Below are positions 1 through 64,000 of a stretch of 64,000 nucleotides of DNA, piece by piece. The notes under the pieces are model-generated. The model was not told where the DNA came from and ran no database searches. It was given only the letters and a program-made list of their open reading frames with translations. Source of the DNA: an uncultured Anaeromyxobacter sp. (GTDB lineage Bacteria > Myxococcota > Myxococcia > Myxococcales > Anaeromyxobacteraceae); assembly GCA_903855945.1 (NCBI GenBank), contig CAIOAK010000129.1:1-64000 (forward strand). Reading direction: 5' to 3'. Position numbers and translations under genes: made by a program. The first letter of the stretch is position 1. Every line of letters begins with the position of its first letter.

Positions 1-37
1 GGATGTCCGACATTCCCGTCCCGGAGGTGGAAAACGC

Positions 38-1417
38 ATGACCGCGCCGTTCGTCGCCCTCGCCCTGTCCCTCGCCGTGGCCCAGGCCGTCCCCGCACCC
101 GAGGCGAAGGGTTCGCTCCCCTCACCGGCGAAGGCGCCGGCCGAGTCGGTGAAGCAGTGGGCCACCGAGGTGGCCGGGATGTTCATGTCGGGCAAGCTGG
201 ACGGCATCGCGGCCCGGTTCGACCCCCGCCTCGCGACCCTCCTCTCCCCGGAGGCCTTCAAGGACGGCTGGGTCGGGATCGAGGCCAAGAACGGGAAGCT
301 GAAGTCGATCGGGGCGCCGGTCCTGAAGGACGCCGGGCCCCTCGACATCGCCGTGATGGCGGCCGCGTTCGAGAAGGTGGAGTGGACGCTCGGAGTGGCC
401 TTCGACGTGCAGGGGCGAATCACCTCGCTCCGCTTCACGCCCATGAGCCCGAACGCGGCGGCCAACGCCCCGCCACCGGTCGAGTACCGGGCTCCCCCCT
501 ACGCCGAGCCGAAGAAGTTCCGCGACAGCGCCGTGAAGTTCGGCGACGAGAAGTGGCCACTCCCCGGGACGATCTCCATGCCGGCGGGGAAGGGTCCCTT
601 CCCCGGCGTGGTCCTGGTGCACGGCTCGGGCCCGCTCGACCAGGACGAGACCGTCGGTGGGACCAAGGTCTTCCGCGATCTCGCCTGGGGGCTCGCCTCG
701 CAGGGGATCGCGGTCCTCCGGTACGACAAGCGGACCCGGGTGCACGGCGACAAGGTCGGCTCGGCGCCCATGACCGTGAAGGACGAGGTGATCGACGATG
801 CCCTCGCCGCGGTGGCGACGCTCCGGCAGACACCCGGAGTGAACCCCAGGCGCATCGCCGTGCTGGGCCACAGCCTGGGCGGCTACCTGGTGCCGCGCAT
901 CGCGGCGGCCGACAAGCACCTGGCCGGCGTCATCGCGCTGGCCGGATCGACGCGCCCGGTCCACGAGCTCATCCAGGACCAGCTCGACTACCTGGTGGAG
1001 AACGGTGCGGCCAGGGAAGAGGACGTCGCGCCCATGCGCGCCGACGCCGCGGCCATCCAGGCGATCGATCCCGCCAAGACCCCCCCCGCGGGGCGTGTCA
1101 TGGGGGCCCCGCCCAGCTACTGGCTCGATCTCAAGTCCTACAAGCCGGCGGTCCTGGCCCACCTGAATGCCATCCCCATCCTGGTCCTCCAGGGCGGGCG
1201 CGACTACCAGGTCACCTCGAAGGACCTGGACGGCTGGAAGAAGGAACTCGCGGGCGACAAGTTCGCCACCTTCAAGGTCTTCCCCAGGGCGAACCACTTC
1301 TTCGTGTACGGAGAGGGCAAGTCGCTTCCGGTCGAGGTGATGAAGCCGGGCAACGTGGACGGCGAGGTGGTGCAGACGATCGCGAAGTGGGTGAAGGGTC
1401 TTCCGCCCGCGAAGTGA
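38..1417 (+). CDS. secreted alpha/beta-hydrolase with N-terminal DUF3887-like domain
   Basis: The protein has 459 residues. A signal peptide covers about residues 1-19 (hydrophobic stretch ending near AQAVPAP), so it is probably exported. Residues ~35-135 look like a small DUF3887-type domain of the kind often placed before hydrolases. The C-terminal two thirds is an alpha/beta-hydrolase: oxyanion-side HGSG at 205-208, nucleophile elbow GHSLGG with Ser279, a late RDYQV segment carrying a plausible acid, and NHFF carrying the likely catalytic His. The substrate is unknown; esterase or peptidase activity is typical of the family. A GGAGG-like ribosome site lies just before the ATG. Its stop abuts the stop of the convergent oxidoreductase gene. 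Confidence 0.8.
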   Translation: MTAPFVALALSLAVAQAVPAPEAKGSLPSPAKAPAESVKQWATEVAGMFMSGKLDGIAARFDPRLATLLSPEAFKDGWVGIEAKNGKLKSIGAPVLKDAGPLDIAVMAAAFEKVEWTLGVAFDVQGRITSLRFTPMSPNAAANAPPPVEYRAPPYAEPKKFRDSAVKFGDEKWPLPGTISMPAGKGPFPGVVLVHGSGPLDQDETVGGTKVFRDLAWGLASQGIAVLRYDKRTRVHGDKVGSAPMTVKDEVIDDALAAVATLRQTPGVNPRRIAVLGHSLGGYLVPRIAAADKHLAGVIALAGSTRPVHELIQDQLDYLVENGAAREEDVAPMRADAAAIQAIDPAKTPPAGRVMGAPPSYWLDLKSYKPAVLAHLNAIPILVLQGGRDYQVTSKDLDGWKKELAGDKFATFKVFPRANHFFVYGEGKSLPVEVMKPGNVDGEVVQTIAKWVKGLPPAK

Positions 1418-2404
1418 TCAGAACTCCAGCACGACCTTCCCGAACGAGTCGTTCCGCTCCAGTTGCTCGTGGGCGGCCTGGACCTCGGCGGCGGGCCAGC
1501 AGCGGTCGAGCACCGGCTTCACCTTCCCGGAGGCCACGAGCGGCATCACGTCGCGCCCGAAGGCCTGCGTGGCCTGGATCTTCTCGAAGAGCGGGCGGGG
1601 TCGGAGCACGGTGCCCACCACGCTCCCGCGCGCGCGCATGAGCAGCCCCAGGTCCACGGTGGCCTTGGCCCCGCCCATCGTCCCCACCACCACGATCCGC
1701 CCCTGCTGCGCGAGCGAGCCCACGTTCTCGGCCATGTAGGCCGCGCCCACGAAGTCCACCACCACCGGGACCCCCTTGCGCCCGGTGATCCGCTTCACCT
1801 CGTCGGCGAACTTCGGCTCCTCCTTGCCGAGCAGGATGGCGTGGTCGAGGCCGAGCCCCTTCGCCTTCTCGATCTTGTCGGCGGTGCGCGCCGTGCCGAT
1901 GACCGTGCCGCCCATGGCCCGGGCGATCTGCAGCGCCATCGTTCCCACGCCCGAGCCGATGGCGTGCACGAGCGCCGTGCCGCCCGGGCGGAATCCACCC
2001 AGCGTGACGAGCGCGTCGTGGGCGGTGATGCCCGCCTCGGGGATGGCGGCGGCGAGCGGGAAGGACATCCCGTCCGGGATGCGGAGCAGCATGAACGGAT
2101 CGACGAGGACGAACTCGGCCTGGGCCTCTCCCGAGGCGATGGCCATCACCCGGTCGCCCACCTTCCAGCCGGTGACCCCCTCGCCGAGCGCCGCCACCTC
2201 GCCCGCGAACTCGAGGCCGGGGACGTCCTCCCGGTAGCCGGGGGGAGGCGGGTAGAGCCCCCGCCGCTGCAGCAGGTCGGCCCGGTTGAGCGCCGCGGCC
2301 CGCACCCGGACCAGAACCTCGCCCCGCTGCGCCCGGGGCTCCGGGATCTCCTGGATCCGGGCCAGCTCCGGCCCACCCTTTCCCGCGAAGACCACTGCCT
2401 TCAT
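1418..2404 (-). CDS. NAD(P)H:quinone oxidoreductase, zinc-free MDR family
   Basis: The protein has 328 residues and belongs to the medium-chain dehydrogenase/reductase superfamily, quinone oxidoreductase (QOR/PIG3-like) branch. The N-terminal GroES-like part holds NRADLLQRRG and YPPPPGYREDVPGLEF, signatures of this branch. The Rossmann part holds HAIGSGVGTMALQIARAMG as the dinucleotide-binding loop. The structural zinc cysteines of alcohol dehydrogenases are absent, as expected. It probably reduces quinones or other activated carbonyl compounds with NADPH. It is transcribed alone and ends head-to-head with the hydrolase gene. Confidence 0.88.
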   Translation of the reverse strand: MKAVVFAGKGGPELARIQEIPEPRAQRGEVLVRVRAAALNRADLLQRRGLYPPPPGYREDVPGLEFAGEVAALGEGVTGWKVGDRVMAIASGEAQAEFVLVDPFMLLRIPDGMSFPLAAAIPEAGITAHDALVTLGGFRPGGTALVHAIGSGVGTMALQIARAMGGTVIGTARTADKIEKAKGLGLDHAILLGKEEPKFADEVKRITGRKGVPVVVDFVGAAYMAENVGSLAQQGRIVVVGTMGGAKATVDLGLLMRARGSVVGTVLRPRPLFEKIQATQAFGRDVMPLVASGKVKPVLDRCWPAAEVQAAHEQLERNDSFGKVVLEF

Positions 2405-2505
2405 CCCGTCCTCCTCGTCCGCGGCGCGAAGGGTGCCGGCGGCGGCCCGGAGGATACCCTCGCGCGCCGGGCGGCGCGACCCCGGTGTAGGATGCGCGCC
2501 CGGTC

Positions 2506-3069
2506 ATGGAATCGCTCGTCTCCTCCTTCCTCCTCGTCGCCGTGAGCGAGATGGGGGACAAGACCCAGCTCCTCGCCTTCTCGCTGGCCACCCGCTACCG
2601 CCGTCCGTGGGTGGTGATGGCCGGGATCCTCGTGGCCACCGTGCTGAACCACTCGCTCGCCGCCGGCGTGGGGGCGTGGGTATCGGCCCAGGTGCCGCCG
2701 CGGGTCATGGCCGGGATCCTGGCGGCCACCTTCATCGGATTCGGCATCTGGACGCTCGAGCCCGACACGCTCGACGAGGAGCGTGGCCCCGCGGGCCTCG
2801 GCCCCTTCCTGACCACGACCGTGCTCTTCTTCCTCGCCGAGATGGGGGACAAGACCCAGCTCGCCACCGTCGCGCTGGCGGCCCGCTACCGGTCGCTCGT
2901 CCTGGTCACCGCCGGGACGACGCTCGGCATGCTGGTGTCCGACGGACTCGCGGTCTTCCTGGGGGAGAAGCTCGCCACCCGGGTGTCGATGAAGGCCGTC
3001 CGTCGCGTGGCGGCCGGCATCTTCCTCGTCTTCGGGCTGCTCTCGCTCTGGGCGGCCCTGCGGGGCTGA
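2506..3069 (+). CDS. GDT1/TMEM165 (UPF0016) family cation transporter
   Basis: The protein has 187 residues and is a small integral membrane protein made of two homologous halves. Each half carries the family signature E-x-G-D-K-T, seen as EMGDKTQLLAF near residue 14 and EMGDKTQLATV near residue 108, on transmembrane helices. Family members move Mn2+ or Ca2+, usually in exchange for protons (established for yeast Gdt1 and cyanobacterial Mnx). Transport of Mn2+/Ca2+ here is inferred. A TAGGAT hexamer 12 nt before the ATG and the lack of a Shine-Dalgarno site suggest a very short or absent leader. Confidence 0.87.
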   Translation: MESLVSSFLLVAVSEMGDKTQLLAFSLATRYRRPWVVMAGILVATVLNHSLAAGVGAWVSAQVPPRVMAGILAATFIGFGIWTLEPDTLDEERGPAGLGPFLTTTVLFFLAEMGDKTQLATVALAARYRSLVLVTAGTTLGMLVSDGLAVFLGEKLATRVSMKAVRRVAAGIFLVFGLLSLWAALRG

Positions 3070-3072
3070 CGG

Positions 3073-4113
3073 CTACACCGAGAAGCGGATGTTCAGGATG
3101 TCGCCGTCCCGGACCACGTACTCCTTGCCCTCGAGCCGCAGCTTCCCCTCGGTGCGCGCCTTGGCCTCGCTGCCGAGCGCCACGAAGTCGTCGTAGTGCA
3201 CCACCTCGGCGCGGATGAAGCCCCGCTCCAGGTCGGAGTGGATGCGCCCGGCGGCGCGCGGGGCCTTGTCGCCGCGGCGGATGGTCCAGGCCCGGACCTC
3301 ATCTTCACCCACAGTGAAATATGAGATGAGGTCGAGCAGGTGGTAGGCGGCCCGGATGAAGCGGGCCCGGGCCGGCTCGGAGAGCCCCAGGGAGGCCAGG
3401 AACTCGGGCTGCTCGGCCGGGTCGAGGTCGGCGATCTCCGCCTCGACGGAGGCGCAGAGGGAGAGGGTCTCTGCGCCGAGCGGGTGGGCCGCCTCCTCCA
3501 CCGCGGGGGGCGGGGGCGCCGCAGCGTCCGCCTCGGCCGCGTTCACCGCCACGAGCAGCGGCCGGCGGGACAGGAAGGCGAAGTGGGCCATCTCCTTCTC
3601 CTCGGCGTCGCTCCAGGCCATGGTCCGCAGCGGCCGGCCGGCGTCGAGCTGGCCGTGGAGCCGCTCCAGCTCGTGGTACTCGCCGCTGCCCTTCCCGTGC
3701 TCCTTGCGCATCCGGTCGAGCCGCTTCTCCACGATGGCGAGGTCGTGGAGCACGAGCTCGGCGTCGAAGTCGGCGAGCTCGCGGGCCGGGTCGGAGGGCG
3801 ATCCGTCCACGCCCGGGAAGCCGCGCACCACGAGGCAGAAGGCGTCCACCTCGGCGAGCGCCCGGAGCGACTCCGCGTCGAGCCCGGTGCCCTTGCCGGC
3901 CGGGCCGGGCACGTCCACGAAGCGCATCTCGGTGAAGGTGGTCTTCTTCGGCTGGAACATCCCGGAGAGACGGTCGATCCGGGGGTCGGGGACCTTGATG
4001 GCCCCGAGGTTCACCTGGCCTCGCCCGCCCGAGGCGCCCTTGTGGAGGCCGGTGAGGGCGTTGAAGAGCGTGGTCTTCCCCGACTGCGCGTATCCGACGA
4101 GCCCTGCCTTCAT
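3073..4113 (-). CDS. ychF: YchF-type Obg-family ATPase
   Basis: The protein is a P-loop NTPase of 346 residues, counted from the internal ATG giving MKAGLVGY; an ATG 18 nt further upstream would add only MLPCPL. Motifs: G1 GYAQSGKTT at the N-terminus, a degenerate G3 DVPGPAGKG, and NAAE in the G4 position, which is the NxxE form that makes YchF prefer ATP over GTP. A helical insertion follows, and the C-terminal TGS domain starts near YFTVGEDEVRAWTI. YchF binds ribosomes and is linked to oxidative stress control in other bacteria. The TGS start codons contain one of the split palindromes (3304-3318). Confidence 0.88.
   Translation of the reverse strand: MKAGLVGYAQSGKTTLFNALTGLHKGASGGRGQVNLGAIKVPDPRIDRLSGMFQPKKTTFTEMRFVDVPGPAGKGTGLDAESLRALAEVDAFCLVVRGFPGVDGSPSDPARELADFDAELVLHDLAIVEKRLDRMRKEHGKGSGEYHELERLHGQLDAGRPLRTMAWSDAEEKEMAHFAFLSRRPLLVAVNAAEADAAAPPPPAVEEAAHPLGAETLSLCASVEAEIADLDPAEQPEFLASLGLSEPARARFIRAAYHLLDLISYFTVGEDEVRAWTIRRGDKAPRAAGRIHSDLERGFIRAEVVHYDDFVALGSEAKARTEGKLRLEGKEYVVRDGDILNIRFSV
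3304..3318. repeat. TTCAC-N5-GTGAA split palindrome, copy 1 (in ychF)
   Basis: Perfect 5-bp arms with a 5-bp spacer CCACA. On the coding (minus) strand it reads TTC ACT GTG GGT GAA, encoding F-T-V-G-E at the start of the TGS domain, flanked by the A/T-rich codons TAT and GAT. The central part, ACTGTGGGTGAAG, is also found in copy 6. Confidence 0.75.
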
Positions 4114-4160
4114 GAGGGGACACGGTAGCACCGCCCGGGCAGTCGGGGTAAACGGACCGG

Positions 4161-5750
4161 ATGGCCATCGCCGGCATCCTCCTCGCCGCGGGCGCCTCCA
4201 CGCGGATGGGGCACGACAAGCTGCTCGTCGAGCTCGAGGGGGAGCCCCTCGTGCGCCGGGCGGCGCGCCGGGCGCTCGAGGCGGGGCTCGAACCCCTGCT
4301 CGTCGTGGTCGGGCACGAGGCGGAAAGGGTGGAGGCGGCGCTCGCCGGCCTGCCGTTCCGCCCGGTCCGGAACCCCGCCTGGGCGGAGGGGCAGGGCGCC
4401 TCGCTCGGCGCCGGGGTCGCCGCCGTCCCGCCGGAGGCCGAGGCGGTGGTGGTGCTGCTCGCCGACATGCCCGAGGTGACCGCCGACATGATCCGGGCGC
4501 TCGGCGGGCGGTGGCGCGAGACCGGCGCGCCGATCGTGACCAGCCGCTACGGAACCGTGACCGCGCCGCCCACCCTCTACGACCGACGCGTGATGGCCGA
4601 GCTCCTCGAGGGAGCGGCGGAGGGGCGTGGGCGCGAGGTGATGCGGCGCCACGGGGCCTCGGTGGTCCGCGTGGACTGGCCGGCGGCGGCGCTCGCCGAC
4701 CTGGACCGGCCGGAGGACCTGGCCCGGTTCGGGGGCGCGGCGCGCTCCGGCGCGACCGACGAGGAGGTGCTCCATCGCGCGGGCGCCTGGCTCGCGGCCG
4801 GGCAGGGGGTGGCCATCGCCACGGTCACCTCGACCTGGGGGTCGTCGCTGCGACCCGCGGGCAGCCAGCTCGCGGTGAGCGAGGCGGGTGCGCTCGCCGG
4901 GTCGGTCTCCGGAGGCTGCGTCGAGTCGTCGGTGGCGGCGGAGGGCATGGCGGCCATCGGCGACGGCCGGATGCGCCGCCTCGTCTACGGCGTCAGCGAC
5001 GAGCAGGCCTGGGCCGTCGGCCTCCCCTGCGGCGGCAACGTGGAGGTGGCGGTGAAGCCGGTGGACCGGGAGGTCCTGGCCAGGCTGCGCGCCGACGTGG
5101 CGGCGCGGCGGCCGGTTGTGCTCGCGACACACCTCTCGACCGGCACGGAGTGGCTCGTCCACCCGGACGAGGAGGGCGAGGGGGCGTCGGACGGGCTCCT
5201 CGCCGCCGCCCGGGAGGCGCTCCGGCTCGATCGCGCGGCGACCTGGCGGGACGGGGAGGCGGAGACCTTCCTCCGCCCCTACCAGGCGCCGCCACGGCTC
5301 GTGCTGGTGGGTGCCGTGCACATCGCCCAGGCGCTCGCCCGCATGGCCGAGGCGTGCGCCCTGGACGTCGTGGTGGTCGACCCCCGCCGCGCCTTCGCCA
5401 CGCCGGAGCGCTTCCCCGGCGTCCGGCTCGTCACCGCCTGGCCCACGGAGGCGCTGGCGGCGCTGGGCCTGCGGGGGCGCGACGCGGTCGTGACCCTCGC
5501 CCACGATCCGAAGATCGACGACCCGGCGCTCACGGCTGCGCTGCGGGCCGGCTGCTTCCACGTGGGAGCGCTGGGCAGCCGTCGCTCCCACGCGGCCCGG
5601 CTGGGCAGGCTCCGGCGCGAGGGGATCCCCGAGGAGGAGCTGGCCCGCATCCAGGGGCCGGTGGGGCTCGACATCGGCGCGGTGACGCCCGGCGAGATCG
5701 CGGCCTCGATCCTGGCCGGCGTGGTGGCGGCGCTGCGCCGTCCCCGATGA
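4161..5750 (+). CDS. MobA-like nucleotidyltransferase / XdhC-CoxI fusion protein
   Basis: The protein has 529 residues and two parts. Residues ~1-195 form a MobA/MocA-type NTP-transferase with LLAAGASTRMG as the nucleotide-binding loop and LLADMPEVT as the metal-binding Asp region. Residues ~200-529 form an XdhC/CoxI protein: TSTWGSSLRPAGSQLAV, SGGCVESSV and a C-terminal Rossmann-like half with LVLVGAVHIAQAL and GALGSRRSHAARL. MocA-type enzymes attach CMP to molybdenum cofactor, and XdhC proteins bind and sulfurate it for xanthine-dehydrogenase-family enzymes. The fusion would join two consecutive steps. No molybdoenzyme structural gene lies in this window. Confidence 0.87.
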   Translation: MAIAGILLAAGASTRMGHDKLLVELEGEPLVRRAARRALEAGLEPLLVVVGHEAERVEAALAGLPFRPVRNPAWAEGQGASLGAGVAAVPPEAEAVVVLLADMPEVTADMIRALGGRWRETGAPIVTSRYGTVTAPPTLYDRRVMAELLEGAAEGRGREVMRRHGASVVRVDWPAAALADLDRPEDLARFGGAARSGATDEEVLHRAGAWLAAGQGVAIATVTSTWGSSLRPAGSQLAVSEAGALAGSVSGGCVESSVAAEGMAAIGDGRMRRLVYGVSDEQAWAVGLPCGGNVEVAVKPVDREVLARLRADVAARRPVVLATHLSTGTEWLVHPDEEGEGASDGLLAAAREALRLDRAATWRDGEAETFLRPYQAPPRLVLVGAVHIAQALARMAEACALDVVVVDPRRAFATPERFPGVRLVTAWPTEALAALGLRGRDAVVTLAHDPKIDDPALTAALRAGCFHVGALGSRRSHAARLGRLRREGIPEEELARIQGPVGLDIGAVTPGEIAASILAGVVAALRRPR

Positions 5751-6284
5751 TCAGGAGGTAGCGTAGAGCATGACGTCGTGGTCGATGCCGGGGAGGCGCG
5801 TGGTCGCTTCGCGCGCCATGCCGACCCGCTCGAGCACCCGGATCGACGCTTCGTTGTCCGGATCGGTGATGGCGACGACCCGCGAGATCCCGAGCACGCG
5901 GCGTGCGTGGTCGAGCACCGCCGCCGCCGACTCCCGCGCGTACCCGTGCCCCCAGGCCTCGGGGAGGAAGGCGAATCCGACGTCGGGATCGGCGAGGCCG
6001 GCGCGCCGGACGAGGCCGCACATGCCGACCGGTTCGCCGCTCTCCCGGAGGGCGACGCACCAGAGGCCGAATCCGTTCCGGGCGTAGCTCGCCCGCGGTC
6101 CGTCGTCGAGGTATCGCACCGCGTCCGGGAGGGAGCGCACGCCCCGGTCGCCGATGAAGCGGAGCCAGGAGGGCTCGTTCACGAGCCGGAAGACGAAGGC
6201 GGCATCTGCGTGCGTGAACTCGCGGAGGAGGAGGCGCGGGGTCTCGAGCACGGTCCGCCCGGCGGTGAGTGTTTGCGTCGGCAC
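5751..6284 (-). CDS. GNAT family N-acetyltransferase (RimJ/RimL type)
   Basis: The protein has 177 residues from a GTG start (VPTQTLTAGRTVLETPRLLL). TPRLLLREF opens the typical RimJ/RimL-like acetyltransferase fold. The acetyl-CoA loop lies around EAWGHGYARESAAAVLDHA, followed by the conserved NEASIRVLERVGM segment. These enzymes acetylate amino groups of proteins or small molecules; the substrate cannot be read from sequence. The open frame continues upstream of 6284, but that part antisenses the methyltransferase and has no family similarity. The stop abuts the stop of the XdhC fusion gene. Confidence 0.8.
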   Translation of the reverse strand: MPTQTLTAGRTVLETPRLLLREFTHADAAFVFRLVNEPSWLRFIGDRGVRSLPDAVRYLDDGPRASYARNGFGLWCVALRESGEPVGMCGLVRRAGLADPDVGFAFLPEAWGHGYARESAAAVLDHARRVLGISRVVAITDPDNEASIRVLERVGMAREATTRLPGIDHDVMLYATS

Positions 6285-6308
6285 GCCCTTCGGCTTATCA
6301 CGCCCGCC

Positions 6309-7139
6309 ATGGATCACGATCCCAACCCGCACGCGGAGCAGATGGCCGACGAGTCGATGGTCCGGAACCTGGCCGCGCAGGCGGAGGCGATCTGGCCGCA
6401 GGAGCTCCCCTTCCTCCGACGGTACCGGCTGCCCGCGGCCCCGCGCATCCTCGACGCCGGGTGCGGAACCGGCGAGGCGAGCGTGCGGCTCGCCGAGGCC
6501 TTCCCGTCGGCCACCCTCCTGGGCGTGGACCTGCTGGAGGCGCACCTCGAACGGGCGCGCGCCCGGAGCGCGCACCTCGGTGGACGGGCCCGCTTCGAGA
6601 ACCGCTCCATCTTCGAGCTGGGGATCCCCGCCGCGTCCTTCGACCTCGTCGTCTGCCGCCACGTGCTCCAGGCGGTGCCGCACGCGGAGCGGGCCATCGC
6701 CGAGCTGGTGCGCGTCACCCGGCCGGGCGGCACCGTCCACCTCTTGCCCGAGGACTACGGGATGGTCCACTTCCCCCCGGGGCGCTTCGATCCCGACGAC
6801 ATGTGGCCGGCGATGCCGGTTCGTTTCGCCGAGGCCACCGGCACCGACATGCGGGTGGGGCGCCGCGTCCCGGCCATGCTCGTGGCGCTCGGGCTCGTTG
6901 ACGTCCGGATGGACTTCGTGGTGGTCGACACGCTGCGGGTTCCGAGGGAGACCTTCGCCCGGATCTGGGAGGCGTGGCGCGACGGGTACGCCGGGGTGAC
7001 GGCGGAGTACGGTCGCTTCCCGATGGAGGAGGCCCTCGCTCGATGGAACGAGCAGATCGCGACCATCAGGGACCCGGGCAGCTACGCGGCCTGGCTGATC
7101 CCGGTGGTGAGCGGAACGGTGCCGACCATCGAGCAGTAG
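6309..7139 (+). CDS. class I SAM-dependent methyltransferase
   Basis: The protein has 276 residues from the ATG giving MDHDPNPHAEQMADESM. SAM-binding motif I is ILDAGCGTGEAS, followed by an acidic residue in LLGVDLLEAHLERAR. The motif IV region is FDLVVCRHVLQAVP, and LVRVTRPGGTVHLLPEDYG is the usual post-catalytic strand. The target is unknown. It starts 24 nt from the divergent acetyltransferase start, so the two probably share a promoter region. Confidence 0.82.
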   Translation: MDHDPNPHAEQMADESMVRNLAAQAEAIWPQELPFLRRYRLPAAPRILDAGCGTGEASVRLAEAFPSATLLGVDLLEAHLERARARSAHLGGRARFENRSIFELGIPAASFDLVVCRHVLQAVPHAERAIAELVRVTRPGGTVHLLPEDYGMVHFPPGRFDPDDMWPAMPVRFAEATGTDMRVGRRVPAMLVALGLVDVRMDFVVVDTLRVPRETFARIWEAWRDGYAGVTAEYGRFPMEEALARWNEQIATIRDPGSYAAWLIPVVSGTVPTIEQ

Positions 7140-7171
7140 TGGACCCATGGCTCCCGGACGATCGGCGCGAA

Positions 7172-7538
7172 GAGGACCTGCTCGCCGGTCGCTCCGGGCT
7201 GAACGTGCGATTGCGCATGGCGAGCCTTCCGCAACTTGGCCAACAGGTCCCTGGACACGGTGAGGTGGATCCGGCTCTGCGTGGCGGTCAGCGGCTCGAC
7301 GAGGGTGCGCGGAACTTCCAGGTGAATCGGAGGAAATTCATTCGAATGAATCGCGCAAGTACCTGAATTTCCTGTAGCGGGGTTCTGCAAGAGTGCGATC
7401 GGAAGGCTCGGCACCACCGGGACGACCGTCCTTCGCCTCCTCCCGGGAGCGGTGGAAGAATCGGTATCCGCCCGCCCTATCGAACTCGGCGAGGTGACGG
7501 GAAGTGACGTGCGCTGCGGAGAGATCGAGGTCGTTCAT
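7172..7538 (-). pseudogene. remnant of an HNH-endonuclease family gene
   Basis: Two minus-strand frames together resemble the HNH protein family also present at 60602-61368. The first (from 7538) reads MNDLDLSAAHVTSRHLAEFDR, then FFHRSREEAK. The second (to 7172) reads CAIHSNEF, then VEPLTATQSRIHLTVSRDLLAKLRKA and GATGEQVL. The matching stretch in the other copy is VEPMTATASRIHLTVPREF (split here to its core). The frame is broken between the pieces, most of the middle is missing, and the whole C-terminal HNH nuclease domain is gone, so no active product is expected. Family identity comes from recall plus the internal comparison. The remaining bases 7539-7729 hold nothing I recognise. Confidence 0.6.
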
Positions 7539-7729
7539 GGAACGAATGTCTCATGCGAATTCCGGGCCCCCGGAAACGCACGCGGCGGCCCGCTGGAGCG
7601 TTCCCCGGTGCGGACACCTCGATCCTCGCCGGGAATCCCGAGCGCGTCTCGACGGCCGCGCCACCCCCGACGGGCCTCGCCCCCTCCACCGGAGAAGATG
7701 CGGCTCGCGCCGTTTTGTGACCGACCCCG

Positions 7730-9187
7730 CTATCCGGCCGCCGGCGCCGAGAGCCGCCGCATCACCGGGAGCAGCGCCACCGCCACGAGCGTCCCCACCG
7801 TGGCCACCATGCCGAGACCCAGGAACAGGTTCACGTAGAGGGGCAGGGTGAGCAGCGGATCGGTCACCTTCTCCGGAACGCTCGCGAAGTTGGCCACGTA
7901 GGCTCCGAGGTACTGCGAGACCCCCGTGGCGAGGAACCAGAGCCCCATCACGAAGCCGCGCATCCCCGGCCCCACGTAGCGCGCCACCATGGCGAGCCCG
8001 AGCCCGCTGATGAGCAACTCCCCCAGCGAGTAGAGGCCGTACCCGCCGATCATCCACCACACCGAGACCCGGCCGTCGTGCGCGAAGCGCCCCGACACCC
8101 CGAAGACGAAGAAGCCGAGCGCCAGCACGGCGAACCCCACGGCGAACTTGGCGGCGATGGAGAGGTCGCCCCGTCCGCGCGCCATCCGCTCGTAGCTCCA
8201 GGCGACGAGGGGACCCAGCGCGAAGATCCAGATGGGGTTGAGCGCCTGGAGTTGCGCCGGCGGGATCTCGTAGCCGAAGAGGAAGTGGAGGTCCACGTTC
8301 CGGAGGGCGAAGAGTGTCAGCGACGTGGACATCTGCTGGTAGAAGATGAAGAAGAGGATCCCCTGCGCGGTGAGGATGAAGACCGCCGCGAGCCCCTTGC
8401 GCTCCTGGGGGTTCCCCCGCCGGATGAGGACCGCGAAGATCGCGAGGATGGCCGCGCCCGCGCCCCACATCACCATTCGGGCGAGCTTCAGGTCCTGCAC
8501 CACCACGGTGACGAAGGCCACCGCCACGGCCGACCCGAGGAGCACGAGCAGGAGCTTCCCCTTCGGCAGCGGCCCGAAGTCGGGCGGCGATCCCACCTTG
8601 GCCAGGTGGCGGCGCATCAGGAAGTAGTTCCCCACCGCGAGCAGCATGCCGCCCGCGCAGACCGCGAAGGCGGCGTTCCAGCCGGCCCAGATGGCGATGA
8701 GCGGCGTCAGGATCTGGGAGAAGGTCGCCCCGACGTTGACGGCCATGTAGTAGAGGGTGAAGGCGCTGTCGATGCGGGACGGCTCCCCCTCGTAGACGCG
8801 GGAGACCAGGCTGGCCGGGTTGGCCTTGAAGAGCCCGTTTCCCACCGCCACGACGCCCAGCGCGGTGAAGAGCGGCCCCCCCGGGATGGCGAGCAGCACG
8901 TAGCCGAGCGCCAGCACGAGCGCGCCGAGGACCGTCATCCGCCGGCTGCCCAGCACCCGGTCGCCGATCCAGCCTCCCACCGCCGGCGCCGCGTAGACGA
9001 GGGCCGTGAAGGCGCCGAAGGTGAGGTTGGCCCGGTCGTCGGTGTAGCCGAGCTGCTGCACCATGAAGAGCAGCACCACCGCGGTCATCCCGTAGTAGCC
9101 GAACCGCTCCCACATCTCGACGAGGAAGAGGGTGGCGAAGGCGATCCTGCGCTGCCCCTGCGGCATGGTTGCGGCGGCTGTGGTCAT
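7730..9187 (-). CDS. POT/PTR family proton-dependent oligopeptide transporter
   Basis: The protein has 485 residues with about 12-14 transmembrane helices. The POT signature ExxERFxYYG appears as EMWERFGYYGM near the N-terminus, and the loop motif appears as GGWIGDRVLGSRRM. The family imports di- and tripeptides with protons. The start is the ATG giving MTTAAATMPQGQRR; the longer open frame upstream antisenses the regulator gene. It is transcribed divergently from the XRE regulator across 67 bp that contains a palindrome (9194-9205) over its likely -10 element. Confidence 0.88.
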   Translation of the reverse strand: MTTAAATMPQGQRRIAFATLFLVEMWERFGYYGMTAVVLLFMVQQLGYTDDRANLTFGAFTALVYAAPAVGGWIGDRVLGSRRMTVLGALVLALGYVLLAIPGGPLFTALGVVAVGNGLFKANPASLVSRVYEGEPSRIDSAFTLYYMAVNVGATFSQILTPLIAIWAGWNAAFAVCAGGMLLAVGNYFLMRRHLAKVGSPPDFGPLPKGKLLLVLLGSAVAVAFVTVVVQDLKLARMVMWGAGAAILAIFAVLIRRGNPQERKGLAAVFILTAQGILFFIFYQQMSTSLTLFALRNVDLHFLFGYEIPPAQLQALNPIWIFALGPLVAWSYERMARGRGDLSIAAKFAVGFAVLALGFFVFGVSGRFAHDGRVSVWWMIGGYGLYSLGELLISGLGLAMVARYVGPGMRGFVMGLWFLATGVSQYLGAYVANFASVPEKVTDPLLTLPLYVNLFLGLGMVATVGTLVAVALLPVMRRLSAPAAG

Positions 9188-9193
9188 GGCGAT

Positions 9194-9205
9194 GCACTGT
9201 AGTGC
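9194..9205. promoter_or_regulatory. candidate operator GCACT-GT-AGTGC
   Basis: A 12-bp inverted repeat with perfect 5-bp arms sits in the 67-bp gap between the divergent POT carrier and XRE regulator. It overlaps a minus-strand TACAGT hexamer (9201-9196) that would serve as -10 for the carrier. Position and symmetry suggest a binding site for the adjacent regulator; this is inference. Confidence 0.4.
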
Positions 9206-9218
9206 TCCGAGCGCCCGC

Positions 9219-9248
9219 TTGAAAATGGGGCCGCCTCGCGCGTAGCCT
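9219..9248 (+). promoter_or_regulatory. sigma70-like promoter of the XRE regulator
   Basis: TTGAAA at 9219-9224, an 18-nt spacer and TAGCCT at 9243-9248. Only six bases separate the -10 from the ATG at 9255, so transcription would start at or next to the A of the start codon. No Shine-Dalgarno sequence is present, which together suggests a leaderless mRNA. Read on the other strand the -35 is TTTCAA and may also serve the divergent carrier. Confidence 0.5.
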
Positions 9249-9254
9249 CCCGCC

Positions 9255-10694
9255 ATGTCGCGAGAGGCATCCCTGCTGGGCGCCAAGGTCCGGGCGCTGC
9301 GCCGCCAGAAGAGCATCAGCCAGGTGCAGCTGGCCGACCGGCTGGGCATCTCGCCCTCCTACCTGAACCTGATCGAGCACAACCGGCGCGCCATGCCCGC
9401 GCCCCTGCTCATCAAGATCGCCGAGATCTTCGAGCTCGACCTCAAGGCGCTCTCCACCGAGCACGACGCCCGCACGGTGGCGGATCTCATGGAGGTGTTC
9501 GGCGATCCGATCTTCGAGCACGACGATCTCACCACCGCCGAGGTGCGCGACCTGGCCGCGCACGCCCCCGTCGCCTCGCGCGGGATCCTGAAGCTCTACC
9601 ATGCGTTCCGGGAGGCCCGGGAAGCGGCCGACAACCTGGCCATCAAGATCTCCGGGCGAAGCGACCTCACCGGAGTGGACGCCTCGCGCATGCCCACCGA
9701 GGAGGTGTCCGATCTCATCCAGCGCCACTCCAACCACTTCCCGGAGATCGAGGACGGGGCCGAGCAACTGCACCGCGAGCTCCAGCTGCAGGGGGACGAC
9801 CTGCAGCAGGGGCTCGAGCAACGGCTCGAGCGCGTGCACGGGATCCAGGTGCGCATCGAGCGCAGCGCCGACATGGGGGACGCCATCCGGCGCTTCGACC
9901 GGGAGCGGCGGGTCCTCTACCTGTCGGAGGTGCTGCGCCGCGGGTCGCGCAACTTCCACCTCGCCTACCAGGTCGGACTGGAGACCCAGCAGCCGGCCCT
10001 GGACCGGCACGCCGCCGACCCGATGCTCACCTCCGACGCGGCCCGGGCGCTGACGCGGGTCCTGCTCGCCAACTACTTCGCCTCCGCCGTGCTGATGCCC
10101 TACAGCCCCTTCCTGGAGGCGGCGCGGCAGGAGCGCTACGACATCGACCTGCTCGGCCACCGGTTCCGCACCAGCTACGAGCAGGTCTGCCACCGTCTCA
10201 CCACGCTCCGGCGCCCCGGCGCCGAGGGCATCCCCATGCACTTCGTCCGCGTGGACGTGGCGGGAAACATCTCCAAGCGGTTCTCCGCCTCCGGCCTTCG
10301 CTTCGCGCGCTTCTCCGGCGCCTGCCCGCGCTGGAACGTCTTCCAGGCCTTCCTCACGCCCGGGATGATCCGTACCCAGGTCTCCCAGATGCCCGACGGC
10401 ACCACCTACTTCTGGGTCGCACGCTCCGTGTACAAGGAGGGGGGCGGGTACCACGCGCCGCGCACGCCGCTCGCCATCGCCATCGGCTGCGAGGTGGGGC
10501 ACGCGCGCAAGATGGTCTACGCCGACGGCATGGACCTCGATTCGCGCGAGGCGGTGGTGCCGGTGGGGCTCACCTGCCGGCTCTGCGAGCGCACCGACTG
10601 CGAGCAGCGTGCCTTCCCGCCCATCCAGCACCCGCTTCAAGTTCAGGAGCACGTGCGCGGCGTCAGCTTCTTCGCGCCGGTGGGGGACAAATAG
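9255..10694 (+). CDS. XRE-family regulator with IrrE-like and DUF2083 domains (ScfR/RamB type)
   Basis: The protein has 479 residues. A helix-turn-helix lies at ~8-62 (VRALRRQKSISQVQLADRLG, then SPSYLNLIEHNRR). The middle is an IrrE/ImmA-like region, where the peptidase HExxH motif is not obvious. The C-terminal DUF2083 part has AGNISKRFSASGLRFARFSG and a cysteine cluster CRLCERTDCEQRAFP. This architecture matches the short-chain fatty acyl regulators and RamB, which control acetate, propionate or glyoxylate metabolism in other bacteria. The effector here is unknown, but the divergent peptide carrier is an obvious candidate target. Confidence 0.85.
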   Translation: MSREASLLGAKVRALRRQKSISQVQLADRLGISPSYLNLIEHNRRAMPAPLLIKIAEIFELDLKALSTEHDARTVADLMEVFGDPIFEHDDLTTAEVRDLAAHAPVASRGILKLYHAFREAREAADNLAIKISGRSDLTGVDASRMPTEEVSDLIQRHSNHFPEIEDGAEQLHRELQLQGDDLQQGLEQRLERVHGIQVRIERSADMGDAIRRFDRERRVLYLSEVLRRGSRNFHLAYQVGLETQQPALDRHAADPMLTSDAARALTRVLLANYFASAVLMPYSPFLEAARQERYDIDLLGHRFRTSYEQVCHRLTTLRRPGAEGIPMHFVRVDVAGNISKRFSASGLRFARFSGACPRWNVFQAFLTPGMIRTQVSQMPDGTTYFWVARSVYKEGGGYHAPRTPLAIAIGCEVGHARKMVYADGMDLDSREAVVPVGLTCRLCERTDCEQRAFPPIQHPLQVQEHVRGVSFFAPVGDK

Positions 10695-10719
10695 CAGCGC
10701 GTCCCCCCGGGACGCGCAA

Positions 10720-12285
10720 CTACCCGTGTTCGCCCGCGTCGGCCTCCGTCACCCAGGGTGTGACGAGGAGCAGCACCGCCACGAAGCCGTACCCGATCAC
10801 GAACGGCCAGGCCGGCCGCAGGTCCATCACCGCGTCCTGCGGCGTGAGCCTCCAGGAGTGGACGAGACCCAGCGCCGACAGCGCCGCCCCGGTCGCGAAC
10901 CATCCCGCCGCCGTCCGGAAGCGCCCGTCGATGATCATCGCCGTCCCCGCCGCCAGGATCATCGCGGTGAAGATGAACCCCTGATCCAGCGCGAAGCCGC
11001 CGCGGATCCAGACGTCGGAGGCGAGGAAGGCGTCCAGGACCCCGGCCGTGAGCGGCGGACCTCCCGGCGATCCCACGCCCGCGGCGCGCAGGCCGGCCTT
11101 CGCCATGAGCACCCCCCAGGCGGCGATGCCCGGCAGGATCCCCATGACCACCGCCGGCGCGTGCTCCTTGCGGACGACCTGGAAGGCCTGCGCCGAGATG
11201 ACCACGCCGATCCAGACGACGATGGCGAGCCCGGCGTCGATGGGGACCGCCCAGGCGATCCAGGAGAGGGTCCCGGTGAGGGCCACCGCCGCCACGAAGA
11301 TCCCGTTCAGGACCGAGTAGCCGGCCCGGGCTCCGAGCGCCTTCCAGCCCGGGTGGCCGATGTAGAGGGTGGTCGGGAAGCAGGAGCCGAGCAGCGCCGC
11401 CAGCACCGTGGAGAGCCCGTTCACCATGAGGGAAGGGCGGGTGGGGTAGGCGTCCCCGGCCGCCTCGGCCGACTCGACGTTCTGCAGCGAGCCCACCAGC
11501 GTGAAGAGCCCCATGGGCAGGATCACGGAGAGGTAGGTGGCCAGGTGGCCGCCGCGCAGCGCCTCGAGGAGCGCCCCCACCGCCGAGGTCGGGGGGCAGA
11601 AGGAGGCGGCCGATTGCGGCGCCGCCCCCACCGGCGCGAGGCCGGTCGCCCAGGCCAGGAAGGTACCGAGGACCACCGCCACGAGCCCGCCGGGGATGCG
11701 CCCGCGGAAGCGGACCCGGCCGAAGTAGGTGACGAGCACCACCCCGAGCGTGGCGAACCCGACCACCGGACGCGCGAAGGCGCGCAGGAGGAAGCCGAGC
11801 GAGATGAACCCCAGCGCGATCCCGGCCAGTGTGGAGAGGAGCGCGGCCCGGGGCGTGGCGCGCCGGATCCGCTCCGCCACGAACGCCCCGCCGAGCTCGA
11901 TGAGCCCCGAGGCGAGACAGGCGACGAGCCCCGCCTGCCAGGCCACCCGGGCCGGGTCGGCGGCTCCGGCCGCCTGGGCGGCGAGCTTCGCGGGGAGCAT
12001 CACCAGGAAGACGAAGGCGAAGAGGGACACGGTGTTGATGCCGAAGGGGAGCGCGGTGACGTCGGCGCGCCCCGTCTTCCGGGCCAGCTGCATCGCCTGC
12101 CAGGCGTAGTAGAGGTTCCCGACCAGCACCGAGAGGGCCGCGCCGGGGAGGATCGTCCCCCGCACGAGCGATTCGGGGAAGCCCAGCGCGTGCCGGCAGA
12201 GCGCGTCGATGACGAGCAACTGCACCAGGTTGTCGAGGGCCAGACCGAAGAAACCATCGACGTCGCCGCGGACGAACCAGCGCAA
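10720..12285 (-). CDS. NCS2/AzgA-like nucleobase or sulfate-type permease
   Basis: The protein has about 521 residues and some 12 transmembrane helices. The TTG at 12285 is chosen as start because GGGGAGG lies five bases before it; the ATG at 12336 has no ribosome site. LFTLVGSLQNVESAEAAGD and the following LLGSCFPTTLYIGHPGWKA resemble the substrate-site helices of xanthine/uracil permeases (NCS2). It may import purines or pyrimidines, but substrate specificity cannot be read. It stands alone, convergent with the regulator gene. Confidence 0.72.
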   Translation of the reverse strand: MRWFVRGDVDGFFGLALDNLVQLLVIDALCRHALGFPESLVRGTILPGAALSVLVGNLYYAWQAMQLARKTGRADVTALPFGINTVSLFAFVFLVMLPAKLAAQAAGAADPARVAWQAGLVACLASGLIELGGAFVAERIRRATPRAALLSTLAGIALGFISLGFLLRAFARPVVGFATLGVVLVTYFGRVRFRGRIPGGLVAVVLGTFLAWATGLAPVGAAPQSAASFCPPTSAVGALLEALRGGHLATYLSVILPMGLFTLVGSLQNVESAEAAGDAYPTRPSLMVNGLSTVLAALLGSCFPTTLYIGHPGWKALGARAGYSVLNGIFVAAVALTGTLSWIAWAVPIDAGLAIVVWIGVVISAQAFQVVRKEHAPAVVMGILPGIAAWGVLMAKAGLRAAGVGSPGGPPLTAGVLDAFLASDVWIRGGFALDQGFIFTAMILAAGTAMIIDGRFRTAAGWFATGAALSALGLVHSWRLTPQDAVMDLRPAWPFVIGYGFVAVLLLVTPWVTEADAGEHG

Positions 12286-12339
12286 GGTGACCTCCCCGGG
12301 CGGCCTTCGCCCGCGGGGCGCATGGTAGCGCAGCAACGG

Positions 12340-12368
12340 TTGCGGGGTCGCGGGACGCGCTCTACCCT
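12340..12368 (+). promoter_or_regulatory. sigma70-like promoter of ybaK
   Basis: TTGCGG at 12340-12345, a 17-nt spacer and TACCCT at 12363-12368. Six bases then separate the -10 from the ybaK ATG, the same geometry as at the XRE regulator, again with no Shine-Dalgarno site. A leaderless transcript is likely. Confidence 0.45.
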
Positions 12369-12374
12369 CGCATC

Positions 12375-12857
12375 ATGGGAAAAGCCCCCTCCACCGCCGC
12401 CACCCGCCTCCTCCGCGAGAAGGGGGTGGCCTACACCGAGCACCTCTACCGGTACGAGGAGAAGGGGGGGACCGCCGTCTCCTCCCGCGAGCTCGGCGTG
12501 GAGGAGCACGCCGTGGTGAAGACGCTCGTCATGGAGGACGACGCCGGCGACCCCGTCGTGGTGCTCATGCACGGCGACCGGGAGGTCTCCACGAAGGCGC
12601 TGGCGCGCCAGCTCTCCCGGCGGTCGGTGCAGATCTGCAAGCCGGAGGTGGCGAACCGCCACAGCGGCTACCAGGTGGGCGGCACGAGCCCCTTCGGCAC
12701 CCGGAAGCGGATGCCGGTCTGCGTGGAGCGCACCATCCTCGATCTGCCGCGGGTCTACCTGAACGGCGGCTCGCGCGGCTTCCTCGTCGGGCTCGACCCG
12801 AAGGAGATCGTCCGCGTGCTCGAGCCGGTGGTGGTGGACGTGGCCATCGAGGGGTGA
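12375..12857 (+). CDS. ybaK: YbaK/EbsC-family Cys-tRNA(Pro)/(Cys) deacylase
   Basis: The protein has 160 residues, the normal length. The family core is visible: VVKTLVMEDDAGDPVVVLM with the conserved Lys near 56, and GYQVGGTSPFGTRKRMPV near 100-117, which is diagnostic for YbaK. YbaK removes cysteine wrongly attached to tRNA(Pro), improving translation fidelity. It appears monocistronic and is convergent with spmB. Confidence 0.9.
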   Translation: MGKAPSTAATRLLREKGVAYTEHLYRYEEKGGTAVSSRELGVEEHAVVKTLVMEDDAGDPVVVLMHGDREVSTKALARQLSRRSVQICKPEVANRHSGYQVGGTSPFGTRKRMPVCVERTILDLPRVYLNGGSRGFLVGLDPKEIVRVLEPVVVDVAIEG

Positions 12858-12864
12858 GGCGCCG

Positions 12865-13404
12865 TCACGATCCGAAGAGCCAGCGCACCGCCGCCACCGA
12901 GGCCGCGAAGCCGGCCAGGTCGGCGATCAGGGCCGCCGGCAACGCCTGCCGGTACCGGGTGATCCCGACCGCCCCGAAGTAGACCGCCAGCACGTAGAAG
13001 GTGGTCTCGGTCGATCCGGCCATCACCGAGGCCAGCCGTCCGGCGTAGGAGTCGGGCCCGTCGGAGCGGAGCACGTCGGCCACCACGCCGAGCGCCGCGC
13101 CCCCGGAGAGGGGGCGCACGAGGACCAGCGGCAGCACGCTCGCCGGGATCCCGATCCGGGACGTGACCGGCGCGAGCAGCGCCGCCAGCCCGTCCATCGC
13201 CCCCGAGGCGCGGAGCATCCCGAGCGCCACCACCACCGCCACGAGCGGGGGGATGATCCGCACCGCGACCTGGAACCCCTCCTTCGCCCCCTCCACGAAG
13301 ACGGGATAGACCTTCACCTTGCGTGTAAGGGCCCAGGCGGGGATCCCGGCCACGAGCAGCGGGACGGCCCAGACGGAGAGCGCCTCGAGCGCCGCCCGGA
13401 TCAC
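12865..13404 (-). CDS. spmB: spore maturation protein B-like Gate-domain membrane protein
   Basis: The protein has 179 residues and several transmembrane helices. The nucleoside-recognition (Gate) domain has VRPLSGGAALGVVADVL and a GSTETTFYVLAVYFG helix typical of SpmB. The GTG start overlaps the stop of spmA by 4 nt (GTGA), so the pair is translationally coupled. In Bacillus SpmA/B affect spore core dehydration; homologues are common in non-sporulating Gram-negatives, where the role is unknown. Confidence 0.85.
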   Translation of the reverse strand: MIRAALEALSVWAVPLLVAGIPAWALTRKVKVYPVFVEGAKEGFQVAVRIIPPLVAVVVALGMLRASGAMDGLAALLAPVTSRIGIPASVLPLVLVRPLSGGAALGVVADVLRSDGPDSYAGRLASVMAGSTETTFYVLAVYFGAVGITRYRQALPAALIADLAGFAASVAAVRWLFGS

Positions 13405-14000
13405 GTGCGGTCTCCGGGGGGAGGGGCGGGGAAGAGGCGGCGGAGCGCCCAGGCGGCGCACACCGCGGCCACGGTGGCGCAGCAGGAGGCGAGCAGCGTC
13501 GCGGCCAGGATGTCCGCCGGCTGGCGCGCGCCGGCCGCCGCGCGGAGCGCGATGACCGTGGCCGGCACGAGCTGGACGCTCGCGGTGTTGAGCGCGCAGA
13601 AGAGGGCCTGGGCGTCGCTCGCCGTGCCCGGGGTGGGGTTGGCCCGTTCCAGCTCCTCCATGGCCCGGATGCCGAAGGGGGTGGCGGCGTTGCCCAGGCC
13701 GAGGACGTTGGCGGCGATGTTCATCGTCATCGCCCCCATGGCGGGCGAGTCCTGAGGCACCGACGGGAAGAGGCGGCGCAGGATGGGGCGGGCGAGCCGC
13801 CCCAGCGCCCGGACCAGCCCGGCCTCCTCGGCCACCTTCATGAGCCCCATCCAGAGCGCGAGCACGCCGGCGAGCCCCAGGGAGAGGGTCACCGCGCGCC
13901 CGGCCGACTCGGCGATGGCGCCGGGAAGCGCCCCCACGCGGCCGGTGACGGCAGCCACCACCACGGAGGCCACGAGGAGGAGGACCCAGATCGCGCTCAT
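13401..14000 (-). CDS. spmA: spore maturation protein A-like Gate-domain membrane protein
   Basis: The protein has 199 residues from the ATG giving MSAIWVLLLVASVV; an open frame extends upstream but runs antisense to the transglutaminase start. The SpmA core has LWMGLMKVAEEAGLV, then MTMNIAANVLGLGNAATPFG and DAQALFCALNTASVQL, all typical of the family. It is first in a two-gene operon with spmB and divergent from the transglutaminase-like gene across 67 bp. Confidence 0.87.
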   Translation of the reverse strand: MSAIWVLLLVASVVVAAVTGRVGALPGAIAESAGRAVTLSLGLAGVLALWMGLMKVAEEAGLVRALGRLARPILRRLFPSVPQDSPAMGAMTMNIAANVLGLGNAATPFGIRAMEELERANPTPGTASDAQALFCALNTASVQLVPATVIALRAAAGARQPADILAATLLASCCATVAAVCAAWALRRLFPAPPPGDRT

Positions 14001-14067
14001 CGCCCGGGATGAGAGCCCGGCGCGGAGGGAATTGCCAGTTTCTGCTAAAGGTTCGATCCGGAAACGG

Positions 14068-15564
14068 ATGGGACGAAGAGCCTCCAGACTGCTTCTCGCC
14101 GCGGCGCTCGCCTGCTCGGTCGGCACGGCGCGCGCCGCCCCGGATCCGGTGAAGGGCGCGTCGCCCGATCGCCACTGCCGCCCCGGCGCCACGCTGCTCG
14201 ACCTCGAACCCCGCACCGAGCCCGAGTGGTACGGGCTCTACGTGGGGGACAAGAAGGTGGGTTGGCTCCGCACCTCCTCCGCGCTGGAGACCCGCGACGG
14301 CAAGCGCGTCCGGGTCGCGCAGGAGGAGATGCTCGTGGAGGCCCTGGTCGGCCCGCGGAAGGTGCGCCGCGAGGTGCTCGAGGAGCGGGTCTACGAGCCG
14401 GGGAAGGGGGGGCGCCTCCTCTCGCTGCGCAGCACCTTCCGGGGGGACGGCGGCGACAGGACCGTCCACGTCACCTGCGGGCCGTCCTCCTGCCATGCCG
14501 AGATCGCCTCCCCCGACGGGAAGCGCACGGCCGACATTCCCCACCCCGGTGAGACGGCCGAGCAGGTGGAGGCCCCCCGGCTCGCCGCGCTCACCTGCAG
14601 GACGGTGAGCGGCAACCAGCTCCAGTCGGACGACCTCCGGGTGAAGCGGATGACGAGCCGCTACGCCGGCCGGTCCCGGGTGGGCGGCGCCGGAGTCGAG
14701 GTGCCGGTCTCGGTGGTGGAGGAACTGGAGGAGGGGGACCGGGTGGCGCCCCGGGTGCTCGTCTCCGACGAGGGGAGGGTGCTCGAGACGCGGGTCGGCG
14801 ACGGGATGGTGGTCAAGGTGGAGCCGATGGAGACCGCGCGGCGGCTCGACCTCATCGACCTGTTCAGCACGCTGCGCGTCCCCCTCCCGGGGCCGCTCCC
14901 GCGCGACGTCCCCATGGCGATCACCTACGCGATGAAGGGGATCCCTCGCGGCTTCGACCTCGACGACGAGCGGCAGCGGGCCGTGGCCGGCCCGGGCGGC
15001 GAGACGATCCTCACGGTGACGGCCCGCCCCTTCGCCGGGAAGGACGTCCCCCGGGGGAAGCCCGCGCCCCGCGGCGACGCCGACCAGGCCGCCACCATCG
15101 AGATCGACTGGGAGGCCCCCTCCATCCGGGCGCTCGCCGAGGCGACGGTGGGCGGCACCCCGGGCACCTGGGCCGCGTCGCGTCGCCTCTCCCGGGCCGT
15201 GTTCGAACGGATCGAGAAGGTCTACGGGCAGAGCGCAGACCGGGCGAGCGACATCCTCCGGCAGGGCAAGGGGGACTGCACCGAGCACACCCGGCTCTTC
15301 GTGGCCCTCTGCCGCGCCGCGGGGATCCGGGCGCGCGAGGTGAAGGGGCTCGTCTACGCGAGCTACGGCCAGGGCGGTCCGGGGCTCTACTGGCACGCCT
15401 GGGCCGAGGTGAAGGTCGGGGACGGATGGATCGCGGTCGACCCGACCTTCGGGCAGGACGTGGCCGACGCGACCCACGTCGCGCTCGGGCGGGGCACGCG
15501 GCAGGACGCCATCTCCCTCGTCGGGGCCCTCCAGGTGACCCGGGCTGACGCGAAGCGCCCGTAG
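14068..15564 (+). CDS. exported transglutaminase-like (cysteine-protease fold) protein
   Basis: The protein has 498 residues, with a cleavable signal peptide at ~1-25 (RLLLAAALACSVGTARAAP). The C-terminal third is a transglutaminase core with a complete triad: Cys in GKGDCTEHTRLF, His in YWHAWAEVKVG and Asp in AVDPTFGQDVADA. The preceding ~350 residues form a beta-rich domain I do not recognise. Such bacterial proteins usually act as peptidases or amidases on proteins or peptidoglycan in the envelope. The substrate is unknown. Confidence 0.82.
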   Translation: MGRRASRLLLAAALACSVGTARAAPDPVKGASPDRHCRPGATLLDLEPRTEPEWYGLYVGDKKVGWLRTSSALETRDGKRVRVAQEEMLVEALVGPRKVRREVLEERVYEPGKGGRLLSLRSTFRGDGGDRTVHVTCGPSSCHAEIASPDGKRTADIPHPGETAEQVEAPRLAALTCRTVSGNQLQSDDLRVKRMTSRYAGRSRVGGAGVEVPVSVVEELEEGDRVAPRVLVSDEGRVLETRVGDGMVVKVEPMETARRLDLIDLFSTLRVPLPGPLPRDVPMAITYAMKGIPRGFDLDDERQRAVAGPGGETILTVTARPFAGKDVPRGKPAPRGDADQAATIEIDWEAPSIRALAEATVGGTPGTWAASRRLSRAVFERIEKVYGQSADRASDILRQGKGDCTEHTRLFVALCRAAGIRAREVKGLVYASYGQGGPGLYWHAWAEVKVGDGWIAVDPTFGQDVADATHVALGRGTRQDAISLVGALQVTRADAKRP

Positions 15565-15582
15565 GGAGCCCGTCGTCCGCAG

Positions 15583-15611
15583 TTGACGTCCGGCGCGCGA
15601 ACCCGTTTGAT
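15583..15611 (+). promoter_or_regulatory. sigma70-like promoter of the epimerase gene
   Basis: TTGACG at 15583-15588, a 17-nt spacer and TTTGAT at 15606-15611, ahead of a GGAGG ribosome site and the ATG at 15641. This is the best consensus match seen in the window. Confidence 0.5.
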
Positions 15612-15640
15612 CCGGCCCCAACGCACACCGGAGGAACTCC

Positions 15641-16048
15641 ATGAAGGGTCTCGACCACGTCGCCATCCTCGTCGCCGATCTCGACGCCGCCATCCGCCTC
15701 TACCGGGACGTCTACGGCCTCGAGCTCGCCGAGGTCGAGGAGGTCCCGTCCGAGAAGGTGAGGGTGGCCATCTTCGGCCACGGCTCGGGCCGGATCGAGC
15801 TCGTCTCGCCCTCCGGCCCCGACAGCCCCATGGCGAAGACCATCGAGAAGCGGGGCGAGGGGATGCACCACATCTGCCTGGAGGTGCCCGACATCGAGAA
15901 GGCGATGGCTGCGCTCAAGGCCCAGGGGGCTCCGCTGCTCGACGAGAAGCCCCGTCCGGGCGCCGGCGGGGCGCGGGTTGCCTTCGTCCACCCGAAGGGG
16001 AGTCGGGGGGTGCTCGTCGAGCTCCGCCAGGGCCCCAAGAGCGCTTGA
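15641..16048 (+). CDS. mce: methylmalonyl-CoA epimerase
   Basis: The protein has 135 residues and is a glyoxalase/VOC-fold enzyme. GLDHVAILVADLDAAIRLY gives the first metal His, GRIELVSP the first Glu-containing strand, GMHHICLEVPDIEKAM the second His pair, and RGVLVELRQ the last Glu. It interconverts (R)- and (S)-methylmalonyl-CoA in propionyl-CoA and odd-chain or branched-chain metabolism. No mutase or carboxylase genes are nearby. GGAGGAACTCC precedes the ATG. Confidence 0.9.
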   Translation: MKGLDHVAILVADLDAAIRLYRDVYGLELAEVEEVPSEKVRVAIFGHGSGRIELVSPSGPDSPMAKTIEKRGEGMHHICLEVPDIEKAMAALKAQGAPLLDEKPRPGAGGARVAFVHPKGSRGVLVELRQGPKSA

Positions 16049-16064
16049 CCCCGAGGGGAATCGC

Positions 16065-17963
16065 ATGGTTAGTGACAGCCCCATGATGCGCCCCCTCCCG
16101 TTCCTCCTCGCGATCCCGCTCCTCGTCGGCACGGCGTTCGCCCAGTCGCCCACTCCCCCCGCGGCAGCCCCGGCGAAGGCCGAATCCACGTCGCTCCTGG
16201 CCCCGGCGCCTGCTGCGCCGATGACCCAGGCGGAGATGGACCAGAAGATCCAGGAGGCCGTCCAGAAGGAGGTCGCCAAGGTCAAGGAGCAGCTGCGGGA
16301 CGAGGTGCGCGCCGAGATCCAGGGCGCCCAGTCGGCCGCCGAGTTCCTCGGCGAGCAGGATCAGAAGAAGAAGCTCCACTTCCTCCAGATCGACGGCTAC
16401 TTCCGCTTTCGCTGGGATCTCTTCAACAACATGAACGGCGGGCAGCCGGCCGATCCGATGGGCTGGTACCTGTGGGGCGGGAACACCGACATCTCCTCCT
16501 CGCCGCCGAACGGCACCAACACCGGCGGCAACATGCGCCTGCGCGTCGATCCCACCTTCAACGTCTCGGAGCAGGTCCGGGTGAAGATGGAGATCGACTT
16601 CCTCGACAACGTGGTCCTCGGCTCCACGCCCGCCGCCGGCATCTACAACCTCTACGGATTCATGGGCGGGAGCCAGGTCTCGCCGATCGCCGGCTACAAC
16701 TGGTTCTGGGGCGCCGTGCAGGTGAAGCGTGCCTGGGGCGAGGTGCAGACGCCGGTGGGTCTGCTCAGCTTCGGCCGCATGCCCGCCAGCTGGGGCGCCG
16801 GCATCTACTACAACGCCGGCGAGGGCATCGACCAGGACTACGGCGACAACGTGGACCGCATCCAGTTCACCATCCCGCTCGGCCAGTTCCTCGGCGGCCT
16901 GGCCGTGACGCCGTACTACGAGTGGGACGGCTCCGGTGTCTCCTACGCGAGCACCTTCAACACCGTGGGCATCGGCCAGCCGATCAACTACACCCAGGAC
17001 GACGACGTCGGCACCGTGGGCATCATGATCGCCCGGACCGACACGCCCGACCAGGTGCGGCGCAAGATCGAGAAGGGGAGCACCAGCTTCAACTACGGCC
17101 TGCTCTTCAACTGGAAGTCGCAGCGGCTCGGGCTGCCCATGCTCACCCCCCAGTCGATGTGGCCGGTGGTCGAGCCGTACGGCGTCTCCACCCCGGTCAC
17201 CCTGGTCAACCGGGATGCCAGCGCCGGGACGCTCGACCTCTTCCTCCGCTGGACCGGCAAGCGCTTCGAGATCGAGGCGGAGGGCATCGGCATCTGGGGC
17301 AACATGGGGAACGTGGGCTCGGATCCGGCCGCGGCCGCCATCCCGGCCACCATCCGGCAGGGCGCGGCGGTGCTGCGCGGCAACTACAAGTTCGGAGAGG
17401 CAGCCCGCATCGCCGTCGGCGGCGAGTTCGGCATCGCGAGCGGCGACTCCGCCCCGGGCTTCGGCAACTTCCCGGGCCGGTGCGACTACTCGCTCCCGGC
17501 CACCAATCCGAACCGCTGCGGCAACGTCCCGCCGGCGGGCTCGATCGACGGCAACCAGGTGGGCGCGGCCTATCCGGCGCTCAACAACTACCGGTTCAAC
17601 CCGGCCTACCAGGTCGACCTCATCCTCTGGCGGCGCATCCTCGGCACGGTCACCGACGCCTGGTACGTGAAGCCCACCTTCAAGTGGGACGTGCTCGACG
17701 GGCTCACCGTCGGCGGGCAGATCGTCTACTCGCAGGCGATCATGGCCACGTCCACCCCGTCCCAGACCAGCAAGCCGCTCGGCATCGAGCTCGACGTGGG
17801 CGTGAAGTACCAGTCGGACGACGGGTTCGTCTTCTTCCTCGACTACGGCCTGCTGCGCATGCTCTCGGGCTTCGATCAGATCAGCTCGTCCAGCGGCGTG
17901 GTCACGAGCAGCGTGAGCGGCGTGGCCCAGAACATCCACGCCGGCCTGGGCATCGTTTTCTAG
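16065..17963 (+). CDS. large outer-membrane beta-barrel protein (TIGR04551-like)
   Basis: The protein has 632 residues. A signal peptide ends near TAFAQS; a Pro/Ala-rich linker and a short charged coiled coil (QKIQEAVQKEVAKVKEQLRD) follow. Then comes a long beta-rich region with alternating hydrophobic and aromatic strands such as FLQIDGYFRFRWDLF. The coiled coil plus barrel resembles porins tethered to the cell wall. I believe it matches the myxobacterial TIGR04551 family, from recall only. The substrate is unknown. The ATG follows GAGGGGAATCGC; the open frame upstream overlaps mce and is not used. The TAG stop is shared with the TAG of the convergent osmC gene (palindromic CTAG). Confidence 0.72.
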   Translation: MVSDSPMMRPLPFLLAIPLLVGTAFAQSPTPPAAAPAKAESTSLLAPAPAAPMTQAEMDQKIQEAVQKEVAKVKEQLRDEVRAEIQGAQSAAEFLGEQDQKKKLHFLQIDGYFRFRWDLFNNMNGGQPADPMGWYLWGGNTDISSSPPNGTNTGGNMRLRVDPTFNVSEQVRVKMEIDFLDNVVLGSTPAAGIYNLYGFMGGSQVSPIAGYNWFWGAVQVKRAWGEVQTPVGLLSFGRMPASWGAGIYYNAGEGIDQDYGDNVDRIQFTIPLGQFLGGLAVTPYYEWDGSGVSYASTFNTVGIGQPINYTQDDDVGTVGIMIARTDTPDQVRRKIEKGSTSFNYGLLFNWKSQRLGLPMLTPQSMWPVVEPYGVSTPVTLVNRDASAGTLDLFLRWTGKRFEIEAEGIGIWGNMGNVGSDPAAAAIPATIRQGAAVLRGNYKFGEAARIAVGGEFGIASGDSAPGFGNFPGRCDYSLPATNPNRCGNVPPAGSIDGNQVGAAYPALNNYRFNPAYQVDLILWRRILGTVTDAWYVKPTFKWDVLDGLTVGGQIVYSQAIMATSTPSQTSKPLGIELDVGVKYQSDDGFVFFLDYGLLRMLSGFDQISSSSGVVTSSVSGVAQNIHAGLGIVF

Positions 17964-18367
17964 TCGCGGACGACCGTACGGACCTGGAAGGCGGGCTGCG
18001 CCTGGATGGCCCGCTTCACCGAGCACTTGCTGGCGACGCGCACCAGCGCATCCCGGTACTTCTCGGGGAACGAGGCCGGCACCTCGATGTCGAGGTCCAC
18101 GCCCGCGAGCGCGCCGTCCTCCCCGTGGTGGAGCCGCTCCACGACGCGGATCCCATCGGTCGGGAGGTCGCGCTTCTGGCAGAACCCGACCACGAAGAGT
18201 CCCGCGCAGGTGGCCAGGGAGGCTGCGAAGAGCTCGAAGGGGGTGGGCGCCGAGTCCTCCCCGCCGTCCGGGACGTGCTGGTCGGTCCGGACGACGTGCC
18301 GCCCCACCTGCGCATCCACCCGCATGCCTCCCGGGAAGGTGACGACGATCTCGGACGCTCCTGCCAT
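17960..18367 (-). CDS. OsmC/Ohr-family peroxiredoxin-like protein
   Basis: The protein has 135 residues. The OsmC fold is indicated by [20 protein letters not shown], with the first redox Cys, and [11 protein letters not shown], with the second. Family members reduce organic hydroperoxides using two cysteines. The GMRVDAQ and [10 protein letters not shown] segments fit the OsmC-like rather than the Ohr branch. It appears monocistronic. Confidence 0.85.
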
Positions 18368-18462
18368 GGACGACCTCCGTGTGGGTTCCCTGCGATCCTG
18401 GGGCTCTCCAGGGTGGGAGCCAAGCGCGAAATCGAGGATTCTTTGATAGCCTCCGCAGCCGC

Positions 18463-19878
18463 ATGAGGAAGATTCGCCGACCCGCCTCCCGGAAGCCGAA
18501 GCCCGTCTCCCGCGCCGCCCTCTCCGGGGAGGCCGATCCCCGGCTCGTCCGGATGTCGGTCTCCATCCAGGAGGACGGCGCGCTCCATCCGCAGGACATC
18601 CGCGGCAGCCAGGCTCACGTGGCGATGCTGGCCGCCCGGGGGATCATCCCCCGGAAGGCCGCCGAGACGATCCGCCGGGGGCTCGACCGGGTCCGTCGCG
18701 AGTTCGAGGCGGGAGCCATCCGGCACGACCCGCGGCTGGAGGACGTGCACACCCACGCCGAGCGGAGGCTCGGGGAGCTCGTGGGGCGCGCCGCCGGCTA
18801 CCTGCACGCCGGGCGGAGCCGCAACGATCAGGTGGCCCTCGACGAGCGGCTCTTCATCGTCGAGTCGTGCGACCGGCTCGACGAGTCCGTGGCCGGGATG
18901 ATGCGGTCGCTCCTCGGCCAGGCCCGGCGCCACCAGCGCACGCTGCTCCCCGGGTACACCCACCTCCAGCGGGCCCAGCCGGTGTCCCTCGCCCACCACA
19001 TGCTCGCCTACGTGGAGATGCTGGGGCGCGACCGGGAACGGTTCGCCGAGGTGCGCCGCCGTGCGGCCATCTCGCCGCTCGGCTCGGGCGCGCTGGCCGG
19101 AACCACGCTGCGGCTCGACCGGGAGCGGGTGGCCCGCACGCTCGGGCTCGACGGGGTGACCCGCAACTCGCTCGACGCCGTCTCCGACCGGGACTCGGCC
19201 ATCGAGCTCGTCTTCGCCTGCGCGCTCTGCGCCGTGCACCTCTCCCGCCTCGGCGAGGAGATCGTCCTCTGGACCACGCGTGAGTTCGGCTTCCTCGACC
19301 TGGACGACTCCTTCGCCACCGGCAGCTCGCTCATGCCGCAGAAGAAGAACCCGGACGTGGCCGAGCTGGCGCGCGGGCGGGCCGGGACCGCCATCGGGGA
19401 CCTGGTGGGGCTGCTCGTCATCGTGAAGGGGCTCCCGCTCGCCTACAACCGGGACCTGCAGGAGGACAAGCGGCCGCTCCTCGGCGCGCCGCGGATGCTC
19501 GTGGAGACCCTCGACGCGCTCTCCGGGGCGGTCGAGACGGGCCGGTTCCAGGTGGAGCGGATGCGCGCCGCGCTGGAGGGGGGAGAGTCGCTCGCCACCG
19601 ACGCCGCCGAGTGGCTGGTGGAGCGCGCCGTCCCGTTCCGGGAGGCCCACGAGGCGGTGGGCCAGGCGGCCGCGTTCGCCACGGCGACGGGCCGGGCCCT
19701 GTCGAGCCTCACGGTCGCGGAGTGGCGCCGGTTCCACCCGCGGTTCGACCGGGGCGTGCTCCGCTGCTTCGACCCGGAGCGGAGCGTGGCCCGGCGCGAC
19801 CTGCCGGGAGGGCCCGCCCCTCGGCGCGTGGCGGCCGAGCTGGCCCGCTGGGAGAAGGTCCTCCGGAGGAGGCGTTGA
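18463..19878 (+). CDS. argH: argininosuccinate lyase
   Basis: The protein has 471 residues. It shows the full fumarase/aspartase superfamily signature: [43 protein letters not shown] and the signature loop [15 protein letters not shown]. It splits argininosuccinate into arginine and fumarate, the last arginine step. It heads a compact run argH, lipoprotein, lysA, dapA, dapB, FAH hydrolase. The ATG giving [11 protein letters not shown] is used; a TAGCCT hexamer lies ten bases before it without a good -35. Confidence 0.95.
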
Positions 19879-20060
19879 GCCTCCGTGCGACGCTCGCCCT
19901 GGCGCTCGCGCTCACCGCCTGCGGCGTGAGGGCGCCCCCGCGGCCGGCCGCGTCCGCGGGCGCCGACGCCCCGACCGCGCCGCCCCCCGCTGCCCCGAGC
20001 GCGGCCACGCCGGCCGCGCCCCCCTGTGACACCGCCTCCGGAGGAGCCTGCGGGAGATGA
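19875..20060 (+). CDS. small lipoprotein (LptM/YifL-like) between argH and lysA
   Basis: This frame encodes 61 residues. It starts at a TTG that overlaps the argH stop (TTGA), six bases after GGAGGAGG. A short hydrophobic leader ends in the lipobox LTAC at residues 13-16. The mature part starts CGVRAPPRP and is otherwise Ala/Pro-rich. The stop overlaps the lysA start (ATGA). In many Proteobacteria a tiny lipoprotein with CGxKGPL after the lipobox (LptM/YifL, LppL) sits just before lysA or dapF. Position, size and the CGxRxPxxP start suggest a diverged member of that group. Confidence 0.6.
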
Positions 20061-21340
20061 ACCACTTCCAGCGAAGGAACGGCGAGCTCTGCGCCGAGGA
20101 GATCTCCCTGGAGCGGCTGGCCCGCGCCTACGGCACGCCGCTCTACGTCTACTCGTCGGCCACGCTCCGACGCCACTGGAAGGTGCTCGACCGGTCGCTC
20201 ACCGGCCTGCGCCACCTCGTCTGCTACGCCGCCAAGGCCAACGCGAACCTGGCCGTGCTCGACCTGCTCGCCCGGCTGGGCGCCGGCTTCGACATCGTGT
20301 CGGGCGGGGAGCTCTACCGGGTGCTCCAGGCGGGCGGCGCCCCGCGCAAGGTGGTCTACAGCGGCGTGGGCAAGACCGACGAGGAGATCGCCTTCGCCCT
20401 TTCGCAGGGCGTGAAGTGCCTGAACGTGGAGAGCGGCCCCGAGCTGGGGCGCATCTCGGTGGTGGCTCGGCGGCTCGGGGTCCGGGCGCCTATTTCACTA
20501 CGAGTGAATCCGGACGTGGATCCCCGCACCCATCCCTACATCGCCACGGGCCTGAAGACCTCCAAGTTCGGGGTTTCGGTCGAGGACGCCCGCCGCCTCT
20601 ACACGGTGGCCGCGGGCGACCCGGCCATCGACGTCCGGGGCGTGGCCTGCCACATCGGTTCGCAGATCACCACGGTGGTCCCCTTCCTGGACGCCATCGC
20701 CCGGGTCCGGGCGCTCGTTCGGGACCTCGGGCGCTCCGGCGTGCGGTTGCGCCACATCGACATCGGGGGCGGGCTGGGGATCCAGTACAGCGACGAGAAC
20801 CCGCCGCACCCGGACGAGTACGGCGCGGCGGTGAAGCGAGCCATGAAGGGCTGGAGCGGCGAGGTGATCCTGGAGCCGGGGCGGGTGCTCGTGGGCAACG
20901 CCGGCGTGCTCCTCACCCGGGTCCTCTTCCTGAAGCGGAGCGGCCGGAAGCGCTTCGCCGTGGTGGACGCGGGGATGAACGACCTCGTCCGCCCGAGCCT
21001 CTACGACGCCCACCACGACATCGAGCTCGTCGGCGGCGAGGCGCGCCCGGAGGGGACGATCGACGTGGTCGGGCCGGTCTGCGAGTCGTCCGACTTCCTG
21101 GCCCGCGGCCGGCGCATGGCCGTCCCGGAGGCGGGCGACCTGCTCTGCGTCCGGTCGGCCGGGGCCTACGGCTTCTCCATGTCCTCCTCCTACAACGCGC
21201 GCCCCCGGGCCGCGGAGGTGCTGGTGGACGGGGACGTGGCGCGGCTCGTCCGGAAGCGGGAGACCTGGCCGGACCTCGTCCGGGGGGAACGGGCGCGCCC
21301 GGCCGGACGCCGGTTTCCGGCCCCCCGCCGGATCGGCTAG
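20057..21340 (+). CDS. lysA: diaminopimelate decarboxylase
   Basis: The protein has 427 residues and is a fold-III PLP enzyme. [13 protein letters not shown] carries the PLP lysine, HIGSQ the conserved His, GGGLGIQYS the phosphate-binding glycines, EPGRVLV a substrate-site Arg, and CESSDFLA and [12 protein letters not shown] the active site from the other subunit. It makes lysine from meso-diaminopimelate. It overlaps the lipoprotein gene by 4 nt. The stretch encoding ISLRVN contains split palindrome copy 2. A GGCCGG/CCGGCC hairpin lies in its last codons (21301-21322), and T6 follows at 21355-21360. Confidence 0.95.
20494..20508. repeat. TTCAC-N5-GTGAA split palindrome, copy 2 (in lysA)
   Basis: Perfect arms with spacer TACGA. 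Codons ATT TCA CTA CGA GTG AAT encode I-S-L-R-V-N. ATT, TCA, CTA, CGA and AAT are all unusual in this G/C-ending codon usage, while the surrounding lysA codons are normal. Confidence 0.8.
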
Positions 21341-21372
21341 AGTCTGGCTCCCACTTTTTTCGGAGGATCACC

Positions 21373-22260
21373 ATGAAGCTGCAGGGCGCCATGGTCGCCA
21401 TCGTCACGCCGCTCCGGGAGGGCGAGCCGGATCTCGCCTCGCTGCGCGAGCTCGTCGAGTGGCAGATCCGGGAAGGTACCGACGGCATCGTCCCCTGCGG
21501 CACCACCGGCGAGGGGGCCACGCTGACGGCCCGCGAGCGGGCCGACGTCATCCGCACCTGCGTCGAGGCCGCCCGCGGCCGGGTCAAGATCATCGCCGGC
21601 GCCGGCTCCAACTCGACGGCCGAGGCGGTCGAGAGCGTGAAGATGGCCAGGCAACTCGGGGCCGACGCCGCGCTGGTGGTGACCCCGTACTACAACAAGC
21701 CCACCCAGGAAGGGCTCTACCAGCACTACATGAAGATCTGGGACTCGGTGGGCTTCCCGGTGGTGGCCTACAACGTGCCCAGCCGCACCGCCGTGGATCT
21801 GCTCCCCGAGACGGTGGGGCGGCTCGTCGACGCCGGTGCCATCGCCGGGATCAAGGAGGCCACCGCGAACATGGACCGGCAGGTCCAGCTCGTCGAGCGC
21901 TGCGGCCGGGACGCGATCTCCTACCTCTCCGGCGACGACTTCACCGTCCTGCCCTACATCGCCTGCGGTGGTCACGGCGTGATCTCGGTGATCGGCAACA
22001 TCGCCCCCCGGGCCATGAAGGAGCTCGTGGCGGCGGCGCTGCGCGGCGACACGGCCACGGCGCTCGCGCGGCAGGTGGCCATGGCCGAGCTGAACCGGGT
22101 CATGTTCATCGAGACCAACCCCGGTCCGGTGAAGGCCGCCGTGGCCCTGCTCGGCAAGGCCGGGCCCGAGATCCGGCTTCCGCTCTGGCAGATCTCGCCG
22201 GCCAGCCTGTCCCGGGTCCGGGACGCGATGGTCCGCTTCGGACTCGTCGTCGCCGCCTGA
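21373..22260 (+). CDS. dapA: 4-hydroxy-tetrahydrodipicolinate synthase
   Basis: The protein has 295 residues and is a TIM-barrel aldolase. TTGEGATLT carries the active-site Thr pair, [11 protein letters not shown] the Tyr, and GIKEATANM the Schiff-base lysine. It condenses pyruvate with aspartate semialdehyde, the first committed step to diaminopimelate and lysine. A CGGAGGATCACC ribosome site precedes the ATG, and a T6 run with weak upstream stems lies just before that. The T6 run could mark partial termination between lysA and dapA, but this is not convincing. Confidence 0.96.
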
Positions 22261-22292
22261 GCCGTTCCGCGCCCGATTTCCAGGAGGAGAAC

Positions 22293-23108
22293 ATGGTGAA
22301 CGTCGTCGTGACCGGGGTGGCCGGCCGCATGGGTGGGACCATCCTGCGCATGCTGCGCGATACCGACGGGCTGCGCCTCGTGGGAGCGGTGGAGCGGCCG
22401 GGCTGGAGCGGCCCGGGCGACGCGGGAGAAGCGGCGGGCTTCGGCCCGATCGGCGTGCCGGTCGGGAACGACCTCGCGGCGGTGCTGGCGCGCACGCAGA
22501 CGGACGTGGTGATCGACTTCACGAGCCACGAGGCCTCGGTGCGCAACGCCACGGTGGCGGCCGACGCCGGCGTGGCCATCGTGATCGGCTCCACCGGCTT
22601 CCCGGCCGACGGCAAGGCCCGCATCCAGCAGGACGCCGCCCGCATCCCGGTGGTGCTCTCCCCCAACATGAGCGTGGGGGTGAACGTGATGTTCGCCCTG
22701 GTGGCCCAGGCCGCCCGGGCGCTGGGGGACGCCTACGACGTGGAGATCGTCGAGATGCACCACGGCAAGAAGAAGGACGCGCCCAGCGGGACGGCGGTGC
22801 GGCTCGCCGAGGTGGCCGCGGAGGCGCTCCACCGCGATCCCGCCCGCGATGTCGTCTACGCCCGCCACGGCATGGTGGGGGAGCGCACCCCGCGTGAGAT
22901 CGGCGTCATGACGCTCCGGGGCGGCGACGTGGTGGGGGAGCACACGGTCTTCTTCGCCGGGCAGGGGGAGCGGCTCGAGGTCACCCACCGGGCCACCTCC
23001 CGCGATCAGTTCGCCCGCGGGGCGCTGCGTGCTGCACGCTGGGTGAATGGGCGCGCGCCCGGGATGTACGACATGCACGACGTGCTCGGACTCCGGGGGG
23101 CGCCGTGA
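22293..23108 (+). CDS. dapB: 4-hydroxy-tetrahydrodipicolinate reductase
   Basis: The protein has 271 residues. The N-terminal Rossmann motif is [19 protein letters not shown] and GSTGF follow, and the catalytic signature [13 protein letters not shown] is complete. It reduces the DapA product with NAD(P)H on the way to diaminopimelate. A CAGGAGG ribosome site precedes the ATG. Its stop overlaps the GTG start of the next gene (GTGA), so dapA, dapB and the FAH gene form one operon. Confidence 0.96.
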
Positions 23109-23857
23109 GGACCTGCCGGTTCGCCCACCGCGGCCAGGAGCGGTACGGGCTCGTCGAGGGCTCCGACGTCCGCCCGCTCACGGCGGCGCCCTGGGAGGGC
23201 GGATTGCCCGAGGGGGAGCGCATCCCCTTCGCCGAGGTCACCCTGCTCGCGCCGGTCCAGCCCACCAAGGTGGTCTGCGTCGGCCGCAACTACCGGGCCC
23301 ACGCGAAGGAGCTGGGGAACGAGGTCCCGAAGGAGCCGCTCCTCTTCCTCAAGCCCTCCACGGCCATCGTCGGCCCCATGCAGGAGATCCGGCTGCCGGA
23401 GGCCTCGAAGGAGGTCCACCACGAGGCCGAGCTGGCGGTCGTCATGGGCCGGACCCTCACCCGGGGAAGCCCCGTGGACGCGCGGGAGTCGATCTTCGGC
23501 TGGACCTGCCTGAACGACGTCTCCGCCCGCGACATCCAGCGCGCCGAGTCCCACTTCACCCGGGCCAAGTCCTACGACACCTTCTGCCCGGTCGGCCCGG
23601 TGGTGGAGACCACGCTCGATCCCATGGACCAGGTGGTCATCTGCCGCGTCAACGGGGAGCAGCGGCAGCGCGGCACGACGCGCGACATGGTCTTCGACGC
23701 CTACGCGCTCGTGTCCTTCATCTCGCACATCATGACGCTCTTGCCGGGCGACCTCGTCTCCACCGGGACGCCCGAGGGCGTGGGCCCCATCCGGCGCGGC
23801 GACTGGGTCGAGGTCGAGGTGAGCGGCGTCGGGATCCTGCGGAATCCGGTGGTCTAG
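23105..23857 (+). CDS. fumarylacetoacetate hydrolase (FAH) family protein
   Basis: The protein has 250 residues, with a short N-terminal cap and then the FAH catalytic domain. [17 protein letters not shown] is the typical entry. Metal ligands are seen in [11 protein letters not shown] and in [17 protein letters not shown] is the conserved loop near the C-terminus. Family members cleave or decarboxylate beta-diketo acids, for example as acylpyruvase or oxaloacetate decarboxylase. The GTG start is fixed by the 4-nt overlap with dapB; whether it acts in lysine metabolism is unknown. Confidence 0.87.
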
Positions 23858-23867
23858 GGCATCCTCG

Positions 23868-24356
23868 ATGCGCGCCTACGTGGCCGTCGGGTCGAACCTG
23901 GGGGACCGGTGGGCGCGGCTCGCCGAGGCCGCCCGTGCGCTGCGCGCCGCGCCGGGCGTGGCGGTGGTGCGTGGCTCCCGTGTCTGGGACACCGCCCCGG
24001 TGGGCCCGCCGCAGCCCCGATACCTGAACGCCGTCCTGGAGCTCGAGACCACGCGGACGCCGGCGTCGCTGCTCGCGCTGCTCCTCGCGGTGGAGCGGGG
24101 CGCCGGCCGGATCCGGAACCTGCGCTGGGGCCCCCGCACGCTGGACCTCGATCTCCTGCTCCTGGGCGACCGCGTCGTCCGGGCGCCCGGGCTCACGGTG
24201 CCGCACCCGGAACTGGCGCGGCGTCGCTTCGTCCTGGCGCCGCTCGCCGAGCTGGCCCCCGAGCTCCGGGTTCCGGGTTCCGGCGCCACGGTGGCGGCCC
24301 TGCTCGAGGAAGCCCCCGTGCTCGACATCGCGCCGGTGGGTGGCTATCCGCTGTGA
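23868..24356 (+). CDS. folK: 6-hydroxymethyl-7,8-dihydropterin pyrophosphokinase
   Basis: The protein has 162 residues. It has the HPPK signatures: VAVGSNLGDRWARL at the N-terminus, RWGPRTLDLDLLLLGD carrying the metal-binding Asp pair, and VPHPELARRRFVLAPLAEL. It transfers pyrophosphate from ATP to the pterin in folate synthesis. It starts 10 nt after the FAH gene and is likely co-transcribed. No folB or folP lies nearby. Confidence 0.93.
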   Translation: MRAYVAVGSNLGDRWARLAEAARALRAAPGVAVVRGSRVWDTAPVGPPQPRYLNAVLELETTRTPASLLALLLAVERGAGRIRNLRWGPRTLDLDLLLLGDRVVRAPGLTVPHPELARRRFVLAPLAELAPELRVPGSGATVAALLEEAPVLDIAPVGGYPL

Positions 24357-24447
24357 GGGCGCTCTCCATCACCCGCGCTTCAAGCGGGCCGTGGTCCTGC
24401 TGCTCGCCGGGCCGGTCGCGATCGTGCTCGCGGTGTCGCTCCTGTAG
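24340..24447 (+). CDS. possible 35-residue single-helix membrane protein
   Basis: An overlapping frame starts at a GTG inside the folK end and reads to a TAG at 24445. It gives a basic lead HHPRFKRAVV followed by a clean hydrophobic helix LLLAGPVAIVLAVSLL at the C-terminus, consistent with positive-inside topology. The ribosome site is weak and the frame overlaps the convergent aldolase gene by 68 nt. It could be real or chance. Confidence 0.3.
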   Translation: MAIRCEGALHHPRFKRAVVLLLAGPVAIVLAVSLL

Positions 24448-25093
24448 CCGCCGCCAGCGCACGCCCCGCCTCGAGGACCTTCTCGATCGCCAGGTCGGGC
24501 AAGGGCTCGCAGCGCCCCAGCGCGCGCGCCCGGGCCGCCACCTCGCAAACCCGCTCCAGCGTCTCCAGCCGATCGAAGGCCTGGAAGAGGTCCGTGCCCA
24601 GCGCGAGCGCCCCGTGCCGCTCCAGCAGCATCACGTGGTGCGCCGTCCAGAGCGGGGCGAGCGAACGGGGCACCTCGTCGGTGCCCGGCGTGGCGAACGG
24701 GGCCAGGCCGATGGGCCCGAGGACCAGGACCGCCTCCGGGAGCAGGTCGTCGGGCAGGGGCACGCCGGCGACCGTGAAGGCCACCGCGGTGAGCGGGTGG
24801 GCGTGGACCACCGCGCCGACGTCGGGCCGGGCCGCGTACGCGGCGAGGTGCATGCGCAGCTCGGAGCTGGGGCGGCCGCGACCCCGGAGCGGTCGGCCCT
24901 GGAAGTCGACCACCACGAGGTCGGCGGGGCGGAGATAGCCCTTGTTCACTCCCGACGGCGTCACCAGGAACCGGTTCGCCCCGAGACGGCAGGAGACGTT
25001 CCCCTCGCCCGCGCCGACGAGCCGCCGCTCGTGCAGGCGCCGGCAGACCTCCACGAGGTCGCGCCGCAGCCGGTTCTCGCCCGTGCTCGCCAT
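24380..25093 (-). CDS. class II aldolase/adducin family protein
   Basis: The protein has 237 residues. The zinc-aldolase core is present: GNVSCRL, SGVNKGYL, SSELRMHLAAY with the Glu, and VVHAHPLTAVAF with the metal-binding HxH; ERHGALALG carries the third His. The family includes fuculose- and ribulose-phosphate aldolases and epimerases, and the substrate cannot be assigned. The C-terminal 20 residues are Arg/Ala/Pro-rich. It follows kdsD by only 2 nt, so the two are co-transcribed. Confidence 0.82.
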   Translation of the reverse strand: MASTGENRLRRDLVEVCRRLHERRLVGAGEGNVSCRLGANRFLVTPSGVNKGYLRPADLVVVDFQGRPLRGRGRPSSELRMHLAAYAARPDVGAVVHAHPLTAVAFTVAGVPLPDDLLPEAVLVLGPIGLAPFATPGTDEVPRSLAPLWTAHHVMLLERHGALALGTDLFQAFDRLETLERVCEVAARARALGRCEPLPDLAIEKVLEAGRALAAATGATPRARSRPARRAAGPRPA

Positions 25094-25095
25094 GG

Positions 25096-26127
25096 TCAGA
25101 GGATCCGCGCCGCGAGCAGGTCCTGGACGTCGAGCAGCCCGACGGCCCGGCCCGTGGCGTCCACCACCGGCACCTGGTCGATGCGGGCCTCGCGCATCAC
25201 CCGGGCGGCCTCCACGAGCCGTTCCTCGGGGCGCACCGTGCGCGGGTTGCGGGTCATCACCGTCGAGACCGGCTGATCGAAGTCGATGCGCCCCTGCTCC
25301 ACCATCCGGCGCAAGTCACCGTCGGTGAAGACTCCGAGGAGGCGGCCGCGCGCGTCCACCACCGTGGCGGCGCCTGGCCGCCCCGGCGTGCGGGTCATCA
25401 CGCCCACCGCCCGGCTGAGCGGCGCAGATTCCCGAACGAGGGGGTTGGCCTCGCCGCTGCGCATGAGCTCGTGGACCTTCATGAGGTGCCGGCCCAGCTT
25501 CCCGCCGGGGTGGTAGAGCGCGTACTCGTCGCGCCCGAAGGGGCGATTCTCCAGCACCGCCATGGCGAGCGCATCGCCGATCGCGAGAAGCGCCGCCGTG
25601 CTCGTGGTGGGGGCGAGCCCCATGGGACAGGCCTCCTCCACGTCGCCGATGGCGAGCACCAGGTCCGACGCGCGGGCCAGCGGGTTCTCCTCGTCGCGGG
25701 TGATGGCCACCACCCGGGCCCCGATGCGCTTCACGGCGGGGAGCAGCCGGAGGATCTCCTCCGACTCGCCGCTGTTGGAGAGCGCGAAGATCACGTCGGC
25801 GCGGGACACGCGGCCGAGGTCGCCGTGGGCCGCCTCGGCGGGGTGGAGGTAGATGGAGTGGGTCCCGGTGGAGGCCAGCGTGGCCGAGATCTTCTGGGCC
25901 ACGAACCCCGGCTTGCCGATCCCGGTGAGCACCACCTGCCCCTTGCAGCGCAGGATCCAGCCGACCGCGGTGGCGAACCGCTCGTCGAGCCGGAGGCTTC
26001 CGATGGCGCGCGCCTCGGTCTCGAGCACCATCCGGCCGTAGGCCACCAGGGAGCGCGTCCGGGCGGAAGTTCCGCGCCGGGAGGACGAGCGCGGACTGCG
26101 TCGGGGCGCGGCTTTCCTGCTGGACAT
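25096..26127 (-). CDS. kdsD: KpsF/GutQ-type D-arabinose-5-phosphate isomerase
   Basis: The protein has 343 residues. A basic N-terminal leader of ~30 residues (KAAPRRSPRSSSRRGTSAR) precedes a SIS sugar-isomerase domain with GIGKPGFVAQKISATLASTG, AEAAHGDLG and SNSGESEEIL. Two CBS domains follow at the C-terminus (VFTDGDLRRMVEQG and VDATGRAVGLLDVQDLL). It turns ribulose-5-phosphate into arabinose-5-phosphate, the precursor of Kdo in lipopolysaccharide. The ATG giving MSSRKAAPR is used; the transaldolase gene is divergent. Confidence 0.9.
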   Translation of the reverse strand: MSSRKAAPRRSPRSSSRRGTSARTRSLVAYGRMVLETEARAIGSLRLDERFATAVGWILRCKGQVVLTGIGKPGFVAQKISATLASTGTHSIYLHPAEAAHGDLGRVSRADVIFALSNSGESEEILRLLPAVKRIGARVVAITRDEENPLARASDLVLAIGDVEEACPMGLAPTTSTAALLAIGDALAMAVLENRPFGRDEYALYHPGGKLGRHLMKVHELMRSGEANPLVRESAPLSRAVGVMTRTPGRPGAATVVDARGRLLGVFTDGDLRRMVEQGRIDFDQPVSTVMTRNPRTVRPEERLVEAARVMREARIDQVPVVDATGRAVGLLDVQDLLAARIL

Positions 26128-26179
26128 GACCGGTTCCGTATAGCACCTTGCCCCGCACCCCACCATTCCGGAGACCACC

Positions 26180-26830
26180 ATGAAGTTCTTCATCGACACC
26201 GCCGACGTGACCGAGATCCGGAAGGCGCTCGACCTGGGGCTCTGCGACGGCGTCACCACCAACCCGTCGCTCGTGGCGAAGACCGGTCGTCCCTTCGAGG
26301 AGGTCCTGAAGGAGATCGTGGGGCTCGTCACCGGGCCGGTCTCGGCGGAGGTCACGGCCGTGGACTTCGAGGGGATGCTGCGCGAGGCCCACGCCTACGC
26401 CAGGTTCGGGCCCAACGTGGTCATCAAGGTCCCGCTCATCCTGGAGGGGCTGAAGGCGGTGAAGGCGCTCACCGACGAGGGCATCCGGACCAACGTGACC
26501 CTCTGCTTCTCGCCGAGCCAGGCGCTGCTCGCCGCCAAGGCCGGCGCCACCTACGTCTCGCCCTTCGTGGGGCGGCTCGACGACGTCTCCGAGGACGGGA
26601 TGGCGCTCATCGCCCAGATCCTGGAGATCTACCGGAACTACGAGTTCGCGACCCAGGTGCTGGTGGCCTCGGTGCGCAACCCGCTCCACGTCGTGCAGGC
26701 GGCGCGCATGGGGGCCGACGTGGCCACCATCCCCTTCTCGGTCCTGGCACAGCTCGTCCAGCACCCGCTCACCGACATCGGCCTGAAGAAGTTCCTGGCC
26801 GACTGGGAGAAGGTCCCGCAGTCCCGGTAG
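26180..26830 (+). CDS. tal: transaldolase (small TalA/Fsa-type)
   Basis: The protein has 216 residues, the short transaldolase form. [10 protein letters not shown] holds the conserved N-terminal signature and NVVIKVPLI the Schiff-base lysine. In the position where fructose-6-phosphate aldolases carry Tyr (APYVNR) this protein has Phe (SPFVGRLDD), which in known family members goes with true transaldolase activity. It probably moves dihydroxyacetone units in the pentose phosphate pathway. It is divergent from kdsD, which uses another pentose phosphate. Confidence 0.9.
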
Positions 26831-26834
26831 GACG

Positions 26835-27725
26835 ATGGCCGCCACCCGCGCACTGCTCCTGGCCGTCGCGGTGGGGCTCCTCGCCGCCGGTGGGACGCGC
26901 GCCGACGACGCGGCCGGCGCAGGCGACTCGGGCGGCGACGGCGGTGCGGCCGCCATCGCCTCCCCGGCCTCCAACGCGCTCGTCGTCATCCGGCGCTCCG
27001 AGCCCCGGTCGGAGCTGGCCGTGAGCGTGGGCGGCTCGGTCACCGACCAGCCCGGTCGCACCGTGAGCGGCGTCTACGTTCCGGCGCGCGACGGACTGCA
27101 GCGGGGCGCGCTCGAGCTGGAGGGAAGCTGGGCCCCCTCGCCGCGCTGGGAGATCTACGCCACGCTGAACGCGCTGGCCTACCGGTGGCTCCTGATCGGC
27201 GGGCAGGAGAACCGGCATCTCGCGCTGGGCTCGGCGACGGTGGGGAGCACATGGGTCCCCATCTCCCTCCCCCGGGGGCAGCTCGACGGCGGGGTCTTCG
27301 TGCGCCTGCTCCTCCCCACCTCGGACGAGATCCCGGACGCCCGCGCCGTGGGCGCCCAGGTGGGCTTCACCTTCCGGGGCGTGGCCACCCGGTGGCTCGC
27401 CTGGTACGGCGGAGTCTCCTTCCGGGCCACCCGCACCTGGGGATCGGTCGCCACCCCGGTCGCCGTGGTCAGCGCCGAGGCGACGCAGACGGGGGGAAGT
27501 GCGGCGGTCGGCGTCGCCTTCGTGCCGGCGTCCTGGGTGCGGCTCGTGGCCCAGTGCACCGGGAACGTCCCCTTCGGAAGGGGAACCGACCAGATCTCGC
27601 CCGCCGCGGCGGTGCGGTTCGTGAACGGTCCGTTCGCGGCCGAGCTGGGCGTCGTCCTGCCGCTGGGCGGCGTCGGCCGGTCGTTCGGTTCGGTGGCCCG
27701 CGTCTCCTGGCGCCTCGGCGGGTAG
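26835..27725 (+). CDS. hypothetical exported, probably outer-membrane beta-barrel protein
   Basis: The protein has 296 residues, with a signal peptide ([19 protein letters not shown]) and then a Gly/Asp-rich linker. The rest is a series of amphipathic beta strands with aromatic residues, such as [19 protein letters not shown] and [19 protein letters not shown], ending in a strand with terminal RVSWRLGG. This is typical of a small barrel. I recognise no family. It starts 4 nt after tal and may be co-transcribed. Confidence 0.6.
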
Positions 27726-27727
27726 CG

Positions 27728-28177
27728 CTACCCGAGGGTCACCCGGAAGAGGTGCCGCTCCGTCAGGTCCACCGCGTGGGCCAGGTCGGGGCGGGTGAGC
27801 TTCGCCCCCTCGGCCCACTCCTTCAAGGAGAGGCACTCCTCGCCGACGTAGAGGAGGAGCAGCTGCAACGTCGCCTCGTCGGCGGCGCCCAGGCAGATGG
27901 ACGGGGCGCGGTTCCGCATGGCCTCGTCGAAGGCCTCGTGCTCCCGGAGCAGGTCGAGCCGCGCGAGCTCCAGGCCGAGCCGGAGGATCTCCTCGCGCGG
28001 CGGCTGCGTGAGCCCCGCCTCGAGCCTCCGCCGCAGGTCGTCGGAGAGCCACTCCACGTCCTGCGGGGGCCAGGCGCGGAGCCGGTCCGAGAGCTCCTCC
28101 GCGAAGCGCTCCAGGATGACCTCCTTCACCGGGCGCTTCGAGGCGTCGTAGAGGTGGTCCCATCTCCGGTCGCGCAC
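27728..28177 (-). CDS. hypothetical protein, all-helical
   Basis: The protein has about 149 residues from a GTG giving [20 protein letters not shown]. It is predicted helical and rich in Leu, Glu and Arg, with no membrane segment or signal peptide. I do not recognise it. The open frame continues upstream but would antisense the start of the DAHP synthase, so the GTG is preferred although it has no clear ribosome site. It is convergent with the barrel gene with a 2-nt gap. Confidence 0.5.
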
Positions 28178-28252
28178 GGAGGAGAGTGTACGGCGCCTCG
28201 CCGCGCCGAGGAAACACGTGAACTTTCCAGGGAAACCGGTTATTCGCTTCGC

Positions 28253-29266
28253 ATGCTGGTCGTGATGAAGCCGAACGCCACCGAGGCGCAGGTCGACGCG
28301 GTCATCGAGCGGATCCGCTCCCTCGGCCTCGTGCCCCACGCCATCCCCGGCGCCCAGCGGACCGCCATCGGCATCACCGGGAACAAGGGCTCCCTCGACC
28401 CGTCGCTCTTCGACGCCATGCCGGGCGTGCGAGAGGCCATCCGGGTCTCGCAGCCCTTCAAGCTGGTTTCACGGGAAGTGAAAGAGGAGGACACGGTCAT
28501 CGACGTGGGCGGGGTCCTCCTCGGCGGGACGCGCATCGTGGTCATGGCCGGTCCCTGCTCGGTCGAGTCGCGGGATCAGATCCTGGAGGCCGCGCGCGCG
28601 GTGAAGGCGGCCGGCGCGACGCTGCTCCGCGGCGGCGCCTACAAGCCCCGGACGAGCCCGTACGAGTTCCAGGGGCTGGCGCAGGAGGGGCTCGACCTGC
28701 TCGCGCTGGCCCGCCAGGAGACCGGCCTCCGCATCGTCACCGAGGCCATGGACGTGGAGACCCTCCCGCAGGTGGCGGCCGTCGCCGACCTGGTGCAGAT
28801 CGGCGCCCGCAACATGCAGAACTTCTCGCTCCTGAAGCAGGCCGGGAAGCTGGGGAAGCCGGTGCTCCTGAAGCGCGGCCCCTCGGCCACCATCCGCGAG
28901 TGGCTCATGGCCGCCGAGTACGTGGTGGCTCACGGCAACCCGAACGTGGCGCTGTGCGAGCGGGGCATCCGCACCTTCGAGAACGCCACCCGCAACACCC
29001 TCGACCTGAACGCGGTCCCGGTGCTGAAGTCTCTCACCCACCTGCCGGTGGTGGTCGATCCGTCCCACGGGATCGGGATCCGGGCCCATGTCCCGGCCAT
29101 GGCCCGCGCGGCGGTGGCCGCCGGCGCCGACGGGCTCATCGTCGAGGTCCACCCCTGCCCGGAGAAGGCGCTGTCGGACGGGCAGCAGTCGCTCACCCCC
29201 GGCGAGTTCGAGGGGTTGATGGCCCAGGTGAAGGTCATCGCAGGCGCCGTCGGCCGCCCCATCTAG
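28253..29266 (+). CDS. aroF: DAHP synthase, AroF/type I-beta, copy 1
   Basis: The protein has 337 residues. The first ~70 form a ferredoxin-like regulatory domain ([20 protein letters not shown]), as in the Thermotoga-type enzyme inhibited by Tyr or Phe. The barrel has [40 protein letters not shown] and [14 protein letters not shown]. It joins phosphoenolpyruvate and erythrose-4-phosphate, the first shikimate step. A second, very similar copy follows 37 nt downstream. Split palindrome copy 3 lies in the codons for VSREVK. Confidence 0.94.
28468..28482. repeat. TTCAC-N5-GTGAA split palindrome, copy 3 (in aroF copy 1)
   Basis: Perfect arms with spacer GGGAA; one further base pair extends each arm (TTTCAC/GTGAAA). 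Codons are GTT TCA CGG GAA GTG AAA. The paralogous gene encodes the same peptide at 29517-29534 as GTC TCC CGG GAG GTG AAG and lacks the palindrome, so every difference is synonymous. Confidence 0.8.
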
Positions 29267-29303
29267 TTCCGAGACGCCGGCGCCCGGGCGCCGAGGAGAA
29301 GCC

Positions 29304-30320
<1,017 letters not shown>

Positions 30321-30336
30321 TCGCTCGGCGAGTCGC

Positions 30337-31142
30337 TCAGCGCCGCAGCGACCGCGACAGCGACGCCACGAAGCGGCGCACCCGCTCGGCCCGCGCCTTG
30401 CGCGCGCCGCCTTCAGCGATGCGCTGCACGATGGCGCTTCCCACCACCACGCCGTCGGCGATCCGCCCGACGGCCCGGGCCTGCGCCGGGGTCCCCACCC
30501 CGAAGCCGACCACCACCGGGACGCGGCTCCGCTTCCGGACCGCCGCGACCTTGGCGCCGAGGTCGGCAGGCAGCGAGGTGCGCGCGCCGGTCACGCCGGC
30601 GACCGAGACGAAGTAGACGAAGCCGGTGGCGGCGTCGCAGGCGGCGGCGATCCGGGCGGGGGTCGAGGTGGGGGCGAGGAGGAAGACCACCTTCACGCCC
30701 CGTTCCACCGCGGCGGCGCGGAAGGAGACGGCCTCCTCCGGGGGCAGGTCGGGCAGGATGACGGCGTCCACGCCCGAGGCGGCGCAGCCGTCGAGGAAGC
30801 GCTCCTCGCCGTACGCCATCACCGGGTTCACGTACCCCATGAGCGCGATGGCGGCGGGGGTCCGGCGCCGGACCTCGGCGGCGAGGGCCAGGCAGGAGGC
30901 GACCGTCGTCCCGGCGCGCAGCGCCCGCTCGCCCGCCGCCTGGATGGTCTTCCCATCGGCGATGGGATCGGAGAAGGGCATGCCGATCTCGAGGATGTCG
31001 GCGCCGCCCGCGGCGCAGGCGAGGGCCATCTCGCGGGAGGTGGCGAGGTCGGGATCGCCGCCCATGACGTAGGTGACCAGCACACTGCCGCCGCGTTTCG
31101 CGGCGGCTGAAAATGCCGCCTGGATCCGATCGGGAGAAGCGC

Positions 31143-31146
<4 letters not shown>
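30337..31146 (-). CDS. trpA: tryptophan synthase alpha chain
   Basis: The protein has 269 residues and is a TIM barrel. [13 protein letters not shown] carries the catalytic Glu and the phosphate-side Asp. [11 protein letters not shown] and [12 protein letters not shown] are conserved loops, and [13 protein letters not shown] and [10 protein letters not shown] bind the phosphate. It cleaves indole-3-glycerol phosphate to indole. It is the last gene of trpEGDCFBA, with its ATG overlapping the trpB stop (ATGA). Confidence 0.96.
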
Positions 31147-32353
<1,207 letters not shown>

Positions 32354-32357
<4 letters not shown>

Positions 32358-32977
32358 GGGAGTCGGACCTCGCGGGCGGCGGAGACGAAGCGGGCCATGC
32401 GGTCGGCGTCTTTCACTCCGGGTGAAGATTCCACGCCGCTGGCCACGTCCACCGCCCAGGGGCGGACGGCGCGGATGGCGTCGGCCACGTTCTCCGGGGT
32501 GAGGCCGCCGGCCAGGAGGACCGGCGCCACGGTGGCCACCCCGGCGGCGAGCGACCAGTCGAACGGGCGGCCGCTGCCCCCGTGCCCCGGGGAGGGGGTG
32601 TCCACGAGGAAGGCCTGGACGTCGTAGGCGCGCAGGCGATCGAGGTCGGAGGCCCGGTCGGCCGGGACCGACTTCACCACCGGGAACGGAAGCCGGGCGC
32701 AGAGCTCGGGGGACTCGTCGCCGTGGAGCTGCAGGACCTGGATCCCGGTCACGGCCGCGATGGCCCGCAACTCCTCCTCGACCTGGTCCACGAAGACCCC
32801 CACCGGCGTGACGAAGGGGGGGAGATGTCGAACGATCTCCCGCGCCACGGCCGGCGCGACGAACCGCCTCGAACCGGGCCAGAAGTTGAAGCCGAGGGCG
32901 TCCACGCCCAGGCGGACGGCCGCGAGCGCGTCCGCGAGGCGGGTCACCCCGCAGACCTTGATCCGAACGGAGTTCAC
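32354..32977 (-). CDS. trpF: phosphoribosylanthranilate isomerase
   Basis: The protein has 207 residues from a GTG that overlaps the trpC stop (GTGA). [12 protein letters not shown] carries the catalytic Cys, LQLHGDES is the conserved loop, [19 protein letters not shown] carries the general acid Asp, and [11 protein letters not shown] and [12 protein letters not shown] bind the phosphate. It converts N-(5-phosphoribosyl)anthranilate to CdRP. The codons for SSPGVK contain split palindrome copy 4. Confidence 0.95.
32412..32426. repeat. TTCAC-N5-GTGAA split palindrome, copy 4 (in trpF)
   Basis: Perfect arms with spacer TCCGG on the plus strand. On the coding minus strand the codons are TCT TCA CCC GGA GTG AAA, in the same phase (xTCACxx...GTGAAx) as copies 2, 3 and 5, again using codons otherwise rare here. 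Confidence 0.8.
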
Positions 32978-33759
32978 CGGGCCGCCTGGAGCTCCGCGAG
33001 GAGCGCACCCGGGTCGGGGGCGCGCACGAGCGCCTCGCCCACGAGGAAGTTGGCCGCGCCGGCCCGCCGCAGCCGTGCGACGTCGGCCGGCGTCCGGATG
33101 CCGCTTTCGGAGACCCCGCGCACGCCCGCGGGGAGCGCCGGGAGCACCGACTCGCTCGCCGCCAGGTCCACCCGGAAGGTGCGCAGGTCGCGGTTGTTGA
33201 CGCCGACGATCCGCGCACCCGCGGCCAGCGCCACCTCGGCCTCGGCGAGATCGTGCACCTCGACGAGCGCCGAGAGCCCGAGCGCCTCGCAGTCGTCGAG
33301 CCTCCGCCGCAGGAGGTCCCCCGGAAGGGCCGAGACGATGAGGAGCGCTGCATCGGCGCCCCGGACCCGCGCCTCGAGGAGCTGGTAGCGCTCCAGCACG
33401 AAGTCCTTCCGGAGCAGCGGGATCCCCACGCGTGCGCGGGCTGCGGCGAGGTCGTCGAGGGAGCCGCCGAAGCCCGGCCCGTCGGTGAGGACCGAGATGG
33501 CGGCGGCGCCGGCCTCGGCGTAGCGAGCCGCCTGGGCGGGGGCGTCGAGCCGTGCGTCGATGGCGCCCGCCGAGGGGCTCGCCCGCTTCACCTCGGCGAT
33601 GATCCGGACCGGCCCTCCGGCGGGGGAGAGCGCATCCTCGAGCCGGCCGCCGCGCGGGGCGTCGGCGAGGCGCCCCTCGAGCTCCCGCTCCGGGAGCTCC
33701 GCCCGTCGCGCCGCGACCTCCTGGGCCTTGCGCGCGAGGATCTCGTCGAGGAGCGTCAT
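32974..33759 (-). CDS. trpC: indole-3-glycerol phosphate synthase
   Basis: The protein has 261 residues. [15 protein letters not shown] carries the catalytic Glu and Lys, [17 protein letters not shown] the central loop, [16 protein letters not shown] the second Lys, [11 protein letters not shown] follows, and [11 protein letters not shown] binds the phosphate. It closes the indole ring from CdRP. The ATG overlaps the trpD stop (ATGA). Confidence 0.96.
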
Positions 33760-34763
33760 CCCCGGCTCACCGAGGCGAGCCGCGCGAGCTTGTCGGCCGC
33801 GGCCCCCCGGTCGATCGATCCGGCGGCCAGCAGGACCCCTGCCCGGAGATCGGGAGCCGCGCCGGCGGCCACCAGCGCCGCCGCGGCGTTGGCGAGCACG
33901 GCGTCCCGGGGCCCGCCCCGCGCGCCCGAGAGCACCTCGCGCGTGATCCGGGCATTCGTCTCGGCATCGCCTCCGGCGAGCGAGCTGGCCGGCCACCGCG
34001 CCAGCCCGAGCTCCTCGGGCGTGATGTCGAAGGTCCGCACCGAGCCTCCCCGCACCTCGGCCACATGGGTCGTCCCGGTGACCGCGATCTCGTCGAGCCC
34101 CTCGCCGTGCACCACGAAGGCGTGGACCGAGCCCAGCGCGGCGAGGACGCCGCCCAGCACCGGAACCCACCGGCGCTCGTAGACGCCCATGACCTGGCAG
34201 GGCGCGCCGGCCGGGTTGGCGAGCGGACCGAGCAGGTTGAAGATGGTCCGGATGGCGAGCTCGCGCCGGATGCCGGCCACCGCCTTGAAGGCCGGGTGGA
34301 GCTTCGGGGCGAAGAGGAAGCCGATCCCCACCTCGGCGATGCAGCGCTCCACCCGCTCCCGGGGCGCGTCGACGTCCACGCCGAGCGCCGCGAGCACGTC
34401 GGCCGAGCCGCACTTCGAGGAGACGGAGCGGTTGCCGTGCTTGGCCACGGTCACGCCGGCTCCCGCGACGACGAAGGCCGCGGTGGTGGAGATGTTGAAG
34501 GTGTTCTGTCCGTCGCCCCCGGTCCCGCAGGTGTCCACGAAGACCTCGCGGTCCACCCGGACCCGCTCCGACCGCTCGCGCATCACCTGGGCGGCCCCGG
34601 TGATCTCCTCGACCGTCTCCCCCTTGAGCCGGAGGGCGGCCAGGAAGGCGCCCACCTGGGCCGGCGTGGCGCCGCCGTCGGCCACCTCGCCCATGAGCTC
34701 GACCATCTCCGCGCGGGAGAGGTCGCCGCCGGTCACCAGCCGGGAGATCGCCTGAAGGATCAC
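33756..34763 (-). CDS. trpD: anthranilate phosphoribosyltransferase
   Basis: The protein has 335 residues from a GTG with GGGAGGAA just upstream; this GTG overlaps the trpG stop (GTGA). VDTCGTGGDGQNTFNISTT binds PRPP, KHGNRSVSSKCGSADVLAAL is the anthranilate-side motif, and FNLLGPLANPAGAP is family-specific. It transfers phosphoribose to anthranilate. Longer open frame upstream belongs to the trpG antiframe and is not used. Confidence 0.95.
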   Translation of the reverse strand: MILQAISRLVTGGDLSRAEMVELMGEVADGGATPAQVGAFLAALRLKGETVEEITGAAQVMRERSERVRVDREVFVDTCGTGGDGQNTFNISTTAAFVVAGAGVTVAKHGNRSVSSKCGSADVLAALGVDVDAPRERVERCIAEVGIGFLFAPKLHPAFKAVAGIRRELAIRTIFNLLGPLANPAGAPCQVMGVYERRWVPVLGGVLAALGSVHAFVVHGEGLDEIAVTGTTHVAEVRGGSVRTFDITPEELGLARWPASSLAGGDAETNARITREVLSGARGGPRDAVLANAAAALVAAGAAPDLRAGVLLAAGSIDRGAAADKLARLASVSRG

Positions 34764-35353
34764 GACTTCCTCCCGGCCCGGACCCGGGCCAGCCAGTTGC
34801 CGAGCAGCGCCTTGCCCGGGCCGGTGAGCACCGACTCGGGGTGGAACTGCACCCCCTCGACGTCGAGCCGCCGGTGGCGGAGCCCCATCACCTCGCCCTC
34901 GCGGGTCCAGGAGGTGATCCGAAGGTCGCGGGGCATCGAGGCCCGCTCCACCACGAGCGAGTGGTACCGCCCCGCCTCGAAGGGGGACGGGATCCCCTCG
35001 TAGATGCCCTTGCCGTCGTGGAGGACCGGGCTCGCCTTGCCGTGGACGATGCGGACGTTGCGAACCACCCTGCCGCCGAAGGCCTGGCCGATGGCCTGGT
35101 GCCCCAGGCACACGCCGAGGATGGGCAGCTCGCCGGCGAGGGAGCGGATGGCTTCCAGGCTCACCCCCGCCTCGTCGGGCGTGCAGGGGCCGGGCGAGAC
35201 CACGAGCGCACGGGGGCGGAGGCGGCGGATCCCGGCCACGTCGATGGCGTCGTTGCGGAAGACCCGGACGTCGGCGCCCAGCTCCCCCAGGTACTGGACG
35301 AGGTTCCAGGTGAAGGAGTCGTAGTTGTCGACGAGCAGGACGCGGGGCTTCAC
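34760..35353 (-). CDS. trpG: anthranilate synthase glutamine amidotransferase subunit
   Basis: The protein has 197 residues and is a class I glutamine amidotransferase. ILGVCLGHQAIGQAFGG carries the nucleophile Cys, and the His-Glu of the triad is in GVQFHPESVLTG. It supplies ammonia to TrpE; this type can also serve PabB in folate synthesis. The GTG start overlaps the trpE stop (GTGA). No independent pabA is seen in the window. Confidence 0.95.
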   Translation of the reverse strand: MKPRVLLVDNYDSFTWNLVQYLGELGADVRVFRNDAIDVAGIRRLRPRALVVSPGPCTPDEAGVSLEAIRSLAGELPILGVCLGHQAIGQAFGGRVVRNVRIVHGKASPVLHDGKGIYEGIPSPFEAGRYHSLVVERASMPRDLRITSWTREGEVMGLRHRRLDVEGVQFHPESVLTGPGKALLGNWLARVRAGRKS

Positions 35354-36804
35354 CGGCCGGCCCTCCCGCGACGCGGCGCCTTCTTCCGGGGCTCCGAGCC
35401 GCGCACCGCTTGTGCCCGCGCGTCCAGGTCGCGGGACTCGGCCTGGGCGACCGCGGTGAAGAGGGCGCGTGCCTTGTTCACGGTCTCCTGGTACTCCGCC
35501 GCCGGCTTCGAGTCGTAGACCAGCCCGGCCCCGGCCTGGACCGAGATGCGCCGCCCCGACTGCATGAGCGTGCGGATGGCGATGCACATCTCCATGTCGC
35601 CGCCGCGGTCGAAGTAGCCCACCGCGCCCGCGTACGGGCCGCGGCGCGCCGGCTCCAGCTCGTCGATGATCTCCATGGCCCGCACCTTGGGCGAGCCGGA
35701 GACGGTGCCGGCCGGAAAGCCCGCCCGCAGGACGTCGAGGGAGTCGAGCCCCGGGGCGAGCCGCCCCCGGACCTCCGACACGAGGTGCATCACGTGGGAG
35801 TAGCGCTCCACGGTCTTGAGCTGCGTGACCCGCACCGAGCCCACCGCGCTCACCCGCCCCACGTCGTTCCGCCCCAGGTCAACGAGCATGACGTGCTCGG
35901 CGTTCTCCTTGGGGTCGGCGCGCAGGTCCTCCTCGAGCCGGCGATCCTCCTCCGGATCCTTCCCGCGCCGGCGCGTCCCGGCGATGGGGCGCAGCGTCAC
36001 CTCGCCGTCCTCCAGCTTCACGAGCGTCTCCGGCGAGCTGCCCACGAGCGCCTGGCTCCCGTTCTGGAGGTAGAAGAGGTACGGCGACGGGTTCACCCGG
36101 CGCAGCGCACGGTAGACCTCGAAGGGCGGCACCGAGACCTCGGCGTCGAAGCGCTGCGACAGCACGATCTGCTGGCAGTCGCCGGCCTTCACGTACTCCT
36201 GGGCGCGCCGCACGGCCCGCTCGAACTGGGCGCGGGTCACGCGGGGGTGGAGCTCGGCAGCGCGGCGGCTCCCGGGCGTGCGCCGGTCGCGCAGCGGCCG
36301 GGCCAGCGTCGCGAGCGTCCCGCCGATGCGGGCGAGCGCCGCGTGGTAGAGCGCGCGCGGATCGTCCCCCTCCTCGCAGCGGACCTCCGAGATCACGTGC
36401 AGGGAGTGGCGCAGGTTGTCGAACGCCACCACCTGGTCGAAGTCGAGGAAGAGGGCGTCGGGGAAGCCGAGCTCGTCCTCCTTCGCGATGGGGACGCGCG
36501 GCTCGAAGAGCTTCACCGCGTCGTAGGAGAGGAAGCCCACGAGCCCGCCGGAGAAGCGGGGGGTCCCGGGGATGCGCACGGCCTGGTGGGTGGCGAGCTC
36601 GCGCCGGATCCACGCGATCGGATCGGCGGGCTGGCCGAGGCGCCAGGTCATGGAGCTGCGCGGGCCGGCGCCCAGGAAGCTGAATCGGCCGGACCGCTCC
36701 CCGCCCTCGACCGACTCGAGCAGGAAGGCCTGCCGCTTCCCGCGGGAGAGCTTCAGGAACGCCGAGACGGGGGTCTCGGTGTCGGCCTCCACCTCGACGC
36801 GCAC
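35350..36804 (-). CDS. trpE: anthranilate synthase component I (5' end uncertain)
   Basis: From the GTG at 36804 the protein has 484 residues, with the feedback-inhibition segment LLESVEGGERSGRFSFLG, chorismate-site motifs LVGSSPETLVKLEDG, RPIAGTRRRG, FPAGTVSGSPKVRAMEII and YAGAVGYFDRGG. However, frame similarity to normal TrpE N-termini extends upstream (ALRASPDLETFEGLCRPGRA) with no ATG, GTG or TTG before a stop; the nearest in-frame candidate is CTG at 36867. An ATG at 36895 overlapping the panD stop (ATGA) is one nucleotide out of frame. The true start therefore may be disrupted by a one-base indel. The C-terminal ~30 residues are a basic tail (RKKAPRRGRAGR). Confidence 0.85.
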   Translation of the reverse strand: MRVEVEADTETPVSAFLKLSRGKRQAFLLESVEGGERSGRFSFLGAGPRSSMTWRLGQPADPIAWIRRELATHQAVRIPGTPRFSGGLVGFLSYDAVKLFEPRVPIAKEDELGFPDALFLDFDQVVAFDNLRHSLHVISEVRCEEGDDPRALYHAALARIGGTLATLARPLRDRRTPGSRRAAELHPRVTRAQFERAVRRAQEYVKAGDCQQIVLSQRFDAEVSVPPFEVYRALRRVNPSPYLFYLQNGSQALVGSSPETLVKLEDGEVTLRPIAGTRRRGKDPEEDRRLEEDLRADPKENAEHVMLVDLGRNDVGRVSAVGSVRVTQLKTVERYSHVMHLVSEVRGRLAPGLDSLDVLRAGFPAGTVSGSPKVRAMEIIDELEPARRGPYAGAVGYFDRGGDMEMCIAIRTLMQSGRRISVQAGAGLVYDSKPAAEYQETVNKARALFTAVAQAESRDLDARAQAVRGSEPRKKAPRRGRAGR

Positions 36805-36871
36805 GGGGATGGCGCGCCCGGGCCGGCAAAGCCCCTCGAACGTCTCCAGGTCGGGCGAGGCGCGCAGGGCG

Positions 36872-36895
36872 TCAGCGCCAAAGCAACACCGTCAT
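36872..36895 (-). other. heptapeptide frame MTVLLWR between panD and trpE
   Basis: An ATG overlapping the panD stop (ATGA) opens a seven-codon frame with one Trp codon, ending in TGA five bases before the CTG that opens the trpE-like frame. It is either the original trpE start cut off by a single extra base, or a minimal leader peptide. One Trp codon is weak support for attenuation, and I see no clear alternative hairpins. Confidence 0.4.
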
Positions 36896-37287
36896 GCCAC
36901 CACCCGGCGGGCCGGTCCTGCGACCTCGGCCACGTCCTTGGCGACGATGCGGTTCTTCGCGTCGACCAGCACCACCTGCGGCACGTGGTTGCGGGCCTCC
37001 GACTCTTCCATCTCGGCGAACGTGGCCAGGATGACCATGTCGCCGGGGCGGTTCAGGTGGGCGGCCGCACCGTTGATGCAGATGATGCCGCTGCCCCGCT
37101 CGCCGCGGATGGCGTAGGTCTGGAGACGGGTGCCCCGCGTGATGTTCCACACGTGCACGGCCTCGTATTCCCAGATCCCGGCCGCGTCCAGGAGGTCCTC
37201 GTCGATGGAGACCGAGCCCTCGTAGTCGAGGTCCGCGTGGGTGACCGTCGCGCGGTGTATCTTGGACTTGAAGAAACTCCGGCGCAT
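36892..37287 (-). CDS. panD: aspartate 1-decarboxylase (pyruvoyl enzyme)
   Basis: The protein has 131 residues. The proenzyme self-cleavage site Gly24-Ser25 is in DYEGSVSID, and the catalytic-site segments [19 protein letters not shown] and [16 protein letters not shown] are intact. It makes beta-alanine for pantothenate and CoA. It sits directly before trpE, so it may be the first gene of the trp transcript. It is divergent from the cyclase-like gene with 32 nt between. Confidence 0.95.
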
Positions 37288-37319
37288 GCTCGGGCTTTGT
37301 ACCCGGAGGGAGGCTTCCG

Positions 37320-39989
37320 ATCAAGACATCAGGCGACAGGGAGGCGGGGGGGGCACCGATAGCGCCCCGCCGCCTGCGCATCCTCGAGGAGGCATGCGCG
37401 CAGGGGGAGGCCTTCCTGCGGCTCGATCCCGCACGCCTCCGCTTCCGTCTCGGAACGTCGCTCGCCGACCTGCGGGTCCCGCTGGTCCTGGGGGGCGACG
37501 CGGCCTCCCTGGTCCGCGGGGCGGTGGATCAGCTGGGTCTCCTCCTCTGCACCGGGTACCGGCGCACCTTCCCCGCAGTGGAGATGGACCGGCTCTACCT
37601 CCGGGAGGACTACGCCTCCCTGCCGCCCATCGCCGACCAGCTCGGGATCGCCACCGGGGGGCCCGATCTCCGCGGGGCGGCCCGGCTGGCACTCGCCGCG
37701 CACCCGGCGCTCACCGGCGGGCTCGTCGCCGCCTGGATGGGACCGGGCGGGAAGGGGCGGTCCCTCACGGCGCTCTGGATCGCCACGCTCCGCCGCGCCG
37801 GCGAGGAGATGGCGGCGTCGCCGCGACGGGAGGAGACGCCGTACCTCGTCGCGCTGGGGCTCGCCGAGGCCCTTCAGGGCGCCGTGGGCCGGCTGAACGA
37901 GATCCTGCCGCGCCCCCCGCACGACCGCTGGCTGCGGGCCGCGGCGGTGACCGGTCTCTGGGTGTCGGCGCGCACGGGCATCCTCCGGTTCGCCCGGGAT
38001 GCCGGCCTGCGCGACGAGGATCCCCTCCGGCTCCGGATGGAGGCCGCCGTGAACGCCTCCACGCTGGCGGGCGGACGGGGAGGGCTCCAGGGCGGCGGAT
38101 CGACCCTGTACGGCCCGGAGCTCCTCGCCGGCATCCCCCGCGCGGACGACGTCGGGGGACTCCTCTCCGCCGGGGGAGCTGCCGAGGCGGCCGTCGCCGC
38201 GATCGCGTCGGCGCTGGCCAGCGACGACGAGGGCTCGCGTCGCGCCGAGACGGCGGTCGCCCTCTGGAAGCTGCGCGGAATGCTCCTCGAGTCGGCGCTC
38301 TCGGCCGAGGAGGGAAGGAACGGGGGAAGCGCCGCGGAGCTCCGGGCGCTGCTCACGGGCCCCGGGGCGCTCGCCCAGACGGTGGCGGACGAGGACGCCC
38401 GGGCCGGCCTCGCCACCCGGCTCTCGCAGGGGATGGGAGGCGCGCCGTCGGGCGGCGGCGCCGCGGCGCTCGAGCAGGCGCTGTGCGCCCTGCGCGCCTG
38501 GAAGGCCCGGGAGCCGGCGGCCGCGGTGGGGCTCCTGCGCGGCGAGGCCCGGCAACTCTACGCGCTCGCCGCGGCCGGTGTGCTGGCCGACCTGGCCCTC
38601 GAGCGGGTCGCCGCGCCGGTCCGCCAGGTGCTCGTCCCGCCCGCCGGCGCCGGCACCCCCGAGATGGAGTGGGAGGCGGGCCGGCTCTACCAGCTCTCCG
38701 CCCGACCCACGCCCATCCTCCTGGAGGCGCGGGAGCAGCCCATCGCCCACCTCTTCGCCGACGTGAAGGATTTCACTCGCCGTACGGGTCTGCTCGGGCC
38801 CGCCGCGATGGGGGAGTTCCTGCGGCGGGAGTTCTACCTCCCCATCCTGGCCGCGGCCCGCGACCGCTCCACCGGGATGGACCACCTGCCCGACGGGGGC
38901 GGCGTGACGGTGAACAACCTGCTCGGGGACGCCATCTCCTTCTCCGGCGACATCGAGGCGCTCGTGGAGCTGGCCACCGAGATCCGGCGGCTGCTCGCCG
39001 CCTACCAGGCCCGGCTGGAGCGGGAGGTGTCCTCGTCGGCCCTGGCCGGGCGGCTGGCCGCGCTGGAGGAGCGGTTCCGGGCCGGGATCGCGAGCGCCGA
39101 CGCAGCCCGGGATCTGGCCCGCGCCGACGCCGAGCGAGCCCCGGCCGGGAGCGGCGCCCGCGCCGAGGCGCACGCCCGGGCCGCCCTGCACGCCGCCGCG
39201 GCGAAGCGTCTCTCCGCCGAGCGGGAGCAGGAGGTCGCGCGCACGCGCGGCGAGGGGCTGGAGGCCGGGGTGTTCGTCTCCTTCGGTCCGGCGCCCCTCG
39301 TGATCTCGATCGACGACGCGGTGTTCGGCCGGAACCGGGTGGCCATCGCCGACAAGATCAACGAGTCGGCCCGCGGAACGGCGCGGGCGGGGCCGGCCCT
39401 GGCGCGCGCCGACGACGCGCTGGACGCGGCACGGAGCGTGCGGGGAACGCCCGGACTGCGCCACGCCTGGAGCGTCTTCATCGGACAGCCGCTCTCGCTT
39501 CCGGTCCCGCCCGACGCGGCGGCCGAGGTGCTCCGGGCGGCGCGTGCCGGCGACATGAACGAGGCGATGCGCGCGGTGGCGCGGCCGGTTCGGCGCGCCA
39601 TCGAGGCGGCGGCGCGCGCCGATGACGAGGCGGCCGGCGACGTCTACAACGCCGGAGCGGCCCTCTCGGAGGAGGCGCTCACGGCATGGCTGGCTGCCGT
39701 GGGGACCCGCCGCCGGGTCCGGCGCGTGGAGATGGACCCGCGCGCGCTGCCCGCCGAGCTGACCGATCGCTGGTGGTTCGGCGACGGCCACGTGAGCCTG
39801 GTGGTCACCTTCCACCCCGACGGCCGACCCGGGGAGATGTTCCGTCAGGTCGGGCGCGCCTGGTTCCGGGGGCTGGGGGAGGTTCCCGTGTGGGAGATGG
39901 CCGCCGGCACCGGTGGCCCGGCGGCCCTCTTCCAGGCGATGGGCGAGTCCTGGCTCGCGGGGCGGCCTATCCCTTCTGCGGGTTCTTGA
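37320..39989 (+). CDS. class III adenylate/guanylate cyclase-like protein with inserted helical segment
   Basis: The 889-residue frame is counted from an ATC that sits six bases after GGAGGGAGG; the first standard start codon in frame is GTG at 37524. Residues between ([20 protein letters not shown]) show normal coding bias, so translation probably begins upstream of 37524. The N-terminal ~470 residues are helical and unrecognised. The C-terminal part has cyclase motifs: [13 protein letters not shown] with the first metal Asp, [13 protein letters not shown] with the second, and [16 protein letters not shown] in the NxxxAR position. About 130 Ala/Arg/Glu-rich residues (39000-39250) are inserted inside the domain. 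The stop overlaps the convergent DsbA-like gene by 23 nt. Confidence 0.65.
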
Positions 39990-41403
39990 CGGTGTCCTCG
40001 CAGATGCGCTCGTAGAATCCCCCGTCCACCTTCACCCCGGCGCGGCGCAGGTTGGCGGCGCGGGCGAGCTGCTCGTCCACGGCCTTCTTGAAGACGTCGT
40101 AGGGCTGGGCCCCGACGAGCTGGAGGCAGTTCACGTATAGTGTGGGCGTGCCCTGCGAGGCGAACCGCGCCCCCGCCCGGGCATCCTCCTCGACGCGGGT
40201 CCGCAGGGCCTCCGAGCCGCGGGCCTTCTGGAACCGGGGCACGTCGAGGCCGAGCTGCTTCGCCCAGGCGTCGAACTGCTCCGGGGAGAGCTGCCCCTGG
40301 TTCTGGAACATGAGGTCGTGCATCTCCCAGAACTTCCCCTGCTCGCGCGCCGCCTCGGAGGCGAGCGCCGCCGGCATCGCCTGCGGGTGCATGGGAAGCG
40401 GGTACTGCTTCCAGACCACGCGGACGTCGTTCGGGTAGGCGGCGAGGAGCTGGGTGAGGGTGGGCTCCACCCGCGAGCAGAAGGGGCACTGGAAGTCGGA
40501 GAAGACCACCACCGTGACCGCGGCGTTGCGGGGACCGCGCATCGGGTCGTCCGGGCGGAAGTCGACCTTCTGCGCCGCGGGGGGCGGCGGCGGGGGAGCG
40601 GCCTGGGGGGAGGGCTGGGCCGAGCCGGGCAGCATGACCGGGGCGGTGGCCCCCTTCTCGATGATGCGGGCGTAGACGTCCTTCGCCGGCACGCCGGACT
40701 TCACCATCTCCTGGGCCCGGGAGAGCTCCTCGTCGATGACCGCCTGGAAGGTCTCGAACGGCACCGCGCCCGGGATCTTCCGGCCGTTGACGAAGAAGGT
40801 GGGCGTGCCGCCCGCGCCGAGACCGGTGACGAGCGTCTGGTCGCGGCGGATGCGGTCCTCGTACCGCTTCTCGTCGAGCGCCTTGCCGAAGGCGGCCATG
40901 TCGAGGCCGGTGGCGCGGGCGGCCGACTCGAGGGCCGGCCGGTCGAGGGACGGCGCCGAGTCGAAGAGCCGGTCGTGCATCGCCCAGAACTTCGCGCTGC
41001 CGCCCTCGGCGCGCGCCTCCTCGGTGGCGATGGCCGCGGGCAGCGCCTTCGAGTGGAAGGGCAGCGGGTTGTGCTTGAAGACGAACCGGACCTTGCCGCC
41101 GTAGGTCTCCTCGATCCGCTTCATCGTCGGCCCCACCCGCTTGCAGAAGGGGCACTCGAAGTCGGAGGACTCGACGATGGTCACGAGCGCGTCCGCCGGC
41201 CCCTTCACCGGCGAGTCGTCCACCGGCACCCGGTAGACCGCCTTGGGGTCCTCCTGCGGGCGCGCGGGCGGACGCTGCTGGCCCTGCGCGTCCGGGGGGC
41301 GCGCTGCGGGCGCCACGCGCGGGCCGCCGCCGGCCATGCGGTCGCCCACCACGCCCAGGATGAGCCCCACGACGAGTGCCAGGATCCAGCTCGTGCGATT
41401 CAT
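39967..41403 (-). CDS. membrane-anchored protein with two DsbA-like thioredoxin domains
   Basis: The protein has 478 residues from the second ATG (MNRTSWILALVVG), which has GGAG seven bases upstream; the ATG six bases earlier is too close. A single N-terminal helix anchors it, and a Pro/Gln linker follows. Domain 1 has SSDFECPFCKRVGPTM and ends in GTPTFFVNGRK. A Pro-rich hinge of ~30 residues precedes domain 2, with FSDFQCPFCSRVEPTL and GTPTLYVNCLQ. Both CPFC centres and both cis-Pro loops (GTPT) are intact, so both domains may be active in periplasmic disulfide exchange. Confidence 0.88.
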   Translation of the reverse strand: MNRTSWILALVVGLILGVVGDRMAGGGPRVAPAARPPDAQGQQRPPARPQEDPKAVYRVPVDDSPVKGPADALVTIVESSDFECPFCKRVGPTMKRIEETYGGKVRFVFKHNPLPFHSKALPAAIATEEARAEGGSAKFWAMHDRLFDSAPSLDRPALESAARATGLDMAAFGKALDEKRYEDRIRRDQTLVTGLGAGGTPTFFVNGRKIPGAVPFETFQAVIDEELSRAQEMVKSGVPAKDVYARIIEKGATAPVMLPGSAQPSPQAAPPPPPPAAQKVDFRPDDPMRGPRNAAVTVVVFSDFQCPFCSRVEPTLTQLLAAYPNDVRVVWKQYPLPMHPQAMPAALASEAAREQGKFWEMHDLMFQNQGQLSPEQFDAWAKQLGLDVPRFQKARGSEALRTRVEEDARAGARFASQGTPTLYVNCLQLVGAQPYDVFKKAVDEQLARAANLRRAGVKVDGGFYERICEDTVKNPQKG

Positions 41404-41448
41404 CTTCATGCTCCTCGTTCTCCGTGGGCCACCCGCGGCGGCCCGGGT

Positions 41449-41964
41449 TTAGAACCTCGCGACCGCTCCGGCGCGCAGCAGCAGGGGAACCCCGGCCCCG
41501 CTCGCGAGCGGGGCGCCGCTGTCGATCTCGCCCATCACGCCGAGCACGTCGGTGATCCGGATGGTGACGCCCCCTCCGAGCAGAAGCCAGCGCCAGGAGA
41601 GCGAGCCCACCTGGGTGGAGGCGTCGAAGGCGACCCGCACGTAGAAGGGGGTCTCCGGGATGAACCAGGAGAGGCCCGGCCGGATCGCGAACGACGCCCG
41701 GGGCGCCATGCCGAGCACGAAGGAGACCTGCGGCGAGATCCCGAACACGACGTCGTAGGCCGCGCCCACCTCGAGCTCGAAGATGCCCGGGGGATCGTAG
41801 GCCGAGCCGGTGCCGAGCTGCCCGCCTCCGCCCAGGTCGGCGGTGACGACGAGCCCGATCGGCCTGGCGGGGCCGGTGGCCTCGGCGGCCGGGGCGAAGG
41901 CCGGCAGGGCGAGCACCAGGGCCGCCAGCGCGGCCCGGAGCGGAGAGGGAGCGGGTCTCGCCAT
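41449..41964 (-). CDS. hypothetical exported small beta-barrel protein
   Basis: The protein has 171 residues from the ATG giving MARPAPSPLRAALAALVLAL, a signal peptide that ends near APAAEA. The rest is a run of short amphipathic strands such as FELEVGAAYDVVFGISPQV and PFYVRVAFDASTQVGSLSW, ending in GAVARF with a terminal Phe as is usual for outer-membrane barrels. No family recognised. It is upstream of the DsbA-like gene on the same strand with a 45-nt gap, so they may be co-transcribed. Confidence 0.6.
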   Translation of the reverse strand: MARPAPSPLRAALAALVLALPAFAPAAEATGPARPIGLVVTADLGGGGQLGTGSAYDPPGIFELEVGAAYDVVFGISPQVSFVLGMAPRASFAIRPGLSWFIPETPFYVRVAFDASTQVGSLSWRWLLLGGGVTIRITDVLGVMGEIDSGAPLASGAGVPLLLRAGAVARF

Positions 41965-42027
41965 CGGGGGCGGGAAGTTACCGCCGCCCCTTCCTTTCGG
42001 CAAGGCACGGCGTTAAACGGAGCGACG

Positions 42028-42282
42028 ATGCCGGAGACCCCCCTGCCCTCGCCCGACCTGACCCTCGACACCTCGGGGAGGCTCTGCCCGTACCCCATCG
42101 TGGAGATCGCGCGGGCCATGAAGACCCTCGCGTCCGGCGCGGTGGTCTGCGTGGTGGCCACCGACCCCGGGATCGTGACCGACATGCCGATGTGGTGCCG
42201 GGCCACCCGCAACCAGCACCTGGGCACCTTCCGGGAGGGCGCCGCCTTCCGGAGCTGGGTGCGGAAGGGGATCCCCGCATGA
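42028..42282 (+). CDS. tusA: TusA/SirA-family sulfur carrier
   Basis: The protein has 84 residues. The family motif is in LDTSGRLCPYPIVEIARAM, where the Cys carries persulfide sulfur. A second Cys is in MPMWCRATRN. TusA proteins relay sulfur from a cysteine desulfurase to thiolating enzymes. Its stop overlaps the start of the PP-loop ATPase gene (ATGA), which strongly suggests it is that enzyme's sulfur donor. Confidence 0.87.
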   Translation: MPETPLPSPDLTLDTSGRLCPYPIVEIARAMKTLASGAVVCVVATDPGIVTDMPMWCRATRNQHLGTFREGAAFRSWVRKGIPA

Positions 42283-43331
42283 GCGCGCCGAAGGCCATCG
42301 CGATGATCTCCGGCGGGCTCGACTCCACGCTGGCGCTCGCGCTCGTGAAGCGGCAGGGCATCGAGGTGAAGGCCGTCAACTTCTACACCGGCCTCTGCAT
42401 CACCGAGACCCAGCGGCGCAAGGGCGGCCGCCCCGACGGGACCATCCCGCGCAACGAGGCGCTCCGCGCCGCCTCCGACCTGGAGGTGGAGATCGAGTAC
42501 GTGGACGTCTCCGACCAGGGCTACCTGGAACTCATCGTGAACCCGCGTCACGGGTACGGCTCGAACGCCAACCCGTGCGTCGACTGCCGCATCTTCATGA
42601 TGCGGAAGGCCCGCGAGATCATGGAGCGGGAGGGCGCCTCCTTCGTCTTCACCGGCGAGGTGGTCGGTCAGCGCCCCAAGAGCCAGCGGCGCGACACGAT
42701 GCGGGCGGTCGAGCGGGAGAGCGGCCTCGAGGGGCGGCTGGTGCGCCCCCTCTCGGCCCTGCTCCTCGCGCCCAGCATCCCGGAGAAGGAGGGGATCCTC
42801 GACCGGTCCCGGCTGCTCGGCATCAGCGGCCGGTCCCGCCAGCCCCAGATCCGGCTGGCCCGGGAGCTGGGCATCGAGGACTGGCCCCAGCCGGCCGGCG
42901 GCTGCTGCTACCTCACCGACGAGGCCTTCTCCCGGAAGTTCTTCGACATCCTCGACGCCCGCGAGGAGGCCGGGGAGGAGCGGCGCATCCTCCGGGAGGA
43001 CCTGGTGCTCCTCTCCACCGGGCGCCACTTCCGTCTTTCACCAAGAGTGAAAATGATCGTGGGTCGCTCCGAGGGGGAGAACGGCGTCCTCGACGCCTAC
43101 GCCGGGGGACGGGCGAGGCTGCTGGCGCGGGACCTGAACGGGCCGGTGGCGCTGGTGGAGGGGACGGCCACCTGGGAGGAGCGGCAGCTCGCCGCCCGGA
43201 TCGTGGCCCGCTACGGCAAGGGCAAGGACCTTCCCGAGGTGGCGATCGACTGGATCGAGGACGGGGTCCCGGAGACCCTCCTCGTCCCGCCGGAGACGGA
43301 CGAGGCGCGCATCGAGGCGATGCGAATCTAG
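42279..43331 (+). CDS. PP-loop ATP pyrophosphatase, MnmA/ThiI-like tRNA thiolase candidate
   Basis: The protein has 350 residues. The PP-loop is AMISGGLDSTLAL. NPCVDCRIFMMRKARE and GGCCYLTDEAF provide cysteines placed like those of tRNA-thiolating enzymes, and TGEVVGQRPKSQRRDTM resembles the MnmA-type substrate loop. The length is close to MnmA, but the C-terminus differs from the MnmA beta barrel. Coupling to tusA supports tRNA 2- or 4-thiolation; the exact target base is unknown. Codons for LSPRVK hold split palindrome copy 5. Confidence 0.78.
   Translation: MSAPKAIAMISGGLDSTLALALVKRQGIEVKAVNFYTGLCITETQRRKGGRPDGTIPRNEALRAASDLEVEIEYVDVSDQGYLELIVNPRHGYGSNANPCVDCRIFMMRKAREIMEREGASFVFTGEVVGQRPKSQRRDTMRAVERESGLEGRLVRPLSALLLAPSIPEKEGILDRSRLLGISGRSRQPQIRLARELGIEDWPQPAGGCCYLTDEAFSRKFFDILDAREEAGEERRILREDLVLLSTGRHFRLSPRVKMIVGRSEGENGVLDAYAGGRARLLARDLNGPVALVEGTATWEERQLAARIVARYGKGKDLPEVAIDWIEDGVPETLLVPPETDEARIEAMRI
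43037..43051. repeat. TTCAC-N5-GTGAA split palindrome, copy 5 (in PP-loop gene)
   Basis: Perfect six-base arms TTTCAC/GTGAAA with spacer CAAGA. Codons CTT TCA CCA AGA GTG AAA encode L-S-P-R-V-K. CTT, TCA, CCA, AGA and AAA are among the rarest in this region, and five of six occur here in a row. Confidence 0.82.
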
Positions 43332-43350
43332 TCTTCTTCTCGGTCTTTCC

Positions 43351-43378
43351 TTGACCGGAGGCCCGGCAGGGTGACAAT
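43351..43378 (+). promoter_or_regulatory. sigma70-like promoter of the transpeptidase gene
   Basis: TTGACC at 43351-43356, a 16-nt spacer and GACAAT at 43373-43378. Twelve bases then lead to the ATG at 43391 with no ribosome site, so the leader would be very short. Confidence 0.4.
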
Positions 43379-43390
43379 GCCGATATCGCG

Positions 43391-44683
43391 ATGAATCGGC
43401 TCCGACTCGCCCCCTGGCTGCTCGCCGTCTTCGGGGCGTTCCTCGTCCTGCTCGCGCTCCCCTGGCCGTTCGCGGCGGCCGGCACCGACGCTCCGGGCGC
43501 TCCGGCGCTCCCGCACGACGTGGAGCCGACCCTCCCGGTCGCGGCGGCCGCCGCACCCCCGGCGCCCGCGCAGCCGTCGTCGGAGCTCCGGCTGGCCGAG
43601 GCCACGCTCGACCGCGTCGCCGATCGCTACGTGGCGCCGCTCGGCGCGGGGCGCGCCGTCCTCACCACCGTGCCCCGCCTGCAGCAGCGGATCGAGAAGG
43701 TCCTCGCCGACCACCGCGTCCCGTGGGCCGCCGCGGTCCTCCTCGAGCCGTCCACCGGCCGGGTGCTGGCCATGGCCGAGCATTCGCAGTCCGAGCCGGG
43801 CCGGCGCGGGCTCTCCCTCGAGGCGCGTGCCCCGGCGGCCAGCGTCTTCAAGATCATCACCAGCTCGGCGCTCCTCCGCCGCGGCTTCGAGTCCGGCGCC
43901 GAGGTCTGCTACCACGGCGGCCAGCACCGCGTGCAGCAGCGGCTCCTCGCCGACGACCCGCGGCGCGACCTCCGCTGCCTCTCGCTGGCCTCCGCGCTCG
44001 GGAAGAGCGCCAACGTGGTCTTCGCGAAGCTCGCCGACCGGGCGCTCAACGCCACGCTGCTGCGCGCCGAGGCCGACCGCTTCCTCTTCAACCAGTCGAT
44101 CCCCTTCGCGCAGCGGATCGAGACCTCGCGCGCGGAGATCCCCGAGGAGGCCTTCGCGCTCGCCACCACCGCCGCCGGATTCGGATCGGTGCGACTCTCG
44201 CCGCTCCACGGTGCGCTGGTGGCCGCCATCGTGGCGAACGGCGGCATCTTCGTCCCGCCCGAGGTGGTGGCCTCCTTCACCGGGGCGGTGCCCCTGCCGC
44301 AGGCCGAATCGCGCCGCGTGATCGACGCGAGCGTCGCCGCAGAGCTGGCCGCGATGATGCGGACCACGGTGACCGAGGGAACCGCGCGGCGGGCCTTCCG
44401 GCCGCCCCGCTCGAAGTCCTCCTCGCTCACCGACCTCACGGTGGCCGGAAAGACCGGCTCCCTCTCGGAGCAGGACCCGTTCCGCGACTACTCCTGGTTC
44501 GTGGGATTCGCTCCCGCCGAGAACCCGAAGGTGGCCTTCGCGGTGGTGGTGGTGAACGACCACAGCTGGCGCGTCAAGGCGCCTGCGGTGGCACGCGCCG
44601 CGCTGGAGGCCTGGGGCGACTGGCAGACGGGCCGGCTGGACCGGGTGGCCGAGGCCCCCCGGGTCCGCGCACGCCGGAAGTGA
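43391..44683 (+). CDS. penicillin-binding transpeptidase-domain protein
   Basis: The protein has 430 residues. One N-terminal membrane helix or signal (LLAVFGAFLVLLALPWPFAA) and a Pro/Ala linker precede a transpeptidase domain. All three serine-acylase motifs are present: SxxK in PAASVFKIITSS, SxN in GKSANVVFAK, and KTG in VAGKTGSLSEQ. The large N-terminal dimerisation domain of FtsI/PBP2 enzymes is absent, so this is a short, monofunctional periplasmic enzyme that probably crosslinks or trims peptidoglycan, or a beta-lactam sensor-like relative. Confidence 0.82.
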   Translation: MNRLRLAPWLLAVFGAFLVLLALPWPFAAAGTDAPGAPALPHDVEPTLPVAAAAAPPAPAQPSSELRLAEATLDRVADRYVAPLGAGRAVLTTVPRLQQRIEKVLADHRVPWAAAVLLEPSTGRVLAMAEHSQSEPGRRGLSLEARAPAASVFKIITSSALLRRGFESGAEVCYHGGQHRVQQRLLADDPRRDLRCLSLASALGKSANVVFAKLADRALNATLLRAEADRFLFNQSIPFAQRIETSRAEIPEEAFALATTAAGFGSVRLSPLHGALVAAIVANGGIFVPPEVVASFTGAVPLPQAESRRVIDASVAAELAAMMRTTVTEGTARRAFRPPRSKSSSLTDLTVAGKTGSLSEQDPFRDYSWFVGFAPAENPKVAFAVVVVNDHSWRVKAPAVARAALEAWGDWQTGRLDRVAEAPRVRARRK

Positions 44684-44704
44684 CCGGGGCCCTCGCGGGC
44701 GACG

Positions 44705-45844
44705 CTACCCCGCGCGCAGCTCGACCACGCCCCGCTCGACGAATCCCGCGAAGGCCTTGAGCACCTCCAGCTCCTCGAGCGGCGCCACCTGGGCGATCTG
44801 CCCGAGGGCGCGCCGCCCGTCGCAGCGGGAGAGCAGGTACTTCTGGGCCGCGTCGAGACCGAGCGCGCCGATCTCGCCCGGGGGGACCTTCACCACCGGT
44901 ACGGCACGCCGATCCAGCGCCGCCCGCAGCGCAGCGCCGAGCGCCTCGCGTGCGGCGGCGAGCGCCTGGCGAGCCTCGTCGGAGGCCGGCGACGCGCCCA
45001 GCGCCCGTCGCGCCACCTGCTCCGCCTCGGCGGGGCGCCCCGCGGCGAGCGAGCGGGCCGACTCCGCGAGCGCCATGGTCAGGGTCTGCCCGTCCTGTTC
45101 GAGGGGCTCCTCGACGATCGCGATCTCGGTGGCGACCAGCACGCCCTGCCGGGACAGCGCGTAGAGCCGCTGGTAGAGCTGGAACTCGGTGGCGTGCAGC
45201 GCGAGCCCGATCTCGTCGATGGTCCGTCCGTGCACCGCCAGCATGAGCAGCTTGCCGTCGATGGTTCCCTCGCCGGCGGTGGCCGGGACCCGCGACTCGT
45301 CCACGAGCAGGGTCGCGCTGCCCGACGGGAAGCGGGCCAGGAAGGCCTCCCAGGCGGTGGTGCGGAACTCGGCCTCCTTCAGGATGTCGGCGAGCGGCAG
45401 GGACACCGCCAGCTCGTCGTCGGGCGGGGCGGGCGGATCCTCGTCCACCCGGAACGCGCCGGACTCCCACCGGAAGACGTCGAGCAGGGTCTCGCGGATC
45501 TTGATGCCGAGCACCTCGCGCAGGACCCGCGGCTGTACGAGTCCGACCATGGTGAGCACCTTCCCGAGCCGGATCTTGGTCTCCTGCTGGGTGCGGAAGG
45601 CCTTGGAGAGCTGCTCCTCGTCGAGGTGGCCGAAGTTGATGAGCAGTTGCCCCAGGAACTCGCGGGCGTCGGTGGAGGCGGCGCCCACCGCGTTGCCGTC
45701 GGAGAGGAAGATGGTCTTTCGCACCGCGCCACGCTCGCAGGTGAGGGACCCGGTCGCCCGGCGGCGGACCAGGAAGTCCACCAGCTCCGGGAGCGGCATG
45801 AACGAGAGATTTCCGGCGAGCCCGCGCACGCGTGGAGTCTCCAC
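44705..45844 (-). CDS. DUF4388 (PATAN-type) domain protein
   Basis: The protein has about 379 residues from a GTG giving VETPRVRGLAGNLSF; another GTG 15 bases further in is equally possible. LAGNLSFMPLPELVDFLVRR and TGSLTCERGAVRKTIFLSDG open the DUF4388 fold seen in myxobacterial and Geobacter signalling proteins. DAREFLGQLLINFG follows, and the rest is helical with a TPR-like Ala-rich stretch. Such proteins often work with response regulators or motility systems; the partner is unknown. It is divergent from the thioredoxin gene. Confidence 0.72.
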   Translation of the reverse strand: METPRVRGLAGNLSFMPLPELVDFLVRRRATGSLTCERGAVRKTIFLSDGNAVGAASTDAREFLGQLLINFGHLDEEQLSKAFRTQQETKIRLGKVLTMVGLVQPRVLREVLGIKIRETLLDVFRWESGAFRVDEDPPAPPDDELAVSLPLADILKEAEFRTTAWEAFLARFPSGSATLLVDESRVPATAGEGTIDGKLLMLAVHGRTIDEIGLALHATEFQLYQRLYALSRQGVLVATEIAIVEEPLEQDGQTLTMALAESARSLAAGRPAEAEQVARRALGASPASDEARQALAAAREALGAALRAALDRRAVPVVKVPPGEIGALGLDAAQKYLLSRCDGRRALGQIAQVAPLEELEVLKAFAGFVERGVVELRAG

Positions 45845-45893
45845 GGAAAGACCCGTGGCGGCAAGGGAACGGTCGTTGTATGACCGGCGGCGC

Positions 45894-46532
45894 ATGGAGA
45901 CAGCGTCTTCGCCGAGCGGCAATCCTGGAGGCGGCAAGGGCATCGTCGTCGCCGCCGTGGCCCTCTTCGTCGTGGCAGCCGCCGGCTGGACCGCCTGGCA
46001 GCTGTCCCGGGAGATGCCGGAGCGGGCGCAGCAGGCGCGCGAGAAGGCCTTCGACGTGACGACGGTGGCGCGGCCGGCGGCTGCACCGCCGTCGCTCGGA
46101 ACGACGCAGGACGGCGCTCCCGTGTCGCTCGCGACGATGCGCGGCCAGCTCGTCTTCGTGAACTTCTGGGCGACCTGGTGCCCCCCGTGCCGCGACGAGA
46201 TGCCCTCCATGCTTCAGCTCGGGCGGGAGATGGAGGCGCGCCATCCGGGGAAGTTCCGGATGGTGGCCGTCTCGGTCGACGAGGGCTGGCCCGAAGTGGT
46301 GAACTTCTTCTCGGGCCAGCTGCCCGCGGGCGTCGTCTGGTCGCGGGACGCGGAGCAGGCCGTGACCCGGGGGTACTACTGCCAGGCCCGCGGAACCTGT
46401 CCGGATTCCTTCAAGTTCCCCGAGACCTACCTCGTGGACCCGAGCGGCAGGCTCGTCTCCTACGTGGTCGGCCCGCGAAACTGGAGCGATCCGGCGGCTC
46501 GCGAGTTCCTCGAGCGGCTCCTCCCGAAGTGA
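45894..46532 (+). CDS. TlpA/ResA-like membrane-anchored thioredoxin
   Basis: The protein has 212 residues. One N-terminal helix (GIVVAAVALFVVAAAGW) anchors it outside the cytoplasm. The thioredoxin domain has VFVNFWATWCPPCRDEMPSM with the CPPC centre, and the cis-Pro is in FKFPETYLVDPSG. An extra Cys pair (YYCQARGTC) lies in the insertion before the cis-Pro. It is probably a periplasmic thiol reductant, for example for cytochrome c maturation. The segment after its stop holds a strong palindrome. Confidence 0.87.
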   Translation: METASSPSGNPGGGKGIVVAAVALFVVAAAGWTAWQLSREMPERAQQAREKAFDVTTVARPAAAPPSLGTTQDGAPVSLATMRGQLVFVNFWATWCPPCRDEMPSMLQLGREMEARHPGKFRMVAVSVDEGWPEVVNFFSGQLPAGVVWSRDAEQAVTRGYYCQARGTCPDSFKFPETYLVDPSGRLVSYVVGPRNWSDPAAREFLERLLPK

Positions 46533-46566
46533 AGTCGGGTGCTGGCGTCGGACGGGGGACGACCCA

Positions 46567-46582
46567 CCAGGGTAGACCCTGG
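46567..46582. terminator. perfect 16-bp palindrome after the thioredoxin gene
   Basis: CCAGGGT-AG-ACCCTGG lies 35 nt after the stop. It would fold as a G/C-rich stem, but no T run follows, so it may be a Rho-type or bidirectional terminator, or a protein-binding site instead. Confidence 0.35.
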
Positions 46583-46615
46583 GTGTCGCCGACCCATGCG
46601 ATCGTAAGTATCCGT

Positions 46616-46629
46616 ATTTACTGGTAAAT
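46616..46629. promoter_or_regulatory. ATTTAC-TG-GTAAAT palindrome upstream of the DapB-like operon
   Basis: An A/T-rich inverted repeat with perfect 6-bp arms about 70 bp upstream of the -35 element, in one of the most A/T-rich stretches of the window. It is a candidate activator site. Confidence 0.35.
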
Positions 46630-46695
46630 CCATCACTCTTCGGGCGCCATTTCCAGGCGAAAGGGGCGGGTTTCACCCTCCGCGAACTGTTCCTG

Positions 46696-46725
46696 TTGAA
46701 GGTTTTTGGAGGGATGCCATATAAC
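46696..46725 (+). promoter_or_regulatory. sigma70-like promoter of the DapB-like operon
   Basis: TTGAAG at 46696-46701, an 18-nt spacer and TATAAC at 46720-46725, the best -10 element in the window. The predicted start near 46732 leaves a leader of about 50 nt. Confidence 0.55.
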
Positions 46726-46731
46726 CATCGG

Positions 46732-46746
46732 GATTTCCGTGAAATC
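46732..46746. promoter_or_regulatory. GATTTC-CGT-GAAATC palindrome at the predicted transcription start
   Basis: Perfect 6-bp arms and a 3-bp centre placed exactly where the promoter at 46696-46725 should start transcription, as expected for a repressor operator. Confidence 0.4.
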
Positions 46747-46780
46747 TCGGCACTCCGACCCAGCGGAGTCCGGAGGGATC

Positions 46781-47767
46781 GTGGCGAACGAGATGGCGGG
46801 CATCCCGGTGGTGGTGACCGGCCTCGGCGAGGTGGGCGGAGCCGTCGCCCGCGCCGTCCTTTCGTCGGCCGAGCTCCGGCTCGTGGGAGCCGTTGACCCC
46901 AGCCTGGCCGGCCAGACGCTCGACTCCGTGGTGGGAACCCCGACCGGCATCGTGATCGAGGCCGATCCGGCCCGCGCCCTGAAGGCCGCGCGCGGCGGAG
47001 TGCTCCTGCTCTGCGGTACCTCCCGGTTCCTCGAGGCGCTTCCGGCCCTGGAGCAGGCGGTGCGGGCCGGGCTCTCGGTGGTCTCCACCTGCGAGGAGCT
47101 CGCCTACCCGTGGCTCGCCCACGAGGAGGAAGCCGACCGGCTCGACGCGCTCTGCGAGCGAAACGACGTCGCGGTGGTCGCGGCCGGTGTGAGCCCCGGT
47201 CTCGCGCTCGACCGGCTGCCGGCGCTCCTCTCCCAGGGCACCGGGGAGGTGCGGCGCATCGAGGCGAGGCGCGTCGTCGACGTCTCCGCCCGAGGGGAGC
47301 TGGCCTGGAGGGGCTGCGGCGCCGGGCTCGACCCGGCCGAGTTCCAGCGCGCCGCCGAGGCGGAGGCCATCGGGCAGCGCGGGCTCGCCGAGTCGGCCAC
47401 GCTGGCGGCGCTCGGGTGCGGCTTCGACCTCGACGAGCTCGAGGAGGAGGCCGAGCCGGTGCTCTCGAGCCGCGAGCTCACCGGCGTCCTCCGGATCCCG
47501 CGGGGGGGCATCTCCGGGATCCGGCAGGTGGCTCGTGGCTGGCAGGACGGCCGGGAGGTGATCCGGCTCGAGGTGGTGACGGCGGTCGGGGCGACCGACC
47601 CGCGCGACGAGGTGGCCATCGAGGCCGACCCGCCGCTGCGGCTCGTCGTTCCGGGCGGGTTTCCCGCGGTGGCATCCGCCGCATGGTCGGCGGTCCACGC
47701 GGCGCTGGCGGTCACGCAGCTGCAGGGGCTCGTCACGGTGCTCGACCTCCCCCCGGGGCGGTCCTGA
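46781..47767 (+). CDS. DapB-like NAD(P)-dependent dehydrogenase
   Basis: The protein has 328 residues from a GTG preceded by GGAGGG; the ATG four codons on (MAGIPVVVTGLG) is an alternative. The Rossmann loop is VVVTGLGEVGGAVARAVL. The domain layout resembles dihydrodipicolinate reductase and 2,4-diaminopentanoate dehydrogenase (STCEELAYPWL, AGVSPGLALDRLPALL), but the DapB catalytic HHxxKxDAPSGTA motif is absent. It is therefore a dehydrogenase acting on another amino or oxo compound. It leads a seven-gene operon ending at 52170. Confidence 0.72.
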   Translation: MANEMAGIPVVVTGLGEVGGAVARAVLSSAELRLVGAVDPSLAGQTLDSVVGTPTGIVIEADPARALKAARGGVLLLCGTSRFLEALPALEQAVRAGLSVVSTCEELAYPWLAHEEEADRLDALCERNDVAVVAAGVSPGLALDRLPALLSQGTGEVRRIEARRVVDVSARGELAWRGCGAGLDPAEFQRAAEAEAIGQRGLAESATLAALGCGFDLDELEEEAEPVLSSRELTGVLRIPRGGISGIRQVARGWQDGREVIRLEVVTAVGATDPRDEVAIEADPPLRLVVPGGFPAVASAAWSAVHAALAVTQLQGLVTVLDLPPGRS

Positions 47768-47778
47768 GCGAGGCGCGC

Positions 47779-48216
47779 ATGCTCGACAAGAACCTGATCG
47801 GACGGGAGAGCGAACCGCTGGAGGTGGAGGTGGAGAAGGGGGCCATCCGCCGGCTCGCCGACGCGATCGGCGACGCCAACCCCGTCCACTCGGACGAGGA
47901 GGCGGCCCGCTCCGTCGGCTTCGCCTCCCTCGCCGCTCCGCTCACCTTCCCGGCCCTGCTGGCGCTGAACGAGCGCTTCCGCCACTCGCTCGACCTGGGG
48001 ACCCGGTCGCTGCTCCTCGGGGAGGAGACGATCGAGTACGGGAGGCCCATCGTGGCCGGCGATCGACTCACCGTGAAGAGCAAGGTGGCGGACGTGCAGG
48101 AGCGGGCCGGGACGAGCGGCGCCACCGACGTGCTCATCCTGGAGACGGAGGGGCGCGGGGCCGACGGCGCGTTCGTCTTCCGGGCCCGCGAGACCTTCAT
48201 CCTGCGGCGCGGCTAG
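47779..48216 (+). CDS. MaoC-like hot-dog dehydratase, FAS1-type N-terminal domain
   Basis: The protein has 145 residues and one hot-dog fold. AIRRLADAIGDANPVHSDEE carries the D-x-N-P-x-H motif region of MaoC-like (R)-hydratases, and LTFPALLALNERF the hydrophobic helix. It resembles the HadA/HadC-type subunit that pairs with a second MaoC protein. The next gene supplies such a partner. Together they could hydrate or dehydrate an acyl-CoA or acyl-ACP; the substrate is unknown. Confidence 0.75.
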   Translation: MLDKNLIGRESEPLEVEVEKGAIRRLADAIGDANPVHSDEEAARSVGFASLAAPLTFPALLALNERFRHSLDLGTRSLLLGEETIEYGRPIVAGDRLTVKSKVADVQERAGTSGATDVLILETEGRGADGAFVFRARETFILRRG

Positions 48217-48231
48217 GAAAGGAGAGGGATC

Positions 48232-48993
48232 GTGCTCCTGGCGAGGCAGCTCTACTTCGAGGCGGTGAAGGTCGGCGACGAGCTTCCCCCGCTCGTGAAG
48301 CCCCCGGTGGATCGTTCCCAGGTGGCCCGCTTCGCCGGCGCGACCGGGGACTTCGGCCCGCTCCACGTGGACGAGCCCTTCGCGCGGAACGCCGGTTTCC
48401 CGAGCGTCCTCGTGCCCGGGATGCTCGCCATGGGGTTCCTGGGCGAGCTGGTGACCGACTGGCTGCGGGGCGCCCGCGTCAAGCGCTTCAATGCACGCTT
48501 CGTGAAGATCTTCTGGCCCGGCGACGTGATCACCGTGCGCGGCCGCGTGGCCGACCGGCGCTTCGAGCCGGGCGGGAAGTACGCCGCCGACATCGAGGTG
48601 TGGGGGGAGAACCAGCGCGGCGAGCTGGTGGTCCGCGGCGCCGTGACCGCCCAGCTCTACTACAGCGCCGAGGACGAGACCCGGCAGCGCAACGGGCAGC
48701 CGCCGCTCGTGGTGACGCCGGCCGAGGAGGAGGAGCGGCTGGCCCGGCTCTCCCGCAGCAGCGCACCGGCGCGCCCGGCGGTGGGAACCCGACCCGCCGC
48801 GCCGGCCGCGAAGCCTGCGGCGACGCCGGCTCGCCCGCCGACGAAGGGGCCGACGCCGCCCCCATCGAAGGGCACGCCGCCCAGGCCGCCCGCGCCCAAG
48901 CCCGCGCCCGCGAAGCCCGCGGCGACGAAGCCGCCGCCCGCGAAGCCGGCGCCGAAGAAGCCCGTGCCCGGGAAGGCCGCCAAGCGGCACTGA
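48232..48993 (+). CDS. MaoC-like dehydratase with a Pro/Ala/Lys-rich C-terminal tail
   Basis: The protein has 253 residues from a GTG after AAGGAGAGGG. Residues 1-~150 are a MaoC hot-dog domain with ARFAGATGDFGPLHVDEPFA (D-x-x-P-x-H type site) and VPGMLAMGFLGELVTDWL. From ~residue 175 the protein becomes a low-complexity tail of about 78 residues made of Pro, Ala and Lys (PAPKPAPAKPAATKPPPAKP). This positively charged, disordered tail is not part of the MaoC family and resembles linker or nucleic-acid-contacting tails. Confidence 0.78.
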   Translation: MLLARQLYFEAVKVGDELPPLVKPPVDRSQVARFAGATGDFGPLHVDEPFARNAGFPSVLVPGMLAMGFLGELVTDWLRGARVKRFNARFVKIFWPGDVITVRGRVADRRFEPGGKYAADIEVWGENQRGELVVRGAVTAQLYYSAEDETRQRNGQPPLVVTPAEEEERLARLSRSSAPARPAVGTRPAAPAAKPAATPARPPTKGPTPPPSKGTPPRPPAPKPAPAKPAATKPPPAKPAPKKPVPGKAAKRH

Positions 48994-49811
48994 TGCGGCT
49001 CGTCGCGCTCGCGCTGCTGGTTGCCTCGGCCGCGTCCCCGCAGCCCCCGGCAGCCGCAGGCCGGACGGCGCAGGTCGCGCGCGGGGACCAGGCCTTCGCC
49101 CTGCGGGGCGATCCCGCCCGTCTGGCCGAGGCGATCGAGGCATGGACGGCGGCGGCCGCGGCGCCATCCGGCCCGGACGACCCCGCCATCGAGCTGAAGC
49201 TCGCCCGGGCCGAGGCCTTCCGGGCCCTCTCGGACCCCGGTTCGGCTCGCGAGGCCTGGCCCGCCTCGTCGCGCGCCGCCGAGCGCGCCTTGCGCCGGCT
49301 CTCGCCCGCATGGTCCGCGGCGGTGGAGGCGGGAGATCTCGTGAGCGCGCCCGCGCGCGTGGGGCCGGAAGGGGCCGAGGCGCTCTACTGGCTCGCGCTC
49401 GCCACCTGGTCCTCGGCGCGCGAGAAGGGGCTCGCCGCGCTGCTCTTCGTGAAGGACCCGGCGCTCGCGGCGATGGAGCGGGCGGCCGCACTCGACGCCG
49501 CGATCGACTGCGGTGGGCCGGAGCGATCCCTCGGCGCCTGGGCGGCGGCCCTCCCGACCGCGGTCGGGGGAGGGGTGGCCCGATCCCGGAGCCACCTCGC
49601 GCGCGCCCGCGAGCTCGGCCCCGGGTGCTGGCTCAACGCGGTGGCCGAGGCGGGTTCCCTGCTCGTCCTCCTGCAGGACCGCGCCGCCTTCGATCGTGCG
49701 CTCGCCGGGGTCGAGGCGGCGGGCGAGGGCGACCCGCGTTACGCTCCCGAGAACGAGGTGGCGCGGCGGATGGCCCGGGAACTCCGGGCGCAGGCGCCCC
49801 GGCTCTTCTGA
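48993..49811 (+). CDS. exported TatT-like (TRAP-associated TPR) protein
   Basis: The protein has 272 residues with a signal peptide (RLVALALLVASAASPQPP). It is helical with TPR-like repeats. ALYWLALATWSSAREKGL and the C-terminal GGPERSLGAWAAALPT, then RSRSHLARARELGPGCWL, match my recollection of the TatT family, which often pairs with TRAP-type transporters. No TRAP transporter genes are nearby. The ATG overlaps the preceding stop by one base (TGATG). Confidence 0.65.
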   Translation: MRLVALALLVASAASPQPPAAAGRTAQVARGDQAFALRGDPARLAEAIEAWTAAAAAPSGPDDPAIELKLARAEAFRALSDPGSAREAWPASSRAAERALRRLSPAWSAAVEAGDLVSAPARVGPEGAEALYWLALATWSSAREKGLAALLFVKDPALAAMERAAALDAAIDCGGPERSLGAWAAALPTAVGGGVARSRSHLARARELGPGCWLNAVAEAGSLLVLLQDRAAFDRALAGVEAAGEGDPRYAPENEVARRMARELRAQAPRLF

Positions 49812-49832
49812 CGAGGACACCAAGGAGACCAC

Positions 49833-50171
49833 ATGGCGGACACGATCGAGCTGGGCAAGGCGAAGGGCGGGATGGCGCAGGCGATGGTGTGGATGCTCGT
49901 GCTCTCCCTGCTCCTCTTCTGGATCCCGGTGCTGGGGATGCTCATCGCGGGGATGGTGGGCGGCCGGAAGGCGGGCAGCCTCGGGTCGGCGCTCGGCGCC
50001 GCGCTCCTGCCCGCGCTCGTGGTGGCGGTGGTGATGTTCTTCATGGCCACCGCGCTCACCGGGATGCCGATCCTGGGCGTCGTGGCGGGATTCGGCGGCG
50101 GGGTCCTCGTGGTGGCGAACGTGGTGCCGCTGCTCGCCGGGGCGGTCGTCGGGGGGATCCTGGCGCGATGA
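49833..50171 (+). CDS. small hypothetical membrane protein
   Basis: The protein has 112 residues with three or four hydrophobic helices (MVWMLVLSLLLFWIPVLGML and later LVVAVVMFFMATAL, GGVLVVANVVPLLAG). The N-terminus is short and charged. No family recognised. AAGGAGACC precedes the ATG, and the stop overlaps the next gene (ATGA). Confidence 0.65.
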   Translation: MADTIELGKAKGGMAQAMVWMLVLSLLLFWIPVLGMLIAGMVGGRKAGSLGSALGAALLPALVVAVVMFFMATALTGMPILGVVAGFGGGVLVVANVVPLLAGAVVGGILAR

Positions 50172-51343
50172 CCGGGCCGAAGCTGGGGACGCTGGCGGTT
50201 CACGCGGGCGAGGGGGAGACCCTGGCCGTCCCGTCCACGACCACGCCCGTCTACCAGGCGACCACCTACCGCTTCGACACGGCCGCCGACGCGGCCGCGT
50301 ACCTCGAGGCGCCGGAGGGCCGCTGGCTCTACTCCCGGCTCGAGAACCCGACGGTGATCGCCGCCGAGCGGAAGATCGCCGCGCTGGAGGGGGCCGAGGG
50401 GGCCGCCTGCTTCGCCTCCGGGATGGCGGCCATGACCGCGGCGCTCCAGGCCTCGCTCCGCGCCGGCGACGCGCTGCTCCTCTGCGACACGCTCTACGGT
50501 CAGACGACGCGCCTCGCGCGCGACGTGCTGGAGCGCTTCGGCGTCGAGATCCGCCCCGTCCCGTTCGAAGGGCTTGCGGCGGCGGTGGCGGCAGCCCCGA
50601 CGAACGCCCGCGCGCTCGTCTTCGAGACCCCCACCAACCCCACGCTCCGGGTGGCCGACATCCCCGCGGTCGCCGCCGCCTGCCGAGCGCGGTCCATCCG
50701 CAGCGTCCTCGACGCCACCTTCGCCTCCCCGATCAACCTCCGCGCGCTGCCCATGGGCGTGGACCTGGTGGTCCACAGCACCACCAAGTTCCTGAACGGC
50801 CACTCCGATCACCTGGGCGGCGCGGTGGCCGGCGCGCGCTCCCTCCTCGACGGAGTGCTGGCGATGCGTCGCACCACCGGCGGCAACATGGACGCGGCAG
50901 CCGCCTACGACCTGCTGCGCGGCATGAAGACGCTGGAGGTTCGCGTGCTGCGCCAGAACGACACCGCGCTGCGGGTGGCGCAGGCGCTCGAGGGGCACCC
51001 GCGGGTGGAGCAGGTGATGTACCCGTTCCTCGCCAGCCATGCCGACCACGCGCTCGCCCGGCGGTTGCTGCGCGGCGGCGGCGGGGTCCTCTCCTTCACG
51101 GTCCGTGGAGGCTACGAGGCGGTGGCCCGGGTGCACGACGCACTGGGCCTGGTGGCCCGCGCCAGCTCGCTCGGGGGCGTGGAGAGCCTGGCCTCCATCC
51201 CCGTCATCTCCTCCCACCGCAACGCCACGGACGCCGAGCTCCGGGCCCAGGGCATCGGCCGGGGCACGCTGCGGGTGTCGGTCGGCCTCGAGGATCCGGA
51301 GGACCTGGTCGAGGACCTCCTGCAGGCCCTGGAGCGGGCGTGA
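50168..51343 (+). CDS. Cys/Met metabolism PLP enzyme (cystathionine gamma-synthase/lyase or methionine gamma-lyase type)
   Basis: The protein has 391 residues and is a fold-type I PLP enzyme. YSRLENPTVIAAERKIAALE is the N-terminal PLP-phosphate loop from the partner subunit, CFASGMAAMTAAL the glycine loop, FETPTNPTLRV the stacking region, and HSTTKFLNGHSD carries the PLP lysine. ISSHRNATDAELRAQGIG lies near the substrate Arg. Which of the related trans-sulfuration reactions it performs cannot be decided. It overlaps both neighbours by 4 nt, tying it to the operon. Confidence 0.87.
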   Translation: MTGPKLGTLAVHAGEGETLAVPSTTTPVYQATTYRFDTAADAAAYLEAPEGRWLYSRLENPTVIAAERKIAALEGAEGAACFASGMAAMTAALQASLRAGDALLLCDTLYGQTTRLARDVLERFGVEIRPVPFEGLAAAVAAAPTNARALVFETPTNPTLRVADIPAVAAACRARSIRSVLDATFASPINLRALPMGVDLVVHSTTKFLNGHSDHLGGAVAGARSLLDGVLAMRRTTGGNMDAAAAYDLLRGMKTLEVRVLRQNDTALRVAQALEGHPRVEQVMYPFLASHADHALARRLLRGGGGVLSFTVRGGYEAVARVHDALGLVARASSLGGVESLASIPVISSHRNATDAELRAQGIGRGTLRVSVGLEDPEDLVEDLLQALERA

Positions 51344-52170
51344 TCGGGCGCACCGGAGCCCTGCTCCTCGCGCCCCTGCTCCTCGCCGTCGCCGCCGGCT
51401 GCGTCCGGGCCCCACCCCCCGACCTGTCCCGCAACCCCGCCGACCTGCTCGCCCAGGTGAGGCGCGCGCAGGCGCGGGTCGCCTCCTGCAGCGGGTCGGC
51501 CCGCCTCTCCCTCTCCGGGCTCGAGGTGGGAGGCTCGCTCGACGCCTGGGTCGCCGCCGAGACGTCGGGCCGGCTGCGGGTGGACCTCTTCGACTTCTTC
51601 GGAAACCCGGCCGCGACGCTCGTGGCCAGCGGCGGGCGATTCGCCCTCCTCGACCTGCGGGAGGGGGTGCTCTACCGCGGGGAAGATCGCCCGGAGGTGC
51701 TCTCCCGCATCGTCTCGGTCCCGCTCGGCACGCGGGATCTGGCGCGCGTTCTCTGCGGGAGCGTCGCGATCCTCGAGGGCCAGCCGGTGACCGCCGAGCC
51801 CGGCGACGGCGCCGTCCTCCTGGAGATCGCCGGGCCGGCCGGGCGGCAGGTGCTGGCGGTGGAGGAGGAGGCCTCGATCCGGAGGGCGAGCTTCCTCCCC
51901 GGTCCGGGGGGCGGGAAGGGCTGGCAGGCCGAGTTCTCCGTCTTCCGCCACCCATCCGGCGTGCGCTTCCCGACCGAGGTGGGGCTCACCGGGGGGGGCG
52001 CGGGGCTCTCCCTCCGCTGGACGGACGACCTCCAGGTGAACGTCGCCATCGACGGCGGACTTTTCCTGCTCGAGGCGCCCGGCGGCGTGCGGGTGATCGA
52101 GCTCGGCCCGGACACGTCCGTACCCGCGCTGGGCCTGCCGATCCGTCCCGCAACTCCCGCGCGGTCGTGA
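51340..52170 (+). CDS. DUF4292-type lipoprotein (LolB-like fold)
   Basis: The protein has 276 residues from a GTG overlapping the previous stop (GTGA). The leader ends in the lipobox LAVAAGC. The mature protein consists of beta strands (SGSARLSLSGLEVGGSLDAW, RLRVDLFDFFGNPAATLVAS) typical of the LolA/LolB half-barrel, which binds lipids or lipoproteins. Its exact role is unknown. It closes the operon that starts at 46781. Confidence 0.68.
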   Translation: MIGRTGALLLAPLLLAVAAGCVRAPPPDLSRNPADLLAQVRRAQARVASCSGSARLSLSGLEVGGSLDAWVAAETSGRLRVDLFDFFGNPAATLVASGGRFALLDLREGVLYRGEDRPEVLSRIVSVPLGTRDLARVLCGSVAILEGQPVTAEPGDGAVLLEIAGPAGRQVLAVEEEASIRRASFLPGPGGGKGWQAEFSVFRHPSGVRFPTEVGLTGGGAGLSLRWTDDLQVNVAIDGGLFLLEAPGGVRVIELGPDTSVPALGLPIRPATPARS

Positions 52171-52210
52171 GCCGCGGCCGCACTCGATCGCGCGCCCCGG
52201 GCGGTTCGGC

Positions 52211-52238
52211 TTGAATCCCCCAGGAAATCGGCTAGCTT
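52211..52238 (+). promoter_or_regulatory. sigma70-like promoter of the exbB operon
   Basis: TTGAAT at 52211-52216, a 16-nt spacer and TAGCTT at 52233-52238, about 35 nt before the exbB start. The -10 lies in ATCGGCTAG, a 9-mer also found just upstream of dapA. Confidence 0.45.
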
Positions 52239-52272
52239 TGCCCCTCCCCGGGCCCCGGAAAGGCGCACCGCC

Positions 52273-52932
52273 GTGAACATGGAACTCCTCTCGATCCTGA
52301 AGACCGGCGGCGTCGCGATGTGGCTCATCGCGTTCTTCTCGGTCCTCGCGGTGGCCGTCGCGGTCGAGCGGGTGCTGGCGCTGTGGCGGTTCACCGACAA
52401 GGCCCGCAGCCTCGCCGACGCCGTCACCCGGTCGCTGCTCCGGGGCGACGTGGAGGACGCGCGCGCCCAGGCCGAGCGCTCCACGTCCGCGGCCGCCGAG
52501 GTCTTCCTGGCGGCGCTCGTCCCCAACCCTCCCGGCAAGCGTCCCCCCACCGAGGCCCGGATCGAGGCGGCGGTGGAGCGGCAGCGGCAGGAGGCCAACC
52601 AGAAGATCCGGGCCCGGCTCTGGATCCTCGGGACCATCGGCGCCACCGCCCCCTTCATCGGCCTGTTCGGCACCGTGGTCGGCATCATGCGCGCCTTCCA
52701 CCAGATGGGGGTGACCGGCCAGGGCGGCTTCAGCGTGGTGGCCGCGGGGATCTCCGAGGCCCTCATCACCACGGCGGGCGGCATCGCCGTGGCCATCGAG
52801 GCGGTCATCGTCTACAACATGCTGAACGTCCTCGCCGGCCGTCTGCAGCTCCAGCTGAAGCTCCTCACCGAGGAGTTCCTGGAGATCGTGAAGGAAGTCC
52901 GGTCCAGCCCGGTGGGGTCGCAGGAGTCCTGA
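52273..52932 (+). CDS. exbB: ExbB/TolQ/MotA-family proton channel subunit
   Basis: The protein has 219 residues; the start is GTG at 52273 or ATG two codons later. Three transmembrane helices are visible: ~15-35, then the family signature GTIGATAPFIGLFGTVVGIM and GISEALITTAGGIAVAIEAV. The cytoplasmic loop holds the RQRQEANQKIRARLW segment. It forms the pentameric channel that uses the proton gradient to power TonB or Tol. It is followed by exbD after 1 nt. Confidence 0.88.
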   Translation: MNMELLSILKTGGVAMWLIAFFSVLAVAVAVERVLALWRFTDKARSLADAVTRSLLRGDVEDARAQAERSTSAAAEVFLAALVPNPPGKRPPTEARIEAAVERQRQEANQKIRARLWILGTIGATAPFIGLFGTVVGIMRAFHQMGVTGQGGFSVVAAGISEALITTAGGIAVAIEAVIVYNMLNVLAGRLQLQLKLLTEEFLEIVKEVRSSPVGSQES

Positions 52933-52933
52933 C

Positions 52934-53383
52934 ATGTCGATGAGCACACCGGACGACGACGGCGGGGAAGGCACCGGCGGAGGCATCTTCGCCGAGATCA
53001 ACATCACGCCCCTCACCGACATCTTCCTCGTCCTCCTCATCATCTTCATGGTGACCACCACGGCCATCGCCGAGGCCGGCGGCCAGAACGGCGGCATCAA
53101 GGTCAGCCTTCCCAAGGGCGGTCAGGCCAACGCGGTGAAGGAGGTCCACGACCTCGCCATCGCCGTGCTCTCGGATGGGCGGGTGGTGGTGCAGGGCAAG
53201 GTGGTCGAGCCGGCCGAGCTGAAGAGGGTGCTCGAGAAGGCTCGGGCGGAGAACCCGGAGACGCTCGTGCTCGTGCAGGCCGACGAGGGCGTGACCCACG
53301 GCCGCGTGGTGGCCGTGATGGACATGGCCCGGCGCGAGGGGCTGCCCCGCCTCGCCATCGCGACGCGGGCCGACGGCCAGTAG
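52934..53383 (+). CDS. exbD: ExbD/TolR-family biopolymer transport protein
   Basis: The protein has 149 residues. FAEINITPLTDIFLVLLIIF is the single transmembrane helix with the essential proton-relay Asp. The periplasmic domain has ALERVLEKARAENPET-like residues (KRVLEKARAENPETLVLVQ) and VVAVMDMARREGL typical of ExbD. With exbB it would drive a TonB- or Tol-like partner; no tonB or tolA gene is adjacent. Confidence 0.9.
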   Translation: MSMSTPDDDGGEGTGGGIFAEINITPLTDIFLVLLIIFMVTTTAIAEAGGQNGGIKVSLPKGGQANAVKEVHDLAIAVLSDGRVVVQGKVVEPAELKRVLEKARAENPETLVLVQADEGVTHGRVVAVMDMARREGLPRLAIATRADGQ

Positions 53384-53390
53384 GCCGCGC

Positions 53391-54185
53391 GTGGCCGGTC
53401 CGATCCGAAAAAAGCTGGGGGAGCTCCTGGTCGAGGCCGGGGTGATCGACGCCACGCAGCTCCATTCGGCGCTCGGCCACCAGCGTCGATGGGGCGGGCG
53501 CATCGGCCAGGCCATCGTCGATCTCAAGATGGCCACCGAGGAGCAGATCCTCGCCACGCTCGCGGCCAAGCTGGCGTACGCGCGCATCCCGCTGCGCTCC
53601 ATCGAGGAAGGCCCGAGGCTCGCCCTGGCGCTCCACCTCGTTCCCCATGATTTCGCCGAGCGGAACCAGGTCCTGGCCTACGCGGCCGATCCGGTCTCGC
53701 TCTGGGTGGCCATGGCCGATCCCACCAACGTGAGCGTGATCGACGAGCTCGCCTTCCGGACCGGGCGGAAGTTGCGGATCGGCATCGCCGGCGACCGGGA
53801 GATCGAGGAGGCCATCCGGCGCCACTACCAGGCCGAACCCATGGGCATGGAGGCGATCGCGTTCGAGGAGCTCGATCCCGGTCCCGTGGAGATGGTCGGT
53901 CCGCTCGACGCGCTCCACGACCACGGGGTCGACGCCTACTTCGTCCGGACCGGGCCGCCCACGACTCCGCCCCCCGCCAGGGCGGTCCCGGTCGGGTCGC
54001 GGGTCGAGTCCGTCCTCGAAGGGCTCGAGCGCATCGGGGGGACCCCGGGTTGCCCACCCGAGGCGGCGCACCTGTCCCGCTTCGCCGCGGCGCTGGTCCG
54101 CGTCCTCGTGAAGAAGGGGCTGGTGGGCGAGGAGGAACTGGCCCAGGCCTACGCCGAGGCGAAGCGTCCAACGCCGAGGCGGTGA
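53391..54185 (+). CDS. stand-alone MshEN (GspE N-terminal) domain protein
   Basis: The protein has 264 residues from a GTG 8 nt after exbD. KKLGELLVEAGVIDATQLHS and GGRIGQAIVDLKMATEEQIL form the MshEN domain, which in type II/IV secretion ATPases precedes the motor and can bind c-di-GMP. No ATPase Walker motifs follow. A second, shorter repeat-like segment closes the protein (VRVLVKKGLVGEEELAQAYA). It may be a c-di-GMP sensor linked to the ExbBD system; this is inference. Confidence 0.75.
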   Translation: MAGPIRKKLGELLVEAGVIDATQLHSALGHQRRWGGRIGQAIVDLKMATEEQILATLAAKLAYARIPLRSIEEGPRLALALHLVPHDFAERNQVLAYAADPVSLWVAMADPTNVSVIDELAFRTGRKLRIGIAGDREIEEAIRRHYQAEPMGMEAIAFEELDPGPVEMVGPLDALHDHGVDAYFVRTGPPTTPPPARAVPVGSRVESVLEGLERIGGTPGCPPEAAHLSRFAAALVRVLVKKGLVGEEELAQAYAEAKRPTPRR

Positions 54186-54202
54186 GCGGTGCCGGGGCGG
54201 TG

Positions 54203-54358
54203 AGCGTCGCGCGTCATCGTGTAGGTCCCGCGCATCTGGCCGACCTGCGTGGGCAGGACGCAGAAGCTCGTGTACTCGAACGACTCCCCGGGAGCGAGGT
54301 GCGGCTGCTTTCCGAGGGCGTCGACGATGATCCAGTGCTCGTGCCACAATGGTCCCAT
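54203..54358 (-). pseudogene. apaG: apaG relic
   Basis: The minus-strand frame reads HWIIVDALGKQPHLAPGESF, then EYTSFCVLPTQVGQMRGTYTM. This is clearly ApaG-like: intact ApaG has HWIITDA, LAPGESFEYTSGC and GTMRGSY. Missing are the N-terminal ~50 residues, the stretch between the DA and the GKQP (where intact proteins have the GxGVVGE loop) and the C-terminus. It lies in the 171-bp gap between the MshEN gene and the sirtuin gene. Confidence 0.6.
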
Positions 54359-55199
54359 GCCCCTCGAGCCCCGGCTCCGCGAGATCCTCGGGGAGGTGCG
54401 CGACGCCGGAGGCCGCGTGGTGGCCCTCACCGGCGCGGGCATCTCCGCCGAGAGCGGGATCCCCACCTTCCGCGGCCGCGACGGCTTCTGGGTCGTCGGT
54501 TCCCGCAACTACATGCCGCAGGAGATGGCGACCCACGCCATGTTCCTCATGGAGCCGGAGGAGGTGTGGCGCTGGTACCTCCATCGCTTCGGCGTGGTCC
54601 GTCATGCGGCGCCGAACGCCGGGCACGAGGCGCTCGTGCGGCTGGAGCGGGCCCTCGGCGAGCGCTTCACGCTGGTCACGCAGAACATCGACGGCCTGCA
54701 CCGGCGCGCCGGGGCCTCCGACGAGCGCACCCACTGCATCCACGGGGACGCGGCCTGGGTTCGCTGCGCCCACGACTGCGGCGTGGGGCTCCTGCCGCAC
54801 CCCGCGCACCTCGCCGCCCGGGACGGGCGCGCGCCCCTCTCTCCGGCGGAGCGGGAGGAGCTCACCTGCCCCCGCTGCAGGGGCTGGCTGCGCCCCCACG
54901 TGCTCTGGTTCGACGAGTGCTACGACGAGGAGAACTACCGCTTCGACTCGACGCTGCGCGCCGCGCGCGAGGCCGACCTGCTGCTCGTGGTCGGGACGAG
55001 CGGGGCCACGAACCTCCCCGTGCGCGTGGGGCAGCTCTGCTTCACGGGCGGTGCGGCCCTGGTGGACGTGAACCCGGAGGAGAACCCGTTCTCCGAGCTG
55101 GCGGAGCGGAGCCGGCGCGGGTTCTTCGCCCGCGGCTCGGCCACGGCGCGGCTCCCGGAGATCGTCGAGGCGCTGGTGGGGGAGCGGGCGCTCAGCTGA
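54357..55199 (+). CDS. NAD-dependent protein deacylase (sirtuin)
   Basis: The protein has 280 residues. NAD site: ALTGAGISAESGIPTFRG and TQNIDGLHRRAG. The catalytic His is in CIHGDAAWVRC. The zinc site is formed by two Cys pairs, CAHDC and CPRCRGW. WYLHRFG gives the Y-x-x-R pair known from SIRT5/CobB, which favours removal of succinyl or other acidic acyl groups. The start codon falls in the tail of the apaG relic. The stop overlaps the convergent phosphoesterase by 8 nt. Confidence 0.9.
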   Translation: MPLEPRLREILGEVRDAGGRVVALTGAGISAESGIPTFRGRDGFWVVGSRNYMPQEMATHAMFLMEPEEVWRWYLHRFGVVRHAAPNAGHEALVRLERALGERFTLVTQNIDGLHRRAGASDERTHCIHGDAAWVRCAHDCGVGLLPHPAHLAARDGRAPLSPAEREELTCPRCRGWLRPHVLWFDECYDEENYRFDSTLRAAREADLLLVVGTSGATNLPVRVGQLCFTGGAALVDVNPEENPFSELAERSRRGFFARGSATARLPEIVEALVGERALS

Positions 55200-56391
55200 G
55201 GACGATCCGGGCGATCTCCGGAGGACTGCCGAGACGCAGGGGCGGGCCCCAGTAGCCGGTGCCCCGCGAGACGAAGATCTGGGAGCCGTTGACGCCCTCC
55301 ACCCCGTACAGTCCGTGAAGGTAGGGGTAGACGAGCGCCGTGGCGAGGGTGAAGGGGAAGATCTGTCCGCCGTGGGTGTGGCCCGAGACCTGGAGCTCCA
55401 CGCCGGCCCGGGCGCCCTCCTCCACGCCCCGCGGCTGGTGCGCGAGCAGCACGAGAGCCCGCTCGGGATCGCGCCCGGTGAGCGCCGCGGCCAGATCGGG
55501 GCCGTGCCCGGGGGCCATCCCCGCCGAGCGCCAGTCGTCGATGCCCGCGAGGTCGATGGAGGCGCCCCGGTCGCCGATCTCCACCCGCTCGTTGCGCAGC
55601 ACCCGGATCCCCAGGCGGGAGAGGTGCGCCATCCACGCGGGCGCCCCCGAGTAGTACTCGTGGTTGCCGGTGACGAAGAAGACGCCGTGGCGAGCCTTCA
55701 GGCCGGCGAGCGGGGCCACCGCCTCCTCGAGCATCCGGACGCTTCCGTCCACCAGGTCGCCGGTGATGGCCACCAGGTCGGGGCGGAGCCGGTTCGTGGC
55801 CTCGACCACGCGCCGGACTTCCCGCTCGCCGATGGTTCGCCCCACGTGCAGGTCGCTGATCTGGGCGATGGTGAGTCCGGAGAGCTGCCGCGGGAGGCGC
55901 GCCAGCCGAACCGGGACCTCGTGGATCTCCGGCGCGCCCATGGCGCTCGAGACGGCGAAGGCGGTGGCGCTGCCGGCGGCCAGCACCGCGCCCCCCGCCA
56001 CCGCGCGGGCGATGAGCTGCCGCCGCGCCGGATCGGTCGGGGTCTCGGGGGCGTTCCGGAGCCAGTCGGCGAGGGAGGTGATGCCGGAGACGGCCAGCCG
56101 GGTGAGGTCGACGACGACGAGGGACGAGAGGAGCAGGAAGGCCACCCCCATCCAGAGCATGGCGCCGAAGACGAAGTTGTTCTCCAGCGCACCGGAGCGG
56201 GCCCGCATCGCCACGAAGGCCATCGGGACGGCCACCGCGGCGGCGACGATCCCCACCGTGAGCAGCCGGCGCCAGGGCTCGGCCACGGCGGTGTCCCGGA
56301 CCAGCCGCGTCCAGATGTAGAAGTGCATGCTCCCCACGACGGCGAGAGCGATGACGAAGAAGAGGACGAAGGAGAGCAGGGGGCGGGTCAT
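55192..56391 (-). CDS. membrane metallophosphoesterase (YkuE/YaeI type)
   Basis: The protein has 399 residues from the ATG giving MTRPLLSFVLFFVIALAVVG. Three or four N-terminal helices precede a calcineurin-like domain with all metal motifs: AQISDLHVG, TGDLVDGS, VTGNHEYYSG and GHTHGGQIFPF. Homologues cleave phosphoesters such as the headgroup of UDP-diacylglucosamine or other lipids; the substrate is unknown. The longer open frame upstream antisenses the DUF423 gene. Confidence 0.85.
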   Translation of the reverse strand: MTRPLLSFVLFFVIALAVVGSMHFYIWTRLVRDTAVAEPWRRLLTVGIVAAAVAVPMAFVAMRARSGALENNFVFGAMLWMGVAFLLLSSLVVVDLTRLAVSGITSLADWLRNAPETPTDPARRQLIARAVAGGAVLAAGSATAFAVSSAMGAPEIHEVPVRLARLPRQLSGLTIAQISDLHVGRTIGEREVRRVVEATNRLRPDLVAITGDLVDGSVRMLEEAVAPLAGLKARHGVFFVTGNHEYYSGAPAWMAHLSRLGIRVLRNERVEIGDRGASIDLAGIDDWRSAGMAPGHGPDLAAALTGRDPERALVLLAHQPRGVEEGARAGVELQVSGHTHGGQIFPFTLATALVYPYLHGLYGVEGVNGSQIFVSRGTGYWGPPLRLGSPPEIARIVLS

Positions 56392-56481
56392 GCGGGGGGA
56401 GAACCGGGCGGCCCGGTCCAGGATTCCGAGATAACCGGCCGGGCGGCGCCGCGCCGCTCGCCGCGCTAGATCCCCGCCACC

Positions 56482-56850
56482 ATGGAAAGAACCTTCTTCG
56501 TGCTGGGCGCCCTCTCGGCCTGCATCTCCGTCGGGACCGGGGCATTCGGCGCCCACGGCCTGCGGGCGCGCGTGACGCCGGAGATGGCGGCGGTCTTCGA
56601 CACCGGCGCCCGCTACCAGATGTACCACGCGCTCGCGCTCATCGCGGCGGCGTGGGCGGCCGCGCGCTGGCCCGGCCCGGCGATCACGTGGGCCGGCTGG
56701 CTCTTCGTGGCCGGCACGGTCCTCTTCTCGGGGAGCCTCTACGCGCTCGTGCTCACCGGCGTGAAGGGGCTCGGCGCGATCACGCCCGTGGGCGGGCTGC
56801 TCTTCCTGGCCGGCTGGATCGCGCTGGCCTGGGGCGCGCTGCGGTCGTAG
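56482..56850 (+). CDS. DUF423 (YgdD-type) membrane protein
   Basis: The protein has 122 residues and four transmembrane helices. The family pattern GTGAFGAHGLRARVTPEM, RYQMYHALALIAAAW and GTVLFSGSLYALVLTGVKG is complete. Function is unknown across the family. It appears monocistronic, divergent from the phosphoesterase by 90 bp. Confidence 0.88.
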   Translation: MERTFFVLGALSACISVGTGAFGAHGLRARVTPEMAAVFDTGARYQMYHALALIAAAWAAARWPGPAITWAGWLFVAGTVLFSGSLYALVLTGVKGLGAITPVGGLLFLAGWIALAWGALRS

Positions 56851-56862
56851 CGCGAACCCGCG

Positions 56863-57186
56863 CTAACCCCGCTCGACGGGCAGCCCGGCGTCCGTCCAGG
56901 CCACGAGCCCGCCTTCGAGGTTGTAGGCCTTCTCGCAGCCGCGCTGCGCCGCGGCCGCCGCTGCCGTCAGGCTGCGGATCCCGTGGGCGCACACGAAGAT
57001 GGCCCGCGCCCGCCCCGGGCGCAGCCCGCCCAGCGGATCGCGGAGCAGCGAACCCAGCGGCACATGGCGAGCGCCCGGGATGTGGCCCGAGGCCCACTCC
57101 TCCGGCTCCCGCACATCCACGAGGTCGATGTCGTCGTTGGCGAGGAGGTGGACGGCCTCCTCCGGACTGATGCGATGCACCTGCAT
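56863..57186 (-). CDS. rhodanese-domain protein
   Basis: The protein has 107 residues and is one rhodanese domain. DLVDVREPEEWASGHIPGA is the typical entry and FVCAHGIRSLTAAAAA holds the active Cys in a C-A-H-G-I-R-S loop. The first residues (MQVHRISPEEAVHLL) show that the gene starts directly with the domain. It transfers sulfane sulfur to an unknown acceptor. It is convergent with the DUF423 gene and divergent from the POT pair. Confidence 0.88.
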   Translation of the reverse strand: MQVHRISPEEAVHLLANDDIDLVDVREPEEWASGHIPGARHVPLGSLLRDPLGGLRPGRARAIFVCAHGIRSLTAAAAAAQRGCEKAYNLEGGLVAWTDAGLPVERG

Positions 57187-57269
57187 GGCGGGATGCTTAA
57201 CCGGCCCGGCTCCGCACCTCTCGCGAAACTGCTCCCGGGAAGGTCTTCCGGGCTAGACTGTGCCCGCTC

Positions 57270-58655
57270 ATGAGCCAGCCATCCCAGGGGCGCTTCCCCT
57301 CGCAGATCCGGTACCTGGCCTGGAACGAGGGGTGCGAGCGCTTCTCGTTCTACGGGATGACCTCCATCCTCACCATCTACATGGTGAAGTTCCTGGGCGT
57401 CCGGGAACCCGACGCCGAGGCGAACTACCACTTCTTCGTCTTCGCCGTGTACCTGACGCCGCTCGTCGGCGCCTGGATCGCCGACCGGTACCTGGGACGC
57501 TACCGGGTCATCCTCTGGCTCTCGCTGGGCTACGTCTTCGGCCACGCCGCCATCGCCATCTGGGACACGCCGACCGGGCTCGTGCTCGGCCTCGCGCTCA
57601 TCGCCATCGGGGCGGGCGGGATCAAGCCCACCGCGGCCGCCTACGTGGGCGACCAGTTCGACGCCAGGAACCAGCACCTGCTCGAGAAGGTCTACGACCT
57701 CTACTACTGGATGATCAACCTGGGCTCCTTCACGTCCATGCTCGTCATCCCGGAGTTGCTCGCCCGCTTCGGCCCCTGGGTGGCCTTCTCGGTGCCGGGC
57801 GTCCTCATGCTCTTCGCGCTCGCCATCTTCTGGCGCGGGCGCCGGCTCTACGTGAACGTGCCGCCCACCGGCCCCAACCCGAACGGCTTCTTCCGGGTGG
57901 TGGGGCTGGCGCTCCAGAAGCTCGGGACGAGCCGGCCCGGCGAGCACTGGCTCGACACCGCGCGCGCCCAGTTCCCGGCCGAGGCGGTGGAGGGGGCCAA
58001 GGCGGTCTTCCGGATCGTCGGGGTCTTCGCCCCCATCGCCGCCTTCTGGTCCCTCTTCTTCCAGTACGGTTCGTCCTGGGTGCTGCAGGCGGAACGGATG
58101 AACCGGGAGGTTCTCGGCTACACCGTGAAGGCCTCGCAGATGGGCTCCTTGAACGCCATCTTCGTGCTCACCACCATCCCGATCTTCTCGGGGCTCGTCT
58201 ACCCGGCGCTGCAGCGGCGCGGCGTGCGCACGCTGGCGCTCCAGAAGATGCAGATCGGGATGTTCGTCACCGTGCTCTCCTTCCTCTGGGTGATGGGGGT
58301 GCAGGTGGCCCTCGACGCCGGACTCGCTCCCCATGTCCTCTGGCAGGTGCCGGCCTACCTCTTCCTCTCCATCGGCGAGGTGCTCGTCTCGGTGACGGCG
58401 CTCGAGTTCGCCTACACCCAGGCGCCGCCCGCGATGAAGAGCGTCATCATGAGCCTCTGGTACGTGACCATCGCGGCCGGGAGCCTCCTCACCGCCGCGG
58501 TGGCCAAGCTGAACCGCTTCAAGGGGATCTGGTACTTCGCCTTCTTCGCCACCCTCATGCTCGGGGGCGCGCTGGCCTTCTCCTGGGTGGCGCGCCGGTA
58601 CCGCCCCACGGTCGTCCCGCTGGCGCCCGGCCCCGCGCCGGAGGGGGCACCGTGA
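57270..58655 (+). CDS. POT/PTR family proton-dependent oligopeptide transporter
   Basis: The protein has 461 residues with ~12 helices. The signature is EGCERFSFYGM and the loop motif is GAWIADRYLGRYRVIL; GAGGIKPTAAAYVGDQF is the family mid-region. It imports small peptides with protons. A TAGACT hexamer ends ten bases before the ATG, which suggests a nearly leaderless mRNA. It overlaps the following paralogue by 4 nt. Confidence 0.9.
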   Translation: MSQPSQGRFPSQIRYLAWNEGCERFSFYGMTSILTIYMVKFLGVREPDAEANYHFFVFAVYLTPLVGAWIADRYLGRYRVILWLSLGYVFGHAAIAIWDTPTGLVLGLALIAIGAGGIKPTAAAYVGDQFDARNQHLLEKVYDLYYWMINLGSFTSMLVIPELLARFGPWVAFSVPGVLMLFALAIFWRGRRLYVNVPPTGPNPNGFFRVVGLALQKLGTSRPGEHWLDTARAQFPAEAVEGAKAVFRIVGVFAPIAAFWSLFFQYGSSWVLQAERMNREVLGYTVKASQMGSLNAIFVLTTIPIFSGLVYPALQRRGVRTLALQKMQIGMFVTVLSFLWVMGVQVALDAGLAPHVLWQVPAYLFLSIGEVLVSVTALEFAYTQAPPAMKSVIMSLWYVTIAAGSLLTAAVAKLNRFKGIWYFAFFATLMLGGALAFSWVARRYRPTVVPLAPGPAPEGAP

Positions 58656-60058
58656 GCGCCCCGGCCGCGACGGCAGGCGTGAAGGAGCGCTTCCCGCCGC
58701 AGATCTCCTACATCATGGCCAGCGAGGGGGCGGAGCGCTTCTCGTTCTACGGGATGCGCAACATCCTCGTCATCTACATGGTGCAGTACCTTCTGGTCTC
58801 GGCCGCGGACTCGAAGGCCAGCTACCACTATTTCGTGATGGCGAACTACCTCATGCCGCTCGTCGGCGGGTGGCTCGCCGACCGGTTCCTGGGGCGCTAC
58901 AAGGTCATCCTCTTCCTGTCGTTCGGATACGTGGTCGGGAACCTGGTGATCGCCGCCGTGCCCACCAGGATGGGGCTTCTCGCCGGTTGCGCCCTCATCG
59001 CCATCGGGGCGGGCGGCATCAAGCCCTGCGTCTCGGCCTTCGTGGGGGACCAGTTCCGCCCGGACCAGAAGGGGCTCCTGCAGAAGGTCTACGGCCTCTT
59101 CTACTGGATGGTGAACCTGGGCAGCGCCACCGCCTCGCTCCTCATCCCGTTCATGCTCAAGCGGTACGGCCCCGCGGTGGCGTTCGGCATCCCGGCCGTG
59201 CTCATGGTGCTGGCGCTCGTCCTCTTCGTGGCCGGCCGCCGCAAGTACGTGTACGTGCCCCCCACCGGACCGAACGCGCACTCCTTCGTGAAGGTGGTGG
59301 CCTCCGCGATCCGCCGGCGCCGGGAGCGAACGGGCGGCGACGACTGGCTCGCGCCGGCCATCGCCGATCACCCGGCGGAGGCCGTGGACGGCGCCCGTGC
59401 CGTGGTGCGGGTCTCGGCCGTCTTCGCGATGGTGGCCGGCTTCTGGGCGCTCTTCGACCAGAAGGGCGCCTCCTTCATCCTCCAGGCCAAGCAGATGAAC
59501 CTGGACGTGGCGAGCTTCGACTTCCTGGGCATGAAGCTGGGCGGCTTCCGGCTCGCCGAATCCCAGATGAACGCCGTGAACCCGTTCCTGGTGCTCCTGA
59601 TCGTCCCGCTCTTCCAGGGGGTGGTCTACCCGGGCCTCGTGCGGATGGGGATGAAGGTCACGGCCCTGGGGCGGATGAGCGTGGGGATGTTCCTCACCAT
59701 GTTCTCGTTCGTCGTCATGGCCGGCATCCAGGCCGTCATCGACGGCGGGGCGCGGCCGCACGTCTTCTGGCAGGTCGTCCCCATCCTGATATTAACTGTG
59801 GGTGAAGTGATGATCTCGGTGACCGGGCTCGAGTTCGCCTTCACCCAGGCGCCCAGGACGATGAAGAGCACGGTGATGAGCTTCTGGCTGCTCACCTCGG
59901 CCATCGGGAACTTCGTGGCCGCGGTGGTCTCCCAGTGGAACCGGTTCCACGGCGCGGCCTACTTCCTCTTCTTCGCGGGGCTCATGCTCCTGTGCGCGGT
60001 GGGATTCGTGCTGCTCGCGAGACGGTACCGGCCGGTGGCGTCGGTCGTGGGGGGGTAG
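58652..60058 (+). CDS. POT/PTR family transporter, tandem copy
   Basis: The protein has 468 residues from a GTG overlapping the previous stop (GTGA). Signature EGAERFSFYGM, loop GGWLADRFLGRYKVILF and GAGGIKPCVSAFVGDQF are intact. It is more similar to its upstream neighbour than to the carrier at 7730, so the pair is probably a local duplication. Near the C-terminus the codons ATA TTA ACT GTG GGT GAA are strikingly A/T-rich and contain split palindrome copy 6. Confidence 0.9.
   Translation: MSAPAATAGVKERFPPQISYIMASEGAERFSFYGMRNILVIYMVQYLLVSAADSKASYHYFVMANYLMPLVGGWLADRFLGRYKVILFLSFGYVVGNLVIAAVPTRMGLLAGCALIAIGAGGIKPCVSAFVGDQFRPDQKGLLQKVYGLFYWMVNLGSATASLLIPFMLKRYGPAVAFGIPAVLMVLALVLFVAGRRKYVYVPPTGPNAHSFVKVVASAIRRRRERTGGDDWLAPAIADHPAEAVDGARAVVRVSAVFAMVAGFWALFDQKGASFILQAKQMNLDVASFDFLGMKLGGFRLAESQMNAVNPFLVLLIVPLFQGVVYPGLVRMGMKVTALGRMSVGMFLTMFSFVVMAGIQAVIDGGARPHVFWQVVPILILTVGEVMISVTGLEFAFTQAPRTMKSTVMSFWLLTSAIGNFVAAVVSQWNRFHGAAYFLFFAGLMLLCAVGFVLLARRYRPVASVVGG
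59792..59806. repeat. TTAAC-N5-GTGAA, imperfect split palindrome, copy 6 (in POT gene)
   Basis: One base differs from the motif (TTAAC for TTCAC); spacer TGTGG, the same as copy 1 read on the minus strand. Codons ATA TTA ACT GTG GGT GAA encode I-L-T-V-G-E. The upstream paralogue encodes the same place with ordinary G/C-ending codons. Confidence 0.55.
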
Positions 60059-60601
60059 GGGCGGTCACACGCTGGGGAAGATGGGCTTCGCGCCGGCATC
60101 GTCCGGGTCGAGGATGGCTCGGCGATGGACGTGGCGGCGCACGTTGACGCCGCGGAGTGGGCGATGGACGGGGGAGACCTCGCGCCATGAGCCCGATGCT
60201 CCGCTCGATCGTCGCTGGCCGATGCCGACGGGCCGTTCGTGGAGCGGCATGTCTTGCACCGGGCCCGGGCGGGAGCGCTGCGCGAGGACCCGGCCACGAA
60301 CCGAGGCGAGGGGCGACTCCGGGTTTCACTGGTCGTGACAGGCCAGAAGGGTCCGCGCGGCGGACATCGGCCATTTGGGGCGTGTCCACTCGGAGTGCAC
60401 CGAAAGTACTTGACGTACTCCGGGGCGGATTCCGTTCCGGCGATGCGGTCCCTGCGGAATGGGCCTTTCCGCTGCGCCAGCGCCCCGTGCGCGTGCGTCG
60501 ATGGCCTCCGGCGAGGGTCGAGAGGTTTGCGGGCGAAATCGCCCAGCGGCCGTCCCTGCTCGTTTCCGGAGGCCCCGAAATCGCGTGAGAGAGTGGATGT
60601 C
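60059..60601. other. 543-bp gap, no gene recognised
   Basis: Small open frames here have no recognisable family, start site or consistent codon bias. At 60325-60339 lies TTCAC-TGGTC-GTGAC, one base off the split palindrome. A TTGACG at 60410 has no good -10 partner. The segment may be the decayed upstream part of the HNH gene that follows. Confidence 0.5.
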
Positions 60602-61368
60602 ATGAACGACACCGCACTCCAGGAAGCCCGTGACTTCTCCGGACGACTCGCCGGTCTGCTCCGGCGCGAGCACTCCGCCCTCGTCGACTTCCTCCACCGC
60701 GAGCTCCGTCTCTCCCGCGGTGCGGCCCACTACCGGAAGGTGGCGGCTCGCCTGGTCCGCCGATTCTTCTGCCTCTCCAGCATGGAAGCACGGGCCCTCG
60801 CCGCCGAGCTCGACCCGGAGGTGCTGCGGCAGAGGACGGTGGTGAGGGTGTTCGCCCCGGGTCACACGAGTTCAGATGAACCGGGCCACGTGATTTCAGG
60901 GGGTTGCGCGGTTCACACGAATGAACTCGAGCTCCGGATGCCCTCCACGGCGGTAGCTGCAGCGCCCCGGCCGACCGCCGTCGAACCCATGACCGCCACG
61001 GCCTCGCGAATCCACCTCACCGTCCCTCGCGAGTTCGTCACGCTCCTTCGCAAGGCGAAGGCCGGCGAGGCCCACACCCGGCCTCACGCCACCGACGCCG
61101 ATGTCCTGGTGGAAGGGCTGAAGCTGCTCCTCGAGAAGCAGTCGAGGAGAAAGGCCGGCATCCCGGCCAGGGTGAAGCGCGAGGTGATGAATCGGGACGG
61201 CGCCCGCTGCCAGTGGCCCCTCCACGACGGAAGCCTCTGCGGCGCCACGACCCACCTCGAGATCGACCACGTCCACCCGCGCGCCAGGCCTACGGCGACG
61301 CCCACATGGACCTCTTCGCGCCGCGGAACCCCGTCGCCGGGGAGGAGGTCGCCGCCTACGTGGTAACT
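60602..61368 (+). pseudogene. decayed HNH-endonuclease family gene
   Basis: A frame of 254 residues starts MNDTALQEARDFSGRLAGLL and keeps HRELRLSRGAAHYRKVA, VEPMTATASRIHLTVPREF and the nuclease start RDGARCQWPLHDGSLCG, then THLEIDHVHPRA. Directly after DHVHPRA the true C-terminus (RQAYGDAHMDLFAPRNPV) continues in another frame, and the central asparagine/histidine part of the HNH site is missing. Compared with my memory of intact relatives, two more in-frame stretches are lost near DFL and near RFF. It therefore looks like a gene eroded by several deletions. The motif VHTNEL is shared with the relic at 7172-7538. Confidence 0.6.
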
Positions 61369-61376
61369 TCCCCTCC

Positions 61377-61847
61377 ATGCTCTGGAAGGAGACCGCCGCC
61401 GTCCGGGCCCTCGGGCTCCGCATCCCGCTCCTCCTCTTCGTCGCGCCCCGCGTCCTCGAGCTCGACGACGAGGGGGCCGCAGTCCTCGTGCCGCTCAACT
61501 GGCGCACCCGGAACCACGTCGGATCGATGTACGTGGGAACCATGGCCGCCGCGGCCGACCTGGCCTCCGGGATGAACGCCTTCTCCCTCATCCGCTCCCG
61601 CTACCGGCGGGTGGTGCCGGTCTTCAAGTACGCCAACATGGAGTTCCTGAAGCGGGCCGACGGCGACACCGTCTTCCGCACACGGGACGGGCGGAAGATC
61701 GCGGCCGCCCTGGACGAGGCGGTGCGCGACGGGAAGCGCGTCACCCTGCCCGTGGAGGTGGTGGCGACCGTCCCGACCCGCTACGGCGACGAACCGGTAG
61801 CCCGCTTCACGATGGGACTCTCCGTGAAACAGAGGGCCTCCCCGTGA
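61377..61847 (+). CDS. DUF4442 hot-dog protein
   Basis: The protein has 156 residues. It follows the DUF4442 pattern: VPLNWRTRNHVGSMYVGTMA, then ADLASGMNAF, matching the hot-dog thioesterase superfamily helix, and VVPVFKYANMEFLKRADGD. It may hydrolyse acyl-CoA or only bind acyl groups. A TAACTT hexamer ends seven bases before the ATG. It overlaps the next thioesterase gene by 4 nt (GTGA). Confidence 0.78.
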   Translation: MLWKETAAVRALGLRIPLLLFVAPRVLELDDEGAAVLVPLNWRTRNHVGSMYVGTMAAAADLASGMNAFSLIRSRYRRVVPVFKYANMEFLKRADGDTVFRTRDGRKIAAALDEAVRDGKRVTLPVEVVATVPTRYGDEPVARFTMGLSVKQRASP

Positions 61848-62233
61848 ACCTCTCCGACCTCATCGGACGCCCCGTCCCCTTCGCCGACTACCTCGGCATC
61901 CGCATCGTCGAGATCCAGCCCGGGCTGGCGCGCCTCGACCTCCCGGTGCGCCCGGAGCTCGAGAACAGCCACGGCGCCGTCCACGGCGGGGTGGTGAGCG
62001 CGCTCGCCGACGTGGCGCTCGCGGTGGCGGCCATCGCCCAGGACGGCCACTGCCACGGGGCCTTCACCATCGACCTGTCGGTGAGCTTCATCGGCCCGGG
62101 GAAGGGGACGCTCGTCGCCGAGGGGCGCTGCCTCCGGGCCGGGAAGTCGCTCGCCTTCTCGGAGGGCGAGGTGAGGGACGCGCACGGGAACCTGGTGGCG
62201 AAGGCCATCGGTTCCTTCAAGTTCAAGCGCTGA
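61844..62233 (+). CDS. PaaI-family hot-dog thioesterase
   Basis: The protein has 129 residues from a GTG overlapping the previous stop. ENSHGAVHGGVVSALADVAL is the signature helix with the HGGV catalytic environment. It probably hydrolyses aromatic or medium-chain acyl-CoA. The tight coupling to the DUF4442 gene suggests a joint role. Its stop overlaps the convergent comB gene by 11 nt. Confidence 0.88.
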   Translation: MNLSDLIGRPVPFADYLGIRIVEIQPGLARLDLPVRPELENSHGAVHGGVVSALADVALAVAAIAQDGHCHGAFTIDLSVSFIGPGKGTLVAEGRCLRAGKSLAFSEGEVRDAHGNLVAKAIGSFKFKR

Positions 62234-62939
62234 CGAGCCGTCCCCCCACGAGCTCCGGCACCACGGAGAGGTGGTCCTTCCGGGCCGCCCACTCCACCTC
62301 CCGCTCCAGGCCGTACTCCCGCATCATGCGCCCGAGGCGGCCGGCCGACAGGCAGGCGAGCGCGTCGGTCTTCTCGTGGAGCAGGCGCGCCGCCAGCGCG
62401 GCGTCGGAGAGCTCCCAGTCCGGCCGGAGCCGCGCCAGGTGCGAGACCAGGTGGCCCGCGCCGTAGAAGTCCTCGAGGTTCATCCGGTCCGACGAGCCGG
62501 AGCAGACGAGCAATACCGTCTTCCCCTGGCCGGTCGCCGCCACCCGCTCGGCCACGGCGGCCCCGTTCGCGAGGGCCGCGGCGTAGACCCGATCCGCCCC
62601 GGTGGAGCGGTGCAGCGCCACCGTACCGTTCGTGGTGGCGTAGAGGAGCGCCTTCCCCGCGAGCGGAAGGCGCAGGAGCTCCATCGGTGTGGGGTGGGCG
62701 AAGCCGGGGAGGGTCACCGCGCCGTACTCGCCGGCGAGCAGGTACGATCCCGCGGGGCGCCGGGCGGCCTCGGCGAGGGCCGCGTCCCCGTCCGGCGCCG
62801 GAACCACCTCGGTGGCGCCGTGGGCCAGCGCCGCGGCGATGCTGGTGGTGGCGAAGAGGACGTCGAGGACCACCACCACCTTCCCGCGAAGGCGCTGCCC
62901 GTCGAGGTCCCTCTTCTGGACGAGGACGTGGACCTTCAT
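62223..62939 (-). CDS. comB: 2-phosphosulfolactate phosphatase family protein (ComB)
   Basis: The protein has 238 residues. VVVVLDVLFATTSIAAALAH, LLAGEYGAVTLPGFAHPTPM, LLYATTNGTVALHRSTGA and NLEDFYGAGHLVSHL are the ComB core. In methanogens ComB makes sulfolactate for coenzyme M; bacterial homologues are common but their substrate is often unknown. No other sulfolactate or coenzyme M genes are present. It overlaps the upstream phosphotransferase gene by 4 nt (ATGA). Confidence 0.85.
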   Translation of the reverse strand: MKVHVLVQKRDLDGQRLRGKVVVVLDVLFATTSIAAALAHGATEVVPAPDGDAALAEAARRPAGSYLLAGEYGAVTLPGFAHPTPMELLRLPLAGKALLYATTNGTVALHRSTGADRVYAAALANGAAVAERVAATGQGKTVLLVCSGSSDRMNLEDFYGAGHLVSHLARLRPDWELSDAALAARLLHEKTDALACLSAGRLGRMMREYGLEREVEWAARKDHLSVVPELVGGRLVSA

Positions 62940-64000
62940 CCGAGCCCGTGGATGCGTCCGCGGTCGAGCGCGCGGGCGGCCTGCGCGCCGAGCAGGTGCA
63001 CCGTCTGGATGAGCCGCTCGAAGCGGGGGTCGCGGGTGTGGCCGTCCTTCCAGCGCCGGTAGATCTGCTGCACGATGACCGCCAGCTTGAAGAGGGCGAA
63101 GACGTAGTGGAAGAGCACGTCGTCCACCGACCGCCCCGACCGCAGCGCGTAGCGCTCCACCACCTCCCGCCGCGACAGGCTGCCGGGCAGGTGGGTGGGG
63201 CCGAAGGCCGAGGCCCGCAGCGGGGCCGGGTCGTCGGGGTCGGTCCAGTAGCCGAGCGCCGTGCCCAGGTCCATGAGCGGATCGCCCACGGTGGCCATCT
63301 CCCAGTCGAGCACCGCCACCACGCGGGACGGGTCACCCGGGTCGAGAACCACGTTGTCGTACTTGTAGTCGTTGTGGACGAGGGCCGCCCCGCTCGAGGC
63401 GGGCATGTGGGCCGCGGCCCATGCGGCGGCCGCCTCGATCTGCGGGACCTCGTCGGTCCGGGCCGCGAAGTAGCGCTCCGTCCACCCCTTCACCTGCCGC
63501 TCCACGTACCCGGCCGGCCGCCCCAGGCCGGCCAGCGCGTTCCCGGTCACCGGCACCGAGTGGAGGTCGGCCAGGTTGTCCACGAGCGCGCCGGAGGTGG
63601 CGCGGAGCAGCTCCGGCGTGATCGGGAGCCCGGAGCCCGATCCGTCCCCGCGCAGGATGATCCCCTGCACCCGCTCCATGAGGTAGAAGCGCGCCCCCAG
63701 CGCCGTCTCGTCGTCGCAGAAGGCGAGCGGCCGCGGCGCCCGCGGGTAGAGACCGCGGAGCGCCGAGAGCAGGTTCCACTCCCGGTCCATGTCATGGGCG
63801 CTCTTCACCTTCGCGCCGAAGGGAGCGCGGCGCAGCACCGCCTCGTGGCCGTCGATGCGGACCAGGTAGGTGAGGTTGGAGTGCCCCTTGCGGAACTGGA
63901 GGACCGTGACCGGTCCCGACGCGCCCGGGAAGGCCCGGAGCATCCAGGGGCGCACCTTCTCCGGGTCGAAGCGCTCCTCGTCCCGGACCTCGTCGGCCTC
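62936..64000 (-). CDS. aminoglycoside-phosphotransferase-like kinase (partial, runs off the window)
   Basis: The visible 355 residues continue in frame to the window edge, so the start lies beyond 64000. LVHNDYKYDNVVLD is the catalytic loop and VLDWEMATVGDPLMDLG carries the metal Asp, as in ACAD10/11-linked and other acyl-CoA-metabolism phosphotransferases. KGHSNLTYLVRIDG and AVLRRAP give the ATP site. It probably phosphorylates a hydroxyacyl or small hydroxylated compound rather than an antibiotic. Confidence 0.85.
   Translation of the reverse strand, partial: EADEVRDEERFDPEKVRPWMLRAFPGASGPVTVLQFRKGHSNLTYLVRIDGHEAVLRRAPFGAKVKSAHDMDREWNLLSALRGLYPRAPRPLAFCDDETALGARFYLMERVQGIILRGDGSGSGLPITPELLRATSGALVDNLADLHSVPVTGNALAGLGRPAGYVERQVKGWTERYFAARTDEVPQIEAAAAWAAAHMPASSGAALVHNDYKYDNVVLDPGDPSRVVAVLDWEMATVGDPLMDLGTALGYWTDPDDPAPLRASAFGPTHLPGSLSRREVVERYALRSGRSVDDVLFHYVFALFKLAVIVQQIYRRWKDGHTRDPRFERLIQTVHLLGAQAARALDRGRIHGLG

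What the first reader, a model, noticed from the sequence alone, without database searches (positions are those of the whole stretch)
3304..59806. Dispersed intragenic split palindrome TTCAC-N5-GTGAA
Five perfect copies (3304, 20494, 28468, 32412, 43037) and one 9/10 copy (59792) lie in ychF, lysA, aroF, trpF, a PP-loop ATPase gene and a POT gene. All six are inside genes. At about 70% G+C a hand estimate gives roughly 0.01 perfect copies per 64 kb (0.15^6 x 0.35^4 x 64000). Most are encoded by codons otherwise rare here (TCA, GAA, AAA, CTA, AGA, ATA, TTA). Four share one codon phase (xTCACxx...GTGAAx) and two share another, on both strands. The arm centres are 10 bp apart, one helical turn, as expected for a dimeric DNA-binding protein. 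The arms TTTCAC/GTGAAA equal the half-sites of the Bacillus-type parS with 5 bp inserted. Possible roles: chromosome organisation or segregation mark, global regulator site, or modification target.
Basis: partly seen in the sequence, partly recalled or inferred. Interest (0 to 1): 0.88.

Follow-up and report, generated by a model that had tools for sequence, protein, structure and literature searches.

The report
Genome-wide split palindrome in Anaeromyxobacteraceae
This bacterium and its relatives carry hundreds of copies of one short mirror-image DNA word, mostly written inside genes, far more than chance or protein coding allows, which points to an unidentified protein that binds the chromosome all over.

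Summary
TTCAC-N5-GTGAA occurs 5 times perfectly in the window and 158 times in the 4.07-Mb genome (about 0.5 expected from composition; 0 for the reversed control). Within called genes of 456 kb there are 20 perfect and 44 one-mismatch copies, against 0.15 and 3.6 in synonymous-codon shuffles. With one- and two-mismatch copies the excess is about one site per 4 kb, roughly 1,000 per genome (extrapolated). Only the 5-bp spacer is enriched, and an unbiased palindrome scan returns it as the top motif in the host, two congeners and an Anaeromyxobacter chromosome. The signal covers the whole family Anaeromyxobacteraceae in varying strength, plus Vulgatibacteraceae-like and a few other genomes; Myxococcaceae lack it. 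Sites are written over normal protein sequence by point substitutions, sit in genes about as often as chance sites do, are not confined to one chromosome region, and turn over between species. In the Anaeromyxobacter chromosome the weaker sites prefer intergenic DNA. Best reading: sites of a dimeric DNA-binding protein with a lambda-operator-like layout, acting as a global regulator that has become nucleoid-wide in the window's genus. The protein was not found; parS, TrmB and HNH explanations failed.

The parts
3304..3318 (.). perfect site TTCACCCACAGTGAA in ychF (- strand gene 3073-4113, peptide FTVGE)
20494..20508 (.). perfect site TTCACTACGAGTGAA in lysA (+, peptide SLRVN)
   Evidence: absent at this position in congeners
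28468..28482 (.). perfect site TTCACGGGAAGTGAA in the DAHP synthase gene (+, 28253-29266)
32412..32426 (.). perfect site TTCACTCCGGGTGAA in trpF (- strand); ortholog perfect in G045 and one mismatch in G046
43037..43051 (.). perfect site TTCACCAAGAGTGAA in a PP-loop ThiI/NFACT-R_2 gene (+); one-mismatch orthologs in G045 and G046
59792..59806 (.). one-mismatch site TTAACTGTGGGTGAA in a POT-family transporter gene (+, 58652-60058)
11420..11434 (.). one-mismatch site in a gene
13313..13327 (.). one-mismatch site in a gene
20401..20415 (.). one-mismatch site in lysA, 93 bp from the perfect one; one-mismatch orthologs in both congeners with different letters
23033..23047 (.). one-mismatch site in a gene
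25315..25329 (.). one-mismatch site in a gene, shared also by G031 and G047
46672..46686 (.). one-mismatch intergenic site 94 bp upstream of the gene at 46781; the same site lies upstream of its G045 ortholog
48492..48506 (.). one-mismatch site in a gene
51095..51109 (.). one-mismatch site in a gene, kept in G045 and G046
60325..60339 (.). one-mismatch intergenic site upstream of a degraded DUF222/HNH-like gene (60593-61366)

Best explanation
The motif (consensus about wTTCACTnnnAGTGAAw; near-fixed core CAC-N5-GTG) is the binding site of one dimeric DNA-binding protein, probably helix-turn-helix with half-sites one helical turn apart as in lambda-type operators. The protein is shared by Anaeromyxobacteraceae and some neighbours. 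In Anaeromyxobacter it looks like a global regulator with sites enriched between genes. In the window's genus it has about 1,000 sites along the chromosome, with no preference for intergenic DNA beyond that of chance sites, which fits a nucleoid-wide role (chromosome folding, or damping of spurious transcription) more than promoter-by-promoter control. Shown: the enrichment, spacer specificity, codon independence, phylogenetic range and dispersal. Inferred: the protein, its fold and the nucleoid role.
For: 158 perfect copies in the genome, reversed control 0. Coding-sequence excess over synonymous shuffles 20 vs 0.15 and 44 vs 3.6. Only spacer 5 is enriched against codon-phase-matched spacers 2/8/11. 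TTCAC-N5 is the top hit of an unbiased scan of spaced palindromes in G045, G046, G031 and G000. Mismatches are graded by position: outer T tolerant, innermost C never mismatched in one-mismatch sites; A is practically forbidden next to the core in G000, G045/46 and G031, and the centre is A or T in 34 of 42 symmetrised positions in G031. That is how a binding motif behaves. <=1-mismatch counts vs N8 control: G000 482/25, G046 370/24, G045 547/37, G031 152/17, G047 136/9, G161 145/23. Sites are overlaid on normal protein sequence by substitutions. G031 two-mismatch sites are 50% intergenic vs 23% for controls, p = 6e-5; G000 shows no such preference. Tandem cores 16 bp apart occur in G031 and G046.
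Against: No binder identified. The HTH_3 proteins of four genomes gave no consistent upstream site. Site-by-site retention within the genus is not significantly above a permuted-arm control. No ChIP, methylome or expression data. The ~1,000 figure is extrapolated from 456 kb.
Confidence: 0.55

Rival explanations
1. Drive without a binding role: the motif accumulates through biased DNA uptake or recombination (uptake- or Chi-like sequence), so that copies spread by gene conversion between cells.
For: About 1 site per 4 kb, mostly in genes, somewhat evenly spaced on contig C15 (CV 0.72, p = 0.02), turnover between species.
Against: Known uptake and Chi sequences are non-palindromic (own knowledge); this one is a perfect split palindrome with a tolerant outer part. 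Spacing is not significantly even on the other contigs tested, nor in G031 (CV 1.0). In G031 sites prefer intergenic DNA.
Confidence: 0.15
2. HIP1-like modification system: a methyltransferase recognises the split palindrome and methyl-directed repair or selection makes the motif accumulate.
For: HIP1 of cyanobacteria is a precedent for a dispersed, mostly unexplained palindrome tied to methyltransferases (PMC4390886). G155, G024 and G029 have mostly perfect copies (145, 52 and 45), as a strict enzyme would give.
Against: In the window's genome imperfect copies outnumber perfect ones and mismatches are position-graded; A/T preference extends into the flanks.
Confidence: 0.13
3. Classical transcription factor only: intergenic copies are functional and intragenic ones are by-products.
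For: Intergenic preference in G031, with sites upstream of rubrerythrin, cytochrome, ferredoxin and sigma-factor genes.
Against: In the window's genus the excess is overwhelmingly inside genes, and copies there were gained by substitutions.
Confidence: 0.12
4. RNA hairpin element: five-base stem with five-base loop acting in mRNA.
For: The arms can pair; sense-strand G-U type mismatches outnumber antisense ones 12 to 2.
Against: Eight of the 12 are A13 to G, largely explained by avoiding the in-frame TGA in the third phase (inference); at the outer pair the wobble variant is not seen in coding sites; most one-mismatch sites break the stem; intergenic copies occur.
Confidence: 0.03
5. Composition, codon-usage or repeat artefact.
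For: TTCAC as a word is common in coding DNA.
Against: Phase-matched spacers and synonymous shuffles do not reproduce it; flanking DNA is unrelated between copies.
Confidence: 0.01

Closest known systems
HIP1 highly iterated palindrome (cyanobacteria)
   Same: short palindrome dispersed over the genome at high density, strength varying between lineages, function unsettled (PMC4390886)
   Different: HIP1 is a contiguous, strict 8-mer tied to methyltransferases; here split arms, graded mismatches, A/T flanks
lambda-type / Xre operators (lambda cI; BldD and ClgR boxes, from memory)
   Same: CAC-N5-GTG type layout, half-sites one helical turn apart
   Different: those are promoter operators; here about 1,000 mostly intragenic sites and no identified protein
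TrmBL1 motif TATCAC-N5-GTGATA of Thermococcales
   Same: nearly the same core and spacing (papers found: PMC4158304, PMC4706686; the full motif letters are from memory)
   Different: archaeal regulator sites; no TrmB protein over the family cut-off in the window's genome
Chromosome-organising sites: parS, matS, SlmA and Noc sites (from memory)
   Same: palindromes read by a dimeric protein, tolerated inside genes
   Different: different letters or spacer; those sites are tens per genome and often regional, these are spread along the chromosome and far more numerous

Membership tests
Bacillus-type parS / ParB | adjacent arms TTTCAC-GTGAAA without spacer | tested here: not met
   spacer 0: 0 perfect copies in 456 kb; spacer 5: 24
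Bacillus-type parS / ParB | few sites, clustered near the origin | tested here: not met
   158 perfect copies on many contigs; in G031 spread over at least 3.4 Mb
matS / MatP | sites confined to the terminus domain | tested here: not met
   dispersed in G031; the host's own map is unknown because its genome is in 213 contigs
HIP1-like iterated palindromes | genome-wide overrepresentation, mostly in genes | tested here: met
HIP1-like iterated palindromes | strict sequence with an associated methyltransferase | tested here: inconclusive
   strictness not met in G000; methyltransferase not tested
DNA uptake sequence | non-palindromic, strict core | tested here: not met
   perfect inverted repeat with degenerate copies
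DNA uptake sequence | motif-dependent DNA uptake | not testable with these tools
   needs a transformation assay
Xre (HTH_3) operator | inverted half-sites with CAC-N5-GTG type spacing | tested here: met
   (geometry only)
Xre (HTH_3) operator | an Xre protein shown or strongly predicted to bind it | tested here: inconclusive
   51 HTH_3 matches in 4 genomes, 30 loci examined; isolated upstream sites only (L214 in G161, Y in G031/G037), not consistent
TrmB regulator | a TrmB-family protein in the genome | tested here: not met
   none over the cut-off in G000, G045 or G046

The most novel reading that the evidence does not exclude
A sequence-specific nucleoid protein of Anaeromyxobacteraceae with its own binding grid written into genes: about 1,000 split-palindrome sites per chromosome, maintained by selection over protein-coding constraint, with the protein's role shifting from promoter regulation in Anaeromyxobacter to chromosome-wide architecture in the window's genus.
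Probability: 0.3. Interest if true: 0.82.

Novelty: new member of a known kind. Interest (0 to 1): 0.62.

Why it matters
Few bacterial motifs are this abundant, this independent of promoters and this clearly gained over coding constraint without a known reader. A complete Anaeromyxobacter chromosome (G031, by length a cultured strain) carries the same motif, so the reader protein can be fished out directly. If it is a nucleoid protein, the family offers a natural series of genomes (weak to strong) showing how a regulator's sites multiply into chromosome-wide ones.

Tried and rejected
Chance and codon usage: rejected by dinucleotide shuffles, phase-matched spacers and synonymous shuffles. The reversed pattern is a poor control (TTCAC is about four times commoner than CACTT), so the N8 spacer was used instead. 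My first impression of a sporadic, horizontally acquired system was dropped when one-mismatch counts showed the whole family enriched. parS: spacer 0 not enriched. RNA hairpin: the wobble asymmetry is mostly explained by stop avoidance. HTH_3 proteins X, Y, Z: no consistent operator upstream; Y has its own palindrome TTGCGGAWTCCGCAA. TrmB: absent above cut-off in the window's genus. DUF222/HNH genes often carry a site upstream, but G047 (136 vs 9) and G161 (145 vs 23) have the motif without a detectable HNH homolog, so HNH is not the required binder. Tandem-site search: three genomes, no shared gene. Literature: no paper with TTCACNNNNNGTGAA; no relevant Anaeromyxobacter hit.

Full report
WHAT WAS CHECKED. 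Phases are four and two, as stated. The third phase would place TGA in frame, so phase sharing carries no extra weight. Composition alone gives about 0.007 perfect copies per 64 kb, hence about 0.5 per genome.

GENOME-WIDE. The host genome (G000, 4.07 Mb, 213 contigs) holds 158 perfect copies; the reversed pattern 0. In 456 kb of it, spacer 5 gives 24 / 49 / 87 copies with 0 / 1 / 2 mismatches; spacers 2, 8 and 11, which have the same codon-phase relation, average 0 / 2.3 / 39. The excess is about 119 sites, one per 3.8 kb, or roughly 1,000 per genome by extrapolation. Shuffling synonymous codons within genes, which keeps the proteins and codon usage, leaves 0.15 perfect and 3.6 one-mismatch copies, against 20 and 44 observed. 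A scan of spaced 5-mer palindromes (arms of five G/C bases left out) with gaps 0-24 puts TTCAC-N5 first in G000, G045, G046 and G031.

SHAPE OF THE SITE. The symmetrised consensus in G000 is wTTCACTnnnAGTGAAw with A/T-rich flanks of about 3 bp. In one-mismatch copies the innermost C is never changed and the outer T's vary most. The base next to the core is practically never A in G000, G045/46 or G031; G031 prefers A/T at the centre (34 of 42), and G000 prefers T and A at the spacer ends. Such graded, lineage-shaded specificity is typical of a binding protein and unlike a strict enzyme. The CAC-N5-GTG layout is that of lambda-type operators (own knowledge) and of the archaeal TrmBL1 motif (TCAC-N5-GTGA core, papers found), so geometry alone does not name a fold.

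WHERE THE SITES LIE. In G000, 65 of 73 (0 or 1 mismatch) lie in called genes, close to the coding fraction of about 94%; their intergenic share does not differ from that of control sites. They overlay ordinary protein sequence: FTVGE of YchF, SLRVN of LysA, SPGVK of TrpF. Orthologs in other genera lack the motif letters, and several substitutions are clustered in the 15 bp, for example GGCGCTGCGCGTGAA in G046 against TTCACTACGAGTGAA in lysA. Orthologous positions in the two congeners are still within one mismatch in 42 of 73 comparisons, and in 6 of 63 for other genera; permuted-arm control sites are kept in 10 of 24 and 7 of 19. The within-genus difference is not significant (p = 0.24), but the contrast with other genera indicates that most of these sites were gained within the genus. 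In the complete Anaeromyxobacter chromosome G031 sites are spread over the 3.4 Mb listed, with only mild unevenness (KS p = 0.04), so they are not confined to one region. There, two-mismatch sites are intergenic in 37 of 74 cases against 34 of 151 control sites (p = 6e-5). Genes downstream of strong intergenic sites include rubrerythrin, multihaem cytochromes, NapC/NirT, a ferredoxin, a sulfite-oxidase-like protein and an ECF sigma factor; no enrichment test was made, and the G031 stretches were partly chosen because they contain sites.

WHO HAS IT. Nearest named relatives are uncultured Anaeromyxobacter MAGs. Over 189 Myxococcota genomes, <=1-mismatch counts for N5 against N8 are: G000 482/25, G045 547/37, G046 370/24, G031 152/17, G037 122/10, G032 133/10, G047 136/9, G053 116/16, G042 29/5 in the family; G161 145/23 and G162 32/8 in family f9; G155 249/63; G024 114/36; G029 93/38; and close to 1:1 in the genomes of f6, the largest family sampled. 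One family member, G034, shows no excess (50/53). G031 (5,029,329 bp) and G161 (4,350,553 bp) match by length, from memory, A. dehalogenans 2CP-1 and Vulgatibacter incomptus; f6 is by size and company Myxococcaceae. G155, G024 and G029 are rich in perfect copies with few near-copies (145, 52, 45), so the motif there may have another reader.

LOOKING FOR THE PROTEIN. HTH_3 proteins of G000, G031, G042 and G161 were listed and 30 loci read; small single-domain Xre proteins X, Y and Z are strongly conserved in the family, but none has the motif upstream consistently. Y has its own palindrome TTGCGGAWTCCGCAA, also 5-5-5, in G031 and G042. A Vulgatibacter-like Xre gene (L214) has TTAACCGTGCGTGAA at -63, the single best autoregulation hint. 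TrmB is absent above cut-off in the window's genus. DUF222/HNH genes, multicopy in the family, carry sites 225-290 bp upstream in 6 of 8 copies seen, but G047 and G161 have the motif without detectable HNH homologs. The reader protein remains unknown.

VERDICT. A real, previously undescribed (as far as the searched library shows), family-wide dispersed split palindrome. Most likely it is the site of a global dimeric DNA-binding protein whose role in the window's genus is chromosome-wide. Uptake-like drive and modification remain open. Enrichment, spacer specificity, codon independence, range and dispersal are shown; protein, fold and function are inferred.

Noticed in passing
G155 (L175, L176, L180-L183): A second dispersed split palindrome, TTAAC-N6-GTTAA: 4 perfect and 7 one-mismatch copies in 200 kb against 0.3 expected at <=1 mismatch; different letters, similar style.
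   Followed up: partly
window 60593-61366; L185:7721, L274:9823, L192:1256, G046:C25:63688: Multicopy DUF222/HNH endonuclease-like genes with conserved promoters (TTGAC box) and a TTCAC-type site 225-290 bp upstream in 6 of 8 copies; the window copy looks degraded. Spread through Anaeromyxobacteraceae and a few other genomes, absent from most Myxococcaceae.
   Followed up: partly
L208 / L213 / L250 upstream regions: Small Xre protein Y has a conserved palindrome TTGCGGAWTCCGCAA in its promoter in two genera and a variant in a third, probably its own operator.
   Followed up: partly
G031:C1:1470376-1470404 and G046:C56:17077-17105: Tandem TCAC-N5-GTGA cores exactly 16 bp apart, upstream of unrelated genes.
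   Followed up: partly
window 9255-10694: ScfR-type regulator (HTH_19/HTH_3 + IrrE-like peptidase + ScfRs domain), 71% identical to a G031 protein.
   Followed up: no
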